Source of the DNA: Alcanivorax sp. DG881 | GTDB taxonomy: Bacteria; Pseudomonadota; Gammaproteobacteria; Pseudomonadales; Alcanivoracaceae | DNA: 64,000 bases | Assembly (NCBI RefSeq): GCF_000155615.1 | Contig: NZ_DS989915.1 | Coordinates: 3,369,725 to 3,433,724 of the forward strand | Direction of reading: 5' to 3' | Shown: positions 1-64,000 of the stretch, piece after piece | Numbering within the stretch: the stretch's first letter is position 1 | Layout of the letters: the number at the start of each line of letters is the position of its first letter | Notes under the pieces: model-generated | The model's database searches: none | What the model saw: only the letters and a program-made list of their open reading frames with translations | Told to the model about the DNA's origin: nothing | Program-made: the position numbers and the translations under genes

Positions 1-33
1 ATGGCAACGCAATCGCGACGTTTTTGCCTGGTG

Positions 34-54
34 ACTATTCACTGTCCACTATCT
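34..54. repeat. heptamer-period repeat at 3' end of CDGSH gene
   Basis: Three consecutive 7-bp units, ACTATTC, ACTGTCC and ACTATCT, run across the stop codon of the minus-strand CDGSH gene, so the last residues (KIVDSE) and the TAG stop are written in repeat sequence. This is one of at least 13 such loci in the window. The word resembles those at 58233-58386 and 61703-61796. Confidence 0.6.
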
Positions 55-286
55 TCGAATGACTGCCATCGCAGATCATGCCTTTGCTGCTGTGTTTACA
101 GCCGCAGAAAAACACAATCCTGTCCCGCGTGGCGGTGTAGGGAACCGGAGCGAGGCCGGTGCCCTTGTGGCTGCCGTCGCAATAGGGCTGTGTCTGGCTC
201 AGGCCGCAGGCGCACCAGTAGACCGTATCGCCTTTTTTGACGGGTAGCGGGAACGGTACGGTGTGGGCGATGCGGGGGGCGTCCAT
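35..286 (-). CDS. CDGSH iron-sulfur domain protein
   Basis: An 83-residue protein with two CDGSH-type [2Fe-2S] motifs. The first (residues about 25-40) is canonical: Cys-Ala-Cys, a serine, a proline and CDGSH. The second (about 61-76) keeps the three cysteines and histidine of C-x-C...CDGSH but has Met-Ile where proline is usual. Members of this family bind redox-active [2Fe-2S] clusters through three Cys and one His; their bacterial role is mostly unknown. The start at 286 is chosen because a GGAGAG ribosome site lies just upstream; the frame stays open further upstream without a better site. It diverges from olsB. Its last six residues and stop lie in a heptamer repeat. Confidence 0.85.
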   Translation of the reverse strand: MDAPRIAHTVPFPLPVKKGDTVYWCACGLSQTQPYCDGSHKGTGLAPVPYTATRDRIVFFCGCKHSSKGMICDGSHSKIVDSE

Positions 287-413
287 GGTGCTCTCCAGGG
301 GGCTTTCGTTAACGTCAGGCGCATTTTTCGTGTGTCGCGCAAATGTCATGCAAATGTCACTGCCTTGCCACGGCGGCTGACGACACTGGCCGAAACTGCC
401 AGTGGAGTACACT

Positions 414-1280
414 ATGCTTGCGCAAGCTGCAGGAAAGATCAAAGCGTTAAGCCCGCAATTGAAAGGGGCCTTCGCCAAGCCGTTCGTGGCCACCGCCGAG
501 ATTCTTCGCTTTCCCCGTGATATGGCCGCCGAGAGGGTAGTTGACGCCCCGGCGCCGGGGCGTTTCACGGCGTATTTCACCCGGTCGCGCCGCGAGATTC
601 TGAAAATCCAGCGCCTGCGCTATCGCATCTTTTCCCAGGAATACGGCGCCAGTTTCAGTGCCCCATTCGGGCTCGACCGGGACCGCTTTGATCGTCACTG
701 CCTGCACCTGGTGGTGCGTGATAACCGCAACGGGGAAATCGTGGGTTACACCCGTGTGCTGCCTGGTGATCGCTTGCACCGGACCGGGGGTTTCTATTCC
801 AGCGGTGAATTTGATCTCACCATGCTGGGTCGACTGGATGGCAAGCTGGCAGAGATCGGCCGTACCTGTATCCACCCGGAACACCGCAACGGGGCCGTTA
901 TCAGTGTGCTGTGGGCGCGGCTGGCGCAGTACATGCTGGAAAACGATGTGCGCTACCTGCTGGGCTGCGCCAGTATCGCTCTGAGTGAAGGTTATAACGT
1001 GGCAGCGGTGAATCAGCGTATCCAGGCGCGCCACCTGAGCCAGGCAGGGCATCGCGTGCAGCCGCATCTGCGCTTGCAGGCGCTGCCAGGAGATGCCCAG
1101 GCGGATAGTGTGAAAATGCCTCCGCTGCTCAAGGCCTACCTGCGCATGGGGGCTCAAGTGTGCGGTGAACCGTGCTGGGACCCGGATTTTAACTGCCTGG
1201 ATTTCTTTGTGTTGATGGCGGTGGAGGACTTGCCCGCCCGTTATGTGCAGCACTTCATGCAGCCGGCCCAGGCGGTGTAA
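414..1280 (+). CDS. olsB: L-ornithine N(alpha)-acyltransferase OlsB (GNAT fold)
   Basis: A 288-residue protein of the OlsB/hemolysin-like acyltransferase family. By family knowledge it transfers a 3-hydroxyacyl group from acyl carrier protein to ornithine, giving lyso-ornithine lipid. Visible hallmarks are the N-terminal region with LKIQRLRYRIF, the central LAEIGRTCIHPEHRNG segment typical of the acyl-binding core, and a C-terminal DFNCLDFFVLM strand. The ATG at 414 follows GGAG by six bases; a GTG at 402 is possible but less well placed. It lies 50 bp upstream of an olsA-like acyltransferase in the same direction, the order also seen in Pseudomonas olsBA. Ornithine lipids are phosphorus-free membrane lipids that often rise under phosphate limitation; no Pho box was identified. 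Confidence 0.87.
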   Translation: MLAQAAGKIKALSPQLKGAFAKPFVATAEILRFPRDMAAERVVDAPAPGRFTAYFTRSRREILKIQRLRYRIFSQEYGASFSAPFGLDRDRFDRHCLHLVVRDNRNGEIVGYTRVLPGDRLHRTGGFYSSGEFDLTMLGRLDGKLAEIGRTCIHPEHRNGAVISVLWARLAQYMLENDVRYLLGCASIALSEGYNVAAVNQRIQARHLSQAGHRVQPHLRLQALPGDAQADSVKMPPLLKAYLRMGAQVCGEPCWDPDFNCLDFFVLMAVEDLPARYVQHFMQPAQAV

Positions 1281-1330
1281 AGCCGGTTGGCAATGAATCG
1301 TGGGCAGTTGGCGACTAACGGGCGGGATAG

Positions 1331-2125
1331 ATGAGCGAGATGAATCATAGCGCCAGCGTTTGCGCGTATTCCCAGGGCGGGCTCTGGCCGCAACTGCGCC
1401 GAGTGGGGCGGGTGATCCGCGTTGTACTCTATCTGTTGCGGGGTTTTGTGCTGGCGTTCTTGCTGGGGGCGTTCTGGTCTCCGTATCGGCCTGTGGTGCT
1501 GGCGGCGAAACAGCGTTGGTGCCGGCATTTTCTGCGTATCCTCGGGGTGGAGTTGACGGTCACGGGGAGCCGGGTGGAAGCCCCCGTGTTTCTGGTCAGC
1601 AACCATGTGTCGTGGCTGGATATTCCTGTGATTGCCAGCCAGCGGCATCTGTATTTTCTCTCCAAGGCGGAGGTGGGTGACTGGCCGTTGATCGGCACAC
1701 TGGCCCGGGCCATGGGGACCCTGTTTATCAAGCGCGGCAGTGGTGAGTCGGTTCGCAAGGCCCAGGAAATTGCCGGTCGCTTGCAGCAGGGGCACACGGT
1801 GCTGGTGTTCCCGGAAGGCACCACCACCGATGGCTCCAGCCTGCGCCGCTTTTTTCCGCAATTGTTTGATGCCCCCTTGCTGGCGGGCGTGCCGGTGCAA
1901 CCGTTAGCGGTACGCTACCTGGATAACATGGGCGCTCCGGACCGGGGCCTGGCCTTTATTGGTGACGATGAGTTTCATCATCACCTGTGGGCCATGTTGC
2001 TCCGCCAAAAAATCCGCGTTCGCCTGCACTTCTGTACGCCCCTGGATGGTGAAGGCATGGACCGCAAACAATTGTGTGCCCAAGCTTACGAACGGCTTGA
2101 GGGGCAATTGAAAGTTCAAAGTTGA
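1331..2125 (+). CDS. olsA: lyso-ornithine lipid O-acyltransferase OlsA (PlsC family)
   Basis: A 264-residue membrane-associated acyltransferase of the PlsC family. The catalytic HX4D motif is seen in NHVSWLD (about residue 97), and the glycerolipid acyltransferase motif in FPEGTTT (about 161). A hydrophobic segment (about residues 31-50) should anchor it. Position directly after olsB argues for the second step of ornithine-lipid synthesis, O-acylation of lyso-ornithine lipid, rather than general 1-acylglycerol-3-phosphate acylation; PlsC activity cannot be excluded from sequence. The C-terminus is odd: the last residues (LKVQS) and the TGA stop are encoded by a 7-bp tandem repeat that continues into the intergenic space. 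Confidence 0.8.
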   Translation: MSEMNHSASVCAYSQGGLWPQLRRVGRVIRVVLYLLRGFVLAFLLGAFWSPYRPVVLAAKQRWCRHFLRILGVELTVTGSRVEAPVFLVSNHVSWLDIPVIASQRHLYFLSKAEVGDWPLIGTLARAMGTLFIKRGSGESVRKAQEIAGRLQQGHTVLVFPEGTTTDGSSLRRFFPQLFDAPLLAGVPVQPLAVRYLDNMGAPDRGLAFIGDDEFHHHLWAMLLRQKIRVRLHFCTPLDGEGMDRKQLCAQAYERLEGQLKVQS

Positions 2126-2155
2126 AAGCTTAAAAGCGCAAGAACGTTCAACTTG
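2108..2155. repeat. heptamer-period repeat overlapping olsA stop
   Basis: Three exact 7-bp units TTGAAAG, TTCAAAG, TTGAAAG occupy 2108-2128. A short inverted arm (GTTCAACTTG) follows near 2146-2155. The array encodes the last codons and the TGA stop of olsA. It belongs to the same structural family as the other heptamer loci, with its own word. Confidence 0.65.
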
Positions 2156-2228
2156 TCTCTCGGCTCTCCCTGCCTGTCGTCTCGCTTTGTTGTAGCATTG
2201 GCGCATCAATTGCCCAGGACCGCTTTCC

Positions 2229-2795
2229 ATGACCCGCGCCAGTGAACTGAAAAAATCCGACGTTATCGAAGTCAACGGCACCCTGTATGCCATCCGCCAG
2301 ATTGAGGTGCAGTCGCCTTCTGCCCGGGGCGCGGCCACCTTGTATCGGGTGAAGGCCAGTGCGGTTGGCGGTGGTCCCAAGTTTGAAGAGCGCTTCAAGG
2401 GGGATGACGACGTGGCCACGGTGGAGCTGCAGCGCCGCCCGGTGCAGTTTTCCTACGTGGACGGGGATGACTACATCTTCATGGATAATGAGGATTTCTC
2501 CCAATACTTGCTCAAGCAGGAAGATATCAGCGATGAGCTGGCGTTCATCACGGAAGAAACCGAAGGGGTGTTGGCCCTGAGAGTGGAAGAATCGGTCATC
2601 GGCCTGGAGCTGCCGGCGTCGGTGGTACTGGAAGTGACTGAAACCACCCCGGCCATGAAGGCTGCGTCTGCATCCGCCCGCACCAAGCCAGCCACCCTGA
2701 ATACCGGCCTGGTAGTGCAGGTGCCGGAATATATCGTGGAAGGGGAAAAGGTGCGGGTGAATACCGCCGAACGTAAATTCATGTCCCGGGCCTGA
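2229..2795 (+). CDS. efpL: elongation factor P-like protein EfpL/YeiP
   Basis: A 188-residue protein with the three-domain EF-P layout: KOW-like domain I (about 1-65) and two OB folds. The loop reads [11 protein letters not shown] with arginine at residue 33, the position and residue typical of EfpL (formerly YeiP), where EF-P itself usually has Lys or Arg in a different loop. EERFKGDD after it is also characteristic. EfpL binds ribosomes stalled at proline-containing motifs and helps peptide bond formation; this is family knowledge. The ATG at 2229 follows AGGA with nine bases between. It stands alone, about 100 bp after olsA and 10 bp before the aminopeptidase gene. Confidence 0.93.
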
Positions 2796-2805
2796 TTGCC
2801 AGCAG

Positions 2806-3867
2806 ATGCGGTTATCTCCCCTGTGCAAGTTGCCTGCTGTCGCTGTGTTGCTGCTGTGCGGCGTTTTGGCGGGGTGTCAGGTGGGGTATTACGGCCAGGC
2901 GGTGAAAGGCCACTGGTCGCTGATGGGCAAGCGCGAGCCGGTGAGCACGGTGCTGGCGGATGCCAATACGTCGCCGGCACTGGCCGGCAAGTTGCGCTTC
3001 AGCCAGCAGGTCATCGCGTTTGCCGGTGAGGCCCTGTCGTTGCCGGCCGACGATGTCTACCACCAGTATGTGGCGCTGGAGCAGGATGCGGTGGTGTGGA
3101 ATGTGTTGGCGGCACCGGCATATTCCCTGGCACCGAAAACCTGGTGCTACCTGATGATTGGCTGTGTCAGTTACCGGGGGTATTTTGACAAGGGGCGTGC
3201 TACCCGCGAGGCGGAGGCCCTGGCTGAAGACGGGATGGACACCTTCGTGGGTGGCGCCATTGCCTACTCCACCCTGGGTTGGTTTGCCGACCCGCTGACC
3301 ACGCCCATGCTCGACCGATCCCGCCCGTCGCTGGCGCAATTGCTGATCCACGAGCTGGTGCACCGCAAGCTGTATATCAAGGATGACACCCGTTTCAATG
3401 AATCCCTGGCGACCCTGGTCGGCCGGGAGGGTGCAGTGGATTATTTTGCCCATAGCGGTGAGCCGCTGGCGGCGGACTACTGGGAGCAGCGCGAACAGGT
3501 GCAGGACGCCTTTATGGCCATTGTGCAGGCGACGCGTGGGGCCCTGAAAACACTGTATGCGTCGCAGCAGGATGAAGACGCGCTGGCGCGGGAGAAAACC
3601 CGTATCCTGCAGCAGGCCCGAGACCGCTTTGCCCGCGATAGCCAGGCGCAACCGGCCCTGAAAGCCTACGCGGGGTTTTTCGACGGGCGATTGAACAATG
3701 CCCGCCTTAACGGCGTCAGTGACTATAACGATTATGTGCCGGCCTTTGCCCGCCTGCTGGACCAGTGTCGGCGGGACTGGGGCTGCTTCTGGCAACAGGT
3801 GGATAACCTGGTGGCCATGAAGGATACGCAACGCAAACAGGCCCTGGAGGCACTCGCATGGAACTGA
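2806..3867 (+). CDS. lipoprotein zinc aminopeptidase (Aminopep family)
   Basis: A 353-residue lipoprotein. The signal peptide ends in LAGC with the lipidated cysteine at residue 24. HELVH at 182-186 is the zinc site and glutamate 199 in NESLA is a plausible third ligand. The overall pattern (YYGQA near the N-terminus, the zinc helix, then a long helical C-terminus) matches the predicted-aminopeptidase family often annotated as Aminopep. Substrate is unknown. The start is 10 bases after the efpL stop. Its 3' end overlaps the rhomboid protease gene by 10 bases, so the two are very likely co-translated, giving a small envelope-proteolysis unit. Confidence 0.82.
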   Translation: MRLSPLCKLPAVAVLLLCGVLAGCQVGYYGQAVKGHWSLMGKREPVSTVLADANTSPALAGKLRFSQQVIAFAGEALSLPADDVYHQYVALEQDAVVWNVLAAPAYSLAPKTWCYLMIGCVSYRGYFDKGRATREAEALAEDGMDTFVGGAIAYSTLGWFADPLTTPMLDRSRPSLAQLLIHELVHRKLYIKDDTRFNESLATLVGREGAVDYFAHSGEPLAADYWEQREQVQDAFMAIVQATRGALKTLYASQQDEDALAREKTRILQQARDRFARDSQAQPALKAYAGFFDGRLNNARLNGVSDYNDYVPAFARLLDQCRRDWGCFWQQVDNLVAMKDTQRKQALEALAWN

Positions 3868-4679
3868 TTCGCACCCCCCAGGCAGAGCTGGCGGACCTGA
3901 TTGAGCGCACGCTGAAGCGCAATGGTTTTCAGGTGGACCGTCATGAAGATGAAGGGCAATTCGTGCTGGGGGTCCCCGATGCGGAGCAATACCCCCATGC
4001 GCGCCAGCTGACCGCAGAGCTGATTGCCGACTTGAAACGGGGCCAAAGCCAACAGGCTGTGGAGCCTCTGACCGGCCAGCCGCAGCCATTGTTGTCTGGT
4101 GGCTGGCTAGCCAGCATGGGGTGGGTGACCAGGATTGGGCTGGTGCTGTGTGTGGCCATCTTCCTGACCCCTTATTTATTCGGTGACGGGGTCTATCGTG
4201 CCTTGCTGTTCCCCGCGTCCATGGAGGGATTGACTAGCCAGCCCTGGCGCTTGATCACCCCCATGCTGCTGCACTTTTCCCTGCTCCATATCATCTTCAA
4301 TTTGCTGTGGTGGGCGGATCTGGGGCGCTTGATTGAACGCCATCAATCAAGCGCCCAGCTGCTGCTGGTGACGCTGGTGACGGCCGCGGTGTCCAATGTG
4401 GCTCAGTTCTTGTACAGCGGCCCCATGTTCGGGGGCTTGTCCGGCGTGGTGTATGGTCTGTTGGGCTACCTGTGGATCTTCGGGCGGCTGAATCCCGGGG
4501 CCGGGTTTGCTCTGCGCCGGCAGATTGTGGTCTTCATGCTGGCATGGATGGCAATTTGTTTCGTAGGGCTATCGGATGTGGTGGCGAATGCGGCGCATCT
4601 GGCCGGGTTGGTAAGCGGTTGTTTGCTGGGTGGCATTTTCGGCATGGTGCGGCGCAGCCAGAAGAGCAGGGCGGTTTGA
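3858..4679 (+). CDS. rhomboid family intramembrane serine protease
   Basis: A 273-residue inner-membrane protein. A soluble N-terminal domain (about 1-85) precedes six hydrophobic segments. The catalytic serine is Ser195 in GGLSGVVYG, the catalytic histidine is His247 in NAAHLAG, and the conserved HxxxN motif is His144-Asn148. This is the GlpG-type arrangement: cleavage of transmembrane helices within the membrane. The N-terminal domain is a cytoplasmic regulatory module in GlpG; here it looks related in size only. The start lies inside the aminopeptidase gene, as expected for coupled translation. Natural substrates cannot be predicted. Confidence 0.9.
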   Translation: MELIRTPQAELADLIERTLKRNGFQVDRHEDEGQFVLGVPDAEQYPHARQLTAELIADLKRGQSQQAVEPLTGQPQPLLSGGWLASMGWVTRIGLVLCVAIFLTPYLFGDGVYRALLFPASMEGLTSQPWRLITPMLLHFSLLHIIFNLLWWADLGRLIERHQSSAQLLLVTLVTAAVSNVAQFLYSGPMFGGLSGVVYGLLGYLWIFGRLNPGAGFALRRQIVVFMLAWMAICFVGLSDVVANAAHLAGLVSGCLLGGIFGMVRRSQKSRAV

Positions 4680-4731
4680 GTTACCCCCGGGGGGCTGCTA
4701 TAAAGACAGCCAAAACAATGAAGTCACAATA

Positions 4732-5604
4732 ATGAAAGGATGCCAGCGACCTATGCAGTGGCGCTCTGTACCTTACTCGGTACCTTCTCTCTTTTTCGCA
4801 GCGGTGGTTACCCTGCAAGGCTGCTCTCTGGCCCATGTTGACGACAACCTGCCCTACGGTGTCCTCAACAACAATGACCTGCAGCTGGTCGAAGACGGCC
4901 TGCCCACCTATTTGCTGATGGTTGATGGCCTGATTGAGAACTGGCCGGAAAGTGAATCCCTGCTGAGTAGCGGTGCAGACCTCTACGGTGCCTACGCTGG
5001 CTTGTTTGTGGAAGACCCGGAGCGGGCCCGCAAACTCAGCAACAAGGCGCTGGAATACGGTTTTCGCGCTGCCTGCGCCCACCACAAGGATTACTGCGAT
5101 TTGCGCAGCCTGTCGGTGCCCGAATTTGAATCCCTGCTGGACGATGCCGGTAAAGGCGATGTGCCGGTGCTGTTTTCCCTGGGCAGCGCCTGGGCCGGTT
5201 ATATCCAGCAGAACACCAGCGACTGGAATGCGGTAGCGGAACTGGGCCGGGTGGAAGCCATCATGGCGCGCATCGTGGCGCTGGATGAAGGTTACCAGTA
5301 CGGCCAGGCACATATGTACCTGGGGGTGCTGAACAGCATCCTGCCGGCGTCGCTGGGTGGCAAGCCGGAACAGGCCAAGGCGCATTTTGAAGAGGCGGTA
5401 TTGCTGTCCGACGGCAAGAACCTGCTGGCCCAAGTGCTGTATGCAGAAAAATACGCGCGTCTGGTGTTCGATCGGGAGCTGCACGACAGCTTGCTCAATG
5501 AGGTGCTGGCGGCGGACCCGGATGTCCACGGCCTGACCCTGCAAAATACCTATGCGCAGCAGCAGGCTGAAGCCTTGCTTGCCGACGCGGATGATTATTT
5601 CTAG
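4732..5604 (+). CDS. tatT: TRAP transporter-associated lipoprotein TatT
   Basis: A 290-residue predicted lipoprotein with LQGC near the N-terminus and a mostly helical body of TPR-like repeats (for example EQAKAHFEEAVLLS). It matches TatT, the periplasmic TRAP-associated protein known in Treponema as a trimer that binds the substrate-binding subunit. Genomic context supports this strongly: dctP, dctQ and dctM follow immediately. Start is uncertain between ATG 4732 and ATG 4753; the second has AAGGA 12 bases upstream. A TatT-type TRAP system may handle hydrophobic or unusual ligands, but nothing here defines the substrate. Confidence 0.8.
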   Translation: MKGCQRPMQWRSVPYSVPSLFFAAVVTLQGCSLAHVDDNLPYGVLNNNDLQLVEDGLPTYLLMVDGLIENWPESESLLSSGADLYGAYAGLFVEDPERARKLSNKALEYGFRAACAHHKDYCDLRSLSVPEFESLLDDAGKGDVPVLFSLGSAWAGYIQQNTSDWNAVAELGRVEAIMARIVALDEGYQYGQAHMYLGVLNSILPASLGGKPEQAKAHFEEAVLLSDGKNLLAQVLYAEKYARLVFDRELHDSLLNEVLAADPDVHGLTLQNTYAQQQAEALLADADDYF

Positions 5605-5612
5605 GAGTGTTT

Positions 5613-6602
5613 ATGCTGCGCCTTGTCACTGTTCTGATCGCGCTGTTGCCGCTGGTAGCCACCGCTGCGACCACCTTGAAAATTTCCACCCTGTACCCGG
5701 ATGGCACCACCATCGTCACCGGCCTGAAAAAAGCCGGCAAAGACATTGCGGCGCAAACCGAAGGCCGGGTAAAGCTGAAAATCTACCCTGGTGGAGTGAT
5801 GGGGGATGACCGGGCGGTAGAGCGCAAAATCCGCATCGGCCAGCTCCATGGCCTGGTGGCCCAGGGCGGTGCCTTTGCCTCCGCTTACAAGGACAGCCAG
5901 ATTCTCAACGTGCCGCTGGCCTTCAACAATTACGATGAAGTAGACGCGGTGCGCAGCGAGTTGGACCCGGTCATCCAGAAAGGCCTGGAAGATGGCGGCT
6001 GGGTCAGCTTTGGTCTGCTGGATGGCGGCTTTGCGTATGTCATGTCTGAGCAGCCAGTGAAAAGCGTATCCGATCTGCGTGAACAGAAACTGTGGTTGCC
6101 GGCCAATGATGAAGCCTCTGCCAAGGCGGCCAAGGCGTTCGAACTGTCCCCCATTTTGCTCAACATCGGTTCGGTGCTCACCTCCCTGCAGACCGGTGCA
6201 GTGAATGCCTTCGCAGCCCCCCCGGTGGCGGCCCTGACCCTGCAATGGTATTCCCGGGTGAACTACCTGACCGACATGCCGCTGCTCTATACCTTCGGCA
6301 TGCTGGGTATCCATGAAAAATATTTCAAGCGTATGAGCCCGGAAGATCAGCAGGTGGTCCGTACGGTACTGGAAGCCACCTTTGACAAACTGGATGCGCA
6401 AAGCCGCAAGGAAAACCTGAGTGCCTTTGCCGCTGTCCAGCAGCAGGGGCTGGAAGTGATCAAGCCCAGCGACGAACAACGCGAGGAATGGCACAGCTAC
6501 GCCGAGCGTGCTACTGCAGAACTGGTGGAAGAAGGTGAAATCAGCCAGGCCATGCTGGATCGACTTAACGGCATTCTTGCCAAGCAACGCGACGGGCAAT
6601 GA
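5613..6602 (+). CDS. dctP: TRAP transporter substrate-binding protein (DctP family)
   Basis: A 329-residue periplasmic binding protein. The Sec signal peptide ends at about VATAA, and the mature protein begins TTLKISTLYPDG, typical of DctP. The ATG at 5613 is chosen because AGGAG lies five bases upstream; a GTG at 5607 overlaps that site. It binds the ligand outside the inner membrane and delivers it to the DctQM permease for Na+-driven uptake. It begins nine bases after tatT and overlaps dctQ by four bases. The ligand is unknown; the family includes C4-dicarboxylates, other carboxylates and ectoine. Confidence 0.88.
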   Translation: MLRLVTVLIALLPLVATAATTLKISTLYPDGTTIVTGLKKAGKDIAAQTEGRVKLKIYPGGVMGDDRAVERKIRIGQLHGLVAQGGAFASAYKDSQILNVPLAFNNYDEVDAVRSELDPVIQKGLEDGGWVSFGLLDGGFAYVMSEQPVKSVSDLREQKLWLPANDEASAKAAKAFELSPILLNIGSVLTSLQTGAVNAFAAPPVAALTLQWYSRVNYLTDMPLLYTFGMLGIHEKYFKRMSPEDQQVVRTVLEATFDKLDAQSRKENLSAFAAVQQQGLEVIKPSDEQREEWHSYAERATAELVEEGEISQAMLDRLNGILAKQRDGQ

Positions 6603-7108
6603 TGGCAGCGCTATTACGTGGGGTGCATCGCACCCTTCATCATATCGAGGACGGCCTTATCGTGGCCGTCCTTTTGTTTATGATCCTGCTGGCGGTGGCG
6701 CAGATTGTGCTGCGTAATTTCTTTGGCACCAGCTTGGTGTGGATCGAGCCGCTGCTGCAGAACGCGGTGCTATGGATTGGCTTGCTGGGCGCGATGATTG
6801 CCTCACGTAATGACGAGCACATCCGCATTGATGTGGCCTCGTCACTGTTACCGGAAAAGTACCATCCCTTCCTGACCACCTTCGTGGATCTGTTCACCGC
6901 CTTTATCTGTCTGCTGGTGGCCTGGTATAGCGTGCACTTCGTAATCGAAGAGTATGAGTACGCTTCGCCGGCCTTTGCCAGTGTGCCGAGCTGGTTGTTG
7001 CAAGCCATTATCCCGGTGGGCTTCTCGGTCATGGCACTGCGCTACGTGGTGCTGTTTGCCTTGGGATTGATTGGCAAACGGCCGAAAATGCAGGAGCCGA
7101 CGCCATGA
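6599..7108 (+). CDS. dctQ: TRAP transporter small permease (DctQ)
   Basis: A 169-residue membrane protein with four hydrophobic segments (about 20-40, 55-70, 95-115 and 130-155). The RNFFGTSLVWIEP segment between the first two is typical of DctQ. It forms the small subunit of the TRAP membrane complex with DctM. It starts within the dctP stop region (ATGATGG) and overlaps dctM by four bases, so dctPQM are translationally coupled. Confidence 0.88.
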   Translation: MMAALLRGVHRTLHHIEDGLIVAVLLFMILLAVAQIVLRNFFGTSLVWIEPLLQNAVLWIGLLGAMIASRNDEHIRIDVASSLLPEKYHPFLTTFVDLFTAFICLLVAWYSVHFVIEEYEYASPAFASVPSWLLQAIIPVGFSVMALRYVVLFALGLIGKRPKMQEPTP

Positions 7109-8394
7109 TCATTGCGGCGATTGTCCTGCTGGTGGTGTTGGCGCTGATGGGCGCTCCTCTGTTTGCCATTATTCTCGGCGCAGCCGCACTGGGTTTCTAT
7201 ACCCTGGAAATCGAGCTGGCGGTGCTGCACATCGACATCTACCAGCTGAGTAATTCCGTCGTGCTGATGGCGTTACCGCTGTTTACCTTCGCCGGCTTTT
7301 TGCTCAGTGAATCGAAAACCGCCGATCGCATGTTGCGGCTCAGCCAGGCCGCGTTCGGCTGGATGCCCGGTGGCATGGCCTTTGTTGCGCTGATTGCCTG
7401 TGCGTTCTTCACCGCCCTGACTGGCGGCTCCGGTGTCACCATTGTGGCACTGGGTGCGCTGTTGCTACCGGCGCTGGTGAAAGGCAATTATCCGGAAAAA
7501 TTCAGCCTCGGTCTGGTGACTTCCTCGGGGAGTCTGGGGTTGTTGCTGGTGCCGTCGGTACCCCTGTTGATCTACGGCATTATTGCCCAGCAAATGTCCC
7601 AGCAGCTGGAGATGCCGACGGTAGAAATTGTCGATCTGTATCTGGCTGGTCTGTTGCCTGCGCTGCTGATGATCGTGCTGCTTTACGGCTACTGTGTGTG
7701 GGCCACGCGGGGCACCGATGTGCCTCGGCAGGCGTTTGATTTTCGTGAATTGGTGGATGCGCTCTGGGAAGCGCGCTGGGAGCTGCCGCTGCCGCTGGTA
7801 GTGCTCGGCGGGATCTTCTCCGGTTTCCTGGTGATCAGTGAAGCGGCGGCGGTGACGGCGCTGTATGTGTTGGTGGCGGAGGTGTTCCTGTACCGGGAGA
7901 TCTCGCTGCGCAAGCTACCGACCATCATGCGCGATTCCATGATCATGGTGGGCGGTATTCTGCTGATTCTGGCGGTGGCGCAGGCTTTCTCGGATTACCT
8001 GGTGTATGCCGGTGTGCCGGAGAAGCTGTTTGAACTGATCCAGACACACGTTGAGAGCAAGATTACCTTCCTGATCCTGCTCAATATCCTGCTGTTGTTG
8101 CTGGGCGCGTTGCTGGATATCTTTGCCGCGCTGGTGATTATGGTGCCGCTGATCCTGCCGGTGGCGTTGCGGTATGGGATTGACCCGGTGCATCTGGGGA
8201 TTATCTTCGTGGCGAACATGCAGATCGGCTACATCACTCCGCCTGTAGGCATGAACCTGTTTATTGCCAGTTACCGCTTCAAGAAGAAAGTCACCGAACT
8301 GTTCGCGGCGACGATTCCCTTCATGCTGATATTGATCATTGCCTTGTTGATGATTACCTATATTCCGCAGCTCAGTCTCTGGTTGGTGCGCTGA
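7105..8394 (+). CDS. dctM: TRAP transporter large permease (DctM)
   Basis: A 429-residue polytopic membrane protein of the usual DctM length, with about 12 hydrophobic segments. Conserved features include FTALTGGSGVTIVALGALLLPAL in the first half and QIGYITPPVGMNLFI near the C-terminus. It is the transport subunit that couples solute import to an ion gradient. It is the last gene of the tatT-dctPQM operon. A composite inverted repeat starts six bases after its stop and may end or stabilise the transcript. Confidence 0.92.
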   Translation: MIIAAIVLLVVLALMGAPLFAIILGAAALGFYTLEIELAVLHIDIYQLSNSVVLMALPLFTFAGFLLSESKTADRMLRLSQAAFGWMPGGMAFVALIACAFFTALTGGSGVTIVALGALLLPALVKGNYPEKFSLGLVTSSGSLGLLLVPSVPLLIYGIIAQQMSQQLEMPTVEIVDLYLAGLLPALLMIVLLYGYCVWATRGTDVPRQAFDFRELVDALWEARWELPLPLVVLGGIFSGFLVISEAAAVTALYVLVAEVFLYREISLRKLPTIMRDSMIMVGGILLILAVAQAFSDYLVYAGVPEKLFELIQTHVESKITFLILLNILLLLLGALLDIFAALVIMVPLILPVALRYGIDPVHLGIIFVANMQIGYITPPVGMNLFIASYRFKKKVTELFAATIPFMLILIIALLMITYIPQLSLWLVR

Positions 8395-8399
8395 ACTTG

Positions 8400-8572
8400 T
8401 GCAGGAGTGAAGCGAATACGCCGCTGGTGGCGGGATAACCAGAGCATCGAGTCGCGAGAAGCGAGTTTCGAAAGGCAAAACCCGGAACCGGGGGTAAAGC
8501 CTGGTGATTTTCGCTTCTCGTAACTCGTTACTCGCAACTGGACTTATCGCGCCGCCAGCGACGCTCCTACAT
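8400..8572. repeat. nested inverted repeat: REP-like ends plus CGAG heptamers
   Basis: The outer ends are REP-like modules facing each other: 8400-8438 reads TGCAGGAGTG... to CGGGATAA, and the complement of 8544-8572 reads TGTAGGAGCG... to GCGATAA. Inside are heptamer arms: CGAGTCG, CGAGAAG, CGAGTTT, CGAAAGG (8448-8475) and TTCGCTT, CTCGTAA, CTCGTTA, CTCGCAA (8510-8537). A small CCCGG-AA-CCGGG hairpin lies at the centre. It sits between convergent dctM and the NYN gene, so it may also serve as a two-way terminator. Confidence 0.7.
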
Positions 8573-8580
8573 CAGAGGCA

Positions 8581-9348
8581 TCACTTCCGGAGTGTCTTGA
8601 CCTGAATGCTTTTGCCTTGCCCTTTCTGAATCTGGAACCATTTGGGGTAGGCACGAATCATGTCGCTGAGTTTCTTGTGGCCGAACAGGCGGGTGTCAAA
8701 ATCGGGTTTGCGTTTGCTCAGGTGCTGGCCCACCGTGCCCAGATTGGCCCAGTCGTCCTCATCGGAAATATCATCGATCACGTTGGCGATCAGTTGCAGC
8801 GGCGGGGGCTCCTTGCTGACAGGTGTTTCTGCCTGGGCGGGGGCATCGGGTTTGTCTGAGGTGCTCTCGGGGGCATGGTCGGAGCGCAGTACTTCGGTGT
8901 AGATGAACTTGTCGCAGGCGGCCACGAAAGGCCCCGGTGTCTTACGTTCACCGAAGCCATACACGGTGAGGCCTTCTTCCCTTAACCTTGCCGCCAGGCG
9001 AGTGAAATCACTGTCACTGGACACCAGACAGAACCCGGAAAGCTGTTTGGTGTAGAGCAGATCCATGGCGTCGATGATCATGCTGCAATCGGTGGCATTC
9101 TTGCCCTGGGTGTAGGCAAATTGCTGGATCGGCTGTACGGAATGTTTCAGCAGCACGCTTTTCCAGCCACCCAGATTGGGTTTGGTCCAGTCGCCGTAGA
9201 TTCGCTTGACGCTGGCGGTGCCAAATTTGGCAATTTCCTCGAACAGTCCGTCGACGATTTTGGGGGGTGTATTGTCTGCATCGATCAATACCGCCAACGA
9301 TGTGGTGCTGAGCGGTGGGGAGTCCGTGTCACTGTTTGCGCCTGCCAT
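8581..9348 (-). CDS. NYN-domain protein with C-terminal OST-HTH/LOTUS-like domain
   Basis: A 255-residue protein. Residues about 15-150 form a NYN (PIN-like) nuclease domain: acidic residues are seen in LIDADNT, in the DCSMIIDAMDLLY segment and in SSDSDF, the usual metal-binding positions. After a proline- and acid-rich linker, residues about 190-255 (LQLIANVIDDI to the LSDMIRAYPKWFQIQ segment) look like an OST-HTH/LOTUS RNA-binding domain. This pairing is widespread in bacteria and thought to act on RNA, but its targets are unknown. The start at 9348 has AGGA seven bases upstream. It is a single gene between two repeat elements. Confidence 0.85.
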   Translation of the reverse strand: MAGANSDTDSPPLSTTSLAVLIDADNTPPKIVDGLFEEIAKFGTASVKRIYGDWTKPNLGGWKSVLLKHSVQPIQQFAYTQGKNATDCSMIIDAMDLLYTKQLSGFCLVSSDSDFTRLAARLREEGLTVYGFGERKTPGPFVAACDKFIYTEVLRSDHAPESTSDKPDAPAQAETPVSKEPPPLQLIANVIDDISDEDDWANLGTVGQHLSKRKPDFDTRLFGHKKLSDMIRAYPKWFQIQKGQGKSIQVKTLRK

Positions 9349-9443
9349 GAGCCATTCCTTTTCCTGCGATATCCTCAACATAACGGATTCGGCAGGGAAG
9401 CGACATGGGGTGAGCGAAACGGGCGCCGGTGGGGCGCTTGAGC

Positions 9444-9536
9444 CGCGCAGCGAGTGACGAGTTTCGAGTTACGAAAGGCAAAAAACAAAACCGGGATCTT
9501 TGGGAGGGCTTTCGAAACTCGCTTCCCGCGACCCGC
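9444..9536. repeat. inverted CGAG heptamer repeat
   Basis: The left arm 9451-9478 is CGAGTGA, CGAGTTT, CGAGTTA, CGAAAGG, preceded by a degenerate unit. The right arm 9509-9536 is CTTTCGA, AACTCGC, TTCCCGC, GACCCGC. The left arm continues with GCAAAA...ACCGGG, as does the left arm at 8448-8475, so these two loci share more than the heptamer word. It lies between the NYN promoter and the 3' end of the SDR gene. Confidence 0.65.
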
Positions 9537-9600
9537 AACGGTCTTGTTCGCGCCTCATATCCGCAGGGCATGGGGAGCTTCGTTTCTAGCGGTTTGTCGG

Positions 9601-10407
9601 TCAGCCATTCATCTCTTTTACCGATTTTTTATAAACGAAACTGGCCATGGCGCGCAGGGGCATCATGCGGATCCAGATGCTTTGCAGGGTGACAGACAGG
9701 CCCGGCAGGGCGTAACGCTTGCCCTTGTTCAGGGCGGCGTAACCCGCTTGAGCCACCTCCTCCGGGGTGGCGATTTGTGCGGAGACAAACTCTCTGATGC
9801 CACTGGAGGATTGATGTTTGCTTTCGGCGGTATCCAGAAACGCCGTTTTGGTAGTGCTGGGGCAGAAGCAGGTGACCTGCACACCGTAGGGTTTCAGTTC
9901 TTCCTGTAGCGAGGCGCTCAGGTTAATCACGAAGGCCTTGCTGGCGCTGTAGGCGGCAAAGAAGGGCATGGGGCAGAATCCGGCCAGGGAGCCGATGTTC
10001 ATGATTTTGCCTTCGCCGCGGGCCTTCATTTTTGCACCCACCAACATGCATAGCTTGCTGAGCAGGATGTTGTTCAGGGTAAGCATGCGCTCCAGCTTTT
10101 GGCTGTCCTGTTCCACATGTTCACCCATCATGCCGAAGCCCACGTTGTTCACCAGCACGTCCAGCTCGATGTCTTCACGATTCAGCCACTGGATGATTTC
10201 TTCAGCGGCACCGGGTTGTGACAGATCCATCTGCACCGGGCGGTAATCCACATCAGCTCGTTGGCTTTTTAGCTGCTGCCCCAGTGCATCCAGTTCCTCT
10301 TGAAGCAGGCTGAACACCACGATGCGGTAACCGTCGGAATTAAACAGCTTGCAGAATTCCCGACCAATGCCGCCGGCGCCGCCGGTGATCAAAACGGTTT
10401 TTGTCAT
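9601..10407 (-). CDS. short-chain dehydrogenase/reductase
   Basis: A 268-residue classical SDR. The cofactor motif TGGAGGIG is at residues 8-15, NNVG (in VLVNNVGFG) at about 87, and the catalytic YSASK at about 153, with a serine about 14 residues before. The YxxxK spacing and length indicate an active NAD(P)-dependent oxidoreductase; the substrate is not evident. The C-terminal hydrophobic and basic stretch (LQSIWIRMMPLRAMASFVYKK) suggests membrane association, common in SDRs that act on lipids. It lies 13 bp after the fatty acid desaturase gene on the same strand, so the pair probably forms an operon in lipid metabolism. Confidence 0.85.
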   Translation of the reverse strand: MTKTVLITGGAGGIGREFCKLFNSDGYRIVVFSLLQEELDALGQQLKSQRADVDYRPVQMDLSQPGAAEEIIQWLNREDIELDVLVNNVGFGMMGEHVEQDSQKLERMLTLNNILLSKLCMLVGAKMKARGEGKIMNIGSLAGFCPMPFFAAYSASKAFVINLSASLQEELKPYGVQVTCFCPSTTKTAFLDTAESKHQSSSGIREFVSAQIATPEEVAQAGYAALNKGKRYALPGLSVTLQSIWIRMMPLRAMASFVYKKSVKEMNG

Positions 10408-10420
10408 TGTTGTTCTCCTG

Positions 10421-11299
10421 TCAGGCGTTGCCGGGTGGGTTGTCTGGACCGAGCTGAAAAGGCGAAATAATCATGCTGCCGGAGTGTTCCCGGTGGTACT
10501 GCTCACGGGCTTTCCACACCTTGCCGTAGCGGTAGAACGGCACGGTGGGGTAGAGGTGATGGACCAGATGATAGTTCTGGTACATGAGAATCGGCGTGAG
10601 CAGCCACTCCTTGCCCATGCGCATCAGCGCGGTGGTGTTGGGGTTCTCATCCTGACGGCCCGTATGCGGGTAGTGCGGCAGCACCATGAACACCAGGCAC
10701 ATCAAGTAGAACGAAATGTAGGAGGGGATCAGCCACAGCATCAGCGCTTCGTAGGGCGCCCAGAGAAACAGGGCGGTCAGGGCGACGCCGGCCACGGCCA
10801 GTTCACGCCAGACTTCAGTCGGCTTCACGTTGGGCAGCACGTCCGGTTTGCGCAGGAAGTTGATCAGGTAAATGAAAGGCCAGAACCCCCACAGCGGCAT
10901 GGTCCACAGGCTGCTGGCCATCCAGTGATCCGGATCCTTCTCCGGGTCGTTGGCGAAACGGTGGTGGCGCATGTGCAGCAGACGGAACATTTTGCCCTTG
11001 CCAAAGGGCACGGCCACAAAGGTGGCAATGGAGAGGATCAGGTCGTTGTGCTCGGACTTCTGCGCCGCCGCCCGGTGGATGGCTTCATGGGCGGGGGTGA
11101 ACATGATGTAGCCGCCAATGCTGTTAATGATCAGGCCAACCCAGGCGGGCCACAGATCATTCAACACCATGACCCAGCTGAGGATGTTGGCACCGTGCGC
11201 GAGGATCATCAGGGTGACTGTGGGCCAGGCGATTTTGGGCGACACTTTCAGCCTGGCCAGTGTTTTCAGGGCGTCGCTATCGGTTGTTGTACTTGTCAT
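10421..11299 (-). CDS. membrane fatty acid desaturase / hydroxylase-type di-iron enzyme
   Basis: A 292-residue integral membrane protein with the three histidine boxes of the family: HEAIH (71-75), HMRHH (109-113) and HLVHH (244-248), eight histidines in all for a di-iron centre. Several hydrophobic segments flank the boxes. It should introduce a double bond or a hydroxyl into an acyl chain; the exact reaction (acyl-CoA, phospholipid or other) cannot be read from sequence. The ATG at 11299 follows GGGAGA. A 13-bp inverted repeat 23 bases upstream may be its operator. It heads a two-gene unit with the SDR. Confidence 0.87.
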   Translation of the reverse strand: MTSTTTDSDALKTLARLKVSPKIAWPTVTLMILAHGANILSWVMVLNDLWPAWVGLIINSIGGYIMFTPAHEAIHRAAAQKSEHNDLILSIATFVAVPFGKGKMFRLLHMRHHRFANDPEKDPDHWMASSLWTMPLWGFWPFIYLINFLRKPDVLPNVKPTEVWRELAVAGVALTALFLWAPYEALMLWLIPSYISFYLMCLVFMVLPHYPHTGRQDENPNTTALMRMGKEWLLTPILMYQNYHLVHHLYPTVPFYRYGKVWKAREQYHREHSGSMIISPFQLGPDNPPGNA

Positions 11300-11321
11300 G
11301 GCAGTCTCCCGCTTAGTCTGA

Positions 11322-11334
11322 AAACACAGTGTTT
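11322..11334. promoter_or_regulatory. inverted repeat upstream of desaturase
   Basis: AAACAC-A-GTGTTT is a perfect 13-bp inverted repeat about 23 bases upstream of the desaturase start, in the expected promoter region. It could be a repressor site controlling membrane fluidity genes. No matching regulator is identified from sequence alone. Confidence 0.4.
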
Positions 11335-11403
11335 ACCGTTGACAAGGAAAAGGTAAGAACCGAAATTGCCATCAGGGGGATAAAAAGTGACAAAGAACAG
11401 CAG

Positions 11404-11543
11404 CAAGCCTCAAGCTACAAGCTGCAACACGGTACAGGCCCTCGCACCAGCAGCACTGTGCTTGCGAATTCAGGTCTGGCGCGGGCACTGCCGCCGCATC
11501 CCGACCCCTTTCTCCCGCGTTGCAGCTTGTAGCTTGAGGCTTG
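11404..11543. repeat. perfect 25-bp inverted repeat of GCTTGnn heptamers
   Basis: The left arm 11404-11428 (CAAGCCT, CAAGCTA, CAAGCTG, CAAC) is the exact reverse complement of 11519-11543, whose units read GCTTGTA, GCTTGAG, GCTTG. The loop is 90 bases. The element follows the stop of the minus-strand AraC gene after 10 bases and lies upstream of the desaturase promoter. The perfect match of 25-bp arms suggests recent formation or active maintenance. Confidence 0.75.
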
Positions 11544-11553
11544 TCGCGTTGTT

Positions 11554-12549
11554 TTATTCCCGCCGGAAGCTGCCGGGGGTGGTGCCGAACCAGCGCTGGA
11601 AGGCGCGGCGGAAGCTGGCCACGTCGGTGTAGCCCAGATCTTCGGCCACGGCGGCCACGGTGTAGTGCGGCAGCCCGAGCAGTTGGGCGGCGCGGCGGCT
11701 GAGAGTCTGGTCACGGAGCTGCTGGAAGCGGGTGTTTTCCTGTTTGAGTTTGCGGATCAGGGTGCGTGGGCTCATGTGCAGCTGATCGGCCACGGTATCC
11801 AGGCTGGCCTTGCCATGGTGTTGATGCAGTAGCGCCAGCACCTGGTCGCTGACGGTGCCACGGTTGCGCAGTGCTTCCTGGCGGGCCTCGCATTGCTCGA
11901 TGGCGATCCACAGCAGGTCTCGATCATGGCTGGGCAAGGTTTCATCGCCGTAGCGGGCAGGCAATTTGATGGCCGTGTAAGCCGCGTCAAAGACCAGCCG
12001 GGTGCCGGGGAAGGTTTGTGCGTAACACTCCGCGTAGTCAGGGGCCGGGTAATTGAAATGGACTTCTCCCCCGTCAATCGATTTGCCGCGCAATACCACA
12101 TGGCAGGCGAACGCGGAGGCCATGACGGATTCGACCAGAAACTGCACGTTGTCATCCAGTGGGTAGGCGAATTCCTGTCGCAGCGTAATGGTGTCCTGCT
12201 GTTCTTCAAACACCGTGGTAAAGACTTGTGTGCGGGTGTTGATGAAGCGGGCAAACAACTGCATGGCATCGCGCAGGGTGGGGCTGGCCATGGCCGCCAT
12301 GCCCATGGGGCCGTGCATGGCGGGGAGGGCACGCAGGCCGGTTTGCAGTGCGATATCCGGGCGGTCGCTGAGCTGGCGGGCATTGCTGATTAACTGGCAG
12401 GCGCCGGGCCAGTCGATGAAGCCATCGCTGTGCTGCAGGGTGTCCACGTCCACCCCGGTATCGGCCACCAGCTTTTCCAGGCCAGCCTGATCCAGGCCCA
12501 GGGTCTGGGCAATCATGCGGCAGTAGGTCATGGCCAGGTCCGGTGTCAT
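11554..12549 (-). CDS. AraC family transcriptional regulator (OruR-like ligand domain)
   Basis: A 331-residue regulator. The N-terminal two thirds match the Arabinose_bd-type domain of the OruR group (HGPMGMAAMASPTLRDAM is typical), and the C-terminal about 100 residues hold two AraC helix-turn-helix motifs (SLDTVADQLHMSPRTLIRKLKQE and YTVAAVAEDLGYTDVASFRRAFQRWFG). Such regulators in hydrocarbon and lipid degraders often sense fatty or aromatic acids. Its ATG overlaps the TGA of the upstream tetR gene, so the two regulators are made together. Likely targets are the divergent DUF2236-SDR genes or the downstream desaturase-SDR pair; this is inference. Confidence 0.9.
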   Translation of the reverse strand: MTPDLAMTYCRMIAQTLGLDQAGLEKLVADTGVDVDTLQHSDGFIDWPGACQLISNARQLSDRPDIALQTGLRALPAMHGPMGMAAMASPTLRDAMQLFARFINTRTQVFTTVFEEQQDTITLRQEFAYPLDDNVQFLVESVMASAFACHVVLRGKSIDGGEVHFNYPAPDYAECYAQTFPGTRLVFDAAYTAIKLPARYGDETLPSHDRDLLWIAIEQCEARQEALRNRGTVSDQVLALLHQHHGKASLDTVADQLHMSPRTLIRKLKQENTRFQQLRDQTLSRRAAQLLGLPHYTVAAVAEDLGYTDVASFRRAFQRWFGTTPGSFRRE

Positions 12550-13163
12550 GAAAGCGTGCCCTGATGATCGGGGGGTGTGGCCATGTAACCGGCGACCATG
12601 CGGGTCAGCTCGTTGGCCAGGTCGTCCTCGCGAATCAGGCCGTTGTGCTGGCTGATATGGCGAACCATGGTGAAAAGCACACTGTTGGTGACGATAAACA
12701 CCCGCACCTCCAGATTGCGAATCGGGTAGTCCTGATAGTGGCGCAGGAAGTAGAGCCTGGCCAGGTCCATGAAATGCTGCTGCAAGGTATTCACGACCCG
12801 GTCGGTGGGTAGCCGGTGCCAGTTGCGTACCAGCTCCAGGTAGAGCCCGTCGCGGGAGTTGAGCACGGCGAAACCAAACTGGATGGCGCTGCTGATCATT
12901 GCGTTCATATCCACATTATCCAGCAGCGGCAGGCGCTTGAGGCCCGCACCGATATCGTCTGCCAGACTCTCCATCAGCGCCTCGATAAGGCCGTCCTTGT
13001 CGCCGAAATACTGGTACAGCGACCCTACGCTGACGCCGGCCACTTCGGCGATGCGGGCGGTGGTGGTGTTGTCCAGGCCCTGCTGCTGGATGACTTTCGC
13101 GGTGGCGTCGATCAGTGCTTTCACCAGTTCCCGGGAACGCTGCTGTTGGGGACGTTTACGCAT
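12546..13163 (-). CDS. TetR family transcriptional regulator
   Basis: A 205-residue repressor. The DNA-binding domain (about 10-60) contains TTTARIAEVAGVSVGSLYQYFGDKDGL, the typical TetR helix-turn-helix. The ligand domain is helical and unassigned. The start at 13163 is chosen for the MRKRPQQQRS N-terminus, normal for the family. It shares a four-base stop/start overlap with the AraC gene and is divergent from the DUF2236 gene. A 22-bp perfect palindrome lies 21 bases upstream, between the two divergent starts, the standard arrangement for autoregulation and control of the neighbour. Confidence 0.9.
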   Translation of the reverse strand: MRKRPQQQRSRELVKALIDATAKVIQQQGLDNTTTARIAEVAGVSVGSLYQYFGDKDGLIEALMESLADDIGAGLKRLPLLDNVDMNAMISSAIQFGFAVLNSRDGLYLELVRNWHRLPTDRVVNTLQQHFMDLARLYFLRHYQDYPIRNLEVRVFIVTNSVLFTMVRHISQHNGLIREDDLANELTRMVAGYMATPPDHQGTLS

Positions 13164-13172
13164 GGAACCTCT

Positions 13173-13205
13173 AATGCGAATTGAATGCGAATACATATTC
13201 GCATT
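13173..13205. promoter_or_regulatory. TetR-type operator in divergent promoter
   Basis: 13184-13205 is a perfect palindrome, AATGCGAATA-CA-TATTCGCATT. A third half-site, AATGCGAATT, lies directly before it at 13173-13182. It is positioned between the divergent tetR and DUF2236 starts, where a repressor would block both promoters. The size and symmetry suit a TetR dimer or pair of dimers. Confidence 0.75.
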
Positions 13206-13243
13206 ATGTTTCCGGCCAATGCAAGCACACCGTGGAGGCCGAG

Positions 13244-14482
13244 ATGACGGTTCAGGCTCATATTGATGCGACCCCAAGCCGGGCGCGCCCGTTCGAGAAA
13301 ACCCAGCAACCCACGCCGGCGTTGCTGCGCAAGCTGCTGGGCCGTGATCTGGCCCCCAGCCGGGGCGAATTCAGTGCGGTGCTGGAGGCGCTCAATGTGG
13401 GGGATCCGGCCATGGATTTATTGGTGGACTGGATGATGGATTATGGCCCCCGTGAGTCACGGGCGCTGTTTGAAACCGCCATTACCGAGGGACTGGCGGC
13501 CATCCCGGATTGCCCGGAACCGCTGCGGCTGTTTATCAAAAGTGTGGAAAGGCGCCCGGCCTGGGTCGACTTCGACCTGATTGATGAGGGCGCCCGCTTT
13601 ATTCACTCCACCGGGATGACCGCGCCCTATGTACTGCGCGATCTGGCATTGATGGGGGGCTACCTGCTGTCCGGTTTCAATCAATCGCTGGTATTGACCG
13701 GGGCGTTGAATCAGGGCGCTTCGCGACGCATTGCCGAGACCGGGAAGTGGTGGGTCGATTGCACCGAGCAAGGCGGACTGAGACGTTTCAGTGCGGGTTT
13801 CCGGGGCACCTTGCACGTGCGTCTGGTGCATTCGCTGGTGCGCCGCAACCTGGCGAGCCGTGGCCAGTGGGATGCTACCCGGTGGGGCATGCCCCTGAGT
13901 CAGGTGGACATGGTGGCCACCTACCTGGGGTTCTGTGTGGTGATGCTGGGTGGCCTGCGCAAGATGGGGGTGCCGGTGACGCCGCGGGAATCCCGTGCGG
14001 TGATGCACCTGTGGAAATATACCTGCTGGCTGATGGGCGTGGACGAAAAGTGGCTGGTGGATCGGGAGCAGGACGGCATTGTGTTGCTGCACCATACCTT
14101 GATGACCCAGAGCCAGCCGGACTGGACCAGTCGGGAGCTGGGCAAGGCCCTGGCTGAAGAACCGCTGGAGCGTCACTTCCGCCGATTTGAATCCCTGCAG
14201 CGCAAGCTTGCCTACCAGAAACACCTGAGTGTCAGCCGTTACTTTCTGAGCCGCGACAAGATGGCGCAGCTGGGGCTGCCGGAATCGGTATCGGCCTGGT
14301 ACCCGCTGGCCACACTGTTGCCGCGACTGCTTTCGTTCAGTGGCCAGCACTATGTGCCAGGGCTGCGCCAATGGCAGCAACAAAGGGGCCGTCGTGCTCA
14401 GCGCCAGGTCCTGGCGCAAATGTTCGGTGAAGCGAAACAGGATCTTATCCGACCGGACGCCAATCACCCTGGCCATGCCTGA
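13244..14482 (+). CDS. DUF2236 / MpaB-like oxygenase family protein
   Basis: A 412-residue protein of the DUF2236 (MpaB, latex-clearing-protein related) superfamily. Conserved segments are VRLVHSLVRR (about residue 210; the histidine is a haem-ligand candidate), GMPLSQVDMVATYLGF (about 230) and HLWKYTCWLMGVDEKWL (about 275). Some members are haem b oxygenases that cleave polyisoprenoid chains; most are uncharacterised. There is no signal peptide. The ATG at 13244 follows GGAGG by five bases. It shares its direction with the next SDR (39 bp gap) and diverges from tetR. An oxygenase plus a dehydrogenase suggests oxidation of a hydrophobic compound. Confidence 0.78.
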   Translation: MTVQAHIDATPSRARPFEKTQQPTPALLRKLLGRDLAPSRGEFSAVLEALNVGDPAMDLLVDWMMDYGPRESRALFETAITEGLAAIPDCPEPLRLFIKSVERRPAWVDFDLIDEGARFIHSTGMTAPYVLRDLALMGGYLLSGFNQSLVLTGALNQGASRRIAETGKWWVDCTEQGGLRRFSAGFRGTLHVRLVHSLVRRNLASRGQWDATRWGMPLSQVDMVATYLGFCVVMLGGLRKMGVPVTPRESRAVMHLWKYTCWLMGVDEKWLVDREQDGIVLLHHTLMTQSQPDWTSRELGKALAEEPLERHFRRFESLQRKLAYQKHLSVSRYFLSRDKMAQLGLPESVSAWYPLATLLPRLLSFSGQHYVPGLRQWQQQRGRRAQRQVLAQMFGEAKQDLIRPDANHPGHA

Positions 14483-14521
14483 GGGCGATGGCTCAACGGA
14501 TCAGCAATAAAGGAAAACAGA

Positions 14522-15388
14522 ATGACTGCAGTGCAAACGAAAACCGTTTTTATCACTGGTGCGTCCTCCGGCATCGGTTATGCCACGGCACGATTGTTTC
14601 AGGACAAGGGCTGGAATGTGGTCGCGACCCTGCGCAAGCCGGAACAGGCCGAAGCGCTGGCCGCCTTGCCGCGGGTGTTGTGTCTGCCACTTGATGTGAA
14701 TGACCGTACCAGCATTCATGCGGCGGTTGAAAAGGCCATTGAACATTTTGGCGCCATTGATGTGCTGGTGAACAATGCGGGGTACGGCCTGATGGGGGCG
14801 TTTGAAACCCTGGACGAAGCCCAGATCATTCGTCAGTTCGATACCAATGTGTTTGGGCTGATGGAAACGTGCCGGGCCGTGTTGCCGCATTTTCGCGAAC
14901 GCAAAAGCGGCGCGCTGGTGAATGTGGCCAGCATGGTCGGGCGCGTACCGTTGCCGCTTTACAGTGTGTACAACGCCAGCAAATGGGCGGTGGAAGGATT
15001 TACCGAAGGGCTGGTGTATGAGCTTTGTCCGTTGGGCATCGGAGTGAAAATCATTGAGCCGGGGGCGGTGAATACAGCGTTCTTCGGCCGCTCGGCGGAT
15101 CGGGATAACCGCACCGGTGTCAGTACCTACGATCAGTATTCCAAAGCCCAGTTCGGCGTCATGGACAAGACCGGGCCGGGCGGTTCTAGCCCGGAAGATG
15201 CGGCGAAGGTGATCTACAGGGCCGCCAACGATTCCAGCCAACGGCTGCGCTATAGCGTGGGTACGGATGCTCGCATGTTGTTGCTGGCGCGCCGGTGGCT
15301 GCCGGAAACCTTATTCCGCGCCATGATTCGTATGAGCCTGTCGGAAAAGGCGTTCAACAGTGTGGGAAAGCTGCTCTACAAGTCCTGA
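14522..15388 (+). CDS. short-chain dehydrogenase/reductase (SDR)
   Basis: A 288-residue classical SDR with TGASSGIG (about 12-19), NNAGYG (about 86) and YNASK (about 157), and a catalytic serine in NVASMVG. The GASSGIG/NNAG/YxxxK set and a Pro-Gly loop (IEPGAVNTAFF) show an NAD(P)-dependent enzyme of the retinol-dehydrogenase-like subgroup. The start follows AAAGGA. It is probably co-transcribed with the DUF2236 gene and under the same TetR operator. The substrate is unknown; the C-terminal hydrophobic region would suit a lipid-like alcohol or ketone. Confidence 0.87.
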   Translation: MTAVQTKTVFITGASSGIGYATARLFQDKGWNVVATLRKPEQAEALAALPRVLCLPLDVNDRTSIHAAVEKAIEHFGAIDVLVNNAGYGLMGAFETLDEAQIIRQFDTNVFGLMETCRAVLPHFRERKSGALVNVASMVGRVPLPLYSVYNASKWAVEGFTEGLVYELCPLGIGVKIIEPGAVNTAFFGRSADRDNRTGVSTYDQYSKAQFGVMDKTGPGGSSPEDAAKVIYRAANDSSQRLRYSVGTDARMLLLARRWLPETLFRAMIRMSLSEKAFNSVGKLLYKS

Positions 15389-15403
15389 ATCACATATACG
15401 ATC

Positions 15404-15431
15404 TGCATGCAGCGTGAAGCGTGTGGCGGCC
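15404..15431. repeat. GCGTG heptamer repeat
   Basis: The units TGCATGC, AGCGTGA, AGCGTGT, GGCGGCC have an exact 7-bp period, 15 bases after the SDR stop. The same words occur at 17081-17108, after acnA. No clear second arm is present. Confidence 0.5.
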
Positions 15432-15440
15432 GCAAAGCGG

Positions 15441-15468
15441 CAAAAAAATGGCCGTCGGGGGGACGGCC
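15441..15468 (-). terminator. intrinsic terminator
   Basis: The stem GGCCGTC / GACGGCC at 15450-15468 is followed on the minus strand by ATTTTTTT. It could end the minus-strand GNAT transcript and, less strongly, the plus-strand SDR transcript. Confidence 0.55.
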
Positions 15469-15804
15469 TTAAGGGGGAATCAATGGGCCCTGATGAGCCC
15501 GGGGTATAACCACAGAGTGAGCGCAATGTGATTGGGTAGCTGAAGCGGGGTTCTCTTCAGCAATGGGATAAGTATAGGGGGCGTCTGCCGACCAACCCAC
15601 GGGAATGGCTCGACCGGTTTGATCAGATTAATTGATCAATGGGCGGAGCAGGGAGATTCAGGGCGCGCTCCGGTAATTCGTGTTGCCCAGAACGCATGGA
15701 GCCTGGGCTTTTCAGGTTTTGAATGAAAGCGTCAGTCGTCGGGCATCTGGCGCGCAGCGGTTGCCCGTGTTGCGTTCTGCGTGAGGCGTGTTGCGGTTCT
15801 TGAT
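15469..15804. other. gene-free interval with a TTGATCA direct repeat
   Basis: No convincing gene is visible. Two copies of TTGATCA (15619-15625 and 15632-15638) lie 13 bases apart in a locally AT-richer patch. They could be a regulator site, but no adjacent promoter is obvious because the flanking genes both point into this interval. Confidence 0.4.
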
Positions 15805-16413
15805 TCAGACCAGTGACTTGCGCATGTGGTGCCGGGGCAGGCGCACGCCATCGCGTTCAGCTTCTTCCTGGCCTTCACTGGTAAACCCCATAAAATGGAA
15901 AAAGTCGTGGGCCGTGAGGCTGGCGTGGGCGTTGAGTTCGGTGATGCCTTCCACCCGCGCGCCGTATTCCAGGTGCTGGTAGAGCAGCGTGGCAATGCCC
16001 ACGCGGCTGGCATCCGGGTGTACGAAGACCATGTTGATATAACCATTGACCCGGTGAGCAAAACCCACCAGCGCGTCGTCCCATTCGGCGACCACGGCTT
16101 CCCCTTCACTGAGAGCGGAAATCAGGCTCTCGTGGCTTTGTGCGCGGCTCCAGGCATCCCGTTGTTGTTGGTCGTATTGGTCGGCGGCGCTGATCTGGAT
16201 GGCCTCGCGGAATACGCCCAGCAGTTCACCCAGGTCGGTGCTTTCCAGTGGGCGAATCTGGAAGGGCAGAAACAGGGCGAGAGGATCGTCAACAGTGTCG
16301 GGGGTATCCTGGGCGACGTCGGCTGGAGTGGACGGTTCCGGTGTGGCCGCTCCGGCGGGCGCAGTGGGCCGATGGGTGCGACGGAACAGGCGTTGTAGCC
16401 ATTGCCCAATCAT
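15805..16413 (-). CDS. GNAT family N-acetyltransferase
   Basis: A 202-residue protein. Residues about 1-45 are a basic then Pro/Ala/Thr-rich tail, and about 52-200 form a GNAT domain: FQIRPLESTDLGELLGVF at the start, then NMVFVHPDASRVGIATLLYQHLE as the acetyl-CoA-binding motif A, and LTAHDFFHFMGF near the end. The acceptor is unknown. The start overlaps the stop of the upstream small secreted protein gene by four bases, so they are co-translated. The two products would be in different compartments, so the link may be regulatory only. Confidence 0.85.
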   Translation of the reverse strand: MIGQWLQRLFRRTHRPTAPAGAATPEPSTPADVAQDTPDTVDDPLALFLPFQIRPLESTDLGELLGVFREAIQISAADQYDQQQRDAWSRAQSHESLISALSEGEAVVAEWDDALVGFAHRVNGYINMVFVHPDASRVGIATLLYQHLEYGARVEGITELNAHASLTAHDFFHFMGFTSEGQEEAERDGVRLPRHHMRKSLV

Positions 16414-16697
16414 GGCTGCGTGCCTGCCGGGTTGGCGGGGGCGGATGCGTTATCCGAGGCTTTCATCGACTGGATCTGGGCGCGCAGTGCATCCAGATAC
16501 TGCTCTTGTTGTTCCAGCAGTTCGCGGGTGGTTTGCTGTTGGGCTTCCAGCTCGCTGGCCCGGGCTTCCAGTTCCTGCTGTTCGCGCAGGCGTGCATCCC
16601 GTTGTTCTGCCGTTAGCAGATCCGCGTCGCTGGTTTGCGATTGGGCGATGGCCTGACTGCCCAGTAGGCAGCAAAGAAAAGTGAAGACGATACGCAC
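16410..16697 (-). CDS. small secreted coiled-coil protein
   Basis: A 95-residue protein of unknown function. A signal peptide (MRIVFTFLCCLLGSQAIAQ) is followed by a Glu/Gln-rich helix from about 29 to 78 (AEQRDARLREQQELEARASE and on) with heptad-like spacing, then a Pro/Ala-rich tail. Once exported it should be a periplasmic coiled coil. Its TGA overlaps the ATG of the GNAT gene. The 98-bp pure heptamer array begins 60 bases upstream of its start and may affect its promoter. Confidence 0.7.
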   Translation of the reverse strand: MRIVFTFLCCLLGSQAIAQSQTSDADLLTAEQRDARLREQQELEARASELEAQQQTTRELLEQQEQYLDALRAQIQSMKASDNASAPANPAGTQP

Positions 16698-16756
16698 GGA
16701 GTTCCCCGAAACCCGGTGTGGAAGACAGCCAGCATAGCAAAAACTGGGCGAGGGGT

Positions 16757-16854
16757 GCTACGAGCTACGAGCTACGAGCTACGAGCTACGAGCTACGAGC
16801 TACGAGCTACGAGCTACGAGCTACGAGCTACGAGCTACGAGCTACGAGCTACGA
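16757..16854. repeat. 14 perfect tandem copies of GCTACGA
   Basis: Fourteen uninterrupted copies of the heptamer GCTACGA occupy exactly 98 bp. Rotated, the unit is CGAGCTA, one base from the CGAGTTA unit found at 9451-9478. This is the only pure array among the heptamer loci. It lies upstream of the small secreted protein gene and should be prone to copy-number change by slippage. Confidence 0.95.
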
Positions 16855-16945
16855 AAAATAGATAGAGGAGGTTGGGAAAGTTCCCGCTCTATTGAGGTCT
16901 GCTAAGTTGAGTATGCCGACAACTGGGGAGGAGGGGCACGCCAGA

Positions 16946-16980
16946 TGTCGGATTACGCCTTAGGCTAATGCGACCTACGA
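16946..16980. repeat. REP-like palindrome (TGTCGGATTACG type)
   Basis: An imperfect palindrome starting TGTCGGATTACGCC, with a four-base centre, then GCTAATGCGACCTACGA. Palindromes of this type, with CGTAATCCGACA and GTAGGTCGGATTAG arms, are dispersed in many gammaproteobacterial genomes. Only one copy was seen in this window. Confidence 0.55.
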
Positions 16981-16988
16981 TGGGTGAC

Positions 16989-17027
16989 AAAAATGCAGAA
17001 GGCCGCGCCCGTTTCCGGGCGCGGCCT
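16989..17027 (-). terminator. intrinsic terminator of acnA
   Basis: A 12-bp stem, AGGCCGCGCCCG / CGGGCGCGGCCT (17000-17027), with a TTTC-type loop, is followed on the minus strand by TTCTGCATTTTTG. It lies 86 bases after the acnA stop. The stem is closely similar to the one at 58297-58327. Confidence 0.75.
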
Positions 17028-17080
17028 CTTGGGTTAGGGCAGGCAACACGGTTTGCCCTCGGTATTGCCTGCTAGCAGGC

Positions 17081-17108
17081 TGCGTGTTGCATGAAGCGTG
17101 CAGCGTCT
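17081..17108. repeat. GCGTG heptamer repeat after acnA
   Basis: The units TGCGTGT, TGCATGA, AGCGTGC, AGCGTCT have a 7-bp period and start within a few bases of the acnA stop. A strong terminator hairpin follows at 17000-17027, so repeat and terminator lie side by side. Confidence 0.55.
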
Positions 17109-17113
17109 CTCGT

Positions 17114-19861
<2,748 letters not shown>

Positions 19862-20164
19862 TACACACCTCCTGGGCTCTGATTGGAGTCCCGCGCTGGC
19901 GGATAGAACGGCCGCCAGCGGGAACACTGGCGCAGGATCAGTACAGCATTGCCACAAACCTAGGCACTGATGACCCTGCGTTATGACGTTAAGTCATTTC
20001 ATACTACGCCCTTATGGCGGGGACATGAAACTGCCGGCCATGGTCTTTGCCGATATTCGCGATCGGGAATGTAAATGCTTGTTGAATAAAGAGGTTTTTG
20101 ACGTTTTGGTGCTGTTGGGGCGGGGCGTCAGGGGGCGATCTGGCGTCTGCAGGCGGTGCCTGTG
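19862..20164. promoter_or_regulatory. acnA upstream region with inverted repeat
   Basis: This interval holds the acnA promoter (read leftward). A 15-bp inverted repeat ATGAC-GTTAA-GTCAT lies at 19983-19997, 122 bases upstream of the acnA start, and could be an operator. No gene is supported here: the open frames have no ribosome site and poor composition. Confidence 0.4.
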
Positions 20165-20662
20165 TCAGCGGTTGCGTGTGTCCTGCCAGAGCAGCCAGAG
20201 CCGGGTATCCAGTTCCAGCTGATGGTAGTCCGGCGCCATGTGTGAACACAGCTGATAAAACGCCTTGTTGTGGTCGGTTTCTTTGAAGTGAGCCAGTTCG
20301 TGGACCACGATCATGCGCAGAAAGGCTTCCGGCGCTGCCTTGAACTGGCTGGCGATACGCAGGCTGTTATGACTGCGCAATTTGCTGCCGTGAATGCGGG
20401 TTTGCCGGGTATGCATGCCCAATGCCTGACTCAGCGTTTTCAGCTTGGCATCGTAATGGGCTTTGCCCAGCGGCGGCGCCTTGCGCAGGTATTGTTGCTT
20501 CAGGCTGTTGGCATACTGGAACAGGGCTTTGTCACCTTGAATATCATGCTTGTCGGGGTAGCGCTGTAGCAGATAGTCACCCAGCCGGCCCTGATCCAGC
20601 AGAGCCTGGGCCTGTTGCTGAATCTGGGAGGGATAGCCTGTCAGATAATGCAGGGTATGCAT
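20165..20662 (-). CDS. YgjP-like (DUF45) metallopeptidase-domain protein
   Basis: A 165-residue protein whose second half has HELAHFKETDHNKAFYQLC (about 118-136): HExxH plus a downstream His, as in the DUF45/YgjP-like zinc metallopeptidase family. The N-terminal part is helical. The short form, without the full N-terminal beta domain of YgjP, is seen in several gammaproteobacteria. Start at 20662 gives MHTLHYLTG; no strong ribosome site is visible, so it is less certain. It is divergent from the acyltransferase gene, with about 100 bp between them. Function unknown. Confidence 0.78.
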   Translation of the reverse strand: MHTLHYLTGYPSQIQQQAQALLDQGRLGDYLLQRYPDKHDIQGDKALFQYANSLKQQYLRKAPPLGKAHYDAKLKTLSQALGMHTRQTRIHGSKLRSHNSLRIASQFKAAPEAFLRMIVVHELAHFKETDHNKAFYQLCSHMAPDYHQLELDTRLWLLWQDTRNR

Positions 20663-20762
20663 GGGGCCGATTATCGCTTCGTGTGTATTTTGGGCGTTAG
20701 TGCCAATGTGATCCTTGGGCTGCGTGCGTATGATCGCCGCTCTCTTTGCAATGGACAATCCC

Positions 20763-21407
20763 ATGTCATCAGCCCTGGACTCTGATTATCCCCGTCGCGG
20801 TAATGCTTTCTCCCGGTCGCTTGCCCGCGGGTTTTTGCGCCTGGCAGGCTGGCGGGTGACCAACCCCATGCCGGCAGTGCCCAAGGCGGTGATTATCGGC
20901 GGGCCGCACACCTCCAACTGGGATGGTATCTATACGCTGGCGGCCATGATGCAGCTGGGTCTGGATGCTCACGTGATGATCAAAGACAGCGCCTTCAAGG
21001 GGCCGTTTGGGGCCATGCTGCGTTGGATGGGGGCGTTGCCCATTGCCCGGCACAAGGCGGGTGGTGTGGTTGAGCAGACCGTGGAGCAGTTCAATAGCCG
21101 CGACAAGCTGGTGATGGTGGTGGCGCCGGAAGGCACCCGGGGTGGGGCGACACAATGGAAGACCGGCTTCTACCGGATCGCCCAGAAGGCCGGTGTGCCG
21201 ATTGTGGTAGCCACCGCAGATTACCGCAAAAAGGAAATTACCTTTGCCCGTGTCATTGAGCCGTGTGGGGATGTGGAGAAGGATCTGGCCGAAATTTTTG
21301 AATGCTATGCGGCCATTCACCCGCGTCATCCGGACAAATTGTCTGCACCGTTGAAGGCCATTCGAGATAAAAAGAAGAGCGCTGGACGCCAAACGCCAAA
21401 CGCCTGA
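20763..21407 (+). CDS. PlsC-like glycerolipid acyltransferase
   Basis: A protein of about 214 residues with the acyltransferase HX4D motif in PHTSNWD (about 49-54) and VAPEGTRGG (about 118), as in the 1-acylglycerol-3-phosphate acyltransferase superfamily, small cytosolic-facing subgroup. It likely acylates a lysolipid or related acceptor; specificity is unknown. The start may be ATG 20763 or 20751; neither has a strong ribosome site. Unusually, the C-terminal residues GRQTPNA and the TGA stop are encoded by a 7-bp tandem repeat (nnACGCC), so this tail is probably not functional protein sequence. Confidence 0.82.
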   Translation: MSSALDSDYPRRGNAFSRSLARGFLRLAGWRVTNPMPAVPKAVIIGGPHTSNWDGIYTLAAMMQLGLDAHVMIKDSAFKGPFGAMLRWMGALPIARHKAGGVVEQTVEQFNSRDKLVMVVAPEGTRGGATQWKTGFYRIAQKAGVPIVVATADYRKKEITFARVIEPCGDVEKDLAEIFECYAAIHPRHPDKLSAPLKAIRDKKKSAGRQTPNA

Positions 21408-21418
21408 TGCCTGACGCG
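21384..21418. repeat. nnACGCC heptamer repeat overlapping a stop codon
   Basis: Five units with an exact 7-bp period: GGACGCC, AAACGCC, AAACGCC, TGATGCC, TGACGCG. The fourth supplies the TGA stop of the acyltransferase gene. The same words, inverted, occur at 48100-48176. Confidence 0.7.
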
Positions 21419-21438
21419 TATAGCGGCCGCAGAGCGGC

Positions 21439-21530
21439 TAGGGTCTGTTAACAGGCCCTAAGAACCCTCCCTTTGCAGGGAGGGGTGTTGCACTCCCCTC
21501 CGATGGTGCTGGAGAGGAGGGAGGGGGGTC
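21439..21530. terminator. cluster of hairpins between convergent genes
   Basis: A 22-bp near-palindrome (TAGGG-T-CTGTTAACAG-G-CCCTA, 21439-21460) is followed by CCCTCCC-TTTGCA-GGGAGGG (21465-21484) and a further C-rich/G-rich pair up to 21525. None has a clean T-run, but the position between convergent genes suggests a two-way transcription stop. Confidence 0.45.
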
Positions 21531-21532
21531 GA

Positions 21533-24500
21533 TCAGTTACAGGCGCTAGCGTTCGTATAGCTGCTATCCACCACATTATTGATCCACTGATCCATCAGCG
21601 CGGTGGCTTCGCCATGGGCAACGCTGCGGGCAATCGGTGGCATCATTTTCTGCGGATCATCTTCTGCGCTGAGACGGCAAGAGACGATGGAGCTGCCCGC
21701 GCTGCCGGGTACCAGCACATGCTGGCGTCCACAGGAGCCGCCGCCGGTGGCTGTGGGCTTCTTGCAGACGCCATAGCTGGCGTTCACATCGCGGAAGTGA
21801 TCCAGGTAATAACCGGTGTTGGACGCGGCGCCCTTGTCGTTGTGGCAGTGCTGACAGTTCACTTCCAGGTAGGCCCGCACACGGCTTTCGATATCCGCCG
21901 CTGAGTTGGCGGTTTCACCGCTGTCACCGGGCACATTCCAGCGTGGCAGATGCTCAATGTTGGTGGCCACCCCATTGCTGATGGTCAACTCCGGCACGCC
22001 GGTCAGAATCCCCAGATCTTTCCACTGCTTGATCTGGTTTACCGCCGGGAAACCGGCCTGACCGCTGGTGCCCATAAAGGCAGATTCCGCTTTGTAGGCA
22101 CGGTTCAGGTTACGCGGCTTGGGCCCAATGGGGGCACTGCCAGCCGGCTGGTCATCATTGGCGTGACAGGTCACGCACTGGTTGCCGTTAGGAATGGTGT
22201 AACCATCGGTGCTGCCGGTGAGCAGGGTGTTGGAATCCGCATCACGGTAATGCCAGGCAACCGACGCGGTGCCCCCGTTCATGGCCAGGCGCGCAACCCT
22301 CTTGCCGTCTTCTTCCTCCCAGATGTAGGGCAGGCCTACCCAGACGGCGCTGTCCTGGCTGTTCCTGCGTTTGATCAGCAAGCGGGTTTCTACCGGTACT
22401 TCGGTGCCCTGGCTTTCGTCGGTGAAAGCAAAGGTTTTGGCAATCACGGTGCCTTCCGGGAAAACGATGCTGCCGTTAACGTTGTTGCCGTCCTGGCCAT
22501 CGCTATACACCGCTTGCTCGCCGGGTGGTACAAACACGACTCGATACTTGGTTGAGTAATCAGAGAACAGCTTGGTGTTCAGCACAAAAGGCTGGCCGCT
22601 CTCGTTTGGTGTGCTACGTGGGTCTTGCGCATCGGCAAACAGGTTGTACTGATCCAGCGTCGGGCAGTTGTAGTTCAGTGCTTCGCGGTTGATCTCGCCG
22701 TCTGCAACGTCTGCACTACAGTAGAACTCTACAACTTCATCCGAAGGTGCGGGGTCGAACTCACCGCTGGGCTCGAAAGGCGGAATGTCTACCCGCGGCA
22801 GTGTTTCCAGTACTTTGCCGAAACGGGCCTGGCAATCATGCTCGGACATGTCGGTGTCGGAGGCGATATTCAGTAACCCTTCAATGGCCCCTTTGATGCC
22901 TGCAGGATTGAGAATGGAGAAGTCCTGCTCGGCAATGGCCAGTACCAGCTCCAGGCCATCGGTGCCGTGGAAGTTCAGGTAGGGGGCGCTGTCGCTGTTC
23001 AGCTCGTTATCGTGGATACAGGTGCCCCACTCCGGCAGGATGCGGTCGCCGTTTTCGTTGAACTTGTAGGCGTTGTAGTGACAGCTGGGGTTCGGGTGCT
23101 CGTTGGTATGAATGGGCTTGCCGCTGTCCCACATGGGAACCGGATCGCCATTGTTGTCCACCGGGTAGGGGCAGTCTTCATCCAGATCGTCACGCAGACC
23201 GTCCCAGACAATATGCGCGCCTTTACCCTGATTCAGAAGGTTAGGCAGGCTGCCCAATACTTCCAGAAGATTCGGAGAAAGCTCCGGCAGGTTTTTCAGG
23301 CCGATCAGGGTCGGCAGTACGCTTTCTACTTCGCCGTTGGCCAGTTTTTCCAGGTCCGGTGGCGGCAGATCGTAACCGGAGTTTTTCATCACATTGTTAT
23401 GGATGTGAAGCCCCTCGGTATAGGGGTCGATTTTTTTATCGGCGGTGTTGTTCTTGCCATCAATCAGCTCATAGCTGACGTGGATCACCGCCGCGGTGCT
23501 GTGATCTTCGAAGGTGTTGTTAAGGACTTCGATGTTGTCGTAACCCAGGGTAATAAAACCTGTGCCACGGGGCACCACTGACACCAGACCGCTGTGGGCA
23601 AAGTTGTAGGTGTTGTTGTTGCGGGCCACGTTGTTGATCATCACCGAGGTATCACCGTAACGGGTGATGTTTTCCAGGTCGTAGATCAGGAAGGCGCCGG
23701 TATTACACTCGGCAATGTTGTTGTCGTACTCGCCGCCCTGCACGTTTTCGATTTCAAAACCCATGACGTTATAAGCGGCACGGCTATTACGAATGATGGC
23801 GGTGTTGGTCTGGCCAACATAGATGCCTGCATCGCTGGCGCCGATGGATTCACTGTCTTCTACCAGAATGTTCTCTGACTCTACCGGGTAGATACCGTAG
23901 CGGCCGCTGGCGGAACTGGGGGTGTAATCCGGGCTGGAATCTCCCTCGTTGTAGGGGGGCGCGGTACAGGATACATGGATCTTTTCCGCGTAGTTATCTG
24001 CGGTGATCGGTTCGCCGCCACCGGACCACATGGCACGTACGCCACGCAGGGTGCCCCACTTTACGCTCTTCAATTTGAAGGCGTCGCCGGGGGAATCGAG
24101 GATGGTCAGGTCTTCCACGGTAATGCCGCGAATGTTCAGGGCTTCCAGACCGGTCACGTTGACACTGTCTTTGAACGACAAAATGGTTTCGTCTTTGCCG
24201 CAACCTTTGATTAACACATCTTCGGTGGCCTGGATCAAGATACCCTGGTCCAGTTCGAAGTAGCCGCACTCGAATTGCAGGGTGTCTTTTGGACGCAGCT
24301 GGACCATGGCGTTGACCATGTCTTCGGTGGCATCTTCACCGGGGCTGATGAGGAAGGTTCGGCCAACGGTATCGGGGGGCGTGGTGTCGCCACCGTCACC
24401 GCCATCGCCTCCATCATCGCCGCCGTCACCACCGTCATCCCCTCCATCGCCGCCGTCATCTCCACCGTCGCCGCCATTGTCGGGATTGTTGGGTGTGGCG

Positions 24501-24601
24501 GAATTATTGGCCGGTGATGAGCCGCCGCCGTCACCGCCGCAGGCGGTGAGTACCAGAGTGACCGCCAGTGCGATGGCAGGCCAGAATCGGTTCATGTTCA
24601 T
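21533..24601 (-). CDS. lipoprotein: parallel beta-helix fused to diheme cytochrome c
   Basis: A 1022-residue lipoprotein (LTAC, Cys21). Order: signal peptide; Gly/Asp-rich linker (43-72); right-handed parallel beta-helix (about 80-450, many IRNS and NNTF type turns); a middle region with Cys pairs; and a C-terminal diheme cytochrome c unit with CVTCH at 809 and CQHCH at 916, plus a Met-Met-Pro-Pro that could give the distal ligand. The two halves resemble the beta-helix family and the SO2930-type diheme family, which I recall as neighbouring genes in other bacteria; here they are one chain. It should be an extracytoplasmic electron-transfer or redox enzyme. The start at 24601 follows GGGGAA. 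It lies downstream of the M19-like lipoprotein in the same operon. Confidence 0.8.
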   Translation of the reverse strand: MNMNRFWPAIALAVTLVLTACGGDGGGSSPANNSATPNNPDNGGDGGDDGGDGGDDGGDGGDDGGDGGDGGDTTPPDTVGRTFLISPGEDATEDMVNAMVQLRPKDTLQFECGYFELDQGILIQATEDVLIKGCGKDETILSFKDSVNVTGLEALNIRGITVEDLTILDSPGDAFKLKSVKWGTLRGVRAMWSGGGEPITADNYAEKIHVSCTAPPYNEGDSSPDYTPSSASGRYGIYPVESENILVEDSESIGASDAGIYVGQTNTAIIRNSRAAYNVMGFEIENVQGGEYDNNIAECNTGAFLIYDLENITRYGDTSVMINNVARNNNTYNFAHSGLVSVVPRGTGFITLGYDNIEVLNNTFEDHSTAAVIHVSYELIDGKNNTADKKIDPYTEGLHIHNNVMKNSGYDLPPPDLEKLANGEVESVLPTLIGLKNLPELSPNLLEVLGSLPNLLNQGKGAHIVWDGLRDDLDEDCPYPVDNNGDPVPMWDSGKPIHTNEHPNPSCHYNAYKFNENGDRILPEWGTCIHDNELNSDSAPYLNFHGTDGLELVLAIAEQDFSILNPAGIKGAIEGLLNIASDTDMSEHDCQARFGKVLETLPRVDIPPFEPSGEFDPAPSDEVVEFYCSADVADGEINREALNYNCPTLDQYNLFADAQDPRSTPNESGQPFVLNTKLFSDYSTKYRVVFVPPGEQAVYSDGQDGNNVNGSIVFPEGTVIAKTFAFTDESQGTEVPVETRLLIKRRNSQDSAVWVGLPYIWEEEDGKRVARLAMNGGTASVAWHYRDADSNTLLTGSTDGYTIPNGNQCVTCHANDDQPAGSAPIGPKPRNLNRAYKAESAFMGTSGQAGFPAVNQIKQWKDLGILTGVPELTISNGVATNIEHLPRWNVPGDSGETANSAADIESRVRAYLEVNCQHCHNDKGAASNTGYYLDHFRDVNASYGVCKKPTATGGGSCGRQHVLVPGSAGSSIVSCRLSAEDDPQKMMPPIARSVAHGEATALMDQWINNVVDSSYTNASACN
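24386..24475 (-). repeat. in-frame 21-bp minisatellite encoding a Gly-Asp linker
   Basis: Three copies of a seven-residue GGDGGDD unit plus a partial copy encode residues 43-72 of the beta-helix cytochrome. The DNA is a 21-bp tandem repeat, so copy-number change would keep the frame and only alter linker length between the lipid anchor and the beta-helix. Confidence 0.75.
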
Positions 24602-24673
24602 GATCGGTTCCCCGTTGTCGTTTATTGTTGCTGCTGCCTGAAAGGTTGCATGTTTCATGTGGAGGTATGGCCG

Positions 24674-27160
24674 CTATTGCGCGGCCTGCTCCAGTCGTTC
24701 CCACATCCGTATGTACGCTTCTGCCGAGGTGAACAGCTGGTTCACCGCGTCATCAATTTCTTCCTGTGGACGATCGCTGTTGAGCATCATGTCGGCGATC
24801 TGGTCCGCATAGAGTCCGTAGTGCGCCACGCCACGGCCTTCATAGAGACTGAAGGCGTGGTCACCGGTAATTTGTTTGTTGAATTGCACCTGGCCATCCA
24901 CCGAGGTGAAGGGATAAAGCTCGGCTTCCTGATCGGGTGTGCCGGGGTTGCCGGCCAGATTGGCAATGCCGTTGACGTCAGACGCAAACGGGGCACCACC
25001 GAAGGGGCCAACCTTGAAAGCCGGGTCGCGGGGGCGATTGCCGTCGCGGGTCAGCTGGTCTACCCAATTGCCGCGCACGCTACCGAAGGACGCCGTCACG
25101 CCGCCCTGGCTGGCAATCTGATCGCGCAGGGCTTCGGTGCCGGTCCAGTTGCCATGGCTGTTGATAATCGGGTAATCGCGTGCACCGGTAACATCGAGAA
25201 TCTGGGTGGCGGCCTTGCGGCTGATGTGATCAATCTCGATCATCATGCCGCGGCGGGTCAGTTCTTCGATCAGGAAGAAACCCAGGTCGGTGAGGCCGCG
25301 GGTGTTACAAAGGTGGTCGGTGCCACGGCGTGGATCGTAGGCGGCGAACTCTTCCGGCGTCGCCGGGAAGCGGTCGCCGACGTAGTCGATCTGGAAGAGC
25401 AGCTGGTCAAAAATGCCCAGCGGTTGCAGCGGGTCTTCCAGCGCAATCGCGTCCCCTTCGTGGTCATGATCCGGGCAGTCCTCGAATTCCACCAGGTGCC
25501 CGGTTTCCAGCAGGTTGCCGCCATACAGCACGGCACCAATACCCACACCTTCCGACAGATCGGGCAGGTGGCCCCCGAAGGCATTATCGAACTTGTGTAC
25601 CGGGAACAGGCTGCGTACATCCATGGCGTAGAGCCGGTCCAGCCGCTCTACGATTTCTTCGCGGGTACATTCCGGTGCATTGAGAAACTCGCCACAGTTG
25701 AGTGCCTTGGATGCTTCCACGCCGAGGATGACCGCCATTTTTCCGTCGCCGATGACCTGCCGGGCCTGGGCGGGATCGGTGACGATGCGGAACCAGCCCT
25801 TGCCGGGGCCACCGTTCTGGGCGTCGATGTAATCCTGCATGCGATGCATCTGTGTGGCCTGCATTTCAATGGCGGCCATAGTGTCGCAGTCATTCTGTTT
25901 CTGCGGATTGAGCTGGCAGAGAATCTCGTTATGCACCAGGTGGTTGACGAGAATTTTCATGCCCGCCAGGTGCGCCCGTTCAATCCATTTGTAGTAGCTC
26001 TGATGGTGTTGCAAAGAGTTGCTGCGGGGCCAGAACGTGTAGTCCGGCCAGCCCCGGGTTTCATGGGGACCAGGGTTGCTGGTGACTTGTTCGATTAGCC
26101 CGGTGAGCCCCTGGGGGCCATGGTTGACGGCACAGTCGTGCAGGGCATGGTCGACCCCGAACTTGTGGAAGGGGTCGCCGTAATTCACCCGCCCGCCGAT
26201 AAATTCGTAGGCAGAAATATGGCTGTGGGCATCCACGAAACCGAAGATGTCATCGTCGTCCAAGCCGTCTACATTCTGGAAACGGGGAACCTCGGTCAGG
26301 TAATTGGCCGGGCCGTCATCTGCGACGGCGGCGTTGAGTTCGGCTTCCGGGTAAGTGCTACATCCGTCGCTGGGCGCCAGGGTGAAACGGTTGTTGTCAG
26401 CTTCCAGTTGCGGGGAGGTGAGAGTCAGACCGTCGTCGCCGGCGGTGAGTAGCAGGCCGGTCACGTTGGAGGCCAGAGTAAAGGTGTCGCCGTCGCTGCG
26501 GTTCAGGTTCCAGACGGCCAGATCGTTGGCGTCATCGACCATGGCCAGGCTGGGCTGGATATTGGTGTCACCCAGCCCGGTACCGATACCACCCAGGCTT
26601 TCGCCCAGTTCACGCAGCAGGCCACCGAGGGGGGCAACCGGGTCCAGAACCAGATTGAGGGTGTCGCCCAGCCCGGATACCAGATAGCTCAGCTCTCCGA
26701 CAAAGTTGCCGCTCTGATCAAGAAACTCTCCGGCTGGATCGCTGATGCCGAGCAACTGTTTGCTGCCGGCACTGCCGGGATCACGTTGATAATCGGAAAG
26801 CAGCAGGTAGCGGCCCAGGTCAGTGGGCTTCATGTAGAAGGCGGTGGCCTGACCGGCGTCGTTGGTGAGGCTATAGCCGTCTTCGCTGGTGGCCAGAAAC
26901 TGTTGCTGGCTTTGCAGGGTGTAGCAGCCATTGGCGAATTGGTAGCGGTTCAGGGGCTCGGGTTCCGGCTCAGGCTCGGGTGTGGGGTCCGGCGTTTCCG
27001 GCTCACGGGGCGTTTCCGGAGTCGTGGGGGAATCATTGGCAACGGCGGGTGCGCTGCTGCTGCCTCCACCGCCACAGGCGGCAAGCAGGCTGGCGCTGAG
27101 CATTAATGCCAGCGCAAGCCGGTGAGAAGCAAAGGCGGGAGCCTGGCTGAGTAAAAACAT
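24674..27160 (-). CDS. lipoprotein with M19 (membrane dipeptidase)-like domain
   Basis: An 828-residue lipoprotein: LAAC with Cys29, then a long Pro-Glu linker (PEPEPEPEPE). Residues about 90-280 are a beta-rich domain; from about 310 a TIM-barrel-like metal-dependent hydrolase begins with GFVDAHSHISAYEF, then HKFDNAFGG, MIEIDHISRKA and NSHGNWTG, which look like metal-ligand and substrate segments of peptidase M19 or related amidohydrolases. The start at 27160 has AAGGGG six bases upstream. It is followed after 72 bp by the beta-helix cytochrome gene, also a lipoprotein, so they may act at the same surface. The substrate is unknown. Confidence 0.72.
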   Translation of the reverse strand: MFLLSQAPAFASHRLALALMLSASLLAACGGGGSSSAPAVANDSPTTPETPREPETPDPTPEPEPEPEPLNRYQFANGCYTLQSQQQFLATSEDGYSLTNDAGQATAFYMKPTDLGRYLLLSDYQRDPGSAGSKQLLGISDPAGEFLDQSGNFVGELSYLVSGLGDTLNLVLDPVAPLGGLLRELGESLGGIGTGLGDTNIQPSLAMVDDANDLAVWNLNRSDGDTFTLASNVTGLLLTAGDDGLTLTSPQLEADNNRFTLAPSDGCSTYPEAELNAAVADDGPANYLTEVPRFQNVDGLDDDDIFGFVDAHSHISAYEFIGGRVNYGDPFHKFGVDHALHDCAVNHGPQGLTGLIEQVTSNPGPHETRGWPDYTFWPRSNSLQHHQSYYKWIERAHLAGMKILVNHLVHNEILCQLNPQKQNDCDTMAAIEMQATQMHRMQDYIDAQNGGPGKGWFRIVTDPAQARQVIGDGKMAVILGVEASKALNCGEFLNAPECTREEIVERLDRLYAMDVRSLFPVHKFDNAFGGHLPDLSEGVGIGAVLYGGNLLETGHLVEFEDCPDHDHEGDAIALEDPLQPLGIFDQLLFQIDYVGDRFPATPEEFAAYDPRRGTDHLCNTRGLTDLGFFLIEELTRRGMMIEIDHISRKAATQILDVTGARDYPIINSHGNWTGTEALRDQIASQGGVTASFGSVRGNWVDQLTRDGNRPRDPAFKVGPFGGAPFASDVNGIANLAGNPGTPDQEAELYPFTSVDGQVQFNKQITGDHAFSLYEGRGVAHYGLYADQIADMMLNSDRPQEEIDDAVNQLFTSAEAYIRMWERLEQAAQ

Positions 27161-27206
27161 CGCTAACCCCTTGGTGGTGCCTGCAGTGGGCACTGTTCTT
27201 ATTGGT

Positions 27207-27280
27207 CTAATGTGCAGGGCGTGCGTGTTTCTATGGCACTATCGTACACATTGATTGGTACAAGTGTGCACATTAATCAG
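27207..27280. promoter_or_regulatory. putative operator cluster upstream of M19 lipoprotein
   Basis: GTACACA (27244-27250) and TGTGCAC (27265-27271) form an imperfect 28-bp palindrome. The overlapping motif ACACATTGATTGG recurs as GCACATTAATCAGG, and an inverted relative (CTAATGTGC) lies at 27207-27215. Together they look like several sites for one regulator in the promoter of the two-lipoprotein operon. Confidence 0.45.
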
Positions 27281-27339
27281 GGGGCGGTGCTGTAGCGTTA
27301 TTGTCAGTATTGGTGACAGTTTCTTTTCATAGGGATACA

Positions 27340-27377
27340 AAACGGCAAAGCCGGACACGGGCCGGACATTGCCGTTT
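27340..27377 (-). terminator. intrinsic terminator of ABC1 kinase gene
   Basis: The stem AAACGGCAA / TTGCCGTTT encloses a GC-rich inner loop, and the minus strand continues TTTTG. It lies 32 bases after the stop of the ABC1 kinase-like gene. Confidence 0.6.
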
Positions 27378-27408
27378 GCAGGGACCAGCGGAGGGATTGT
27401 GTAGGCTG

Positions 27409-29040
27409 TCAGGCCGCCTGGCTGGTGGTGTGAGCGGTGGTGGGGCCGTCCAGCGGGCGGGTCAGGTAGCCGAGTACCAGGGTGGCCACATCCACATTGG
27501 GTTGATAGTGGAGAAACAGGCCGCCCAGGGTGCCGAAGACTCGGGCCAGCATGATGAAATCGCCGGGCAGGGTCTGTACCGGGTCATGTTCCAGCTGGCC
27601 GAGCAGTTCGCTGACCTGCTGCATCATGGCTTCCGGGCTGGGCCAGCCGGCCTGCTGATCGGGGTTGATAATGGCATCGCGGACCTGGTCGAGCACGGCA
27701 GACACGAATGCCAGCAGGGTGGCCGGATCGCCGCTGCGGGTGACAAAGCCGAGGGCGGTGAGGGTATCGGCGATGACGGTTTCATCACCCACGATGCAAG
27801 CCTGCAGCACCCGGAAGTAGCCCCGGCGGGCGTCGTCGGTGAGTGCTTGCGCGCAGCCGAAATCCAGCAGTACCAAGGTATTGTCCGGGGTGATCATGAT
27901 ATTGCCGGGGTGCGGGTCGGCATGGAACAGGCCGCCGTGCAGTACCTGGCAGAACCAGGCATCCAGCAGCGTACTGAGCAGGGCGCTGACCCGTGCAGGA
28001 TCCGATGTTTTCAAACGATCCAGAGTCAGTGTGAGCTTCTCGCCCTGAATGAATTCGGTGGTGAGCACATGCCGGCTGCTGCACTCGGGCACCAGTGTCG
28101 GCACCCGAATCCCGGGGATGGCCGCGAGCTGCCGGCCGATGTCTGTCATGACCCGGGCCTCACGCTGATAGTCCAGTTCTTCACGAACGGTGCGCTGGAT
28201 TTCGTTGACGATGGTGTCGATATCCATGGGCGGCAGGGCGGATTTCACCGCATCCATGAAGACCTTGAGCAGCGTCATGTCCAGTTCGACCACCTCATCA
28301 AGCCCCGGGCGCTGTACTTTGACGGCCACTTCGCGGCCATCGTGCAAGCGGGCGCGGTGCACCTGGCCGATACTGGCCGCCGCCAGGGGCTGGGGGTCCA
28401 CATGGGCGAACAGTGTATCCAGTGGCTGGTTGAACTCCTGTTCCAGTACTGCGGCAATGTCGGCAAAGGCCACCGGGCTGGCCTGGTCCTGCAACACGGC
28501 CAGTTCATCGACCCAGGCCTGGGGTAGCAGGTCCGGACGGCTGGAGAGCAGCTGGCCGATTTTCAGGAAGGCACCGCCTTGCTCCAGGGAGGTGTCACGA
28601 AAACGTTTGGCGTTACGTTTGTGCAGGTTGGCCAGCGCGGCATCGCGCATGCTGCCCGGCAGGAACGCGGCCCTGGTGCCCCACAGGCGGTAGCTGGTGA
28701 CCACCTTGGTGAGCATCCAGCCGGTTTTGGTCAGGCGCTTGAGGCGTGCGGGCCAGCGGCGGGCTTCGTCGGCGAGCAGCTGCATTTCTTCATTCACCGC
28801 GCTGGCACCACGGGTGACGGCCTTGCAGGCAGTAATGGCCTGGTCGGCGATCTCCCGGCCTTGCCAGGCGGTTTTCTCGATGGCCTTGATGCAGCCCTCG
28901 ACCACGGCAATCCAGGCTTTCAGTCCGCTGTCTTGCTGTTTGCGCTCGGCAAAGTCATTGAGCGGCTGCCAGTTCGGCACCTGGTCCGGCTGCGGCTGAG
29001 CAGGCTGGACAGGGGTGTTTTGCACTGATGTGGCTCGCAT
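27409..29040 (-). CDS. ABC1/AarF (UbiB-like) atypical kinase family protein
   Basis: A 543-residue member of the ABC1/UbiB family. The diagnostic KxGQ motif is in GGAFLKIGQLLSSRPDLLP, the alanine-rich loop is AAASIGQVHRA, VAVKVQRPG carries the ATP-site lysine, and HADPHPGNIMI and LLDFG are the catalytic and metal loops. It lacks the C-terminal transmembrane helices of true UbiB, so it is more likely one of the AarF-type paralogues than the ubiquinone-synthesis protein. Family members support isoprenoid quinone or lipid metabolism through ATPase activity. The start follows GGAGGG. It is transcribed alone. Confidence 0.87.
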   Translation of the reverse strand: MRATSVQNTPVQPAQPQPDQVPNWQPLNDFAERKQQDSGLKAWIAVVEGCIKAIEKTAWQGREIADQAITACKAVTRGASAVNEEMQLLADEARRWPARLKRLTKTGWMLTKVVTSYRLWGTRAAFLPGSMRDAALANLHKRNAKRFRDTSLEQGGAFLKIGQLLSSRPDLLPQAWVDELAVLQDQASPVAFADIAAVLEQEFNQPLDTLFAHVDPQPLAAASIGQVHRARLHDGREVAVKVQRPGLDEVVELDMTLLKVFMDAVKSALPPMDIDTIVNEIQRTVREELDYQREARVMTDIGRQLAAIPGIRVPTLVPECSSRHVLTTEFIQGEKLTLTLDRLKTSDPARVSALLSTLLDAWFCQVLHGGLFHADPHPGNIMITPDNTLVLLDFGCAQALTDDARRGYFRVLQACIVGDETVIADTLTALGFVTRSGDPATLLAFVSAVLDQVRDAIINPDQQAGWPSPEAMMQQVSELLGQLEHDPVQTLPGDFIMLARVFGTLGGLFLHYQPNVDVATLVLGYLTRPLDGPTTAHTTSQAA

Positions 29041-29070
29041 GGGGACGGGCCCTCCACAGGATTTGTGTAT

Positions 29071-29130
29071 AAGTGTTCACAAAATACTGTGAAGCCGAGC
29101 AGCGGGCAAGTCAAAAGTGAACAAGTGTTC
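29071..29130. promoter_or_regulatory. repeated AAGTGTTC sites upstream of ABC1 kinase gene
   Basis: AAGTGTTCAC at 29071-29080 and the palindrome GAACA-AG-TGTTC at 29119-29130 share the core AAGTGTTC, 30-90 bases upstream of the kinase start. They look like paired regulator sites. The adjacent LuxR-type regulator is a candidate by position only. Confidence 0.4.
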
Positions 29131-29169
29131 CTTTTTGTTTGACAATGCCCCCTGGTATCCGTTTGTTGC

Positions 29170-30360
29170 TTATGAAAGGGCTCTGACCAGCATGGCGACC
29201 AGCTCTGTCTGTTTTCGGTAGCCGTTCTTGGATAGCAAACTTTTGATGTGCTGGCGGGCTGTGTGAACAGAAATGCCATTTTTATCGGCGATTTCAGCGG
29301 CATTGAGGCCGTGGATCAGCTCGGCGGCAATGCCCGCTTCGGCCGGGGTGCACTGGAACAGCGATTGCAGTTTTCCCAGGTCCGGTTCCATGTTGCTGTC
29401 GTAGCGGAACAGTTCTGCCAGCACGCCGTTGTGCTCTTTCTCGTCGGCGATCAGTGGTGTCAGGCAGATGGCGATTCGTTCGTGGCGGTTACTGACGAAC
29501 AGGGTTCTGGTGGCGGGGGTGCCTTTCTGGGAGAGGATAAGGCAGGCGCTGATGGCGTCGCTGAGTTTGCGATTCAGGCGGGTGTCCCGACACTGGAGCC
29601 GTTGGCTTTCAGAAATGCTGAGGGTGTCGCTGTGGGCGAGCAAATCCAGGGCGTTGCGGTTGGCCTGGGCGATGGTGGCCAGAGCGTTGAACACGATGAT
29701 GGGCTTGTTGACGTGATTGAGCGCCAGCGCCAGGCTTTCGTTGTTGCTGCGTGACTGGTAGAGCTTGAAGTGCAGGCTGACGGCATTCTCCACATGGGGC
29801 GCGAGCAGGTTCATCTGCAGAATGTCATGGTCCGTGTAGGGGCCAAAATCCTGATGGCGGTTGGCCAGGAAGACCACATTGCAGTCGTTCTGGCGGCTCA
29901 CCAGCATGCCGGCGCTGTCCCCCATGCCGACGGCTTGCGCCCAGGTGCGGCTTTCCTCGCTGAGCATATCGAGAATGGTTTTGCTGGCATCGCCGCGCAG
30001 GAAGGAATCGAACTGGCGGGGAGGCAGGGCCTCGTAGCGGGCCAGGGCTTCATCGCGCTCGGGCAGATCACTGTGGATATACCACTCTTCAAACCCTTCC
30101 GGGTAACCGAAGGTCCAGCCATAGATCATCCGTCGTGGATGGTTACTCAAGCCGAGAATGCCACCCTGGAGTGCGTTGAAATGGGCCTGGAAGGCATCGA
30201 AAAAAAGCTGGAAGCCCTGGCTGAAATGCAGGCAGCCGTAGAGAGTGCTTACTAACTGGTTGAAGCGCTGCAGTTCGTCGTGTGTCAGTGACGGAGCGGC
30301 CGGGCTCTGCTCGTCAGCCGGTTCCTGCGGGTTCACCAGAGTGATAGAGCTGGAATGCAT
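29170..30360 (-). CDS. LuxR family helix-turn-helix regulator
   Basis: A 396-residue regulator. The C-terminal about 60 residues form a LuxR/FixJ-type HTH: LFQCTPAEAGIAAELIHGLNAAEIADKNGISVHTARQHIKSLLSKNG. The N-terminal region is unassigned; it includes a segment (FNALATIAQANRNALDLLAHS) resembling a PAS-like core. There is no autoinducer-synthase gene nearby and no receiver domain, so it is a solo LuxR sensing an unknown signal. It lies on the same strand as the ABC1 kinase gene, 129 bp upstream of it, and may control it. Confidence 0.85.
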   Translation of the reverse strand: MHSSSITLVNPQEPADEQSPAAPSLTHDELQRFNQLVSTLYGCLHFSQGFQLFFDAFQAHFNALQGGILGLSNHPRRMIYGWTFGYPEGFEEWYIHSDLPERDEALARYEALPPRQFDSFLRGDASKTILDMLSEESRTWAQAVGMGDSAGMLVSRQNDCNVVFLANRHQDFGPYTDHDILQMNLLAPHVENAVSLHFKLYQSRSNNESLALALNHVNKPIIVFNALATIAQANRNALDLLAHSDTLSISESQRLQCRDTRLNRKLSDAISACLILSQKGTPATRTLFVSNRHERIAICLTPLIADEKEHNGVLAELFRYDSNMEPDLGKLQSLFQCTPAEAGIAAELIHGLNAAEIADKNGISVHTARQHIKSLLSKNGYRKQTELVAMLVRALS

Positions 30361-30528
30361 GCTGCGTTTTTCCTCACAGAAACCCCGGCGCTGGCCTGCG
30401 GCGGTTTGCCATTATTCTTGTCTATCGAATTGTCATCGTCAGGGATGAAATATTGTTATATTGCTGCGCCCCGGGCAAGGCCCTTGGCCGGGGAATGGCT
30501 TCCGCTTGTCTGTTGCCTTGCAGGCAGG

Positions 30529-32481
30529 TCAGCCGCCCAGCAAACGGACCTCGGCGGCTTCCACGGCTTCCAGCGGGCCGTAGAGAATCACGGTATCTCC
30601 CTGTTCCAGTATCAGGTCTTCGTCCGGGCTTTCGCGGGTTTGTTCGGCGCGTTTTACGGCGCGAATTTCCACGTCACGCAGTGCGCACTCACGGATACTC
30701 CGGCCGATGCTGCGGGCTTTCTCGCTGAGTGTCACGGCGTGTAGCAGCCGGTACGGGTTGCCGGCGCTGTCGGTGGTGGGGAAGGAATCGCCGTGGTAAT
30801 AGCCTTGCAGCATGCGGTAGCGGTCGCGGCGGGTCTTGCGCAGCATGGCCAGCACCCGTTCAAAAGGAACATCCAGCATCATCAGGGCATGGGCCACCAG
30901 CATCAGGGAGGCTTCCAGCACCTCGGGTACGACCTCGGCGGCACCGGCTGCCGTGAGTGCATCCAGGTGGGTGTCGTCCCGGGTGCGTACCAGCACGCGG
31001 ACATCACTGTTGAGATCCCGGCAGGTGTGGATGATCCGTTCTGCCAGGCGCGCGTCGTCGAAGGTCACCACCAGCAGGCGGGCGCGGTGAATACCCGCCC
31101 GTTCGAGAATGTCCTTGCGGCTGGCATCGCCAAACAGGATATGTTCGCCGGCGGCACTGGCTTCCTGCAGGCGTACCAGATCCATATCCACGGCTACGGC
31201 ATGGTGGTGGAAGCGGTTCAGGTAGCGCATCAGGTTCTGGCCCACCCGGCCATAGCCGCACAGGATGACATGGCCGGTGATGTCGTCGGATACCGGGCTG
31301 TCCTTGGGTATTTCCATCCAGGGACGGAGCAGGCGACGGCTGAGTTTGCCGCTGTGTTGCAGCAGGGCGGGGGTCACCGCCATGGTGAGTACGGTGATGG
31401 ACACCAGCAGGCCGGCTTTGCCCGGCGACATGACCTGATGAGACACCGCCAGGGCGACCAGCACAAACCCGAACTCGCCACACTGGGACAGGATAAGACC
31501 ACTGCGCGTGGCGGTGTCGGCAGGTTCTCCCAGCAGGCGTAACAAGACGAAAATCAGCACGGCCTTGAACAGCATCAGCGAGACAGCAGCGAGGATGATC
31601 CAGTGCCACTGTTCGGCAAACAGGTTTGGGTCTACCAGCATGCCGACACTGATAAAGAACAGGCCGAGCAGCAGATCGCGGAAGGGGCGCAGGTCCGCTT
31701 CGATTTGATGGCGGAAGTGGCTTTCCCCCAGCATCATGCCTGCCAGAAAGGCCCCCAGTGCCATGGAGAGGCCCAGCCAGTGGGTGACCCAGGCGGCGAC
31801 CAGCGCCAGCAACAGGGCCGTCATCACAAACACTTCATCGGAGCGGGCGCGGCCGGTTTCTTCCAGCAGCCGTGGCAGTATCCATTTTCCCACCACGTAA
31901 ATGCCGGCGAACAGCAACAGGGATTTTCCCAGGGTGATGCCGGCCATGGCCCACAAGGCGTCATCATTGCTGTTACTGATTACCGGCAACATCACCAGCA
32001 TGATCACCGCCGCCAGATCCTGAAACAGCAAGATGCCGGTGGAGGCCCGACCGTAACCGGTATTGACCGCGCCGCGGCCGATCAGGTCACGAATGACGAT
32101 GGCGGTGGAGGACAGGGCCAGCGCCCCGGCGGTGATGCCGGAGGTCATGGGTTGAAAGCCCAGCAAGCGCATTACTGCGAATACAGCGGCGCCGGTAAGA
32201 ATGACCTGCAGCGGACCGGCGCCGAACACAATGCGGCGCAAGGTCAGTAAACGGGGAATGGAAAACTCCAAGCCCAGGGTAAACAGCAAGAAAACGATGC
32301 CGAATTCCGCCAGATGCTGGATCCCTTCCACGTCGCTGATCCAGCCGAATCCGAAGGGGCCGGCGGCGAGTCCGGAAAGCAGGTAGGCAAGAATGGGGGG
32401 CATGCCCAAGCGGCGGAACAGCACCACGGCGGCCACTGCACTGCCGAGCAAAACCACAATAAGTGTCAGGGTGTCATGCAT
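30529..32481 (-). CDS. Kef-type cation:proton antiporter (CPA2) with RCK domains
   Basis: A 650-residue inner-membrane protein. Residues about 1-380 form a 12-13 helix Na+/H+ exchanger (CPA2) domain, including FGIVFLLFTLGLEFSIPRL and LFQDLAAVIML. Residues about 405-530 form a Rossmann RCK_N domain with GYGRVGQNLMRYL (nucleotide binding), and about 570-650 a TrkA_C-like domain. It is close in layout to YbaL/KefB. It should exchange K+ (or Na+) for protons under nucleotide control. No KefG-type ancillary gene is adjacent. Translation start at 32481; GGAA lies about 10 bases upstream. Confidence 0.9.
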   Translation of the reverse strand: MHDTLTLIVVLLGSAVAAVVLFRRLGMPPILAYLLSGLAAGPFGFGWISDVEGIQHLAEFGIVFLLFTLGLEFSIPRLLTLRRIVFGAGPLQVILTGAAVFAVMRLLGFQPMTSGITAGALALSSTAIVIRDLIGRGAVNTGYGRASTGILLFQDLAAVIMLVMLPVISNSNDDALWAMAGITLGKSLLLFAGIYVVGKWILPRLLEETGRARSDEVFVMTALLLALVAAWVTHWLGLSMALGAFLAGMMLGESHFRHQIEADLRPFRDLLLGLFFISVGMLVDPNLFAEQWHWIILAAVSLMLFKAVLIFVLLRLLGEPADTATRSGLILSQCGEFGFVLVALAVSHQVMSPGKAGLLVSITVLTMAVTPALLQHSGKLSRRLLRPWMEIPKDSPVSDDITGHVILCGYGRVGQNLMRYLNRFHHHAVAVDMDLVRLQEASAAGEHILFGDASRKDILERAGIHRARLLVVTFDDARLAERIIHTCRDLNSDVRVLVRTRDDTHLDALTAAGAAEVVPEVLEASLMLVAHALMMLDVPFERVLAMLRKTRRDRYRMLQGYYHGDSFPTTDSAGNPYRLLHAVTLSEKARSIGRSIRECALRDVEIRAVKRAEQTRESPDEDLILEQGDTVILYGPLEAVEAAEVRLLGG

Positions 32482-32574
32482 AACACTGCATTCCGAATGG
32501 TCGAAAGGGCAGTGTAGCAGCCCCCGATGCCGGGGGCAGTCTCGGTGTTTACCTGGCGAGTCTTGGAGAAAACG

Positions 32575-33369
32575 TTAGTTGCAGCTAAAGCGGTAGCTGT
32601 CGTCCAGTGCCACCGGCAGTGTCAGCGAGCGAAAGCTCAGGCTGTTCATGTGCTGGCAATGGATGTTGTGGCCTTGCGGGTCCGATCCGTACAGGTAATC
32701 AATGTGCAGCACGGGTTTGCCGGCTTCAATAAACGGGGTCAGCAGGTGGCATTCCTGCCACTGGTGGCAGGATTCATTAACCGCGAAGTCGGCGTATTCG
32801 ACCAGGTCTTCAATCTGACCCAAATCGTTTTTCAGTGATACGGCCAGGCCGTGATCGTGAGCGGTGTCGAACAGGAAGCGGTTGTAGTCCAGCTGGCTGT
32901 TATAGCTCAGCGGGAAACCGGTGCGGTTGCTGTAGCCATCCACATTGTCCGGATCCACCCCGTCGCAGCCTTTGCTGGCGGCCAGGGCAATGCGATCAGA
33001 CATGATCGCGCGGACATTGATCGAGCGGGTATCGAGCCAGCGCTCCCCGGGCCAGTTGCCCAGGCGTCGCCCCTTGTCGGCAGCGGTAAAGCGACCCTTG
33101 TCCTCGCGCCAGTTCTCGAAGGTGCCGGCGGAGAAGTAGCAGATCACCCGGCGGCCACTGGCGTGCAAGTCGTCGATCACATTCTGGGGCGTGTCGAACA
33201 GGTCCAGCACATAGAGGTCAGCGGTATAACCGCTGTTGATCGGGCCCTGGAGCTGAATTTGCCAGCTCAAATCTATATCAGGCTGATACCAGCTTCCTTC
33301 GGGAGGCGGTGCCGTGGCAGGAAGCAAGGCAGAAACCAGCGCAGAAACAAGAGGAATAGACGCAGCCAT
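32575..33369 (-). CDS. secreted GH114 endo-alpha-1,4-polygalactosaminidase-like protein
   Basis: A 264-residue protein with an N-terminal hydrophobic signal (residues 4-19). The rest matches glycoside hydrolase family 114: WQIQLQGPIN, DLYVLDLFDTPQ, RRVICYFSAGTFENWR, and GCDGVDPDNVDGY, where the aspartates are likely catalytic. Enzymes of this family cut galactosamine-containing polysaccharides, such as the exopolysaccharide Pel and fungal galactosaminogalactan. No pel genes are in view, so the target may be a foreign matrix or an unlinked own polymer. AGGA lies nine bases upstream of the start. It is a single gene. Confidence 0.85.
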   Translation of the reverse strand: MAASIPLVSALVSALLPATAPPPEGSWYQPDIDLSWQIQLQGPINSGYTADLYVLDLFDTPQNVIDDLHASGRRVICYFSAGTFENWREDKGRFTAADKGRRLGNWPGERWLDTRSINVRAIMSDRIALAASKGCDGVDPDNVDGYSNRTGFPLSYNSQLDYNRFLFDTAHDHGLAVSLKNDLGQIEDLVEYADFAVNESCHQWQECHLLTPFIEAGKPVLHIDYLYGSDPQGHNIHCQHMNSLSFRSLTLPVALDDSYRFSCN

Positions 33370-33460
33370 GAAGTTGAATCCTGATGGGGTTCACTTCGAT
33401 GGTAGGCGTTTTGGGCTGTTGGTAATGTGAGAATATGCGGGTGTTTATGTAAGAAATAAC

Positions 33461-33481
33461 GCCGGGACTGTAAGTCCCGGC
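33461..33481 (-). terminator. hairpin after aldehyde dehydrogenase gene
   Basis: A perfect stem GCCGGGACT / AGTCCCGGC with a three-base loop lies 28 bases after the aldehyde dehydrogenase stop. The minus-strand tail (GTTATTTC) is only moderately T-rich. Confidence 0.5.
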
Positions 33482-33508
33482 TTACGCACAAATACTTAAC
33501 TGCGTCTC

Positions 33509-34939
33509 CTATTGTGGCGTACGGATCACCAGCAGCCGTTCTTCGGTCATGTCGTTGATGGCCCAGCGGATGCCTTCGCGGCCCAGGCCGGAGTCCTTCA
33601 CGCCGCCGTAGGGCATGTTGTCCACGCGCCAGCTGGGGACATCGCCGATCACCACGCCGCCCACTTCCAGTTCGTCCCAGGCTTTCTGGGCCTTGTACAG
33701 GTCGCGGGTGAAGATGCCGGCTTGCAGGCCGAATTTGGATTCGTTGACGGTGTTCAGGGCATGGTCGAAATCGCTGAAGCGGCTGATCACGGCCACCGGG
33801 CCGAAGGCTTCTTCTTCCACGATGTTGGTGCCTTTGGGCGCGTTCTCCAGCAGGGTGGCTTCGAGCATGGCGCCCTCGCGCTTGCCGCCCACCAGCAGGG
33901 TGGCGCCGGCATCGACGGCTTCATTGACCCAGTTTTCCAGCCGGGTAGCTTCGCCTTCGGAGATCACCGGGCCGATAAAAGTGTCTTCGTCTTTCGGGTC
34001 GCCCATTTTCAGGCCGGCGGTTTTTTCCACCAGGCGGGTTTTCAGTTCGTCGTAGATGGCATCGTGAATCAGGATGCGCTGTACGCCGATACAGCTCTGG
34101 CCGGACTGATAGAAGGCACCGAAAGTGATGCGCTCCACGGCGTCGTCCAGGTCGGCATCTTCGTCCACGATTACCGCGGCGTTGCCGCCCAGTTCCAGGA
34201 TCACCGGTTTCTTGCCGGCACGGGCTTTCAGGTCCCAGCCCACGTCCGGGCTGCCGGTGAAGCTGAGCAGCTTGAAGCGTTCGTCGGTGGTGAACAGGTC
34301 GGCCCCTTCACGGTGGCAGGGCAGGATGGAAAATGCGCCTTTCGGCAGGTCGGTTTCGGCCAGGACTTCACCGATGATGATGGCGCCGATGGGGGTGCGG
34401 CTGGCCGGCTTGAGCACAAAGGGGCAGCCGGCGGCGATGGCCGGCGCCACCTTGTGGGCGGCCAGATTCAACGGGAAATTGAACGGGGAAATAAACGAGC
34501 ACGGGCCAATGGGGACGCGCTTGACCATGCCCCGATAGCCCTTGGCGCGGGCGGAAATTTCCAGGTTGGGCATTTCGCCGTCGATACGCACGGCTTCTTC
34601 GGCGGCCACGCGGAAGGTGTCGATCAGGCGGCCCACTTCACCACGGGCATCCTTGATCGGTTTGCCCGCTTCGATGCACAGGGCCAGGGCCAGTTCCTCA
34701 AAGCGTTCTTCAAAGCGTTTTACGCAGTGGTACAAAATCGCCTGGCGTTCGTAGGGCGCCAGTTGTGCCATGGGCTTGGCGGCCTTGTCGGCGGCGTCGA
34801 TGGCCTTGTCGATGGTGGCAGCGTCAGCCATGGCCACACGGGTGGCGACTTCACCACTGTATTTGTCGGTGACATCCAGATCCTGGTTGGCGAAGACGGC
34901 TTCGTTAGCCAGGTAGTAGGGGTAGGCGTCTTTTAGCAT
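33509..34939 (-). CDS. NAD(P)-dependent aldehyde dehydrogenase
   Basis: A 476-residue aldehyde dehydrogenase. The catalytic cysteine is in QSGQSCIGVQR, the glutamate in LELGGNAAV, and the cofactor site includes FISPFNFPLNL and FTGSPDVG. The sequence is nearest in style to the GapN/PhnY/lactaldehyde dehydrogenase group, but the substrate cannot be fixed. AAGGA lies six bases before the start. It is on the same strand as the thiamine-diphosphate enzyme gene just upstream (125 bp, with a heptamer repeat between). Joint function in aldehyde or 2-oxoacid metabolism is plausible. Confidence 0.88.
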   Translation of the reverse strand: MLKDAYPYYLANEAVFANQDLDVTDKYSGEVATRVAMADAATIDKAIDAADKAAKPMAQLAPYERQAILYHCVKRFEERFEELALALCIEAGKPIKDARGEVGRLIDTFRVAAEEAVRIDGEMPNLEISARAKGYRGMVKRVPIGPCSFISPFNFPLNLAAHKVAPAIAAGCPFVLKPASRTPIGAIIIGEVLAETDLPKGAFSILPCHREGADLFTTDERFKLLSFTGSPDVGWDLKARAGKKPVILELGGNAAVIVDEDADLDDAVERITFGAFYQSGQSCIGVQRILIHDAIYDELKTRLVEKTAGLKMGDPKDEDTFIGPVISEGEATRLENWVNEAVDAGATLLVGGKREGAMLEATLLENAPKGTNIVEEEAFGPVAVISRFSDFDHALNTVNESKFGLQAGIFTRDLYKAQKAWDELEVGGVVIGDVPSWRVDNMPYGGVKDSGLGREGIRWAINDMTEERLLVIRTPQ

Positions 34940-34992
34940 CTTGGTTCCTTAATGGCGTTTAGTGGGCCATGAGGCTGGGCGTGATCAATCGT

Positions 34993-35064
34993 CAGCTAGC
35001 ACGCTCCACGCAACACGCTGGCACGCAACAAAGCATGGTGCGTGTAGCGTGCTGCGTGTCAGCG

Positions 35065-35066
<2 letters not shown>
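34993..35066. repeat. inverted CACGC/GCGTG heptamer repeat
   Basis: The left arm has CAGCTAG, CACGCTC, CACGCAA, CACGCTG and, after one extra G, CACGCAA (34993-35028). The right arm has TGCGTGT, AGCGTGC, TGCGTGT, CAGCGTT (35039-35066). The arms are inverted with a 10-base loop. It begins directly at the stop of the acetolactate synthase-like gene. Confidence 0.7.
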
Positions 35067-36705
<1,639 letters not shown>

Positions 36706-37062
36706 GACTCTTTGTCTCCAGTTGATCCCGTTGCCGGCTTGTGGCCGTGCGGGTTCCACGATGCGTGGTTAAAAATAATCATCGCGGTTAATGCAAGGAT
36801 GGTGCCGCTTTTTCCTTGTTCTGGTGCACAAAAGGCGCACCCAAAAGGTGCGACACCTCCATGTCGGGCTTCACTATAGCGCGCTCGGGGGGCAGGCCGG
36901 TATGGGGTTAACGAATCTGTTTCATTTAAAAATGTGATGATAAACCGCCGTGGGGATAGAAAGCCGGTGACAATCCCACTTGTTCTCCCCGGAGCGGAAG
37001 GGCAGAGTCTGCGCAATAACAAACAACGGCGAAAATGCCGGGCCAGCAGTGAGAGAGATGCT
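36706..37062. other. divergent promoter region
   Basis: No gene is supported. The interval separates the minus-strand acetolactate synthase-like gene from the plus-strand amidohydrolase, so it should hold promoters for both. It includes a G/A-rich pair of related blocks, AAAGGCGCACCC and AAAGGTGCGACACC, near 36830-36858, and an AT-rich patch at 36921-36950. I could not assign a specific site. Confidence 0.4.
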
Positions 37063-38772
37063 ATGAAGAAAACCGGATTGTGGGTATTGGTGGTCATCGT
37101 TGCCCTGATCGTGCTGGCCGTGGCGGGCGTGCATCGCTGGTTTAACCCGCCGGCGCCAGCGGCCCAGCTCTTTTTTAATGGCACGGTACTGACCATGGAC
37201 CCGCAACAGCCGGTGGTGGATGCCATGCTGGTGAAGCGGGGCGAGATTGTGGCGCTGGGCGAGGTCGAGGCGTTGCGCCAGCAGGTCAGCCGGGACGTTT
37301 CCGTGATCGACCTGGATGGCGGCACGGTAATGCCGGGGTTTATTGAAGCCCATGGGCATTTCCCCGGTGAAGGGTTGTCTGCGGTGGCGGTGGATGCCAA
37401 CAGCCCGCCGATTGGCGATTTGTACAGCATCGACACGCTGCTGGAGCGGTTGCGCCTGTTGGCCCAGCGCCGCCCGGATGGCATGTTGCTGGCGTATGGC
37501 TTTGATGACACCACCATCGGCGAGCAGCGTTACCCGACCCGGGCAGAACTGGATTCGGTGAGCAAGACGCGGCCCATCATGGTGATGCATATTTCCGGGC
37601 ATCTGGGGGTGGTTAATTCCGCTGCGCTGGAAAGCATGGGTATCAAGGAAGACGTTGAGGACCCGCCGGGCGGGTTTTATGGTCGCGATGAAACCGGGCG
37701 GCTCAATGGTTTGCTGGCGGAAACCGCGTTTAACCCGGTGCGCAGTCAGGCGTTGGAACTGGCGCCCCTGGACGGTTTACGGGTGTTGTCCCGGGCGTCG
37801 CATATCTATCTGTCGCGGGGCATTACCTTTGCCCAGAACGGTCTGGCAGACCCGGCGGCGGTTCGGGCGTTGAAACCCGCGCTGCAGTTCGGCCTGATTC
37901 CGCTACGCCTGAGTGTCTGGCCCAGCGCCGATGCCGAGCAGCAGCGCCTGGCGGGTGACCTGGCCATTGTGCAAGGGGACCGCGTTCACCTGGGCCCGGT
38001 CAAACTGGTCAGTGATGGCTCCCTGCAGGGCTATACCGGGTTTCTGAGTGAGCCGTATTACACCTTGCCGGCGGATTACCCGCCGGACTATCTGGGATTC
38101 CCGACACTGTCCCAGGAGGCGCTCAGTGATCAGGTAAAGCAGTTTCATTGCCAGGGTCGTCAAGTGGCGGTGCATGCCAACGGCGATGCGGCCATTGATA
38201 TGAGTCTGAATGCGATAGCCGGCGCGCGGGCGGCCTGCCCGCAGGTGCAGGTGCAGCCGGTCTTGATTCATGCGCAGATGGCGACCCCGGCACAATTGCA
38301 GCGGATGGTGTCGCTGGATGTGATCCCCTCGTTCTTCAATACCCATGTGTATTACTGGGGCGACCGCCACCGGGATGCTTTTCTCGGGCCGGAACGGGCT
38401 CGCCGGATCAGCCCGTTGGCGCAAGCGGAGCAAGCCGGATTGCGTTTTACCCTGCATGCGGATTCGCCGGTCGTGCCTTTTGAGCCGTTACAGCTGGTGT
38501 GGAATGCGGTGGAACGCAAGACGGCGTCCGGGGCCTTGCTGGGCCCGGAGCAGGCTGTGGACGTGGAGCGGGCGCTGCAGGCGGTGACCGTGGATGCGGC
38601 CAGACAGCTTGGGGTTGCGGATCAGGTGGGGCAGTTGCGTACGGGAATGCGGGCGGATCTGGTCTGGCTGGATCGGGATCCGCGGGAAGCGATTGGCGAC
38701 TGGGCATCGATCCAGGTGTTGGGCACCTGGGTTGGCGGGGTTCGCCGCTACCCGGATGGGCAGGCGGACTAG
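37063..38772 (+). CDS. membrane-anchored amidohydrolase (YtcJ-like)
   Basis: A 569-residue protein. Residues about 5-25 form a membrane anchor or uncleaved signal; the rest is an amidohydrolase 3 fold: LFFNGTVLTMDPQQPVVDAML at the start of the beta-sandwich, VMPGFIEAHGHFPGEG for the first metal histidines, VAVHANGDAAIDMSL for a later histidine, and LHADSPVVPFEP for the catalytic aspartate. It hydrolyses an unknown amide- or imide-like substrate, probably in the periplasm. The start at 37063 follows GAGAGAG. The same frame is open upstream but without a ribosome site. Confidence 0.82.
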   Translation: MKKTGLWVLVVIVALIVLAVAGVHRWFNPPAPAAQLFFNGTVLTMDPQQPVVDAMLVKRGEIVALGEVEALRQQVSRDVSVIDLDGGTVMPGFIEAHGHFPGEGLSAVAVDANSPPIGDLYSIDTLLERLRLLAQRRPDGMLLAYGFDDTTIGEQRYPTRAELDSVSKTRPIMVMHISGHLGVVNSAALESMGIKEDVEDPPGGFYGRDETGRLNGLLAETAFNPVRSQALELAPLDGLRVLSRASHIYLSRGITFAQNGLADPAAVRALKPALQFGLIPLRLSVWPSADAEQQRLAGDLAIVQGDRVHLGPVKLVSDGSLQGYTGFLSEPYYTLPADYPPDYLGFPTLSQEALSDQVKQFHCQGRQVAVHANGDAAIDMSLNAIAGARAACPQVQVQPVLIHAQMATPAQLQRMVSLDVIPSFFNTHVYYWGDRHRDAFLGPERARRISPLAQAEQAGLRFTLHADSPVVPFEPLQLVWNAVERKTASGALLGPEQAVDVERALQAVTVDAARQLGVADQVGQLRTGMRADLVWLDRDPREAIGDWASIQVLGTWVGGVRRYPDGQAD

Positions 38773-38845
38773 CGAGGGCAAGCGATGTGGCCCTCTGTGC
38801 GCAGAGCCCTTGCTCAGGTGCTCTGCGAAAGCGGTCTGTGCGGCG

Positions 38846-39058
38846 CTAGTGCCAGGTCCCTTCCAGGTTCTCGCACTGATCAAGGAATTCCTCGGCGCTC
38901 ATTTCCACCGTATTCGGGTCCAGATGTGACGCCACTTGCTCTTTCAGCTGCCCGACCACCTTGGACATGACCGTCAGGGTTTCTTCCACCTGCTCGATAG
39001 TTTCCAACAGGTCTTCGGCTTCTTGCTGGTAATCATCTCTGTCGTCGTAATCGCTCAT
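38846..39058 (-). CDS. small acidic helical protein of unknown function
   Basis: A 70-residue acidic protein, beginning MSDYDDRDDYQQEAEDLLET and mostly predicted helical with heptad-like leucines (LLETIEQVEETLTVMSKVVGQL). It has a strong ribosome site, AGGAGG six bases before the ATG, so it is very likely expressed. No signal peptide and no recognised domain. It lies between the convergent amidohydrolase gene and the AraC gene. It is too short to assign a role. Confidence 0.7.
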   Translation of the reverse strand: MSDYDDRDDYQQEAEDLLETIEQVEETLTVMSKVVGQLKEQVASHLDPNTVEMSAEEFLDQCENLEGTWH

Positions 39059-39246
39059 GCGAAGCCTCCTGCAGTTGGGATGAGCCCTGATACAGGCTCG
39101 TTCCCATGTTGCCAATGATGATGGCGTAAAACAAACGGCAATTCCCCGAAATTGATGAAAGTTTGAGCGTTGATGATGAAAGGTCACAGGCATTTCGCAA
39201 GCGGCATCCCGCTATTCTGCAGGCTCTGGCTTGTGGGTGGTCAGAA

Positions 39247-40278
39247 TCAAAGAGATTGCCTGAACGTTTCTGGTGTAACGGAAAACCACCGCTTGAACGC
39301 GCGCCGGAAGTTGGAGCTGTCGTGATAGTTCAAAAGCGCGGCAATGGCGTCGACGGTAAGCTTGCTGTCGCGCAGATAGTTCGCCGCCTGTTGGGACAGG
39401 ATGTCCTTCTGGATTTGGCGAAATCCGGTATTTTCGTTTTTCAGTTTACGCGCCAGGGTGCGCTTGCTCATGAATAGTGCCGCAGCGGCTTCTTCTTCAG
39501 CCAGTGTGCCTGGCGGAAAAGACAGCATCATTTTTTCTACCCGATAGCGAAAACTTTGCGTATTGGTACGCAGTTCGGACAGCATGGTTTCGCACTGCTG
39601 AAGCGCTAGCTGGTAATTCTCATGGTTGGCGGCAATGTTGGGGTAGAAGCACAGGGCTTTAGGGATTTTTGCGATAAAGTTTTCTGCTGAAAACTCGTAT
39701 GGGCCGGGTAGATACTCGTTGTAGAAGGGGGCATAGGGCGGAGCCGGGTAATCTATCAAGGTCTCAACTTCATGGGCCGGTCGGCCCAGAATCGATTCGG
39801 CGGTCTCGAAAAACATCATGATAAAGGCTTCGGTCAAACAGCGGCGCATTTGATCCGTTAGCGTCATATCGAAGTGCCCGTAACACTCAAGCCAATCCCC
39901 ACGATCAAAAAGCTCAATACGCACAAAGTTCATCCGAGTTGGTGCGAAAAGGTGAATTGCTTGCAGAGCCTCAAACAGGTTCGCGCTGCTAAGAGCCAAA
40001 AAACCCACCGCACCGTGGGTAGCAGGGGTGAGCCGTCGGCCCAGGCGAAAACCAAAGGCTGGGTCATCACTTATAGAGAGCGCATTGTTGAGTAACTGAA
40101 CCTGCTGCTGCCCGGTGAGCAGGCTGTCTTCGTCAAGCAGCTGTTCAACGCTGAGCCCTGTGTTGGGTAGCAGCCGGCCAAGATCGGGGGCCTGAAGGCC
40201 GAGTTCGCGGGCAATCAAGCGAGCATAATGCGACGGGTTGGACGCCTGGCTGTTGGCTGGGCTGGGGGATGTTGTCAT
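39247..40278 (-). CDS. AraC family regulator of the CYP153 cluster
   Basis: A 343-residue OruR-type AraC regulator: ligand domain about 25-230, then two HTH motifs (EEEAAAALFMSKRTLARKLKNE and LTVDAIAALLNYHDSSNFRRAFKRWFS) ending PETFRQSL. It is divergent from the ferredoxin-CYP153 operon, with a 127-bp promoter region holding a 21-bp-spaced direct repeat. AraC regulators next to CYP153 genes in alkane degraders respond to alkanes or their products; that role here is inferred from position. The start at 40278 is taken from the MTTSPSPANSQ N-terminus; the ribosome site is weak. Confidence 0.88.
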   Translation of the reverse strand: MTTSPSPANSQASNPSHYARLIARELGLQAPDLGRLLPNTGLSVEQLLDEDSLLTGQQQVQLLNNALSISDDPAFGFRLGRRLTPATHGAVGFLALSSANLFEALQAIHLFAPTRMNFVRIELFDRGDWLECYGHFDMTLTDQMRRCLTEAFIMMFFETAESILGRPAHEVETLIDYPAPPYAPFYNEYLPGPYEFSAENFIAKIPKALCFYPNIAANHENYQLALQQCETMLSELRTNTQSFRYRVEKMMLSFPPGTLAEEEAAAALFMSKRTLARKLKNENTGFRQIQKDILSQQAANYLRDSKLTVDAIAALLNYHDSSNFRRAFKRWFSVTPETFRQSL

Positions 40279-40302
40279 GGGAGGCTCTGTGCGGTGGCAA
40301 GT

Positions 40303-40343
40303 TTGATTGTCTTTAAATGACCCCTTGTTGTCAAAAAATGACC
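40303..40343 (+). promoter_or_regulatory. tandem AraC-type site upstream of ferredoxin-CYP153
   Basis: Two copies of a TTG..TTGTC...AAATGACC motif lie on the same strand, with AAATGACC at 40315-40322 and 40336-40343, exactly 21 bp apart (two helical turns). Direct repeats at this spacing are the usual target of AraC/XylS activators. They are 62 bases or more upstream of the ferredoxin start, leaving room for a promoter. Confidence 0.65.
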
Positions 40344-40405
40344 TGCTGATGCGCGATGGCTTGGCGCACTGTTGGGATAACACAACAACAAGGTGAGGCA
40401 GAGCG

Positions 40406-40726
40406 ATGGCCAGTGTGACCATTATTGAGTTTGGCGGAACGGAGCATGAGGTCGAGATCGAGGCTGGTAAGTCCCTGATGCAGATCGCCGTGGATAACAG
40501 CATTCCCGGCATTGATGCGGACTGTGGTGGGGCCTGTGCCTGTGGCACCTGCCATGTGATTGTCTCCAGCGAGTGGTTTGCCAAAACCGGCAGCACCAGT
40601 GATGAGGAGGACATGATGCTGGGGATGACCCCCGAGCGTGCTGATACCTCACGTCTGGCCTGCCAGATTGAAGCCAGCGAAGCACTGGACGGCCTGGTGG
40701 TTCAGTTACCTGAATTCCAGATGTAA
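40406..40726 (+). CDS. [2Fe-2S] ferredoxin for CYP153
   Basis: A 106-residue ferredoxin of the adrenodoxin/putidaredoxin type. The cluster ligands are the C-x5-C-x2-C in DCGGACACGTCHV and a fourth cysteine in RLACQIE. It carries electrons from a ferredoxin reductase to the P450. It is 35 bp upstream of the CYP153 gene in the same direction. No ferredoxin reductase gene is in the window, so that partner must be elsewhere. Confidence 0.93.
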   Translation: MASVTIIEFGGTEHEVEIEAGKSLMQIAVDNSIPGIDADCGGACACGTCHVIVSSEWFAKTGSTSDEEDMMLGMTPERADTSRLACQIEASEALDGLVVQLPEFQM

Positions 40727-40761
40727 ACCTTTGCTGTTTCGCCACCCACAGGGAGAGAATC

Positions 40762-42144
40762 ATGTCACTGAAATCCACCGCGATGAATATCACTGCCCCG
40801 GTGATACCCGCCCATTGGCAGATCCGTGCCGTACACCGTTTTTTGAAGATCAAGAACACCCTATTTAAAGGGCCCTATGTGCCCACTTTTGTTGAGAGCC
40901 CGCTCCCGGAAGTGGATACGCTGGCCATTGAAGATATCGACGTCAGTAGCCCGTTTCTGTTTCGGCAAAAGAAATGGCAGTCCTACTTCAAGCGTCTGCG
41001 CGATGAGTGCCCCGTGCACTACCAGAAAAACAGTCCCTTTGGTCCGTTCTGGTCGATTACCCGTTATGACGACATCGTCTTCGTGGACAAGCACCATGAT
41101 CTGTTTTCTGCCGAGCCGATCATTACCTTGGGGCGAACCCCTGAAGGCCTGGAAATTGAAACCTTCATCGCCATGGACCCGCCCAAGCACGATGAGCAGC
41201 GTAAAGCGGTACAGAATGTGGTGGCCCCGAAAAACCTGAAAGAGATGGAAGGGCTGATCCGTCAGCGTACCCGGGAAGTGCTGGATGAGCTGCCGGTTGG
41301 TCAACCGTTTGACTGGGTAAAAACGGTGTCCATTGAACTGACTGCACGAATGCTGGCTACGCTGCTGGATTTCCCCTACGAACTGCGGCACAAGCTGGTG
41401 TACTGGTCCGATGTGTCCACCGCCAGCCCGGAAACCACCGGGGGGCGGGTTGATTCAGATGAAATTTTTGCTGCTGCCGCGGATGCGGGCAAGCACTTCG
41501 TCAAGCTCTGGCACGACAAAGCCGCGCAGAGAGCGGCGGGGCAGGAAGCCGGGTTTGATTTGATTAGCCTGATGCAGGCGAACGAAGAAACCAAAGACAT
41601 GGTCAAGCGGCCCATGGAATTTATGGGGAACCTGACCCTGTTGATCGTTGGCGGCAATGATACCACTCGCAACTCCATGACCGGCGGCGTGCTGGCCCTG
41701 AACCAATTTCCCGACGAATTTACCAAGCTGAAGGAAAACCCGGCCCTGATTCCCAACATGGTTTCCGAAATTATCCGTTGGCAAACGCCGCTGGCCTACA
41801 TGCGACGCATTGCCAAACAGGATGTGGAGCTAAACGGAAAAACCATCAAGAAGGGTGACAAGGTGGTGATGTGGTACGCCTCCGGCAACCGCGATGAGCG
41901 CAATATTGATCAGCCGGATACCTTCATGATCGACCGTAAGGGTGCACGTAATCATTTGTCTTTCGGATTCGGTGTACACCGTTGCATGGGGAATCGATTG
42001 GCGGAGTTGCAGCTGCGTATCCTGTGGGAAGAGCTGCTGCAGCGCTTTGACGACATTGAGGTGCTCAGCGAGCCGGAGTGTGTGCAGTCAAACTTTGTGC
42101 GCGGTTACAGCAAGATGATGGTGCAGCTGACAGCGAAAAAATAA
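40762..42144 (+). CDS. cytochrome P450 CYP153, alkane omega-hydroxylase
   Basis: A 460-residue soluble P450. The haem-binding loop is FGFGVHRCMGNRLAE, the oxygen-activation I-helix is VGGNDTTRNS, and the ExxR pair is in SEIIRW. The sequence style (GGNDTTRN, the long N-terminus, LSFGFGVHRCMGNRLAELQLRILWEE) matches CYP153, bacterial enzymes that hydroxylate medium-chain alkanes and related compounds at the terminal carbon. It is fed by the adjacent ferredoxin and likely controlled by the divergent AraC. Neither an alcohol dehydrogenase (alkJ) nor a reductase gene follows, unlike some larger CYP153 clusters. Confidence 0.95.
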   Translation: MSLKSTAMNITAPVIPAHWQIRAVHRFLKIKNTLFKGPYVPTFVESPLPEVDTLAIEDIDVSSPFLFRQKKWQSYFKRLRDECPVHYQKNSPFGPFWSITRYDDIVFVDKHHDLFSAEPIITLGRTPEGLEIETFIAMDPPKHDEQRKAVQNVVAPKNLKEMEGLIRQRTREVLDELPVGQPFDWVKTVSIELTARMLATLLDFPYELRHKLVYWSDVSTASPETTGGRVDSDEIFAAAADAGKHFVKLWHDKAAQRAAGQEAGFDLISLMQANEETKDMVKRPMEFMGNLTLLIVGGNDTTRNSMTGGVLALNQFPDEFTKLKENPALIPNMVSEIIRWQTPLAYMRRIAKQDVELNGKTIKKGDKVVMWYASGNRDERNIDQPDTFMIDRKGARNHLSFGFGVHRCMGNRLAELQLRILWEELLQRFDDIEVLSEPECVQSNFVRGYSKMMVQLTAKK

Positions 42145-42203
42145 TGCCTTGCGAGGGGCTTTTTCAGAAGCAGGTCTTGTAGCGTATTGCAGCCGCAGTG
42201 CGG

Positions 42204-42224
42204 AAAAGGGCGCGGAAGCGCCCT
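42204..42224 (-). terminator. intrinsic terminator of lipoprotein operon
   Basis: The stem AGGGCGC-GGAA-GCGCCCT is followed on the minus strand by TTTTCC. It can end the minus-strand DUF6502-lipoprotein transcript and may also block the CYP153 transcript. Confidence 0.6.
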
Positions 42225-42281
42225 GTGGCAGTCCAAAAGGCGTTTCTCCCTGTGCTTGTTCGGTGCGGCGCTTAAAACTGG

Positions 42282-42310
42282 AAACGCCCCATGCATCGCA
42301 TAGGGCGTTT
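42282..42310. terminator. hairpin between convergent genes
   Basis: A stem AAACGCCC / GGGCGTTT around a 13-base loop containing ATGCAT. It lies 56 bases after the lipoprotein stop on the minus strand. The T-runs are short on both strands. Confidence 0.4.
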
Positions 42311-42365
42311 GAGTATGAAGCAGGTTAACGAATGTCGGTGTTGGCCGTTAGCCCGCTGCTTTGCT

Positions 42366-43550
42366 TCAGGGCACAATAAAATCCGTCTGCGTCCAGGTGC
42401 TGAACTGACCGTCATCATGGTTTTTCCTGACCCGGAAGTACCGGATGCCGCTGCCCAGGGAAGCGTGCTCAATGTTATAGAAGTTACGCTGCCAGCCTGT
42501 CAGGTCGACGATGGGAGAGGAGAAATCGGCGTTGTCATCAATCTGGAGTTCATAGCTGTAGCCTTGAGCAACAATGATTTCAGCCTTGTGCCCCGGATCT
42601 GAGCAATCGGCGCTCATGTCAAAGCAAAAGCGTTGCGCGATAGTGAGATTCGCCGTGTCTGTAAATGTGGTCAGATTGGACGGGGGAATCAGCCCGGGTG
42701 AAACCGCTTCAATCACATTGCCGACCGGGGCAATGGTTTCACCAATCAGTACCGCTTCCAGATTTTGTTGAATCGAGGCTGCATCCAGTCTTCCATTCGC
42801 TTCCTGCAAAGACAGCAGGGTGGCGTCATCAATGGGATCGTTGTTGATAACGTCTGCCCGTAACGCGTTGAGAAGAGTGGTCATGGTGTAAGGCTCTTCA
42901 ATACTTCTTTCATTCACTGCCTCAGTGAAAAGCGATGAAATATAGAGCGAGTAGGCATTGTCCTCAGGCGTTGTCCCCGGGCTATTGATGATGTTCATTT
43001 TGATAAAGGGCTGGTTGGTCGGGATGTCTCCGGTCACCGCTGCCAGTACGGTTTTCACCCTGCTTTGCGCGTCGGCGGTGGCTTGTTCGTAGCTGTTGCC
43101 CTGGTTGATCAACTCCACGGCTAAATCGTGGCTCAGCAGCGTCAGGGTGTTCACAAAAATGTTGGCTTGCTGCTCCGGGGCCTTGTTGACCAGTGCCTTG
43201 AGCGTGACTGACTCTTCGGAGTACGTCGCCTCTGTTTCATCGTAAAAGCGCCCGGTGGTATTAACGGAAAGCAGTCCGGGTTCCACCTCAAGAAGGAAAT
43301 CCCCAAGATTGTCCTGGATTTGTGAATTCGCGATCAGCGAGCTGGTATCCCCCTCAATCTTGAGGACATTGACTTCGCCATCCTGAATAAAGGGGCCTTT
43401 ATAGGCTGATCCCGAAAGCGAAGATTTACTTCCACCATTGCCTGTGCCCGATATTCCGCCATCATTGCTGGCAAGAGGGTAGGATTCCCCGCCGCAGGAG
43501 AGCAGCAGAGCAACGAGAAGAAAGAAAGCAAGTTGGGTGGTCTTTTTCAT
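42366..43550 (-). CDS. lipoprotein of unknown function
   Basis: A 394-residue lipoprotein with LLSC (Cys19) and a Gly/Ser-rich linker (GGISGTGNGGSKSS). The start of the mature domain, SGSAYKGPFIQDGEVNVLKI, resembles repeats at the start of several uncharacterised surface lipoproteins. The middle is helical; the C-terminal about 100 residues look like a fibronectin-type beta domain (YSYELQIDDNADFSSPIVDLT, GSGIRYFRVRKNH). No enzyme motif is visible. Its ATG overlaps the TGA of the DUF6502 gene, so they form a two-gene unit. Confidence 0.68.
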   Translation of the reverse strand: MKKTTQLAFFLLVALLLSCGGESYPLASNDGGISGTGNGGSKSSLSGSAYKGPFIQDGEVNVLKIEGDTSSLIANSQIQDNLGDFLLEVEPGLLSVNTTGRFYDETEATYSEESVTLKALVNKAPEQQANIFVNTLTLLSHDLAVELINQGNSYEQATADAQSRVKTVLAAVTGDIPTNQPFIKMNIINSPGTTPEDNAYSLYISSLFTEAVNERSIEEPYTMTTLLNALRADVINNDPIDDATLLSLQEANGRLDAASIQQNLEAVLIGETIAPVGNVIEAVSPGLIPPSNLTTFTDTANLTIAQRFCFDMSADCSDPGHKAEIIVAQGYSYELQIDDNADFSSPIVDLTGWQRNFYNIEHASLGSGIRYFRVRKNHDDGQFSTWTQTDFIVP

Positions 43551-44380
43551 TGCTCTGAGCCCGAGTCCATGGATTCTTCAAAATAATAGATACCAACGCC
43601 CGCTCGGTATTGCTGGGGGCTGGTCTCTTCTTGATGGTCAATTTCCCTGTCCAGCCATCGATCCAGCTTCTGCAAAAGCTCCAGGCTGTCCGCTTCAATC
43701 AGCACCTTTAACTTGGCTATCACCTCGGGGTTAACCCGGTTATAGGCAACGCTCAGCTGAAGGCGGGAGGTTTTTCCCTGTTGTTCAGTGTTGTAAGTGC
43801 TGGTGTTCAGCAGGTCGTGAGCGGCCTGTCCCATCAGGAAAAGCAGCTCTTCATTGTCTTCGTGGGGAATATAGCTGGTGTCTTTCAGGGTCACGGTGTC
43901 GTCGTCATGGAGATCAACCAGCCCCGACTGTTCCAGTTCTCCCAGCACGGTAACGACAGTGACATCGCCACAGTACTGGTGGACCAGGCTTTCGAGGCTG
44001 GTGCCATCGCCGTAGAGGGGGAGTGCCTTTGGTTTGCCCTGTTCATCACAGTAGAGCGCTTCTTTCTGCCACGCATTGATGGCTCTGACAGCCCGGTTGG
44101 TTCGCTTGGTCTGTTGTTGCAGGAGGGCGCCCATGTCCTGATTGAGCTTGCGAAGGCGGGCGGTTTCCTTTCGGTCCAGGCCGGTAAGCAGAGCGATGCG
44201 GGAGGTGCTTTGTTTCTTGCCTTCAATGGTGAAGCCTTCCGCTTCTTCTACATAAATGGCCTTGAGCCAGAGGTAGAAATCATTCACTGAGATCCCGCGC
44301 TTGATGGCCATCCGCACAAGCGGACGCATCAGCTTGCGGACCGCTTTGTGAAACCCTGTGTTGGATGAGGTGCCGGACAT
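43547..44380 (-). CDS. DUF6502 family protein
   Basis: A 277-residue protein matching the DUF6502 family: MRPLVRMAIKRGISVNDFYLWLKAIYVEEA near the N-terminus, followed by STSRIALLTGLDRKETARLRKL, a winged-helix-like segment. There is no signal peptide, and a DNA-binding or regulatory role is plausible but unproven. Members are often found beside genes for exported proteins of unknown function, as here with the overlapping lipoprotein gene. The start at 44380 has only a weak ribosome site. Confidence 0.78.
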   Translation of the reverse strand: MSGTSSNTGFHKAVRKLMRPLVRMAIKRGISVNDFYLWLKAIYVEEAEGFTIEGKKQSTSRIALLTGLDRKETARLRKLNQDMGALLQQQTKRTNRAVRAINAWQKEALYCDEQGKPKALPLYGDGTSLESLVHQYCGDVTVVTVLGELEQSGLVDLHDDDTVTLKDTSYIPHEDNEELLFLMGQAAHDLLNTSTYNTEQQGKTSRLQLSVAYNRVNPEVIAKLKVLIEADSLELLQKLDRWLDREIDHQEETSPQQYRAGVGIYYFEESMDSGSEQ

Positions 44381-44854
44381 TGGATACTAACCAAGTGCTG
44401 AAGATGAATTTCTGCGGCCCATTGTTTCCCGTGCGCGCTCCCTTGCTATCCGGGTGTTGGTATATCGCGCCAGCAACGACACTGCCGATGCTCTCGGATC
44501 TTGGGGCGAGGCAGTATATCTCATAATCCTGTCTCCCTTCGCAGCCTGCTCCCGGTTAGGGCCTGGATTCGTCGAACACTTCCCAACGTACAGCAATCTC
44601 ACGATCCGCATGATGACGAATTGTAAAATATGGGATGTGTGACCCATATTTTGCTGAGTCTACCTCAACGGTAACGCGGCCAAGAATGAAGTGCAATCCT
44701 CTGTAATTACATGGTTTTTTTGATTAAAGGGGCCGTTTTTCAGGCAGTTGTGACTGAATTTTAACCCATTAAAAGGGTGTGCACGGGCAGGTTCCTTCTG
44801 ATAGATTTCAATAAATGGGAAAATAAACCCAAAAAAATGAAAGAGGGATCGATT
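44381..44854. other. divergent intergenic region of DUF6502 and ELWxxDGT genes
   Basis: No gene is convincing here. It separates two divergent genes, becomes AT-rich toward the right and should hold both promoters. A minus-strand reading frame of about 86 codons exists but lacks a ribosome site and looks random. A strong inverted repeat at 44625-44652 is listed separately. Confidence 0.5.
44625..44652. promoter_or_regulatory. 10-bp-arm inverted repeat
   Basis: AAAATATGGG and CCCATATTTT are perfect inverted arms around eight bases (44625-44652). The site lies about 245 bases upstream of the DUF6502 start and 200 bases upstream of the ELWxxDGT gene. The AT-rich symmetric form suits a repressor or nucleoid-protein site. 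Confidence 0.45.
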
Positions 44855-46291
44855 ATGAAAGCGTGGTATTTGCTAGGTGCGGCATTGTTTTTGACGGCAT
44901 GCGGTGGTGGTGGCTCCAGTGGCGGGGCGGCTCCGGTGCCATCTTCTACAGGCCCCACAGTGAAATTTTTCCCGGCAAGCGATGGTGCAAATAACTTGCA
45001 GCTGTGGAAAACGGACGGTACGGAAGCCGGTACGTCCATGGTCAAGGTGATCCATGTGGGCGGCGGGGCTGATATCGTCGTGCTTGGCAGTCTGGGTGGA
45101 AAAACCATTTTCCTGGCGGATGACGATGATCTCTATGGAGATGAGCTTTGGGTAACCGATGGCACTGAGGCGGGAACGACCCTGCTCAAGGATATTCGTG
45201 TTGGTACGGCAAGTACTTACATTTCCAGTTTTACGGTCGCTGATGGCACGCTCTATTTCGGCGCTTATGATGACGTCAGTGGCACCGAGCTATGGAAAAC
45301 CGATGGCACTCCCGCGGGAACGGTCATGGTCAAGGACATACAGCCCGGGGTAAACGGAGCGGGGGTCAGTAATTTGGTCACCATGGATTCTACTGTGTAC
45401 TTTTCCGCCAATGATGGCACCGCAGGTTATGAGTTGTGGACAACGGATGGTACTGCAACGGGAACCGTGATGGTGGCGGAAATTGCGCCTGGAGCCGCGT
45501 CATCCGGTATCTCTGAAATGATCAGCGTGGATGGCATGCTGTATTTCAGAGCGACGGATGGCACTACCGGCGCTGAGCTGTGGAAGAGTGATGGTACTAC
45601 CGCAGGCACGGAACTGGTCAAGGATATCGCGGTTGGTGCGCCCAGCTCTTCACCCAACAATCTTGTTGCCATGGGGGGTGATATTTACTTTATTGCGGCA
45701 GAAAGTACTGGCCAGGGCAACGAGTTGTGGCGTACCGATGGGACCGAAGCAGGCACCGTTCTGGTGAAAGACATCAATCCAGTGGTCAATAACTCCAGCA
45801 TCAATAATTCCAGCTCGAGGATTCGTTTTCTGAATGCCCTTGACGACAAATTGTATTTTACGGCTCGCCCCGATCCTACAAGTACCCTCAATGAGGTGTG
45901 GGTATCCGATGGCTCTGAAGCGGGAACTTTGCCTCTGTTCGATGCCGATAATGTTAACTACCTGATGTCCACGGGGGAGGCGATTCTGTTTAGTGGCTGG
46001 GATGTCACAAACGGCCATGCCATGTGGACCACGGACGGGACGGTGGCCGGTACCGTCTTTCTCAAGGATATCGAGCCAGGGACAGCAGACACTGACTTTT
46101 ACTCGCTCGGCGAAGCCTATTTCCATGAGAATGATGCAGCCCCCCTCGTAGAAGTGTTGCCCGGTGTTGCACTGATTGTGGCCTACCGTTCTGATATTGG
46201 TGTAGAGCTATGGAAAACTGACGGCACTGCCGCCGGTACCCAGCTGATCAAGGATATCCATCCTGGTATGGGGAGTGGCTTTGATCTCTAA
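44855..46291 (+). CDS. lipoprotein with ELWxxDGT repeats
   Basis: A 478-residue lipoprotein (TAC, Cys16, then a GGGGSSGG linker). Nine copies of the (E)LWxxDGTxxGT motif are seen, for example LWKTDGTEAGT, LWVTDGTEAGT and LWRTDGTEAGT, each followed by a hydrophobic (V)KDI segment, at intervals of about 45-50 residues. This is the ELWxxDGT repeat family, predicted to fold into a beta-propeller; members are secreted or surface proteins of unknown function, abundant in some marine and gliding bacteria. The start at 44855 has AGAGGG eight bases upstream. A strong terminator follows at 46346. It stands alone in the low-GC accessory stretch. Confidence 0.85.
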   Translation: MKAWYLLGAALFLTACGGGGSSGGAAPVPSSTGPTVKFFPASDGANNLQLWKTDGTEAGTSMVKVIHVGGGADIVVLGSLGGKTIFLADDDDLYGDELWVTDGTEAGTTLLKDIRVGTASTYISSFTVADGTLYFGAYDDVSGTELWKTDGTPAGTVMVKDIQPGVNGAGVSNLVTMDSTVYFSANDGTAGYELWTTDGTATGTVMVAEIAPGAASSGISEMISVDGMLYFRATDGTTGAELWKSDGTTAGTELVKDIAVGAPSSSPNNLVAMGGDIYFIAAESTGQGNELWRTDGTEAGTVLVKDINPVVNNSSINNSSSRIRFLNALDDKLYFTARPDPTSTLNEVWVSDGSEAGTLPLFDADNVNYLMSTGEAILFSGWDVTNGHAMWTTDGTVAGTVFLKDIEPGTADTDFYSLGEAYFHENDAAPLVEVLPGVALIVAYRSDIGVELWKTDGTAAGTQLIKDIHPGMGSGFDL

Positions 46292-46345
46292 TACGTGGGG
46301 CGACTCAACAGAGATTGCTCGCTACATTTTCTGATCGCCACAGTA

Positions 46346-46380
46346 AGCGCCCGGCTCAATTGAGTTGGGCGTTTTTCTTT
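46346..46380 (+). terminator. intrinsic terminator of ELWxxDGT gene
   Basis: AGCGCCC, then a palindromic CTCAATTGAG centre, then GGGCG followed by TTTTTCTTT. It is a canonical Rho-independent terminator 55 bases after the stop codon. Confidence 0.85.
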
Positions 46381-46406
46381 GGGAGTGCTGAGGGTTTTCT
46401 ACAAAC

Positions 46407-46547
46407 TGAATTGGCACCAGTTCGCTAGACACCTTTCAGTCATCCAAAATGGCAACCAGAGAGGTATCTATGAGCAGCAAGTATTGCCAAGAAGAATTCA
46501 AGCTTCAGTCAGCCTGCTAGGTGGCTAATCGTGGAGACAGGCAATAA
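46407..46547 (+). mobile_element. IS3-family remnant (left end and orfA start, decayed)
   Basis: The sequence from about 46407 (TGAATTGGCACCAG) through CTAGACACCT and GGTATCT resembles the left end of IS3-family elements. An ATG at 46470 opens MSSKYCQEEFKLQSAC then TAG, and the same frame continues as VANRGD. This aligns with a typical orfA start of the form FKxEAVKQVADRG, with the glutamine codon after AVK turned into the stop. The rest of the element is gone. It is a relic of a past insertion beside nrdB. Confidence 0.7.
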
Positions 46548-46675
46548 GGAAGGGGGAAGAGGTGCGCGTAGATTGTGGCGAAGAGCTGCTGAGGTAGAAG
46601 TGTGAGGGCGTTTAGTTGCACGTTTGCAGCTAAGTGCGATCTCCTAATGGCAAGAAATCTGTAAGTGATTGATAT

Positions 46676-46716
46676 AAAAGAGGGCACGTTACCGTCTAAT
46701 GGCAAACGTGCCCTCT
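46676..46716 (-). terminator. intrinsic terminator of nrdAB
   Basis: A perfect 12-bp stem AGAGGGCACGTT / AACGTGCCCTCT around a 14-base loop, then TTTTATAT on the minus strand. It lies 27 bases after the nrdB stop. TCTAATGGCAA occurs in the loop and again just after the stem. Confidence 0.8.
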
Positions 46717-46742
46717 CTAATGGCAACTCACACCTTTTTTCG

Positions 46743-48035
46743 TTATTCCCAGGAAAGCGCCCCGCCCACCTGGTACTCAGTGACCCGGGTTTCGAAGAAG
46801 TTTTTCTCCTTGCGCAGGTCCATGATTTCGCTCATCCACGGGAACGGGTTGTTCACGCCTTTGAACTGTTCTGGCAGGCCCAGCTGGGCCAGGCGACGGT
46901 TGGCGATGAACTGCAGGTATTCTTCCATCATCGCGGCGTTCATGCCCAGTACACCGCGCGGCATGGTGTCGCGAGCGTACTGGATTTCCAGCTCGGCGCC
47001 TTCCAGGATCATCTGGGTGGCTTTGTCGCGCATCTGGGCATCCCACAGGTGCGGGTTTTCCAGTTTGATCTGGTTGATCACGTCGATGCCGAAGTTCACG
47101 TGCATGGATTCGTCACGCAGGATGTACTGGAACTGCTCGGCGACGCCGGTCATCTTGTTGCGACGACCCATGGAGAGGATCTGGGTGAAGCCGCAATAGA
47201 AGAAGATGCCTTCCAGTACGCAATAGAACGCGATCAGGTTTTCCAGCAGGGCCTTGTCGGTTTCCACGGTGCCGGTGGTGAACTCCGGGTCGGACAGGTC
47301 GCGGGTGTACTGGATGCCCCACTGCGCTTTCTTGGCGACGGAGGGGATCTCCTGATACATGTTGAAGATTTCGCCTTCGTCCATGCCCAGTGATTCGATG
47401 CAGTACTGGTAGGCGTGGGTATGAATGGCTTCTTCAAAGGACTGACGCAGGATGTACTGGCGGCATTCCGGGTTGGTGATCAGGCGGTAGATGGCCAGCA
47501 CCAGGTTGTTGGCGACCAGGGAGTCGGCGGTGGAGAAAAAGCCCAGGTTGCGTTTGACGATGCGGCGCTCGTCGTCGGTGAGGCCGTCGGCTTTCTTCCA
47601 CAACGCCAGGTCGGCGTTCATGTTCACTTCCTGGGGCATCCAGTGGTTGGCGCAGCCATCCAGGTATTTCTGCCAAGCCCAGTCGTATTTGAATGGAACC
47701 AACTGGTTCAGGTCGGCGCGGCAGTTGATCATGCGCTTGTCGTCAACTTCCACACGGCCAGAGGCGCCTTCCAGCTCGGCAACGCCTTCTTCGATATCCA
47801 TCTTGGCCACGGTGGCCTGGGCGCGGGCTACGGCGTCTGAGGCGGCTCGGGCGGCGGCGGTGTTGTCTCGTCGTTGTTGCTCGACTCCATCATCCGCAGT
47901 ACTTCCCGTTCCCGGTGCTTTAGCTTCAGGTGCCGCTTGGTCAGATACCGTCTCAGATTGCGGCGGCGTTGCGCTTGCGGGCTGCGGTTTGGCGACAGGC
48001 GTCTCTTGCGCATTAAATTCGTCCCAGCTCAGCAT
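46743..48035 (-). CDS. nrdB: class Ia ribonucleotide reductase beta subunit NrdB
   Basis: A 430-residue radical-generating subunit. The di-iron/tyrosyl site is visible: [13 protein letters not shown] carries metal ligands and the likely radical tyrosine, and [10 protein letters not shown] holds further ligands. An N-terminal Ala/Pro/Thr-rich extension of about 70 residues precedes the conserved core. Together with NrdA it reduces ribonucleoside diphosphates to deoxy forms. The start at 48035 has GGAGAG upstream; an ATG 21 bases further up has a poorer context. nrdA lies 139 bp upstream with a heptamer repeat between, and a strong terminator follows. Confidence 0.95.
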
Positions 48036-48099
48036 GTGTTCTCTCCATTCTTTCAAGGGTGGCGCGATGGCGTCACCGGTGGTGCATTCTTTAAGTGGC

Positions 48100-48176
48100 C
48101 TGATGCTGGATGCCTGACGCTGGACGCTTAAAGAAAGGCGTGCGTTGAGCGTCCGGCATCTGGCGTCCGGCGTTTA
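48100..48176. repeat. inverted GACGC heptamer repeat between nrdA and nrdB
   Basis: The left arm 48100-48127 is CTGATGC, TGGATGC, CTGACGC, TGGACGC. The right arm 48142-48176 is GCGTTGA, GCGTCCG, GCATCTG, GCGTCCG, GCGTTTA. The arms are inverted with a 14-base loop. The right arm includes the TAA stop of nrdA. As it separates two genes of one operon, the hairpin could change the NrdA:NrdB ratio. Confidence 0.75.
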
Positions 48177-51062
48177 TTGGCAGGCTTCGCAGTCCGGGTC
48201 ATCCAGGGAGCAGGCCTGGGGCACGTCGGCGGCCTGGCCGAATTCCGCGGCTGGCTCTTCCACCTTGGAGGAAACCCGGTTCAGCTTGCCATCGTTGATG
48301 GTGGATTTTTCGGTCTGGGTGGCGCCGATGGCACGCAGGTAGTAGGTGGTCTTCAGCCCCAGCAACCAGGCCATCTTGTAGGTCACGTCCAGCTTCTTGC
48401 CGTTCGCTTCCGCGATGTACAGGTTCAGGGATTGAGCCTGGTCGATCCATTTCTGGCGACGGCTTGCTGCTTCCACCAGCCAGCGCGGCTCCACTTCAAA
48501 GGCGGTACGGAACTGTTCTTTCAGGTCCGCCGGAATCCGTTCGATGGGCTGTGCGGAGCCATCGTAGTATTTCAGGTCGTTGACCATCACGTTGTCCCAC
48601 AGGCCGCGCTCTTTCAAGGCGCTGACCAGGTACGGGTTGACCACGGTGAACTCGCCGGACAGGTTCGATTTCACGTACAGGTTCTGGTATGTGGGCTCGA
48701 TGGACTGGGAGACCCCGGTGATGTTGGCAATGGTCGCCGTCGGCGCGATGGCCATCACGTTGGAGTTACGCATGCCTTTCTTGGCCATGGCCCGCACGCT
48801 GTCCCAATCCAGGGTCTGGCTGCGATCGACCTTGCAGTAGTCCTCGCCACGCTGGTTGACCAGGATCTCGATGGAGTCGATGGGCAGTACGCCCTGGCTC
48901 CACAGGGAACCGTCGAAGGTCTGGTAGGCACCGCGCTCTTCCGCCAGCTTGGCGGAGGCCTGGATGGCGTAGTAGCTCACCGCTTCCATGGAGTTGTCGG
49001 CAAAGGTCACCGCGTCGCTGGAGGCGTAGCTGATGCCCTGCTTATACAGTGCGTCCTGGAAGCCCATGATGCCCAGGCCCACCGGGCGGTGCTTCATGTT
49101 GGAACGCTCCGCCTGGGGCACGCTGTAGTAGTTGATGTCGATCACGTTATCGAGCATGCGCACGGCGGTGTTGATGGTGCCTTGCAGCTTCTCGATATCC
49201 AGGCCGTTCTCGTCCACGTGCTGGGCCAGGTTCACGGAACCCAGGTTACACACGGCGATTTCTTCCTGGTTGGTGTTCAGGGTGATTTCGGTGCACAGGT
49301 TGGAGGAGTGCACCACGCCCACGTGCTGCTGCGGGCTGCGCAGGTTGCACGGATCCTTGAAGGTGAACCAGGGGTGGCCTGTTTCAAACAGCATGGAGAG
49401 CATCTTGCGCCACAGGTTGATGGCGGGCAGACGCTTGAACAGTTTCAGTTCGCCGCTGCGGGTTTTGGCTTCATATTCCAGGTACGCCTTCTCGAACGCT
49501 TCGCCGTACAGGTCGTGCAGGTCCGGGGCGTCGTTGGGGCTGAACAGGGTCCAGTCTTCTTCGTTGATCACGCGCTTCATGAACAGATCGGGAATCCAGT
49601 TGGCGCTGTTCATGTCGTGGGTACGACGACGGTCATCACCGGTGTTCTTGCGCAGCTCCAGGAATTCCTCGATGTCCATGTGCCAGGTTTCCAGGTAGGC
49701 ACAGACCGCACCTTTACGCTTGCCACCCTGGTTCACGGCCACGGCAGTATCGTTGACCACTTTCAGGAAGGGCACGACACCCTGGGAGCGACCATTGGTG
49801 CCCTTGATGTAGGCGCCCAGTGCGCGCACCGGGGTCCAGTCGTTACCCAGGCCACCGGCAAACTTGGACAGCATGGCGTTGTCCTGGATGGCGCCGTAAA
49901 TGCCGTGCAGGTCATCCGGCACGGTGGTCAGGTAGCAGCTGGATAGCTGCGGGCGCAGGGTGCCGGCGTTGAACAGGGTCGGCGTGGAGCTCATGTAGTC
50001 GAAGCTGGAGAGCAGGTTGTAGAACTCGATGGCGCGGGCTTCGCGGTTGTCTTCTTCCACGGCCAGGCCCATGGCCACACGCATGAAGAAGCACTGGGGC
50101 AGCTCGATGCGGGTGTCGTTGTGGTGGATGAAGTAGCGGTCGTACAGGGTTTGCAGGCCTAGGTAGGAGAACTGCAGGTCGCGGTTGCCATCCAGGGCGG
50201 CGCCCAGTTTGTCCAGGTCGTACTCGGCCAGTTGCGGAGACAGCAGTTCCAGCTCGATGCCTTTGCCGATGTAGGCTTTCAGCGCTTCACCGTAAAGGGC
50301 GTTCATTTCATCGTGGCTGGCGCGTTCGGCGACATTCAGGAACTGCAGGGCTTCGGCGCGGATCTTGTCCATCAGCAGGCGGGCAGTGACCTGGGAGTAG
50401 TTGGGCTCTACTTCGATCATGGTGCGCGCGGTGATCACCATGGAGGTGTTCACGTCGTGGATGGAGACCCCGTCGTACAGGTTCTTCACCGTTTCGGTGA
50501 TGATCTTGTCGGCGTTCACGTCTTCCAGGCCGGAGCAGGCTGCGCGAATCAGGTGCTCAAGGCGCGCCATGTCCAGCGGTGCCTTGCTGCCGTCTTCCAT
50601 GGTGACCGACATGTCCACCTGGTGGGTCGGTGCGGGCAGATCGCTGCTGTGCTCGGCGGCGCGCTTGGAAGCCTGCTGTTCGCGGTACAGCACGTAGTCG
50701 CGGGCGACTTTCTGTTCGCCGTTGCGCATCAGGGCCAGTTCCACCTGGTCCTGAATTTCCTCGATGTGGATGGTGCCACCGGAAGGCATGCGACGCTTGA
50801 ACGTGGCGGAGACCTGTTCGGTCAGGCGCGCCACGGTTTCATGGATGCGGGACGATGCAGCGGCGGTGCCGCCTTCGACAGCCAGGAAAGCCTTGCTGAT
50901 GGCAACGGTAATCTTGTCGTCATCGTAGCTCACTACCTTGCCATTACGCTTGATCACGCGCAGCTGGCCGGGGGCGGTGCTGGCAAGGCTCTGGTCCTGA
51001 TCGTTGCTGTCGCTGGCAGGGGAGCCGGCGTTCTGTGGGTTTTGGCTCATATCCGTTTGCAT
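48174..51062 (-). CDS. nrdA: class Ia ribonucleotide reductase alpha subunit NrdA
   Basis: A 962-residue catalytic subunit, nearly the length of Pseudomonas aeruginosa NrdA. Two N-terminal ATP-cone-like regions are visible: LRVIKRNGKVVSYDDDKITVAISKAF (about 32-57) and a second around residues 150-200 (VDMSVTMEDGSKAPLDMARL). The catalytic core includes NLCTEITLNTN with an active-site cysteine, and the C-terminal shuttle pair is in PDCEACQ. The first ATP-cone normally sets overall activity by ATP/dATP. The start at 51062 follows GGAGAGGG. Upstream are NrdR-like and DnaA boxes. The stop lies at the edge of a heptamer repeat. Confidence 0.96.
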   Translation of the reverse strand: MQTDMSQNPQNAGSPASDSNDQDQSLASTAPGQLRVIKRNGKVVSYDDDKITVAISKAFLAVEGGTAAASSRIHETVARLTEQVSATFKRRMPSGGTIHIEEIQDQVELALMRNGEQKVARDYVLYREQQASKRAAEHSSDLPAPTHQVDMSVTMEDGSKAPLDMARLEHLIRAACSGLEDVNADKIITETVKNLYDGVSIHDVNTSMVITARTMIEVEPNYSQVTARLLMDKIRAEALQFLNVAERASHDEMNALYGEALKAYIGKGIELELLSPQLAEYDLDKLGAALDGNRDLQFSYLGLQTLYDRYFIHHNDTRIELPQCFFMRVAMGLAVEEDNREARAIEFYNLLSSFDYMSSTPTLFNAGTLRPQLSSCYLTTVPDDLHGIYGAIQDNAMLSKFAGGLGNDWTPVRALGAYIKGTNGRSQGVVPFLKVVNDTAVAVNQGGKRKGAVCAYLETWHMDIEEFLELRKNTGDDRRRTHDMNSANWIPDLFMKRVINEEDWTLFSPNDAPDLHDLYGEAFEKAYLEYEAKTRSGELKLFKRLPAINLWRKMLSMLFETGHPWFTFKDPCNLRSPQQHVGVVHSSNLCTEITLNTNQEEIAVCNLGSVNLAQHVDENGLDIEKLQGTINTAVRMLDNVIDINYYSVPQAERSNMKHRPVGLGIMGFQDALYKQGISYASSDAVTFADNSMEAVSYYAIQASAKLAEERGAYQTFDGSLWSQGVLPIDSIEILVNQRGEDYCKVDRSQTLDWDSVRAMAKKGMRNSNVMAIAPTATIANITGVSQSIEPTYQNLYVKSNLSGEFTVVNPYLVSALKERGLWDNVMVNDLKYYDGSAQPIERIPADLKEQFRTAFEVEPRWLVEAASRRQKWIDQAQSLNLYIAEANGKKLDVTYKMAWLLGLKTTYYLRAIGATQTEKSTINDGKLNRVSSKVEEPAAEFGQAADVPQACSLDDPDCEACQ

Positions 51063-51218
51063 GGTGCCCTCTCCGTTGTCGGTGCTGTTCTGTCTATGTT
51101 GTGTGTTGTGGGCGTGGCGTCATCACCACGCAAAACGCCACGACCGCTAGGCCATGGCGTGTTAAATCGTGTCTTGGGTAGTGCCTGGTGGCATCGCGAG
51201 CGCGCGAACCACAATATG

Positions 51219-51234
51219 TTGTGTCTTATCCATG
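51219..51234. promoter_or_regulatory. NrdR-like box
   Basis: CCACAATATGTTGTGT matches the NrdR box form (acacaatatattgtgt) closely and lies about 157 bases upstream of nrdA. NrdR represses ribonucleotide reductase genes in most bacteria. Confidence 0.6.
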
Positions 51235-51427
51235 ACGTTCTGCTTTCCCCTTCTGGTCGGGAAAAGGCTAAATCGCTGATGCGGCTGCACTTTTCCACGC
51301 TGTAGACTGTTTTGTCCTGGGGCGGCGCCTGTTTTACAAAAACCCAACATCTTGGGGTCGGCGTCCAAGTTCAGTACAAGTTATAGTTGCGTCCGCTTTT
51401 TTGCAAGCACTTCGCCTGGGGAAATCT

Positions 51428-51436
51428 TGTGGATAA
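51428..51436. promoter_or_regulatory. DnaA box
   Basis: TGTGGATAA is the exact reverse complement of the strong DnaA box TTATCCACA. A DnaA box in the nrdAB promoter region parallels E. coli, where DnaA links nrdAB expression to replication. Confidence 0.5.
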
Positions 51437-51487
51437 CCTGTGGGGCGATGTGGGTGCAATTAGGGTGCTTTTTTTCTGTGCAGACAC

Positions 51488-51503
51488 ATACTAGATATAG
51501 TGT
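51488..51503. promoter_or_regulatory. second NrdR-like box
   Basis: ATACTAGATATAGTGT matches the palindromic NrdR form (acactatatatagtgt) with few differences. It lies upstream of the DnaA box. Confidence 0.5.
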
Positions 51504-51727
51504 TTGTCAATGGGGAAAAACGGTCACGTGGTGCACTGTGTGCAGGCAGGGGGCGCCATGCGAAAGCGCGGTATGGCGGTTGTTTGTACGATGGGCAGCC
51601 CGAGAGGTTGCCGTGCACAGCGTGTATGCGTATAAACATCCGATAGGGATACGTTTGTTACAGTTCGCCGGGTTGGCGCTGAAACAAAACGACAATAACG
51701 ATACAAATTCAAAAGGATAAGGACGGG

Positions 51728-52450
51728 ATGACAACGGTGCAGGATAACCCGCCAGCCATCATGATCGTAGAAGACGACGAGCGTCTTGCCGATTTAACCT
51801 GTGAATATCTTCAAAGCAACGGCCTGGATGTCACGGTCGTCAGCGACGGTGAAGAAGCCATTCGCCGTATTCGTGCAGAACAACCGGATCTGGTGGTGCT
51901 GGATCTGATGCTGCCCGGCGCCGACGGCCTGACGGTATGCCGTGAAGTGCGCAGTGCCTACAAGAATCCCATCCTCATGCTGACCGCTCGCACGGATGAC
52001 ATGGATCAGGTGCTGGGGCTGGAAATGGGCGCGGATGACTACGTGGCCAAACCGGTGAAACCCCGCGTGTTGCTGGCACGGATTCGTGCCCTGTTGCGCC
52101 GGGTGGAAACCGACAGCGAACGCGACAACTCCCCGGCCCGTCTGGAATTTGGCGCCCTGGTGATCGACAACTCTGCCCGGGAAGTAACCCTGGCGGGTGA
52201 GTCGGTGGACCTGACCAGCGCCGAATATGACTTACTCTGGTTGCTGGCGTCCAATGCGGGCACGGTGCTGTCACGGGAAACGATTTTCGAGAAACTGCGC
52301 GGCATTCAATATGACGGTCAGGATCGTTCTATTGATGTACGCATTTCCCGGATTCGCCCGAAAGTGGGGGACGACCCGGAAAATCCCAAGCGCATCAAGA
52401 CGGTGCGTTCCAAGGGCTATCTGTTCGTCAAGGAAATCGGCGCGGCATAA
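51728..52450 (+). CDS. OmpR-family response regulator (RstA-like)
   Basis: A 240-residue regulator. The receiver domain (about 11-125) has the acidic pair EDD, the phosphorylated aspartate Asp59 in VVLDLMLPG, and the conserved lysine in YVAKPV. The C-terminal winged helix (about 140-236) includes LTSAEYDLLWLL and RSIDVRISRIRPKVG, typical of OmpR/PhoB. The similarity in both proteins of this pair is highest to RstA/RstB. It is followed by the sensor kinase gene after 45 bp, so they form one two-component system. The signal is unknown. Confidence 0.9.
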   Translation: MTTVQDNPPAIMIVEDDERLADLTCEYLQSNGLDVTVVSDGEEAIRRIRAEQPDLVVLDLMLPGADGLTVCREVRSAYKNPILMLTARTDDMDQVLGLEMGADDYVAKPVKPRVLLARIRALLRRVETDSERDNSPARLEFGALVIDNSAREVTLAGESVDLTSAEYDLLWLLASNAGTVLSRETIFEKLRGIQYDGQDRSIDVRISRIRPKVGDDPENPKRIKTVRSKGYLFVKEIGAA

Positions 52451-52495
52451 CGGCTGCTTTGGCCGTCGCGGCGCAGGGATGACGCTGGGTGACGT

Positions 52496-54112
52496 TTGAA
52501 TAGTATTTTCCTGAGGCTCTACGGGGGCCTGCTGCTGGCGCTGTGTTTTATCGGCGCCATCACCTATGGCGCCGTGGAGCTGGTGAACAGCTATCGATCC
52601 GATCTGTACCGGGAGAAAATGGCCCGCGGTACCTTCTTCCTGATGGCGGAGGGCTACCAGCGCTATGAAGCCGGGGAGCGTGATCGCTGGAGCCAGGTGC
52701 TCAGCAAGCTGTTCGGTGCAGAGATAGGCCTGAAGTCCCGCGAGGAGCTGGCGCTGGGCTACCGGGAAACCCTGCATCTGGAAGATGGCCTGGTGGTCAT
52801 GCGCCTGAATGACGATGAAGGCTACGCCGACATTCTGTTCCAGATCCCCGACGAAGACGCCTATATCAACACACGCATGACCAAAGTGTCCGAGCAACAG
52901 GCCCGGGCCACGGCGGTGTTGATCCTCAATCATTTGTCGCATTTTCAGGAGTCCGAGTGGGCTTCGGCACTGGCTGATCTACAGCATCAATTCGGTTATC
53001 CCCTGACACTGGTTCAGCGTGATGACGTTTCCCTGGATGGTGAGCAGGAGCAGCGTCTCAACCGCCGTGAGGTGGTCATTGCCCTGGATGACAGTACCCG
53101 CAGCGATTCCAGCATCCGCATTTATGCGCCGGTGGCGCAGACTGGCAAGCTGCTGATGATCGGCCCACTAAGCCTGTTTGATCAATTCCCCATTGAACTG
53201 TTGCTGATTGCCGGGGCCACCAGCTTGCTGGCGGTGGCGCTGGCCACCTACCTGCAGGTGAGCCCGTTGCAACGGCGGCTGAAACAACTCGACGGTGCGG
53301 TGAGTCAGCTGGGCAGTGGGGATCTGGGGGCCTATGCCAATATTGAAGGCAGTGATGCCATCGGCCAGGTGGCGGCGACCTTTAATGGCATGACGGCGCA
53401 CATTCGCCGGCTTATTGAATCCCAGCGGGAGATGACCCGGGCGGTGAGCCATGAGCTTCGCACCCCGGTGGCGCGCCTGCGTTTTGGCCTGGAGATGCTG
53501 GCGGATATCGAGTCGGCGGAGCGGCGCCGTGAAAAGCTCAATGCCATGGATCACGATATCGAACAGCTGGATCAGTTGATCGACGAAATTCTGACCTATG
53601 CTCGCTTGGAGCAGGGTACGCCCAATATCGAATTCCAGCCGGTGGTGATTGGCGAGCTGTGCGAGCAATTGCGCGATGAGCTGGAAACCATCCGCGATGA
53701 AACCGCCATCGCTGTGGCGAATCCCTATCCGACCCTGGAAGTGGAAGCGGAAGAGCGTTACCTGCACCGGGTGTTGCAGAACCTGGTGACCAATGCCCTG
53801 CGCTATGCCCAATCGCGCATTGTCATGCGAGTGGAAGAGAGCGAGGATCAGGTGGTGATCCATGTGGATGATGATGGCCCCGGCATTCCTGAGCACGAAC
53901 GCGAGCGAGTGTTCAAACCCTTTGCCCGGCTGGATAAAAGCCGTCACCGGGCCAGCGGCGGCTATGGTCTGGGCCTGTCCATCGTGAAGCGGATTGTGGA
54001 TTGGCACGGCGGAGAAATCCGCGTGGATGAAAGCCCGGAAGGCGGTGCCCGCTTTACCGTGACCTTGCCCAAGAGCCAACAGGGCCAGCATGTGCTGGGC
54101 CGGATGAGCTAG
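52496..54112 (+). CDS. sensor histidine kinase (RstB-like)
   Basis: A 538-residue inner-membrane kinase. TM1 about 8-28, periplasmic sensor about 32-230, TM2 about 232-254, HAMP about 255-308, then the HisKA region with phosphorylated His319 in AVSHELRTP, and an ATP-binding domain with NLVTNALRYA, DDGPGIP and GGYGLGLSIVKR. The start is read as TTG at 52496 because no suitable ATG or GTG is in frame before the first membrane helix. It follows the response regulator and should phosphorylate it. The large sensor domain has no recognised ligand motif. Confidence 0.88.
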   Translation: MNSIFLRLYGGLLLALCFIGAITYGAVELVNSYRSDLYREKMARGTFFLMAEGYQRYEAGERDRWSQVLSKLFGAEIGLKSREELALGYRETLHLEDGLVVMRLNDDEGYADILFQIPDEDAYINTRMTKVSEQQARATAVLILNHLSHFQESEWASALADLQHQFGYPLTLVQRDDVSLDGEQEQRLNRREVVIALDDSTRSDSSIRIYAPVAQTGKLLMIGPLSLFDQFPIELLLIAGATSLLAVALATYLQVSPLQRRLKQLDGAVSQLGSGDLGAYANIEGSDAIGQVAATFNGMTAHIRRLIESQREMTRAVSHELRTPVARLRFGLEMLADIESAERRREKLNAMDHDIEQLDQLIDEILTYARLEQGTPNIEFQPVVIGELCEQLRDELETIRDETAIAVANPYPTLEVEAEERYLHRVLQNLVTNALRYAQSRIVMRVEESEDQVVIHVDDDGPGIPEHERERVFKPFARLDKSRHRASGGYGLGLSIVKRIVDWHGGEIRVDESPEGGARFTVTLPKSQQGQHVLGRMS

Positions 54113-54332
54113 GCGAATAGTGACCCCGTTAAGGGTGATGGCGTCGGGCGACAGTACGATATCGTCGGGAGAGCGCAGGCCAGCCCAAGCCCGCAATGGC
54201 CGATAAGGTCTATCGGGTTGGCCGTTATCGTGCAATCTGTCATCTGGCCTTCATTTAAAATACGCTTCCCGTGGTATCTCGCGGTGTTTGTTTGATCCCG
54301 CCCCCCATACTGATAACAAGGTTAGCCGAGTC

Positions 54333-55823
54333 ATGTCTTATATCCTTTCCATCGACCAGGGGACCACCAGTTCCCGCGCCATTGTTTTTGATGCCAGTGG
54401 CCGTGCCTGTGGGCAGGCGCAGAAAGAGTTTCGTCAGCATTTCCCCCAGGATGGCTGGGTGGAACATGACGCCATGGAAATCTGGAATGACACTCTGGCC
54501 ATGTGTCAGCAAGCCTTGCGCAATGCCCGGGTAGAGGCGCAGCAGCTGGCGGCCATTGGTATTACCAACCAGCGCGAAACCACCGTGCTGTGGGATCGGG
54601 AAACCGGCGACCCGCTGGCCAAAGCCATTGTCTGGCAAGACCGGCGTACCGCGTCCACCTGCGAGGCGCTGCGTGATCAGGGCCATGAAGACCAGGTGCG
54701 CAGCAAAACCGGGTTGTTGCTGGACCCGTATTTCTCTGCCACCAAGCTGGCCTGGCTGCTGGATAACGTGCCTGGCGCCCGCCAGCGTGCCGAGGCCGGT
54801 GAACTGGCGTTTGGCACCATTGATAGCTGGCTGCTGTGGCAGCTGACCCGCGGCAAGGTACACGCCACCGACGCCACCAATGCCTCACGGACCCTGTTGT
54901 TCAATATCCACGAGCAGTGCTGGGATGAGGCGTTGCTGGCCTTGTTCAATGTGCCTGCGTCGGTGTTGCCGGACGTGCGTGACAGTGCCGCAGACTTTGG
55001 TACCACCTGCCCGGAACTGCTGGGCGCAGCCGTGCCGGTGGCCGGCATTGCCGGCGACCAGCAGGCGGCGCTGGTGGGGCAGGCTTGCTTTGCCCCGGGG
55101 ATGGTGAAAAGCACCTATGGCACCGGCTGCTTCATGGTCATGAATACCGGCGAGGCGGTGGAATCCCATAACCGTTTGCTGACCACCGTGGGGTATCGCC
55201 TGAATGGCAAGACAACCTATGCGCTGGAAGGCTCCATCTTTGTGGCGGGTGCGGCGATCCAGTGGCTGCGCGATGGCCTCAACCTGATTCGCGATGCCAG
55301 CGAAACTGAAGCCCTGGCCCGCCGTGCCGGTTCCGCCGGCGGGGTGTACCTGGTGCCGGCCTTTACCGGTCTGGGAGCGCCCTGGTGGGACCCCCATGCC
55401 CGGGGAGCCTTGACGGGGCTGACCCGCGACACCGGGATTGCGGAGGTGGTAACGGCGGGGCTGGAAGCGGTGTGCTATCAGTCCCGGGATCTTCTCGATG
55501 CCATGGCGGCGGATTGTGGCACCCGACCGACCACCCTGCGGGTGGACGGGGGCATGGTGGTAAACAACTGGTTGAGCCAGACGTTGTCGGATGTGCTGGG
55601 CGTCTGTGTGGACCGCCCGGTGGTGACCGAAACCACGGCTCTCGGCGCAGCTTATCTGGCGGGCCTGGGGGTCGGGCTATATACATCACTGGATGCCGTG
55701 GCTGAGCAATGGCGCTGTGAACGGGAGTTTTCCCCCCAACTGGATGAACCGGAGCGCCAGAAACGGTATGAGGGCTGGCGGGATGCCGTCGCTCGGGTCT
55801 GTCAGGCTTCGCCGGGTGCCTGA
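54333..55823 (+). CDS. glpK: glycerol kinase GlpK
   Basis: A 496-residue glycerol kinase, converting glycerol and ATP to sn-glycerol 3-phosphate. Seen are the N-terminal phosphate loop [10 protein letters not shown], the [15 protein letters not shown] segment, the [12 protein letters not shown]-like region near [12 protein letters not shown], and [12 protein letters not shown] in the C-terminal half. No glpF or glpD gene is adjacent, so it is a stand-alone gene. It feeds glycerol from lipids into central metabolism, fitting a lipid-using organism. The start at 54333 gives [14 protein letters not shown] lies about 12 bases upstream. Confidence 0.96.
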
Positions 55824-55862
55824 GAACAGTAAATGGCATAAAAATCAGGGGTTTTGCCGTCG

Positions 55863-55960
55863 GTAAAATGCGTTTTACAACGATGAGCGGTTCGGTTTAG
55901 GGGATGGTCAAACTGTGACGGAGTAGGCACTTGGTATTACTATTGGTTCAATATTAATAC
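55863..55960. promoter_or_regulatory. AT-rich region with two inverted repeats before cyclase pair
   Basis: GTAAAA-TGCG-TTTTAC (55863-55878) and GTATTA...TAATAC (55934-55960) lie upstream of the first diguanylate cyclase gene in an AT-rich patch. The first hairpin could end glpK transcription; the second could be a promoter or operator. Confidence 0.4.
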
Positions 55961-56022
55961 TAATTTGCTATCAGTTGGTGCGGTTGCTAGTGGGAGAGGG
56001 GCGCACCGAATCGGGAATCCGC

Positions 56023-57126
56023 ATGGATCAAACGTTACCGCTCCACCCTGTGGCCTTGCAGTCGCAACGGCTACGCCGCGTGCTCTTCGCTATCCTCGCG
56101 GGAGGTGGTGCGCATACGCTACTTTGCTGGATTGCCTTGCAGCTGGATTTTTTCCGCGGTGGCGAGGTTCTTTTCTATTCTCTTTTTGCTGGCCTCTGGG
56201 CCGGGCATCTGCTGTTTATTCTGTTCATGTTGGTGGGGCTGAACCGCCGGCTATCCGAACCTTCCATGATCATGCCGCTGATGGTGTGGTCCACCACCGG
56301 GCTGCTGGTGACTGCCCTGGTCGTCGATCAGGTGCGTCTGTGCATCATGCTGATTTTCTTTGCCATTGTTCAGATGGGGGTGTTGCAGGCGTCGCTACGG
56401 CAATTCCTCGCCCTGGCCGGGTATTGCGTGCTGGGTTACGCGGTGGTGCTGGGGGTTGTTTGTGTGTACTGGCCGGAAGTGGTGGATGTTCGCGGCGAGT
56501 GGATCCAGTGGGGCCTGTTCAGTGTCATGGTGCTGGCGGCCATGCTGGTGGCGTCAGAAATTTCCACCATCCGCTTCCAGCTGGGGAGGCGTAATCAGCA
56601 ACTGGGGCAAATTGTTGAACGCATTCACGACATGGCGGTGAAAGACGAGCTGACCGGTTTTTACCGTCGTCGCCATGCCATGGAACTGCTGAGCAAGGCG
56701 TGTGGGCAATCCGCTCGCGGTGCCTATCAATTGGGGGTGGTGTACCTGGATCTGGACCATTTCAAAAAAACCAATGATCAGTATGGCCATCGCATGGGCG
56801 ACCTGGTGCTGCAGCGCTTTGCGGACGTGACACAGCGTCACCTGACCAATCAGGACTTCGCCGCCCGTCTGGGTGGGGAGGAGTTCATGTTGGTGTTGCC
56901 GGTGAGTGACCCTGAGGAGGCGCGTAATCTGGTGGAGGGCATCCTGATGGGCATGCGCAGTCAGCGTTTCAAGGATGCGCCCGGGTTGGTGGTTACGGTT
57001 TCCGGAGGGCTGGCCATGCTGAATCACGGTGAGACGCCTGCGCAGTTGATCAGGCGGGCGGATCAGGCGCTGTACCGGGCCAAGGAAACCGGACGCGATA
57101 GATTGATTGTCGGGGAGAAGGAATGA
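56023..57126 (+). CDS. membrane diguanylate cyclase (GGDEF), no I-site
   Basis: A 367-residue protein: six hydrophobic segments (about 18-180), then a GGDEF domain (about 205-360) with an intact active site LGGEEF (284-288). The position of the inhibitory RxxD site, five residues before GGEEF, reads TNQD, so product inhibition at the I-site is probably lost. It should make c-di-GMP from two GTP. Its last codons overlap the next cyclase gene by four bases. The two proteins are of equal length and alike in layout, so they are likely a tandem duplication. The start may instead be at 55975. Confidence 0.88.
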   Translation: MDQTLPLHPVALQSQRLRRVLFAILAGGGAHTLLCWIALQLDFFRGGEVLFYSLFAGLWAGHLLFILFMLVGLNRRLSEPSMIMPLMVWSTTGLLVTALVVDQVRLCIMLIFFAIVQMGVLQASLRQFLALAGYCVLGYAVVLGVVCVYWPEVVDVRGEWIQWGLFSVMVLAAMLVASEISTIRFQLGRRNQQLGQIVERIHDMAVKDELTGFYRRRHAMELLSKACGQSARGAYQLGVVYLDLDHFKKTNDQYGHRMGDLVLQRFADVTQRHLTNQDFAARLGGEEFMLVLPVSDPEEARNLVEGILMGMRSQRFKDAPGLVVTVSGGLAMLNHGETPAQLIRRADQALYRAKETGRDRLIVGEKE

Positions 57127-58226
57127 ATCAGGATCTCCACCAGGCAGAAAAACTGACGCTGAGTGAAAAGCGCCTGATGCAACGCCATAGCCGTTCGGCC
57201 ATGGCGATTATGGCCATGCATACCTTGCTCTGTGTGGTCTATTTTCAACTGGGTTATATGCACATCGCGCTGCCGGAAGCGCTGGTGCTGGTGTCGTTGA
57301 TCTGGATTTCCCTGTTGGCGTACCAACTGTTGATGGCAACCGGTGTTACCTTGAATCTTCGTGAGCCAAGCCTGTCGCTGCCGTTGATTCTGTATTTCAC
57401 CGGGGTGTTCATGGTGTCGGGGTATTACGTGGATGAGTTTCGACTCAGCGTGGTGACCCTGTTTTTTGCGGCGTTATTGATGGTGTCGTTCCGCCTGAGT
57501 GGCAAAGTGATGATTGCGGTGGCGTTTCTGGCCAGTGCGGCCTATGCGCTGATGCTGTGGGTGGCACTGATGGATCGCTGGGTGCAGTTGAGCCTGTCGG
57601 TGGAGCTGTTGCAATGGCTGGTGTTCGCCATGATTTCGGTCAGCTTTGCGGTTACCGGTGGGGGCGTAAACCGCCTGCGGAATGCGCTGGCAGAAAAAAA
57701 CCGGGAGCTGGCCAACGCGGTGGAAAAGGTGCGGGAAATGGCCATCCGTGATGATCTCACGGGGTTGTTTAATCGTCGCCACCTACTGGAAATTCTGGAG
57801 CGCCAGCGCGCCCTGTCTGACGGCAAGGGGGTGCCATTTGCCGTGTGCTACGTGGACCTGGATCACTTCAAGAAGATCAACGACCGGCACGGTCATGACT
57901 GGGGCGACCGGGTGCTGCGCCAGTTTTCCGAGCTGGCGTTATCGGGCATGCGTGATGGTGACTACTTTGGTCGCCTGGGCGGGGAAGAGTTCTTGTTGGT
58001 GTTGCCGCAAAGTGATGCCCACGGCGCCCTGCTGGTGGCTGAACGTCTGCGTCAGCGTTGGCGTGAACAGCGTTTCGATGCCCAGGGCGGCCCGGCCACT
58101 GTCAGCCTGTCTGTGGGTGTGGCGGATTATCGGGATGGCGAAAGTGTCGATGAGCTGCTTAACCGGGCCGATCAGGGTTTGTACAAGGCCAAGTCCGGGG
58201 GGCGGGATCAGAGTCAGGTGGCATGA
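57123..58226 (+). CDS. membrane diguanylate cyclase (GGDEF) with I-site
   Basis: A 367-residue protein, also with about six N-terminal hydrophobic segments (25-180), then a GGDEF domain with GGEEF at 286-290. Here the I-site is intact, RDGD at 277-280, so c-di-GMP feedback is expected. The N-terminal halves of the two proteins align in place: EPSLSLPLI matches EPSMIMPLM and YYVDEFRLSVVTLFFA matches LVVDQVRLCIMLIFFA. The start overlaps the previous stop (ATGA), so both are made from one mRNA. One enzyme with feedback and one without in the same membrane could give a graded c-di-GMP output. Confidence 0.9.
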   Translation: MNQDLHQAEKLTLSEKRLMQRHSRSAMAIMAMHTLLCVVYFQLGYMHIALPEALVLVSLIWISLLAYQLLMATGVTLNLREPSLSLPLILYFTGVFMVSGYYVDEFRLSVVTLFFAALLMVSFRLSGKVMIAVAFLASAAYALMLWVALMDRWVQLSLSVELLQWLVFAMISVSFAVTGGGVNRLRNALAEKNRELANAVEKVREMAIRDDLTGLFNRRHLLEILERQRALSDGKGVPFAVCYVDLDHFKKINDRHGHDWGDRVLRQFSELALSGMRDGDYFGRLGGEEFLLVLPQSDAHGALLVAERLRQRWREQRFDAQGGPATVSLSVGVADYRDGESVDELLNRADQGLYKAKSGGRDQSQVA

Positions 58227-58232
58227 AAAGGC

Positions 58233-58386
58233 AGTTAATAGTTAATAATGAATAATTAATAGTTACGCGGAAAAAGTTGGTGGTTTTGAACCGCAAGAGG
58301 CCGCGTCCTGAGCTTGGGCGCGGCCTCCTGGTATGTGCAGACAACGATTAGTCTGGTCGCGAGTTATTAACTATTCATTATTAATT
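58233..58386. repeat. inverted AGTTAAT heptamer repeat with enclosed terminator
   Basis: The left arm 58233-58267 is AGTTAAT, AGTTAAT, AATGAAT, AATTAAT, AGTTACG. The right arm 58359-58386 is GCGAGTT, ATTAACT, ATTCATT, ATTAATT. The loop holds the strong GC hairpin at 58297-58327. The right arm includes the last codons (SINNE) and stop of the ABC ATPase gene. Confidence 0.75.
58297..58327. terminator. terminator-type hairpin between convergent genes
   Basis: The stem GAGGCCGCGTCC / GGGCGCGGCCTC with a 7-base loop. It is closely similar to the acnA terminator stem at 17000-17027, including CTCYTGG after it. No long T-run is adjacent. Confidence 0.55.
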
Positions 58387-59426
58387 GAAAAAGTGACCAA
58401 ATGCTTGGTGCCCAGCCGCACATGCAGGTTGTCGCCTTCCACCACATTGGTGTGGCTGTCGGTCTGGCAGAGCAGGGTTTCGTTGGCGCCAACCCGCAGG
58501 TGGTAGAGGATGCTGGCGCCGGTGAACTGGCGCCGGGTGACGGGGAGCGCCAGGGGGGCGGATTCGTCGGCGATCACGTCTTCCGGGCGCAGTAGCACTT
58601 CTACTTCAGTGCCCGGTTGCAGGGGGGTATGGCTGCGGCCGGTGACATCGCCCAGGGTGGTGTGAACGGTGTTGCCATCACGCACGGTGCCGCGCAGGAA
58701 GGTGCCATAACCGGCGAACTCTGCCACGAACCGGTTCGCCGGCGCGTGGTAAATGTTATAGGGCGTATCCCATTGCTCCAGGTGGCCCTGTTGCATGACG
58801 CCGACCCGGTCGGCCAGCGCAAAGGCTTCTTCCTGGTCGTGGGTCACCAGCAGGGTGGTGACCTTTTCCTGACGCAGGATGTCTCCCAGTTCCTGGGCCA
58901 GAGCCCGGCGCAGATCCAGGTCCAGGCTGGAAAAGGGCTCATCCAGCAATAGCAGGGCGGGCTGGGGGGCCAGTGCCCGGGCCAGCGCCACGCGCTGTTG
59001 TTGGCCCCCGGAGAGTTCGTGGGGGTAGCGTTGCTCCAGGCCGCTGAGCCGTACCCGCTGCAGGCTCGCGTGTACCCGCTCTTCGCGTTCCTCCCGGCTT
59101 TGCTGTCGCAGGCCGAAAGCCACGTTGTTTGCCACGGTGAGATGAGGAAACAGGGCATGTTCCTGGAATACCATGCCCAGGCCGCGCTGGTTGGGAGGCA
59201 GCTGACGGTGGGGGCCGGAGACCTGTTTTCCCTGAATGCTGATAGAGCCGGCGGTTACCGGTTCCAGCCCGGCGATGGCACGCAATGTGGTGGTCTTGCC
59301 ACAGCCGCTGGGGCCCAGCAGGCAGGCAATTTCCCCCGCCGCCAGTTCCAGTTTTAACCCCTTTACCACGGTTTGCTGGTGATAGCCGCAAGCCAGGTTT
59401 TCAAGGCGCAGTAGTGGCTCTTTCAT
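58371..59426 (-). CDS. ABC transporter ATP-binding protein (PotA/FbpC type), orphan
   Basis: A 351-residue ABC ATPase. Walker A GPSGCGKTT (about 38-46), signature LSGGQQQR, Walker B LLLLDEP, and the switch histidine in VTHDQEEA. Residues about 240-350 form a TOBE-like domain, as in importers for Fe3+, spermidine, sulfate or thiamine. No permease or binding-protein gene is adjacent, so its partner is unlinked. The start at 59426 follows GGAG. The C-terminus is unusual: the final residues SINNE and the TAG stop come from a heptamer repeat. Confidence 0.87.
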   Translation of the reverse strand: MKEPLLRLENLACGYHQQTVVKGLKLELAAGEIACLLGPSGCGKTTTLRAIAGLEPVTAGSISIQGKQVSGPHRQLPPNQRGLGMVFQEHALFPHLTVANNVAFGLRQQSREEREERVHASLQRVRLSGLEQRYPHELSGGQQQRVALARALAPQPALLLLDEPFSSLDLDLRRALAQELGDILRQEKVTTLLVTHDQEEAFALADRVGVMQQGHLEQWDTPYNIYHAPANRFVAEFAGYGTFLRGTVRDGNTVHTTLGDVTGRSHTPLQPGTEVEVLLRPEDVIADESAPLALPVTRRQFTGASILYHLRVGANETLLCQTDSHTNVVEGDNLHVRLGTKHLVTFSINNE

Positions 59427-59511
59427 GGTCGTGCGCTCCAGGCGTCCCGCTGTACGCAGCACGGGGCGATGCCCGCGTGCTGTGCCTCGCATGGTGCGTG
59501 CAGCGTTGCCA

Positions 59512-60420
59512 TCAATGCTGCCCGGTGAGCAGGAATTCCAGCAGGGCTTTCTGGGCGTGCAAGCGGTTTTCGGCTTCGTCCCACACCACGGCGCGAGGGT
59601 CGTCCATCATTTCATGACTGACTTCCTCGCCGCGGTGGGCTGGCAGGCAGTGCATGAACAGCGCATCCGGGTCGGCCCTGTCCATCAACTCCGGGGTGAC
59701 CTGATAACCGTCAAAGGCGTTCAGGCGTGTTTGCTGTTCGTCTTCCTGCCCCATGGACGCCCACACATCGGTGACGACCAGGTGAGCGCCCTGCACGGCG
59801 GTGGCCACGTCCGGCTCCAGGCTGACCCGGTCCGGGTAACGGCCCAGCAGATCGCTGTCCGGGGTGAAGCCATCCGGGCTGCTGATCACCAGTTCGAAAT
59901 CAAACTGGTTGGCGGCGTTGATGTAGCTGGCACACATGTTGTTGCCATCGCCGACCCACACCACTTTCTTGCCCTGAATGCTGCCGCGGTGCTCCACATA
60001 GGTCTGCATGTCGGCCAGCAACTGGCAGGGGTGAAAGTCGTCGGTGAGGGCGTTGATCACCGGTACCGCAGAGTGGTCGGCAAACGTCTGCAGGGTGGCG
60101 TGGTCAAAGGTGCGAATCATCACCGCGTCGACCATGCGTGACAGTACCCGGGCGGAATCCTCGATCGGTTCGCCGCGGCCCAGCTGGGTGTCACGGGGTG
60201 ACAGGAAAATGCTGGAACCACCGAAATGGGTCATCGCCACTTCGAAGGAAACACGGGTGCGGGTGGATGATTTTTCGAAAATCATGCCCAGCGTTTTGCC
60301 CTGCAGTGGCTCGTGGTGCTGACCATTGCGCAGCATGGTTTTCAGCTCGATGGCGCGCTGAATCAGGTAGCCGAGCTCATCCGGAGTGAGGTCGGTGAGG
60401 GTCAGGAAATGACGGGTCAT
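59512..60420 (-). CDS. argF: ornithine carbamoyltransferase ArgF
   Basis: A 302-residue ornithine transcarbamylase, which makes citrulline from ornithine and carbamoyl phosphate in arginine synthesis. SSTRTR (carbamoyl phosphate site), HPCQ and [11 protein letters not shown] (ornithine site) are all present. Its ATG overlaps the TGA of argD by four bases, so argD and argF are co-translated. It is an anabolic-type sequence in an anabolic context. The upstream leader carries a terminator-like structure (see 61631-61675). Confidence 0.96.
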
Positions 60421-61601
60421 GCGACCTCCTGCTCGTCGGCAAAACGGTGGATCAGCGTCGACAGGGTGCCCACCAGGTGCTGCATTTCCGCCTGGCTGAT
60501 CACCAGTGGCGGCAGTAGCCGTACTACGGAACCGGCGGTGACATTGATCAGCAGGCCGGCGTCGCGGGCCCGGTTGACCAGTTCGGCACAGGGGCGATCC
60601 AGCTGGATGCCCAGCATCAGGCCTTTTTGGCGAATTTCGGTGACCATGGGCAGATCGGAAAACGCCTGCAGAAAGGCGTCTTTCAACCAGCTGCCTTTAT
60701 CGGCCACGCCGTCGATGATGTCGTCGGTGAGAGTGTTCACCACCGCCAGGGCCGTCGCGCAGCCCAGCGGGTTACCGCCGTAGGTGCTGCCGTGGTTACC
60801 GGGGCCGAAAACACCTTCAGCCTTGCCGGCCACCAGGCAGGCGCCGATGGGGAAGCCGTTGCCCAGGCCTTTGGCGGTGGTCAGTACGTCCGGGGTGATG
60901 CCGGCGCCCAGGCAGGCAAAGTAGTCCCCGGTGCGGCCGTTGCCGGACTGGATTTCATCCAGCATCAGCAGCCAGTCATTGCGGTCGCATAGGGTGCGCA
61001 GGCCGGCCAGGTAATCGTTGGCGGGGATGTGGATACCGCCTTCGCCCTGTACCGGTTCTACCAGTACGGCGACGATATCGTGATTGTCAGCCAGGGCTTC
61101 CACCGCTGCCAGATCGTTGAACGGCACACGGATGAAGCCGTCCAGCAGGGGCGCAAAGCCTTCCTGCACCTTGGCATTGGCGGTGGCGGACAAGGTCGCC
61201 ATGGTGCGGCCATGGAAGCTGCCTTCCATGACGATCACGGTGGGGCGCGCAATCTGTTTGCGCGAGCCGTACAGGCGGGCAATCTTGATGGCGGCCTCAT
61301 TGGCCTCCGCGCCGGAGTTGGAGAAAAATACGTTCTCCATGCCGCTCAGCTCGCACAGGCGCTGGGCCAGGGATTCCTGGGCGGGAATGCGGTACAGGTT
61401 GGAGGTGTGCATCAGCTGCCCGGCCTGTTCGGCCAGGGTGCGGGTGACTGCCGGGTGGCAGTGGCCCAGGTTGCACACGCCAATCCCGGAGATGGCATCC
61501 ATGTATTTGTGGTCGTTTTCATCGTACAACCACACGCCCTCGCCCCGCACGAAAGCCACTGGCTGGCGCGCGTAGGTGGGAATCAAAAATTGCTGGCTCA
61601 T
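60417..61601 (-). CDS. argD: acetylornithine aminotransferase ArgD
   Basis: A 394-residue PLP enzyme of class III. The cofactor lysine is in [14 protein letters not shown], and [12 protein letters not shown] and [14 protein letters not shown] are typical. It converts N-acetylglutamate semialdehyde to N-acetylornithine, and often also acts as succinyldiaminopimelate aminotransferase. It is the first gene of the argD-argF unit. The start at 61601 has CAGGG directly upstream. A hairpin with a T-run lies 54-74 bases upstream on the coding strand. Confidence 0.95.
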
Positions 61602-61630
61602 TACCCTGACTCGTTAAAGCGAATTCGTCT

Positions 61631-61675
61631 GTTTTGGCATGACCAAAACAAAAAACGGCAGCTGTTAGGCTGCCG
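61631..61675 (-). promoter_or_regulatory. possible attenuator in argD leader
   Basis: On the minus strand, CGGCAGC-CTAACA-GCTGCCG (61675-61656) is followed by TTTTTTGTTTT, a canonical intrinsic terminator, and then by a second hairpin GTTTTGG-TCATG-CCAAAAC (61649-61631). The T-run overlaps the second stem. No other minus-strand gene lies upstream, so any argD transcript starting further upstream must pass it. Attenuation or a leader-ending function is inferred. Confidence 0.5.
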
Positions 61676-61702
61676 GGAACCCCCGATAATAGCGCACATT
61701 TC

Positions 61703-61796
61703 AGTGAATAGTTAACACCCTGCATGGATTGGCGTTAGGCTTGTTTGCCTCAAGGGTTAATGGTTTTAGCTATTAACTATTCACTGTTAGCTATTG
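61703..61796. repeat. inverted heptamer repeat between argD and hyuB
   Basis: Left: AGTGAAT, AGTTAAC (61703-61716). Right: GGTTAAT, GGTTTTA, GCTATTA, ACTATTC, ACTGTTA, GCTATTG (61755-61796), all at a 7-bp period. The word is the one used at 34-54 and 58233-58386. It lies in a divergent promoter region, nine bases before the hyuB start, unlike most loci. TGAAT half-sites here could be mistaken for ArgR boxes. Confidence 0.7.
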
Positions 61797-61805
61797 ATCG
61801 CCTTT

Positions 61806-63353
61806 ATGAATCCTGTCCAGCTGAGTATTTTTGCCAACCGCCTTGCCGGTGTCTGCGATGAAATGGGCGCGGTGCTGCGTCTCAGTGCCCTGTCTCCGAA
61901 CATCAAGGACCGACTTGATTTCTCCTGTGCCATTTTTGACGCCCGGGGCCGGTTGTGTGCCCAGGCGGCGCATATACCGGTGCACTTGGGGTCCATGGCC
62001 TACGCCATGGCCGATCTGGTTGCTGGCAGGGAGTGGCAAGCGGGGGACCTGATGGTGGTGAATGACCCCTACCTGGGCGGCACGCACCTGCCGGATGTGA
62101 CGGTGATCGCGCCGGTATTTCAGTCGGTAGCCCTGATCGGCTTCGCCGTGACCCGGGCTCATCACGCCAATATCGGAGCCCACAGCCCGGGTTCCATGCC
62201 GGTGTCTACGGACCTGGCCCAGGAAGGGATAGTGATTGCGCCCACGTTGCTCAAGCAGCAGGGGCGGTGGGATGTGCCGCTGTGCCGGCGCCTGGCAGGG
62301 CTGCAGGCTGACGCCCGGGCGGTGTTGCCGGTGGACAATGCCCGCTTTGCCGATTTCGCCGCCCAGGCCAGTGCCTGCGAGGCAGGGGCGGCTCGTCTGG
62401 CGGCGTTGGCGGAGCACAATGGCGCGGCGCTGGCCCAGGCGTTTGATGCGCTCAATGATTACGGTGAACGGCGGGCCCGGGCGCGTATCGCTGCGCTGCC
62501 AGATGGACAATATCGTTTTGAAGATTACATGGATGACGACGGCCAGGGGCAACAGGATATTCCCATTGTGCTGGCGCTGACGATCCGTGGGGAAGAAGCG
62601 TTGCTGGATTTCACCGGCACGGCCGGGCAGGTTGCCGGCAACATTAATTGCCCCTTGTCCGTGGCGGCGGCGGCCGCCTATTACTGTTTTCGTTGTTTGA
62701 TGGACGATGATGTACCCGCCTGCGATGGTCTGTTCCGCCCCATCAAGTTGTATGCACCGGAAGGTTCACTGCTTAATGCCCGTCGCCCGGCGGCAGTGGC
62801 AGCCGGTAATGTGGAAACCAGCTCCAGGGTGGTGGATGTGGTGTTGGGGGCGCTGGCCCAAGTGGCCCCTGACGTTATTCCGGCAGCGAGCCAGGGCACC
62901 ATGAACAATGTGGCCATGGGAGCCGCAGGCGAACAGGGCTGGGATTATTACGAGACCATGGCCGGCGGCACCGGTGGCCATGCCTCTGGTGCGGGGCTGT
63001 CCGGGGTTCACAGTCATATGACCAATACCCTGAACACGCCGATTGAGAGCCTTGAATCCCATTACCCTCTGCGCGTGCATCGCTACCAGCTTCGCCACGG
63101 CAGTGGAGGGCGCGGGCAGCATCGAGGGGGCGAGGGTATCCTGCGGGAACTGGAATTTCTGGGGCCAGCCAGTGTAACGCTGCTGACTGAGCGTCGCCGC
63201 TACCGCCCCTGGGGGCTGGCTGGCGGTGGAGAGGGCGCTGCCGGTGAGAACCGCTTGAATAATCAGGCTTTGCCCCCCAAGTACAGTACCGAGGTCGCCC
63301 CCGGCGACCGCCTGATCATCGCCTCCCCGGGTGGTGGCGGTTATGGGGGGTGA
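61806..63353 (+). CDS. hyuB: hydantoinase B/oxoprolinase family protein (HyuB), unpaired
   Basis: A 515-residue protein of the HyuB family: DRLDFSCAIFD, HIPVHLGSMAYAM, GDLMVVNDPYLGGTHLPD, GQVAGNINCPLSV, and the C-terminal GGGGYGG. HyuB normally works with the ATP-binding HyuA in hydrolysing hydantoins or oxoproline-like rings. Here no hyuA is adjacent on either side, so either the partner is elsewhere or the protein acts alone. The start at 61806 (MNPVQLSIF) lies just after a heptamer repeat and has no clear ribosome site. It is divergent from argD. Confidence 0.85.
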   Translation: MNPVQLSIFANRLAGVCDEMGAVLRLSALSPNIKDRLDFSCAIFDARGRLCAQAAHIPVHLGSMAYAMADLVAGREWQAGDLMVVNDPYLGGTHLPDVTVIAPVFQSVALIGFAVTRAHHANIGAHSPGSMPVSTDLAQEGIVIAPTLLKQQGRWDVPLCRRLAGLQADARAVLPVDNARFADFAAQASACEAGAARLAALAEHNGAALAQAFDALNDYGERRARARIAALPDGQYRFEDYMDDDGQGQQDIPIVLALTIRGEEALLDFTGTAGQVAGNINCPLSVAAAAAYYCFRCLMDDDVPACDGLFRPIKLYAPEGSLLNARRPAAVAAGNVETSSRVVDVVLGALAQVAPDVIPAASQGTMNNVAMGAAGEQGWDYYETMAGGTGGHASGAGLSGVHSHMTNTLNTPIESLESHYPLRVHRYQLRHGSGGRGQHRGGEGILRELEFLGPASVTLLTERRRYRPWGLAGGGEGAAGENRLNNQALPPKYSTEVAPGDRLIIASPGGGGYGG

Positions 63354-63377
63354 CAGTGGTACAATGGCCACTATAGG
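63350..63377 (+). promoter_or_regulatory. possible sigma70 promoter of grxD
   Basis: GTGACA (63350-63355), a 16-base spacer and TATAGG (63372-63377) lie about 90 bases upstream of the grxD start. The -35 box overlaps the hyuB stop. The match is moderate. Confidence 0.4.
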
Positions 63378-63466
63378 GCGTAACTCTGTGGCAGAGGTGT
63401 TGCCAGATGATTACGTGCCGCGAGATTTACAGGCGTAACGGCACTCAATACGAGATAGGTGAAGTA

Positions 63467-63802
63467 ATGGATGTGATGCAGGTCATCAAAGACCAGATCG
63501 AGAAAAACCCGGTGATCCTCTACATGAAAGGGTCTCCCCAGTTTCCCCAGTGCGGTTTTTCCGCCCAGGTGGTGGAAGCCATGACCGCCGTTGGCAAGCC
63601 GTTTGCCTATGTGAACATTCTGGAAGCGCCGGAAATTCGCCAGAACCTGAAAGAGTATGCGAACTGGCCCACGTACCCCCAGTTGTGGGTGGGCGGCGAG
63701 CTGGTTGGCGGCTGCGATATCATCATGGATATGTACCGTTCCGGTCAGCTCAAAGAGCTGGTGGACGGCGTTGCAGTGGAGTCGGATGAGTCCGAGTCCT
63801 GA
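63467..63802 (+). CDS. grxD: monothiol glutaredoxin GrxD (Grx4)
   Basis: A 111-residue monothiol glutaredoxin. The active site is CGFS with Cys29 in KGSPQFPQCGFS; the glutathione-binding WPTYPQLWVGGELVGGCDI segment follows. Such proteins bind a [2Fe-2S] cluster with glutathione and BolA proteins and take part in iron-sulfur delivery and iron sensing. The start at 63467 follows AGGTGA; MQVIKDQ nine bases later is possible. It is followed by a very strong hairpin at 63851. Confidence 0.96.
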   Translation: MDVMQVIKDQIEKNPVILYMKGSPQFPQCGFSAQVVEAMTAVGKPFAYVNILEAPEIRQNLKEYANWPTYPQLWVGGELVGGCDIIMDMYRSGQLKELVDGVAVESDESES

Positions 63803-63850
63803 TTTGAATTAAATTCGGGAAACTTTTTTATTTTTCTCCGAATAATATTC

Positions 63851-63889
63851 AGCATTAAAAAACCCGGGTGAACCGGGTTTTTTAATGCT
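63851..63889. terminator. bidirectional intrinsic terminator
   Basis: A perfect 17-bp stem starting AGCATTAAAAAACCCGG, with a GTGAA loop and the inverted copy ending TTTTTTAATGCT. It has a T-run on each strand, so it can end grxD and a convergent minus-strand gene. The stop codon of the putative right-edge gene lies inside the right arm. Confidence 0.9.
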
Positions 63890-64000
63890 TGGCTACAAAA
63901 AGTGTATTAAGAATAAGTTTCAATCTTGTTTCTTCTTCGTTTAAATTCCCGCCGTTGTTATCACTCAATTCTTCTTCATTAGGGAAGGGAAGAAACATGT
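63882..64000 (-). CDS. possible C-terminal end of an AT-rich gene, cut by window edge
   Basis: From the right edge the minus strand reads open for 38 codons to TAA at 63882: MFLPFPNEEELSDNNGGNLN then EEETRLKLILNTLFVAKH. An in-frame ATG lies at 63998, but the frame may come from further right. The DNA is far more AT-rich than the rest of the window, and the stop sits in a bidirectional terminator shared with grxD, as expected for a convergent gene. The sequence is acidic and then amphipathic, of no recognised family. It may be the end of a horizontally acquired segment. Confidence 0.45.
   Translation of the reverse strand, partial: MFLPFPNEEELSDNNGGNLNEEETRLKLILNTLFVAKH

What the first reader, a model, noticed from the sequence alone, without database searches (positions are those of the whole stretch)
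34..61796. A family of 7-bp-period repeats with different words but one architecture, at 13 or more gene boundaries
Seen directly: at 34-54, 2108-2155, 8448-8537, 9444-9536, 11404-11543, 15404-15431, 16757-16854, 17081-17108, 21384-21418, 34993-35066, 48100-48176, 58233-58386 and 61703-61796 the sequence repeats with an exact 7-bp period. The word differs by locus (TTGAAAG, CGAGnnn, GCTTGnn, GCGTGnn/CACGCnn, nnACGCC, AGTTAAT/ACTATTC), each unit keeping a 4-5 base core with 2-3 variable bases. Eight loci have two inverted arms around a loop. All lie between genes or over a gene end. Known dispersed repeats (REP, ERIC, BOX) share sequence between copies; here the copies share period and layout but not sequence. 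Heptamer STRR repeats are known in cyanobacteria, but those are uniform tandem arrays. A shared generating mechanism, rather than spread of one element, is inferred. This is the best candidate here for an undescribed system.
Basis: partly seen in the sequence, partly recalled or inferred. Interest (0 to 1): 0.85.

Follow-up and report, generated by a model that had tools for sequence, protein, structure and literature searches.

The report
Palindromic elements with seven-base armed ends
Many gene ends in this marine bacterium carry small palindromic DNA elements whose arms are built from about four imperfect seven-base words; related elements recur across the genus, change their word at the same site between sister strains, and appear to spread and rearrange by an unknown copying process.

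Summary
Lag-7 arrays are found at 12 of the 13 named places, and intergenic DNA of the genome shows the same excess: 75 arrays against 0-3 at eight control lags in 575 kb.

Copies do share sequence. Most arrays fit about six words (95 of 107), and the 58233 element is one copy of a ~155-nt dispersed repeat (71 BLAST segments in this genome). One 30-nt arm occurs letter for letter in two genera.

What is unusual is the common plan: about four heptads per arm, the second arm inverted, one polarity, a position just behind stop codons, often a terminator-like hairpin inside. Words differ at the same gene boundary between sister genomes (7 of 15 boundaries). One element shows its interior inverted and an arm rebuilt, a known signature of template switching.

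Best reading: a population of non-coding palindromic elements, spread by an unidentified activity and remodelled by template switching. No gene that moves them was found, and direct evidence of a new insertion is lacking. Heptad arrays with four units and inverted pairs are published for Xanthomonas, so this is a new variant of a known kind.

The parts
34..54 (-). decayed right arm, ARTTRAY (B) family, inner edge TCGCGACG at 13-20
   Evidence: no score >=9
2108..2154 (+). AGTTNAA (A) family left arm, with a short TTCAACTT second arm; overlaps a gene end
   Evidence: 2108-2134 score 12
8448..8539 (.). CGAGTNN (C) family element, two inverted arms, flanked by REP-like inverted sequences
9440..9536 (.). 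C family element, two inverted arms
11404..11432 (+). left arm CAAGCTN; 28 of 29 positions equal the reverse complement of the right arm
11433..11514 (.). interior; homologous to the NORP25 interior in inverted orientation (reverse-complement alignment 76/93, forward 53/98)
11515..11543 (-). right arm, kept in NORP25 while the left arm there is AGTTNAA type
15405..15428 (.). CACGCNN/GCGTGNN (E) array
   Evidence: score 9
15766..15795 (.).
   Evidence: score 9
16757..16854 (+). 14 exact copies of GCTACGA (F family); 3 copies in NORP25 at the same place
17081..17115 (.). GCGTGNN array behind a GGCCGCG terminator-like hairpin
21386..21417 (.). GACGCNN/ACGCCNN (D) array over a gene end
   Evidence: score 17
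34993..35058 (.). E family, inverted arms (right arm 35033-35058)
48102..48173 (.). D family, inverted arms; 74 of 76 bases kept in the sister genome
58233..58265 (+). B family left arm, directly behind a stop codon
58297..58327 (.). GAGGCCGCG..CGCGGCCTC hairpin inside the element, terminator-like
58365..58386 (-). B family right arm, overlapping the end of the convergent gene
61703..61796 (.). B family arms; identical over 48 of 48 compared bases in the sister genome

Best explanation
Alcanivorax genomes carry a population of small (about 75-160 nt) non-coding palindromic elements. Each arm is a run of about four imperfect 7-nt units, the second arm is the reverse complement of the first, and the interior often carries a terminator-like or REP-like hairpin. 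There are several word families (A AGTTNAA, B ARTTRAY, C CGAGTNN, D GACGCNN, E CACGCNN, F AGCTACG). Shown: they are dispersed, share sequence within families, lie mostly behind stop codons, and differ by whole-element replacement at some fixed gene boundaries. Inferred: (1) arms, or half-elements with their arm, and at times whole elements, are copied to other places, as a REPIN-like or MITE-like element would be, by an activity not identified; (2) they are remodelled by replication template switching at the hairpin, which homogenises arms, inverts interiors and makes hybrid or mosaic elements, while slippage lengthens some arrays (GCTACGA 3 against 14 copies). Position behind genes would reflect tolerance there, and some copies probably serve as bidirectional terminators.
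For: Dispersal: the 58233 element gives 71, 50, 64 and 7 BLAST segments in G000, G007, G008 and G015; TTNAACT x3 occurs in 17 of 17 genomes of the genus incl. own (1 to 410 matches; the reversed control pattern 0 to 13), in 3 of 5 of genus g3 (control there up to 17), and in none of the other 35 searched; one 30-mer with at most one mismatch in 15 of 22 genomes of two genera, up to 76 arms, exact in at least 12. Copying of halves: in 19 two-armed elements, picked for good arms, 36 of 703 half-interior pairs exceed the 99.9% shuffle level (about 0.7 expected), some across orientation (L168 right = L174 left); part of this is a shared edge just inside the arm. Plan: 26 inverted, 1 direct, 4 undecided of 31 neighbouring arrays; arrays in 20/50 convergent, 42/217 tandem, 6/60 divergent gaps; in tandem gaps 43 of 58 arrays nearer the upstream stop, median 21.5 nt against 133 nt. 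Turnover: sister genome G007 (long blocks 92-94% identical over 82 kb) differs at 7 of 15 array boundaries, at 58230 by 155 against 159 nt with unchanged flanks. Template switching: interior inverted (76/93 against 53/98) with a rebuilt arm 28/29 complementary; the joint signature is described in yeast (PMC8604942, passages).
Against: No target-site duplication of 3 nt or more in 19 and 11 elements. In the boundaries looked at no clean empty site with an exact junction was seen. No gene was found between such arms as part of the element: two arm pairs 1.4 kb apart hold an rve-type transposase insertion, and no systematic search was made. Eleven A elements in 460 kb of G008 have interiors hardly related to each other (3 of 55 pairs above null, best score a quarter of the length), which is odd for whole-element copying, and no near-identical donor of the G007 58230 element was listed in 11 genomes (best 82%). 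Coupling between the arms of one element is weak: the A variable letter agrees at 0.39 within against 0.43 between elements; B p about 0.016 with 8 elements. The inverted-interior case is a single locus, and its partner is a metagenome bin.
Confidence: 0.5

Rival explanations
1. Purely local origin: 7-nt slippage plus template switching at hairpins near gene ends makes heptad palindromes independently at each place; nothing is dispersed.
For: One uniform array differs in copy number between near-identical strains (14 against 3); arrays can change word within one register, e.g. L010 10975 and the 54112 boundary in G008; interiors of same-word elements are mostly unrelated; heptanucleotides are reported as the most abundant long repeat class in most genomes surveyed (Mrazek 2007, as cited in PMC4679880; not read).
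Against: An identical 30-mer with position-specific unit differences in at least 12 genomes and full-length relatives of 58233 need copying. Forty other Gammaproteobacteria stretches show 8 lag-7 arrays >=12 in 721 kb against 66 in 579 kb here, so it is not a general tendency.
Confidence: 0.15
2. Protein-binding arrays: each heptad is a binding site of a nucleoid or regulatory protein, and selection keeps arms and words; families reflect paralogous proteins.
For: Units of one element mostly share one word, arms face each other with one polarity, arms are conserved where interiors are not; similar paired sites were annotated as regulator sites in Geobacter (PMC2700814, passages and supplementary legends).
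Against: Selection alone would have to build the same 30-mer many times; position behind stops and rarity in divergent gaps (6 of 60) do not suit a promoter regulator; sister strains swap words at one site.
Confidence: 0.15
3. RNA-level 3'-end structures: the palindromes are bidirectional terminators or mRNA 3' stabilisers, and their arms are maintained by selection for pairing.
For: Convergent and stop-proximal location; terminator-like hairpin (up to 3 mismatches) in 13 of 19 B2 elements; at 58226-58371, 11 of 12 genomes have two heptad arrays and in 10 of 12 the arms match well as complements although words differ.
Against: Rfam has no match in the window; variable letters do not agree across the arms of A elements in G008; interiors of A elements fold little better than shuffles (mean z -1.1, 3 of 29 below -2); it does not explain period 7.
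Confidence: 0.12
4. REPINs moved by a Y1 (RAYT) transposase already in the genome.
For: Inverted conserved ends around a variable spacer, no target duplication; Y1 genes in 21 of 22 genomes of the two genera, none in G015, which has few arrays.
Against: Of 11 Y1 neighbourhoods scanned none has heptad arms on both sides of the gene; L134 has two short arrays (scores 9 and 8) on one side and L141 a D array more than 1 kb away. The 330-nt flanks of seven show other repeats or none. Y1 is also present in 6 of 14 relatives that lack the A arm.
Confidence: 0.08

Closest known systems
GGGAATC / GGGANTN heptamer repeats of Xanthomonas (PMC4692102)
   Same: 7-nt unit with fixed and variable positions, four units commonest, 70 and 75 inverted pairs in two species, intergenic and close behind the upstream ORF, between mostly the same genes but with different sequence in related species.
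   Different: One word family, studied as G-quadruplex formers; here about six words in one genome, none with GGG, with word replacement, hybrids and often a terminator-like hairpin inside.
TAACTGA direct repeats of Beggiatoaceae (PMC4679880) and cyanobacterial STRR heptamers (recalled)
   Same: Intergenic heptads with patchy distribution across distant bacteria.
   Different: Direct arrays of one word, many upstream of starts; only one indirect repeat reported in the genome studied there.
REPINs (PMC3116915)
   Same: Two conserved ends in inverted orientation, variable spacer, extragenic, dispersed, no coding capacity.
   Different: Ends are heptad runs, not a palindromic REP; no cognate transposase gene found between or beside them.
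MITEs / TIMEs
   Same: Short non-coding inverted-repeat elements with variable middles.
   Different: No target-site duplication and no parent transposon found.
Paired tandem repeats of Geobacter metallireducens (PMC2700814)
   Same: Three to five tandem short units (7 or 8 nt in the main classes), paired on opposite strands at variable distance; insertion sequences near some.
   Different: Interpreted as regulator sites; sequences differ.

Membership tests
Bacterial heptamer arrays (STRR / long simple sequence repeats) | 7-nt tandem period in intergenic DNA above other periods | tested here: met
Bacterial heptamer arrays (STRR / long simple sequence repeats) | uniform head-to-tail copies of one word | tested here: not met
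   mainly F-family arrays are uniform; most others have a core with variable letters
Xanthomonas-type G4 heptads | about four units, inverted pairs, stop-proximal | tested here: met
Xanthomonas-type G4 heptads | G-tract in each unit able to form a quadruplex | tested here: not met
   none of the six words contains GGG
REPIN / REP | inverted doublets with variable spacer in extragenic space | tested here: met
REPIN / REP | repeat flanks a cognate RAYT gene | tested here: not met
   0 of 11 Y1 neighbourhoods with arms on both sides; 330-nt flanks of 7 read; not every Y1 gene was examined
MITE | target-site duplication | tested here: not met
   0 of 19 and 0 of 11 with >=3 nt
MITE | parent transposon with the same ends | tested here: inconclusive
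   two arm pairs 1.4 kb apart contain an insertion with HTH_Tnp_1 and rve genes and its own ends; no systematic search
Intrinsic terminator | G+C-rich hairpin followed by a T run, inside the arms | tested here: inconclusive
   13 of 19 B2 elements have the GGCCGCGCCC-like hairpin; T run not counted, termination not testable
Rfam RNA family | match at gathering score | tested here: not met
   0 matches in the window

The most novel reading that the evidence does not exclude
One cross-phylum class of copy-spreading palindromic element with a modular heptad code. Read from outside in, arm units carry A-purine-T plus four free letters, repeated about four times, and one recognising activity tolerates many words. 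Cyanobacterial, Xanthomonas and Beggiatoaceae heptads would be members (by my reading their words fit; a random heptamer fits in roughly a third of cases, and D, E and F words here do not carry A-purine-T). Support: heptad arrays with inverted pairs in contigs of GC 0.34-0.63 from the viral collection, where AGT outweighs ACT in outside-in reading in 15 contigs against 1 (five undecided of 21) after search words are excluded. Those contigs were chosen by heptad patterns, so this is a lead and not a survey.
Probability: 0.2. Interest if true: 0.85.

Novelty: new variant of a known kind. Interest (0 to 1): 0.62.

Why it matters
Why heptamers are so frequent among long tandem repeats in bacteria is, as far as the papers seen here go, unexplained. 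Here a genus with about six coexisting words, inverted four-unit arms and word replacement between sister strains makes it testable: the same gene boundary can be compared in a dozen genomes, and a near-identical pair shows an interior inversion and an arm rebuilt. If the elements do spread, they are a frequent source of new gene ends and terminators.

Tried and rejected
Autonomous parent: arms of 30-mer type 1.4 kb apart in G029 (L151, L152) looked like one; they hold an insertion with HTH_Tnp_1 and rve genes and its own ends inside the interior. Y1/RAYT link: flanks without paired heptad arms and presence in 6 of 14 relatives without the A arm. Plasmid carriage: one element gave no match in PLSDB. 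A 30-mer scan of 274 class genomes found only the own genome. Stop codons in all frames as the reason for period 7: arms closed in all three frames outside-in 14 against 2 inside-out of 52 arms in this genome, 23 against 12 of 66 in the viral contigs with search words excluded, but C, E and F words mostly lack stops by my reading, so not general. Three-way-junction RNA for A elements: interiors fold little better than shuffles. Whole-element donor of the G007 58230 element: best relative 82% over 163 nt in 11 genomes, capped list. Reversed-pattern control in viral contigs: 30 contigs, but the reversed word is itself a heptad word and overlaps when N = C, so it is no clean control for the 61. 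The word AGTTAACAGTGAATAGTTAACAG had no viral-collection match. Literature: no description for Alcanivorax appeared in the listings of searches of the held open-access library; subscription papers are mostly not held, so this is not proof of absence.

Papers: PMC4692102 passages and two whole sections; PMC4679880 passages and one section; PMC2700814 passages and supplementary legends; PMC3116915, PMC2817692, PMC9788540, PMC4060949, PMC8604942 passages only. Mrazek 2007 and the cyanobacterial STRR work were not read, only cited in those papers or recalled.


Full report
Check of the observation. The window was scanned for segments that match themselves at a fixed lag. At lag 7 there are 16 segments with score 9 or more; shuffled windows give 2.0 on average (max 4 of 40) and lags 4, 5, 8, 10, 11 and 13 give 0 to 3. 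Fifteen of the 16 lie on 12 of the 13 places given; 34-54 is not supported by the score, and one array at 15766-15795 had been missed. Tandem Repeats Finder sees only the more regular of them.

Genome scale. The window lies in a 3.80-Mb genome. Twenty stretches of 20 kb, the window and its surroundings make about 575 kb without N. Sixteen of the 20 stretches are spread along the chromosome without regard to arrays; four were placed to include GCTACGA arrays, so the F family is over-counted. Intergenic arrays of score 11 or more number 75 at lag 7 against 1, 0, 2, 0, 2, 3, 1 and 0 at lags 4, 5, 8, 10, 11, 13, 16 and 17; in coding DNA 9 against 0 to 3. Genes were called with a simple codon model of my own, so gene ends are approximate and some 'coding' arrays may overlap gene ends.

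Words and plan. Of 107 intergenic arrays of score 9 or more, 95 match one of six words at 80% or more; words with permuted letters match 34 on average, 62 at most. The words were chosen from the same data, so this shows clustering, not prediction. Word-blind, 26 of 31 neighbouring arrays are inverted, 1 direct, 4 undecided. Among 24 neighbouring pairs (under 220 nt) in which both arrays were assigned, 19 have the same word (4.7 expected from shuffled labels, max 12) and all 19 are inverted with one polarity; 5 are hybrids, such as a GCTACGA array facing a TTNAACT array, one of them not inverted. Arrays occur in 20 of 50 convergent, 42 of 217 tandem and 6 of 60 divergent gaps of 30-1500 nt; in tandem gaps the median distance is 21.5 nt to the upstream stop and 133 nt to the next start, 43 of 58 nearer the stop. 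Some arrays change word without losing register (L010 10975; the 54112 boundary in G008).

Copies share sequence. The 58233 element, about 155 nt, gives 71 BLAST segments in its own genome and 50, 64 and 7 in three relatives; places are often hit in both orientations because the element is palindromic, and at most 40 candidates a genome were scored, so these are not counts of copies; longer matches are 68-82% identical. TTNAACT x3 occurs in 17 of 17 genomes of the genus including the own one, with 1 to 410 overlapping matches (reversed control 0 to 13), in 3 of 5 genomes of genus g3 (10, 62 and 176 matches; control up to 17) and in none of the other 35 searched. The 30-mer AGTTGACAGTTGATAGTGGACAGTTGACAG, with at most one mismatch and C or T allowed at the seventh base of the units, is present in 15 of 22 genomes of two genera, up to 76 arms in one genome; the capped listing shows the exact form in 12 genomes, while the own genome has three copies with one mismatch. 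I fetched 20 of these places, chosen mostly because both arms were listed; 19 have two arms, and 32 of their 38 arms are exact, which follows partly from that choice. Thirteen interiors hold a GGCCGCGCCC-like hairpin and 6 a REP-like motif; half-interiors are related in 36 of 703 comparisons, partly through a common edge just inside the arm, and 6 of 171 element pairs match in two halves, L168 and L172 in opposite orientation. So arms and half-elements appear to travel, and closely related whole interiors are few.

Orthologous boundaries. At 58226-58371, 11 of 12 genomes compared have two heptad arrays; G004 has none above the threshold. Words differ: AGTTAAT here, AGTTGAC in sister genome G007, AATTGAT in G003, and in 10 of 12 the arms match well as complements. 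Across the window most array-bearing boundaries with orthologues vary between genomes in presence or in word. Against G007, over 82 kb with long blocks 92-94% identical (one 422-nt block 89%), 15 array boundaries were compared: 8 are alike (for instance 74 of 76 and 159 of 162 bases; one lies in possibly coding GC-rich DNA, one is partly unreadable) and 7 differ, among them 58230, where 155 nt stand against 159 nt while the flanking bases are unchanged, and 93174, where the left arm is kept and the interior and right arm differ. No near-identical donor of the G007 58230 element was listed in 11 genomes.

Template switching. At 11299-11554 the MAG NORP25 keeps the right arm but has another left arm, and its interior aligns to the window only as reverse complement (76 of 93 columns, z 17; forward 53 of 98, z 2.9). 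The window's left arm equals the reverse complement of its right arm at 28 of 29 positions. Arm homogenisation and spacer inversion are what template switching between inverted repeats produces; one joint event is described in yeast (PMC8604942, passages). This is one locus. The GCTACGA array at 16757 is 14 units here and 3 in NORP25.

Against the reading. There is no target duplication, no clean empty site was seen, and no mobilising gene was found. Eleven A elements of G008 have nearly unrelated interiors of constant length, 95-102 nt in ten of them. Arms of one element are not more alike than arms of different elements at the variable letter of family A (0.39 against 0.43) and only slightly in family B (p about 0.016, 8 elements). 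Purifying selection on arms cannot be excluded.

Beyond the genus. Arrays are rare in stretches of 40 other Gammaproteobacteria (8 in 721 kb against 66 in 579 kb here at score 12 or more; 7 of 40 genomes have one; other lags 1 to 4). Yet scans of the viral-contig collection with three of these words found 5, 61 and 22 stretches of widely differing GC; a fourth word found none, and a reversed control 30, itself heptad-like. In the 115 loci so fetched, control-pattern loci included, lag 7 gives 477 arrays of score 13 or more against 4-84 at lags 5, 6 and 8-13. Neighbouring pairs there are 55 inverted, 28 direct and 31 undecided of 114, a weaker bias than here. Their inverted arms, read outside in, carry AGT rather than ACT (66 against 3 of 104 arms; 39 against 3 of 66 when search words are left out; 15 contigs against 1 of 21) and are purine-rich (87 against 16; 54 against 12). 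These contigs were picked by heptad patterns and their hosts are unknown to me, so the polarity rule is a lead.

What it works like and whether it belongs. It works like a REPIN population: conserved inverted ends, variable middle, extragenic, no coding. It fails the REPIN membership test as far as tested, because no transposase gene examined is flanked by it, and the MITE test because there is no target duplication. It meets the definition of bacterial heptamer arrays in period and location only. The nearest published case is Xanthomonas GGGAATC.

On recount I corrected the control range, the meaning of the BLAST counts, the number of orthologous elements with arrays (11 of 12, not 12), the number of genomes with the exact 30-mer (12 listed), the choice behind the 19 elements, and the Y1 neighbourhoods; the insertion in L152 was tested against Pfam.

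Noticed in passing
window 46406-46540: A separate 135-nt dispersed repeat with 77-81% identical copies in G000, G008, G014 and G016 (twice at contig ends in G014), next to inverted repeats at 46345-46374 and 46669-46726; no match in the sister genome G007.
   Followed up: partly
L151 3240-4500 and L152 1960-3200: Two copies of one insertion sequence (HTH_Tnp_1 and rve genes) sit inside heptad elements of another genus, suggesting that these elements are landing sites for insertion sequences.
   Followed up: partly
L125, L133, L134, L135 (Y1 gene loci): Long Y1 transposase genes have GGTCAGGTCT-like sequence or its complement near both ends, unlike the short one in L132, which has GTGGGAGC-type repeats nearby.
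   Followed up: no
window 8448-8539, L024 3640-3733: C-type heptad elements lie between inverted REP-like CGCTGGCGGCGCGAT sequences, i.e. nested repeats.
   Followed up: partly
L189: A low-GC contig with many heptad arrays has a T-box-like leader (recognised from memory), pointing to a Firmicutes host.
   Followed up: no
window 24387-24472: Overlapping 18-33-nt imperfect tandem repeats inside a long gene, in coding period, unrelated to the heptads.
   Followed up: no
viral-collection loci: A smaller excess at lag 8 (43 arrays in the 61 A-pattern loci, 54 in all 115 at a higher score) accompanies lag 7, recalling the octamer repeats reported in Geobacter.
   Followed up: no
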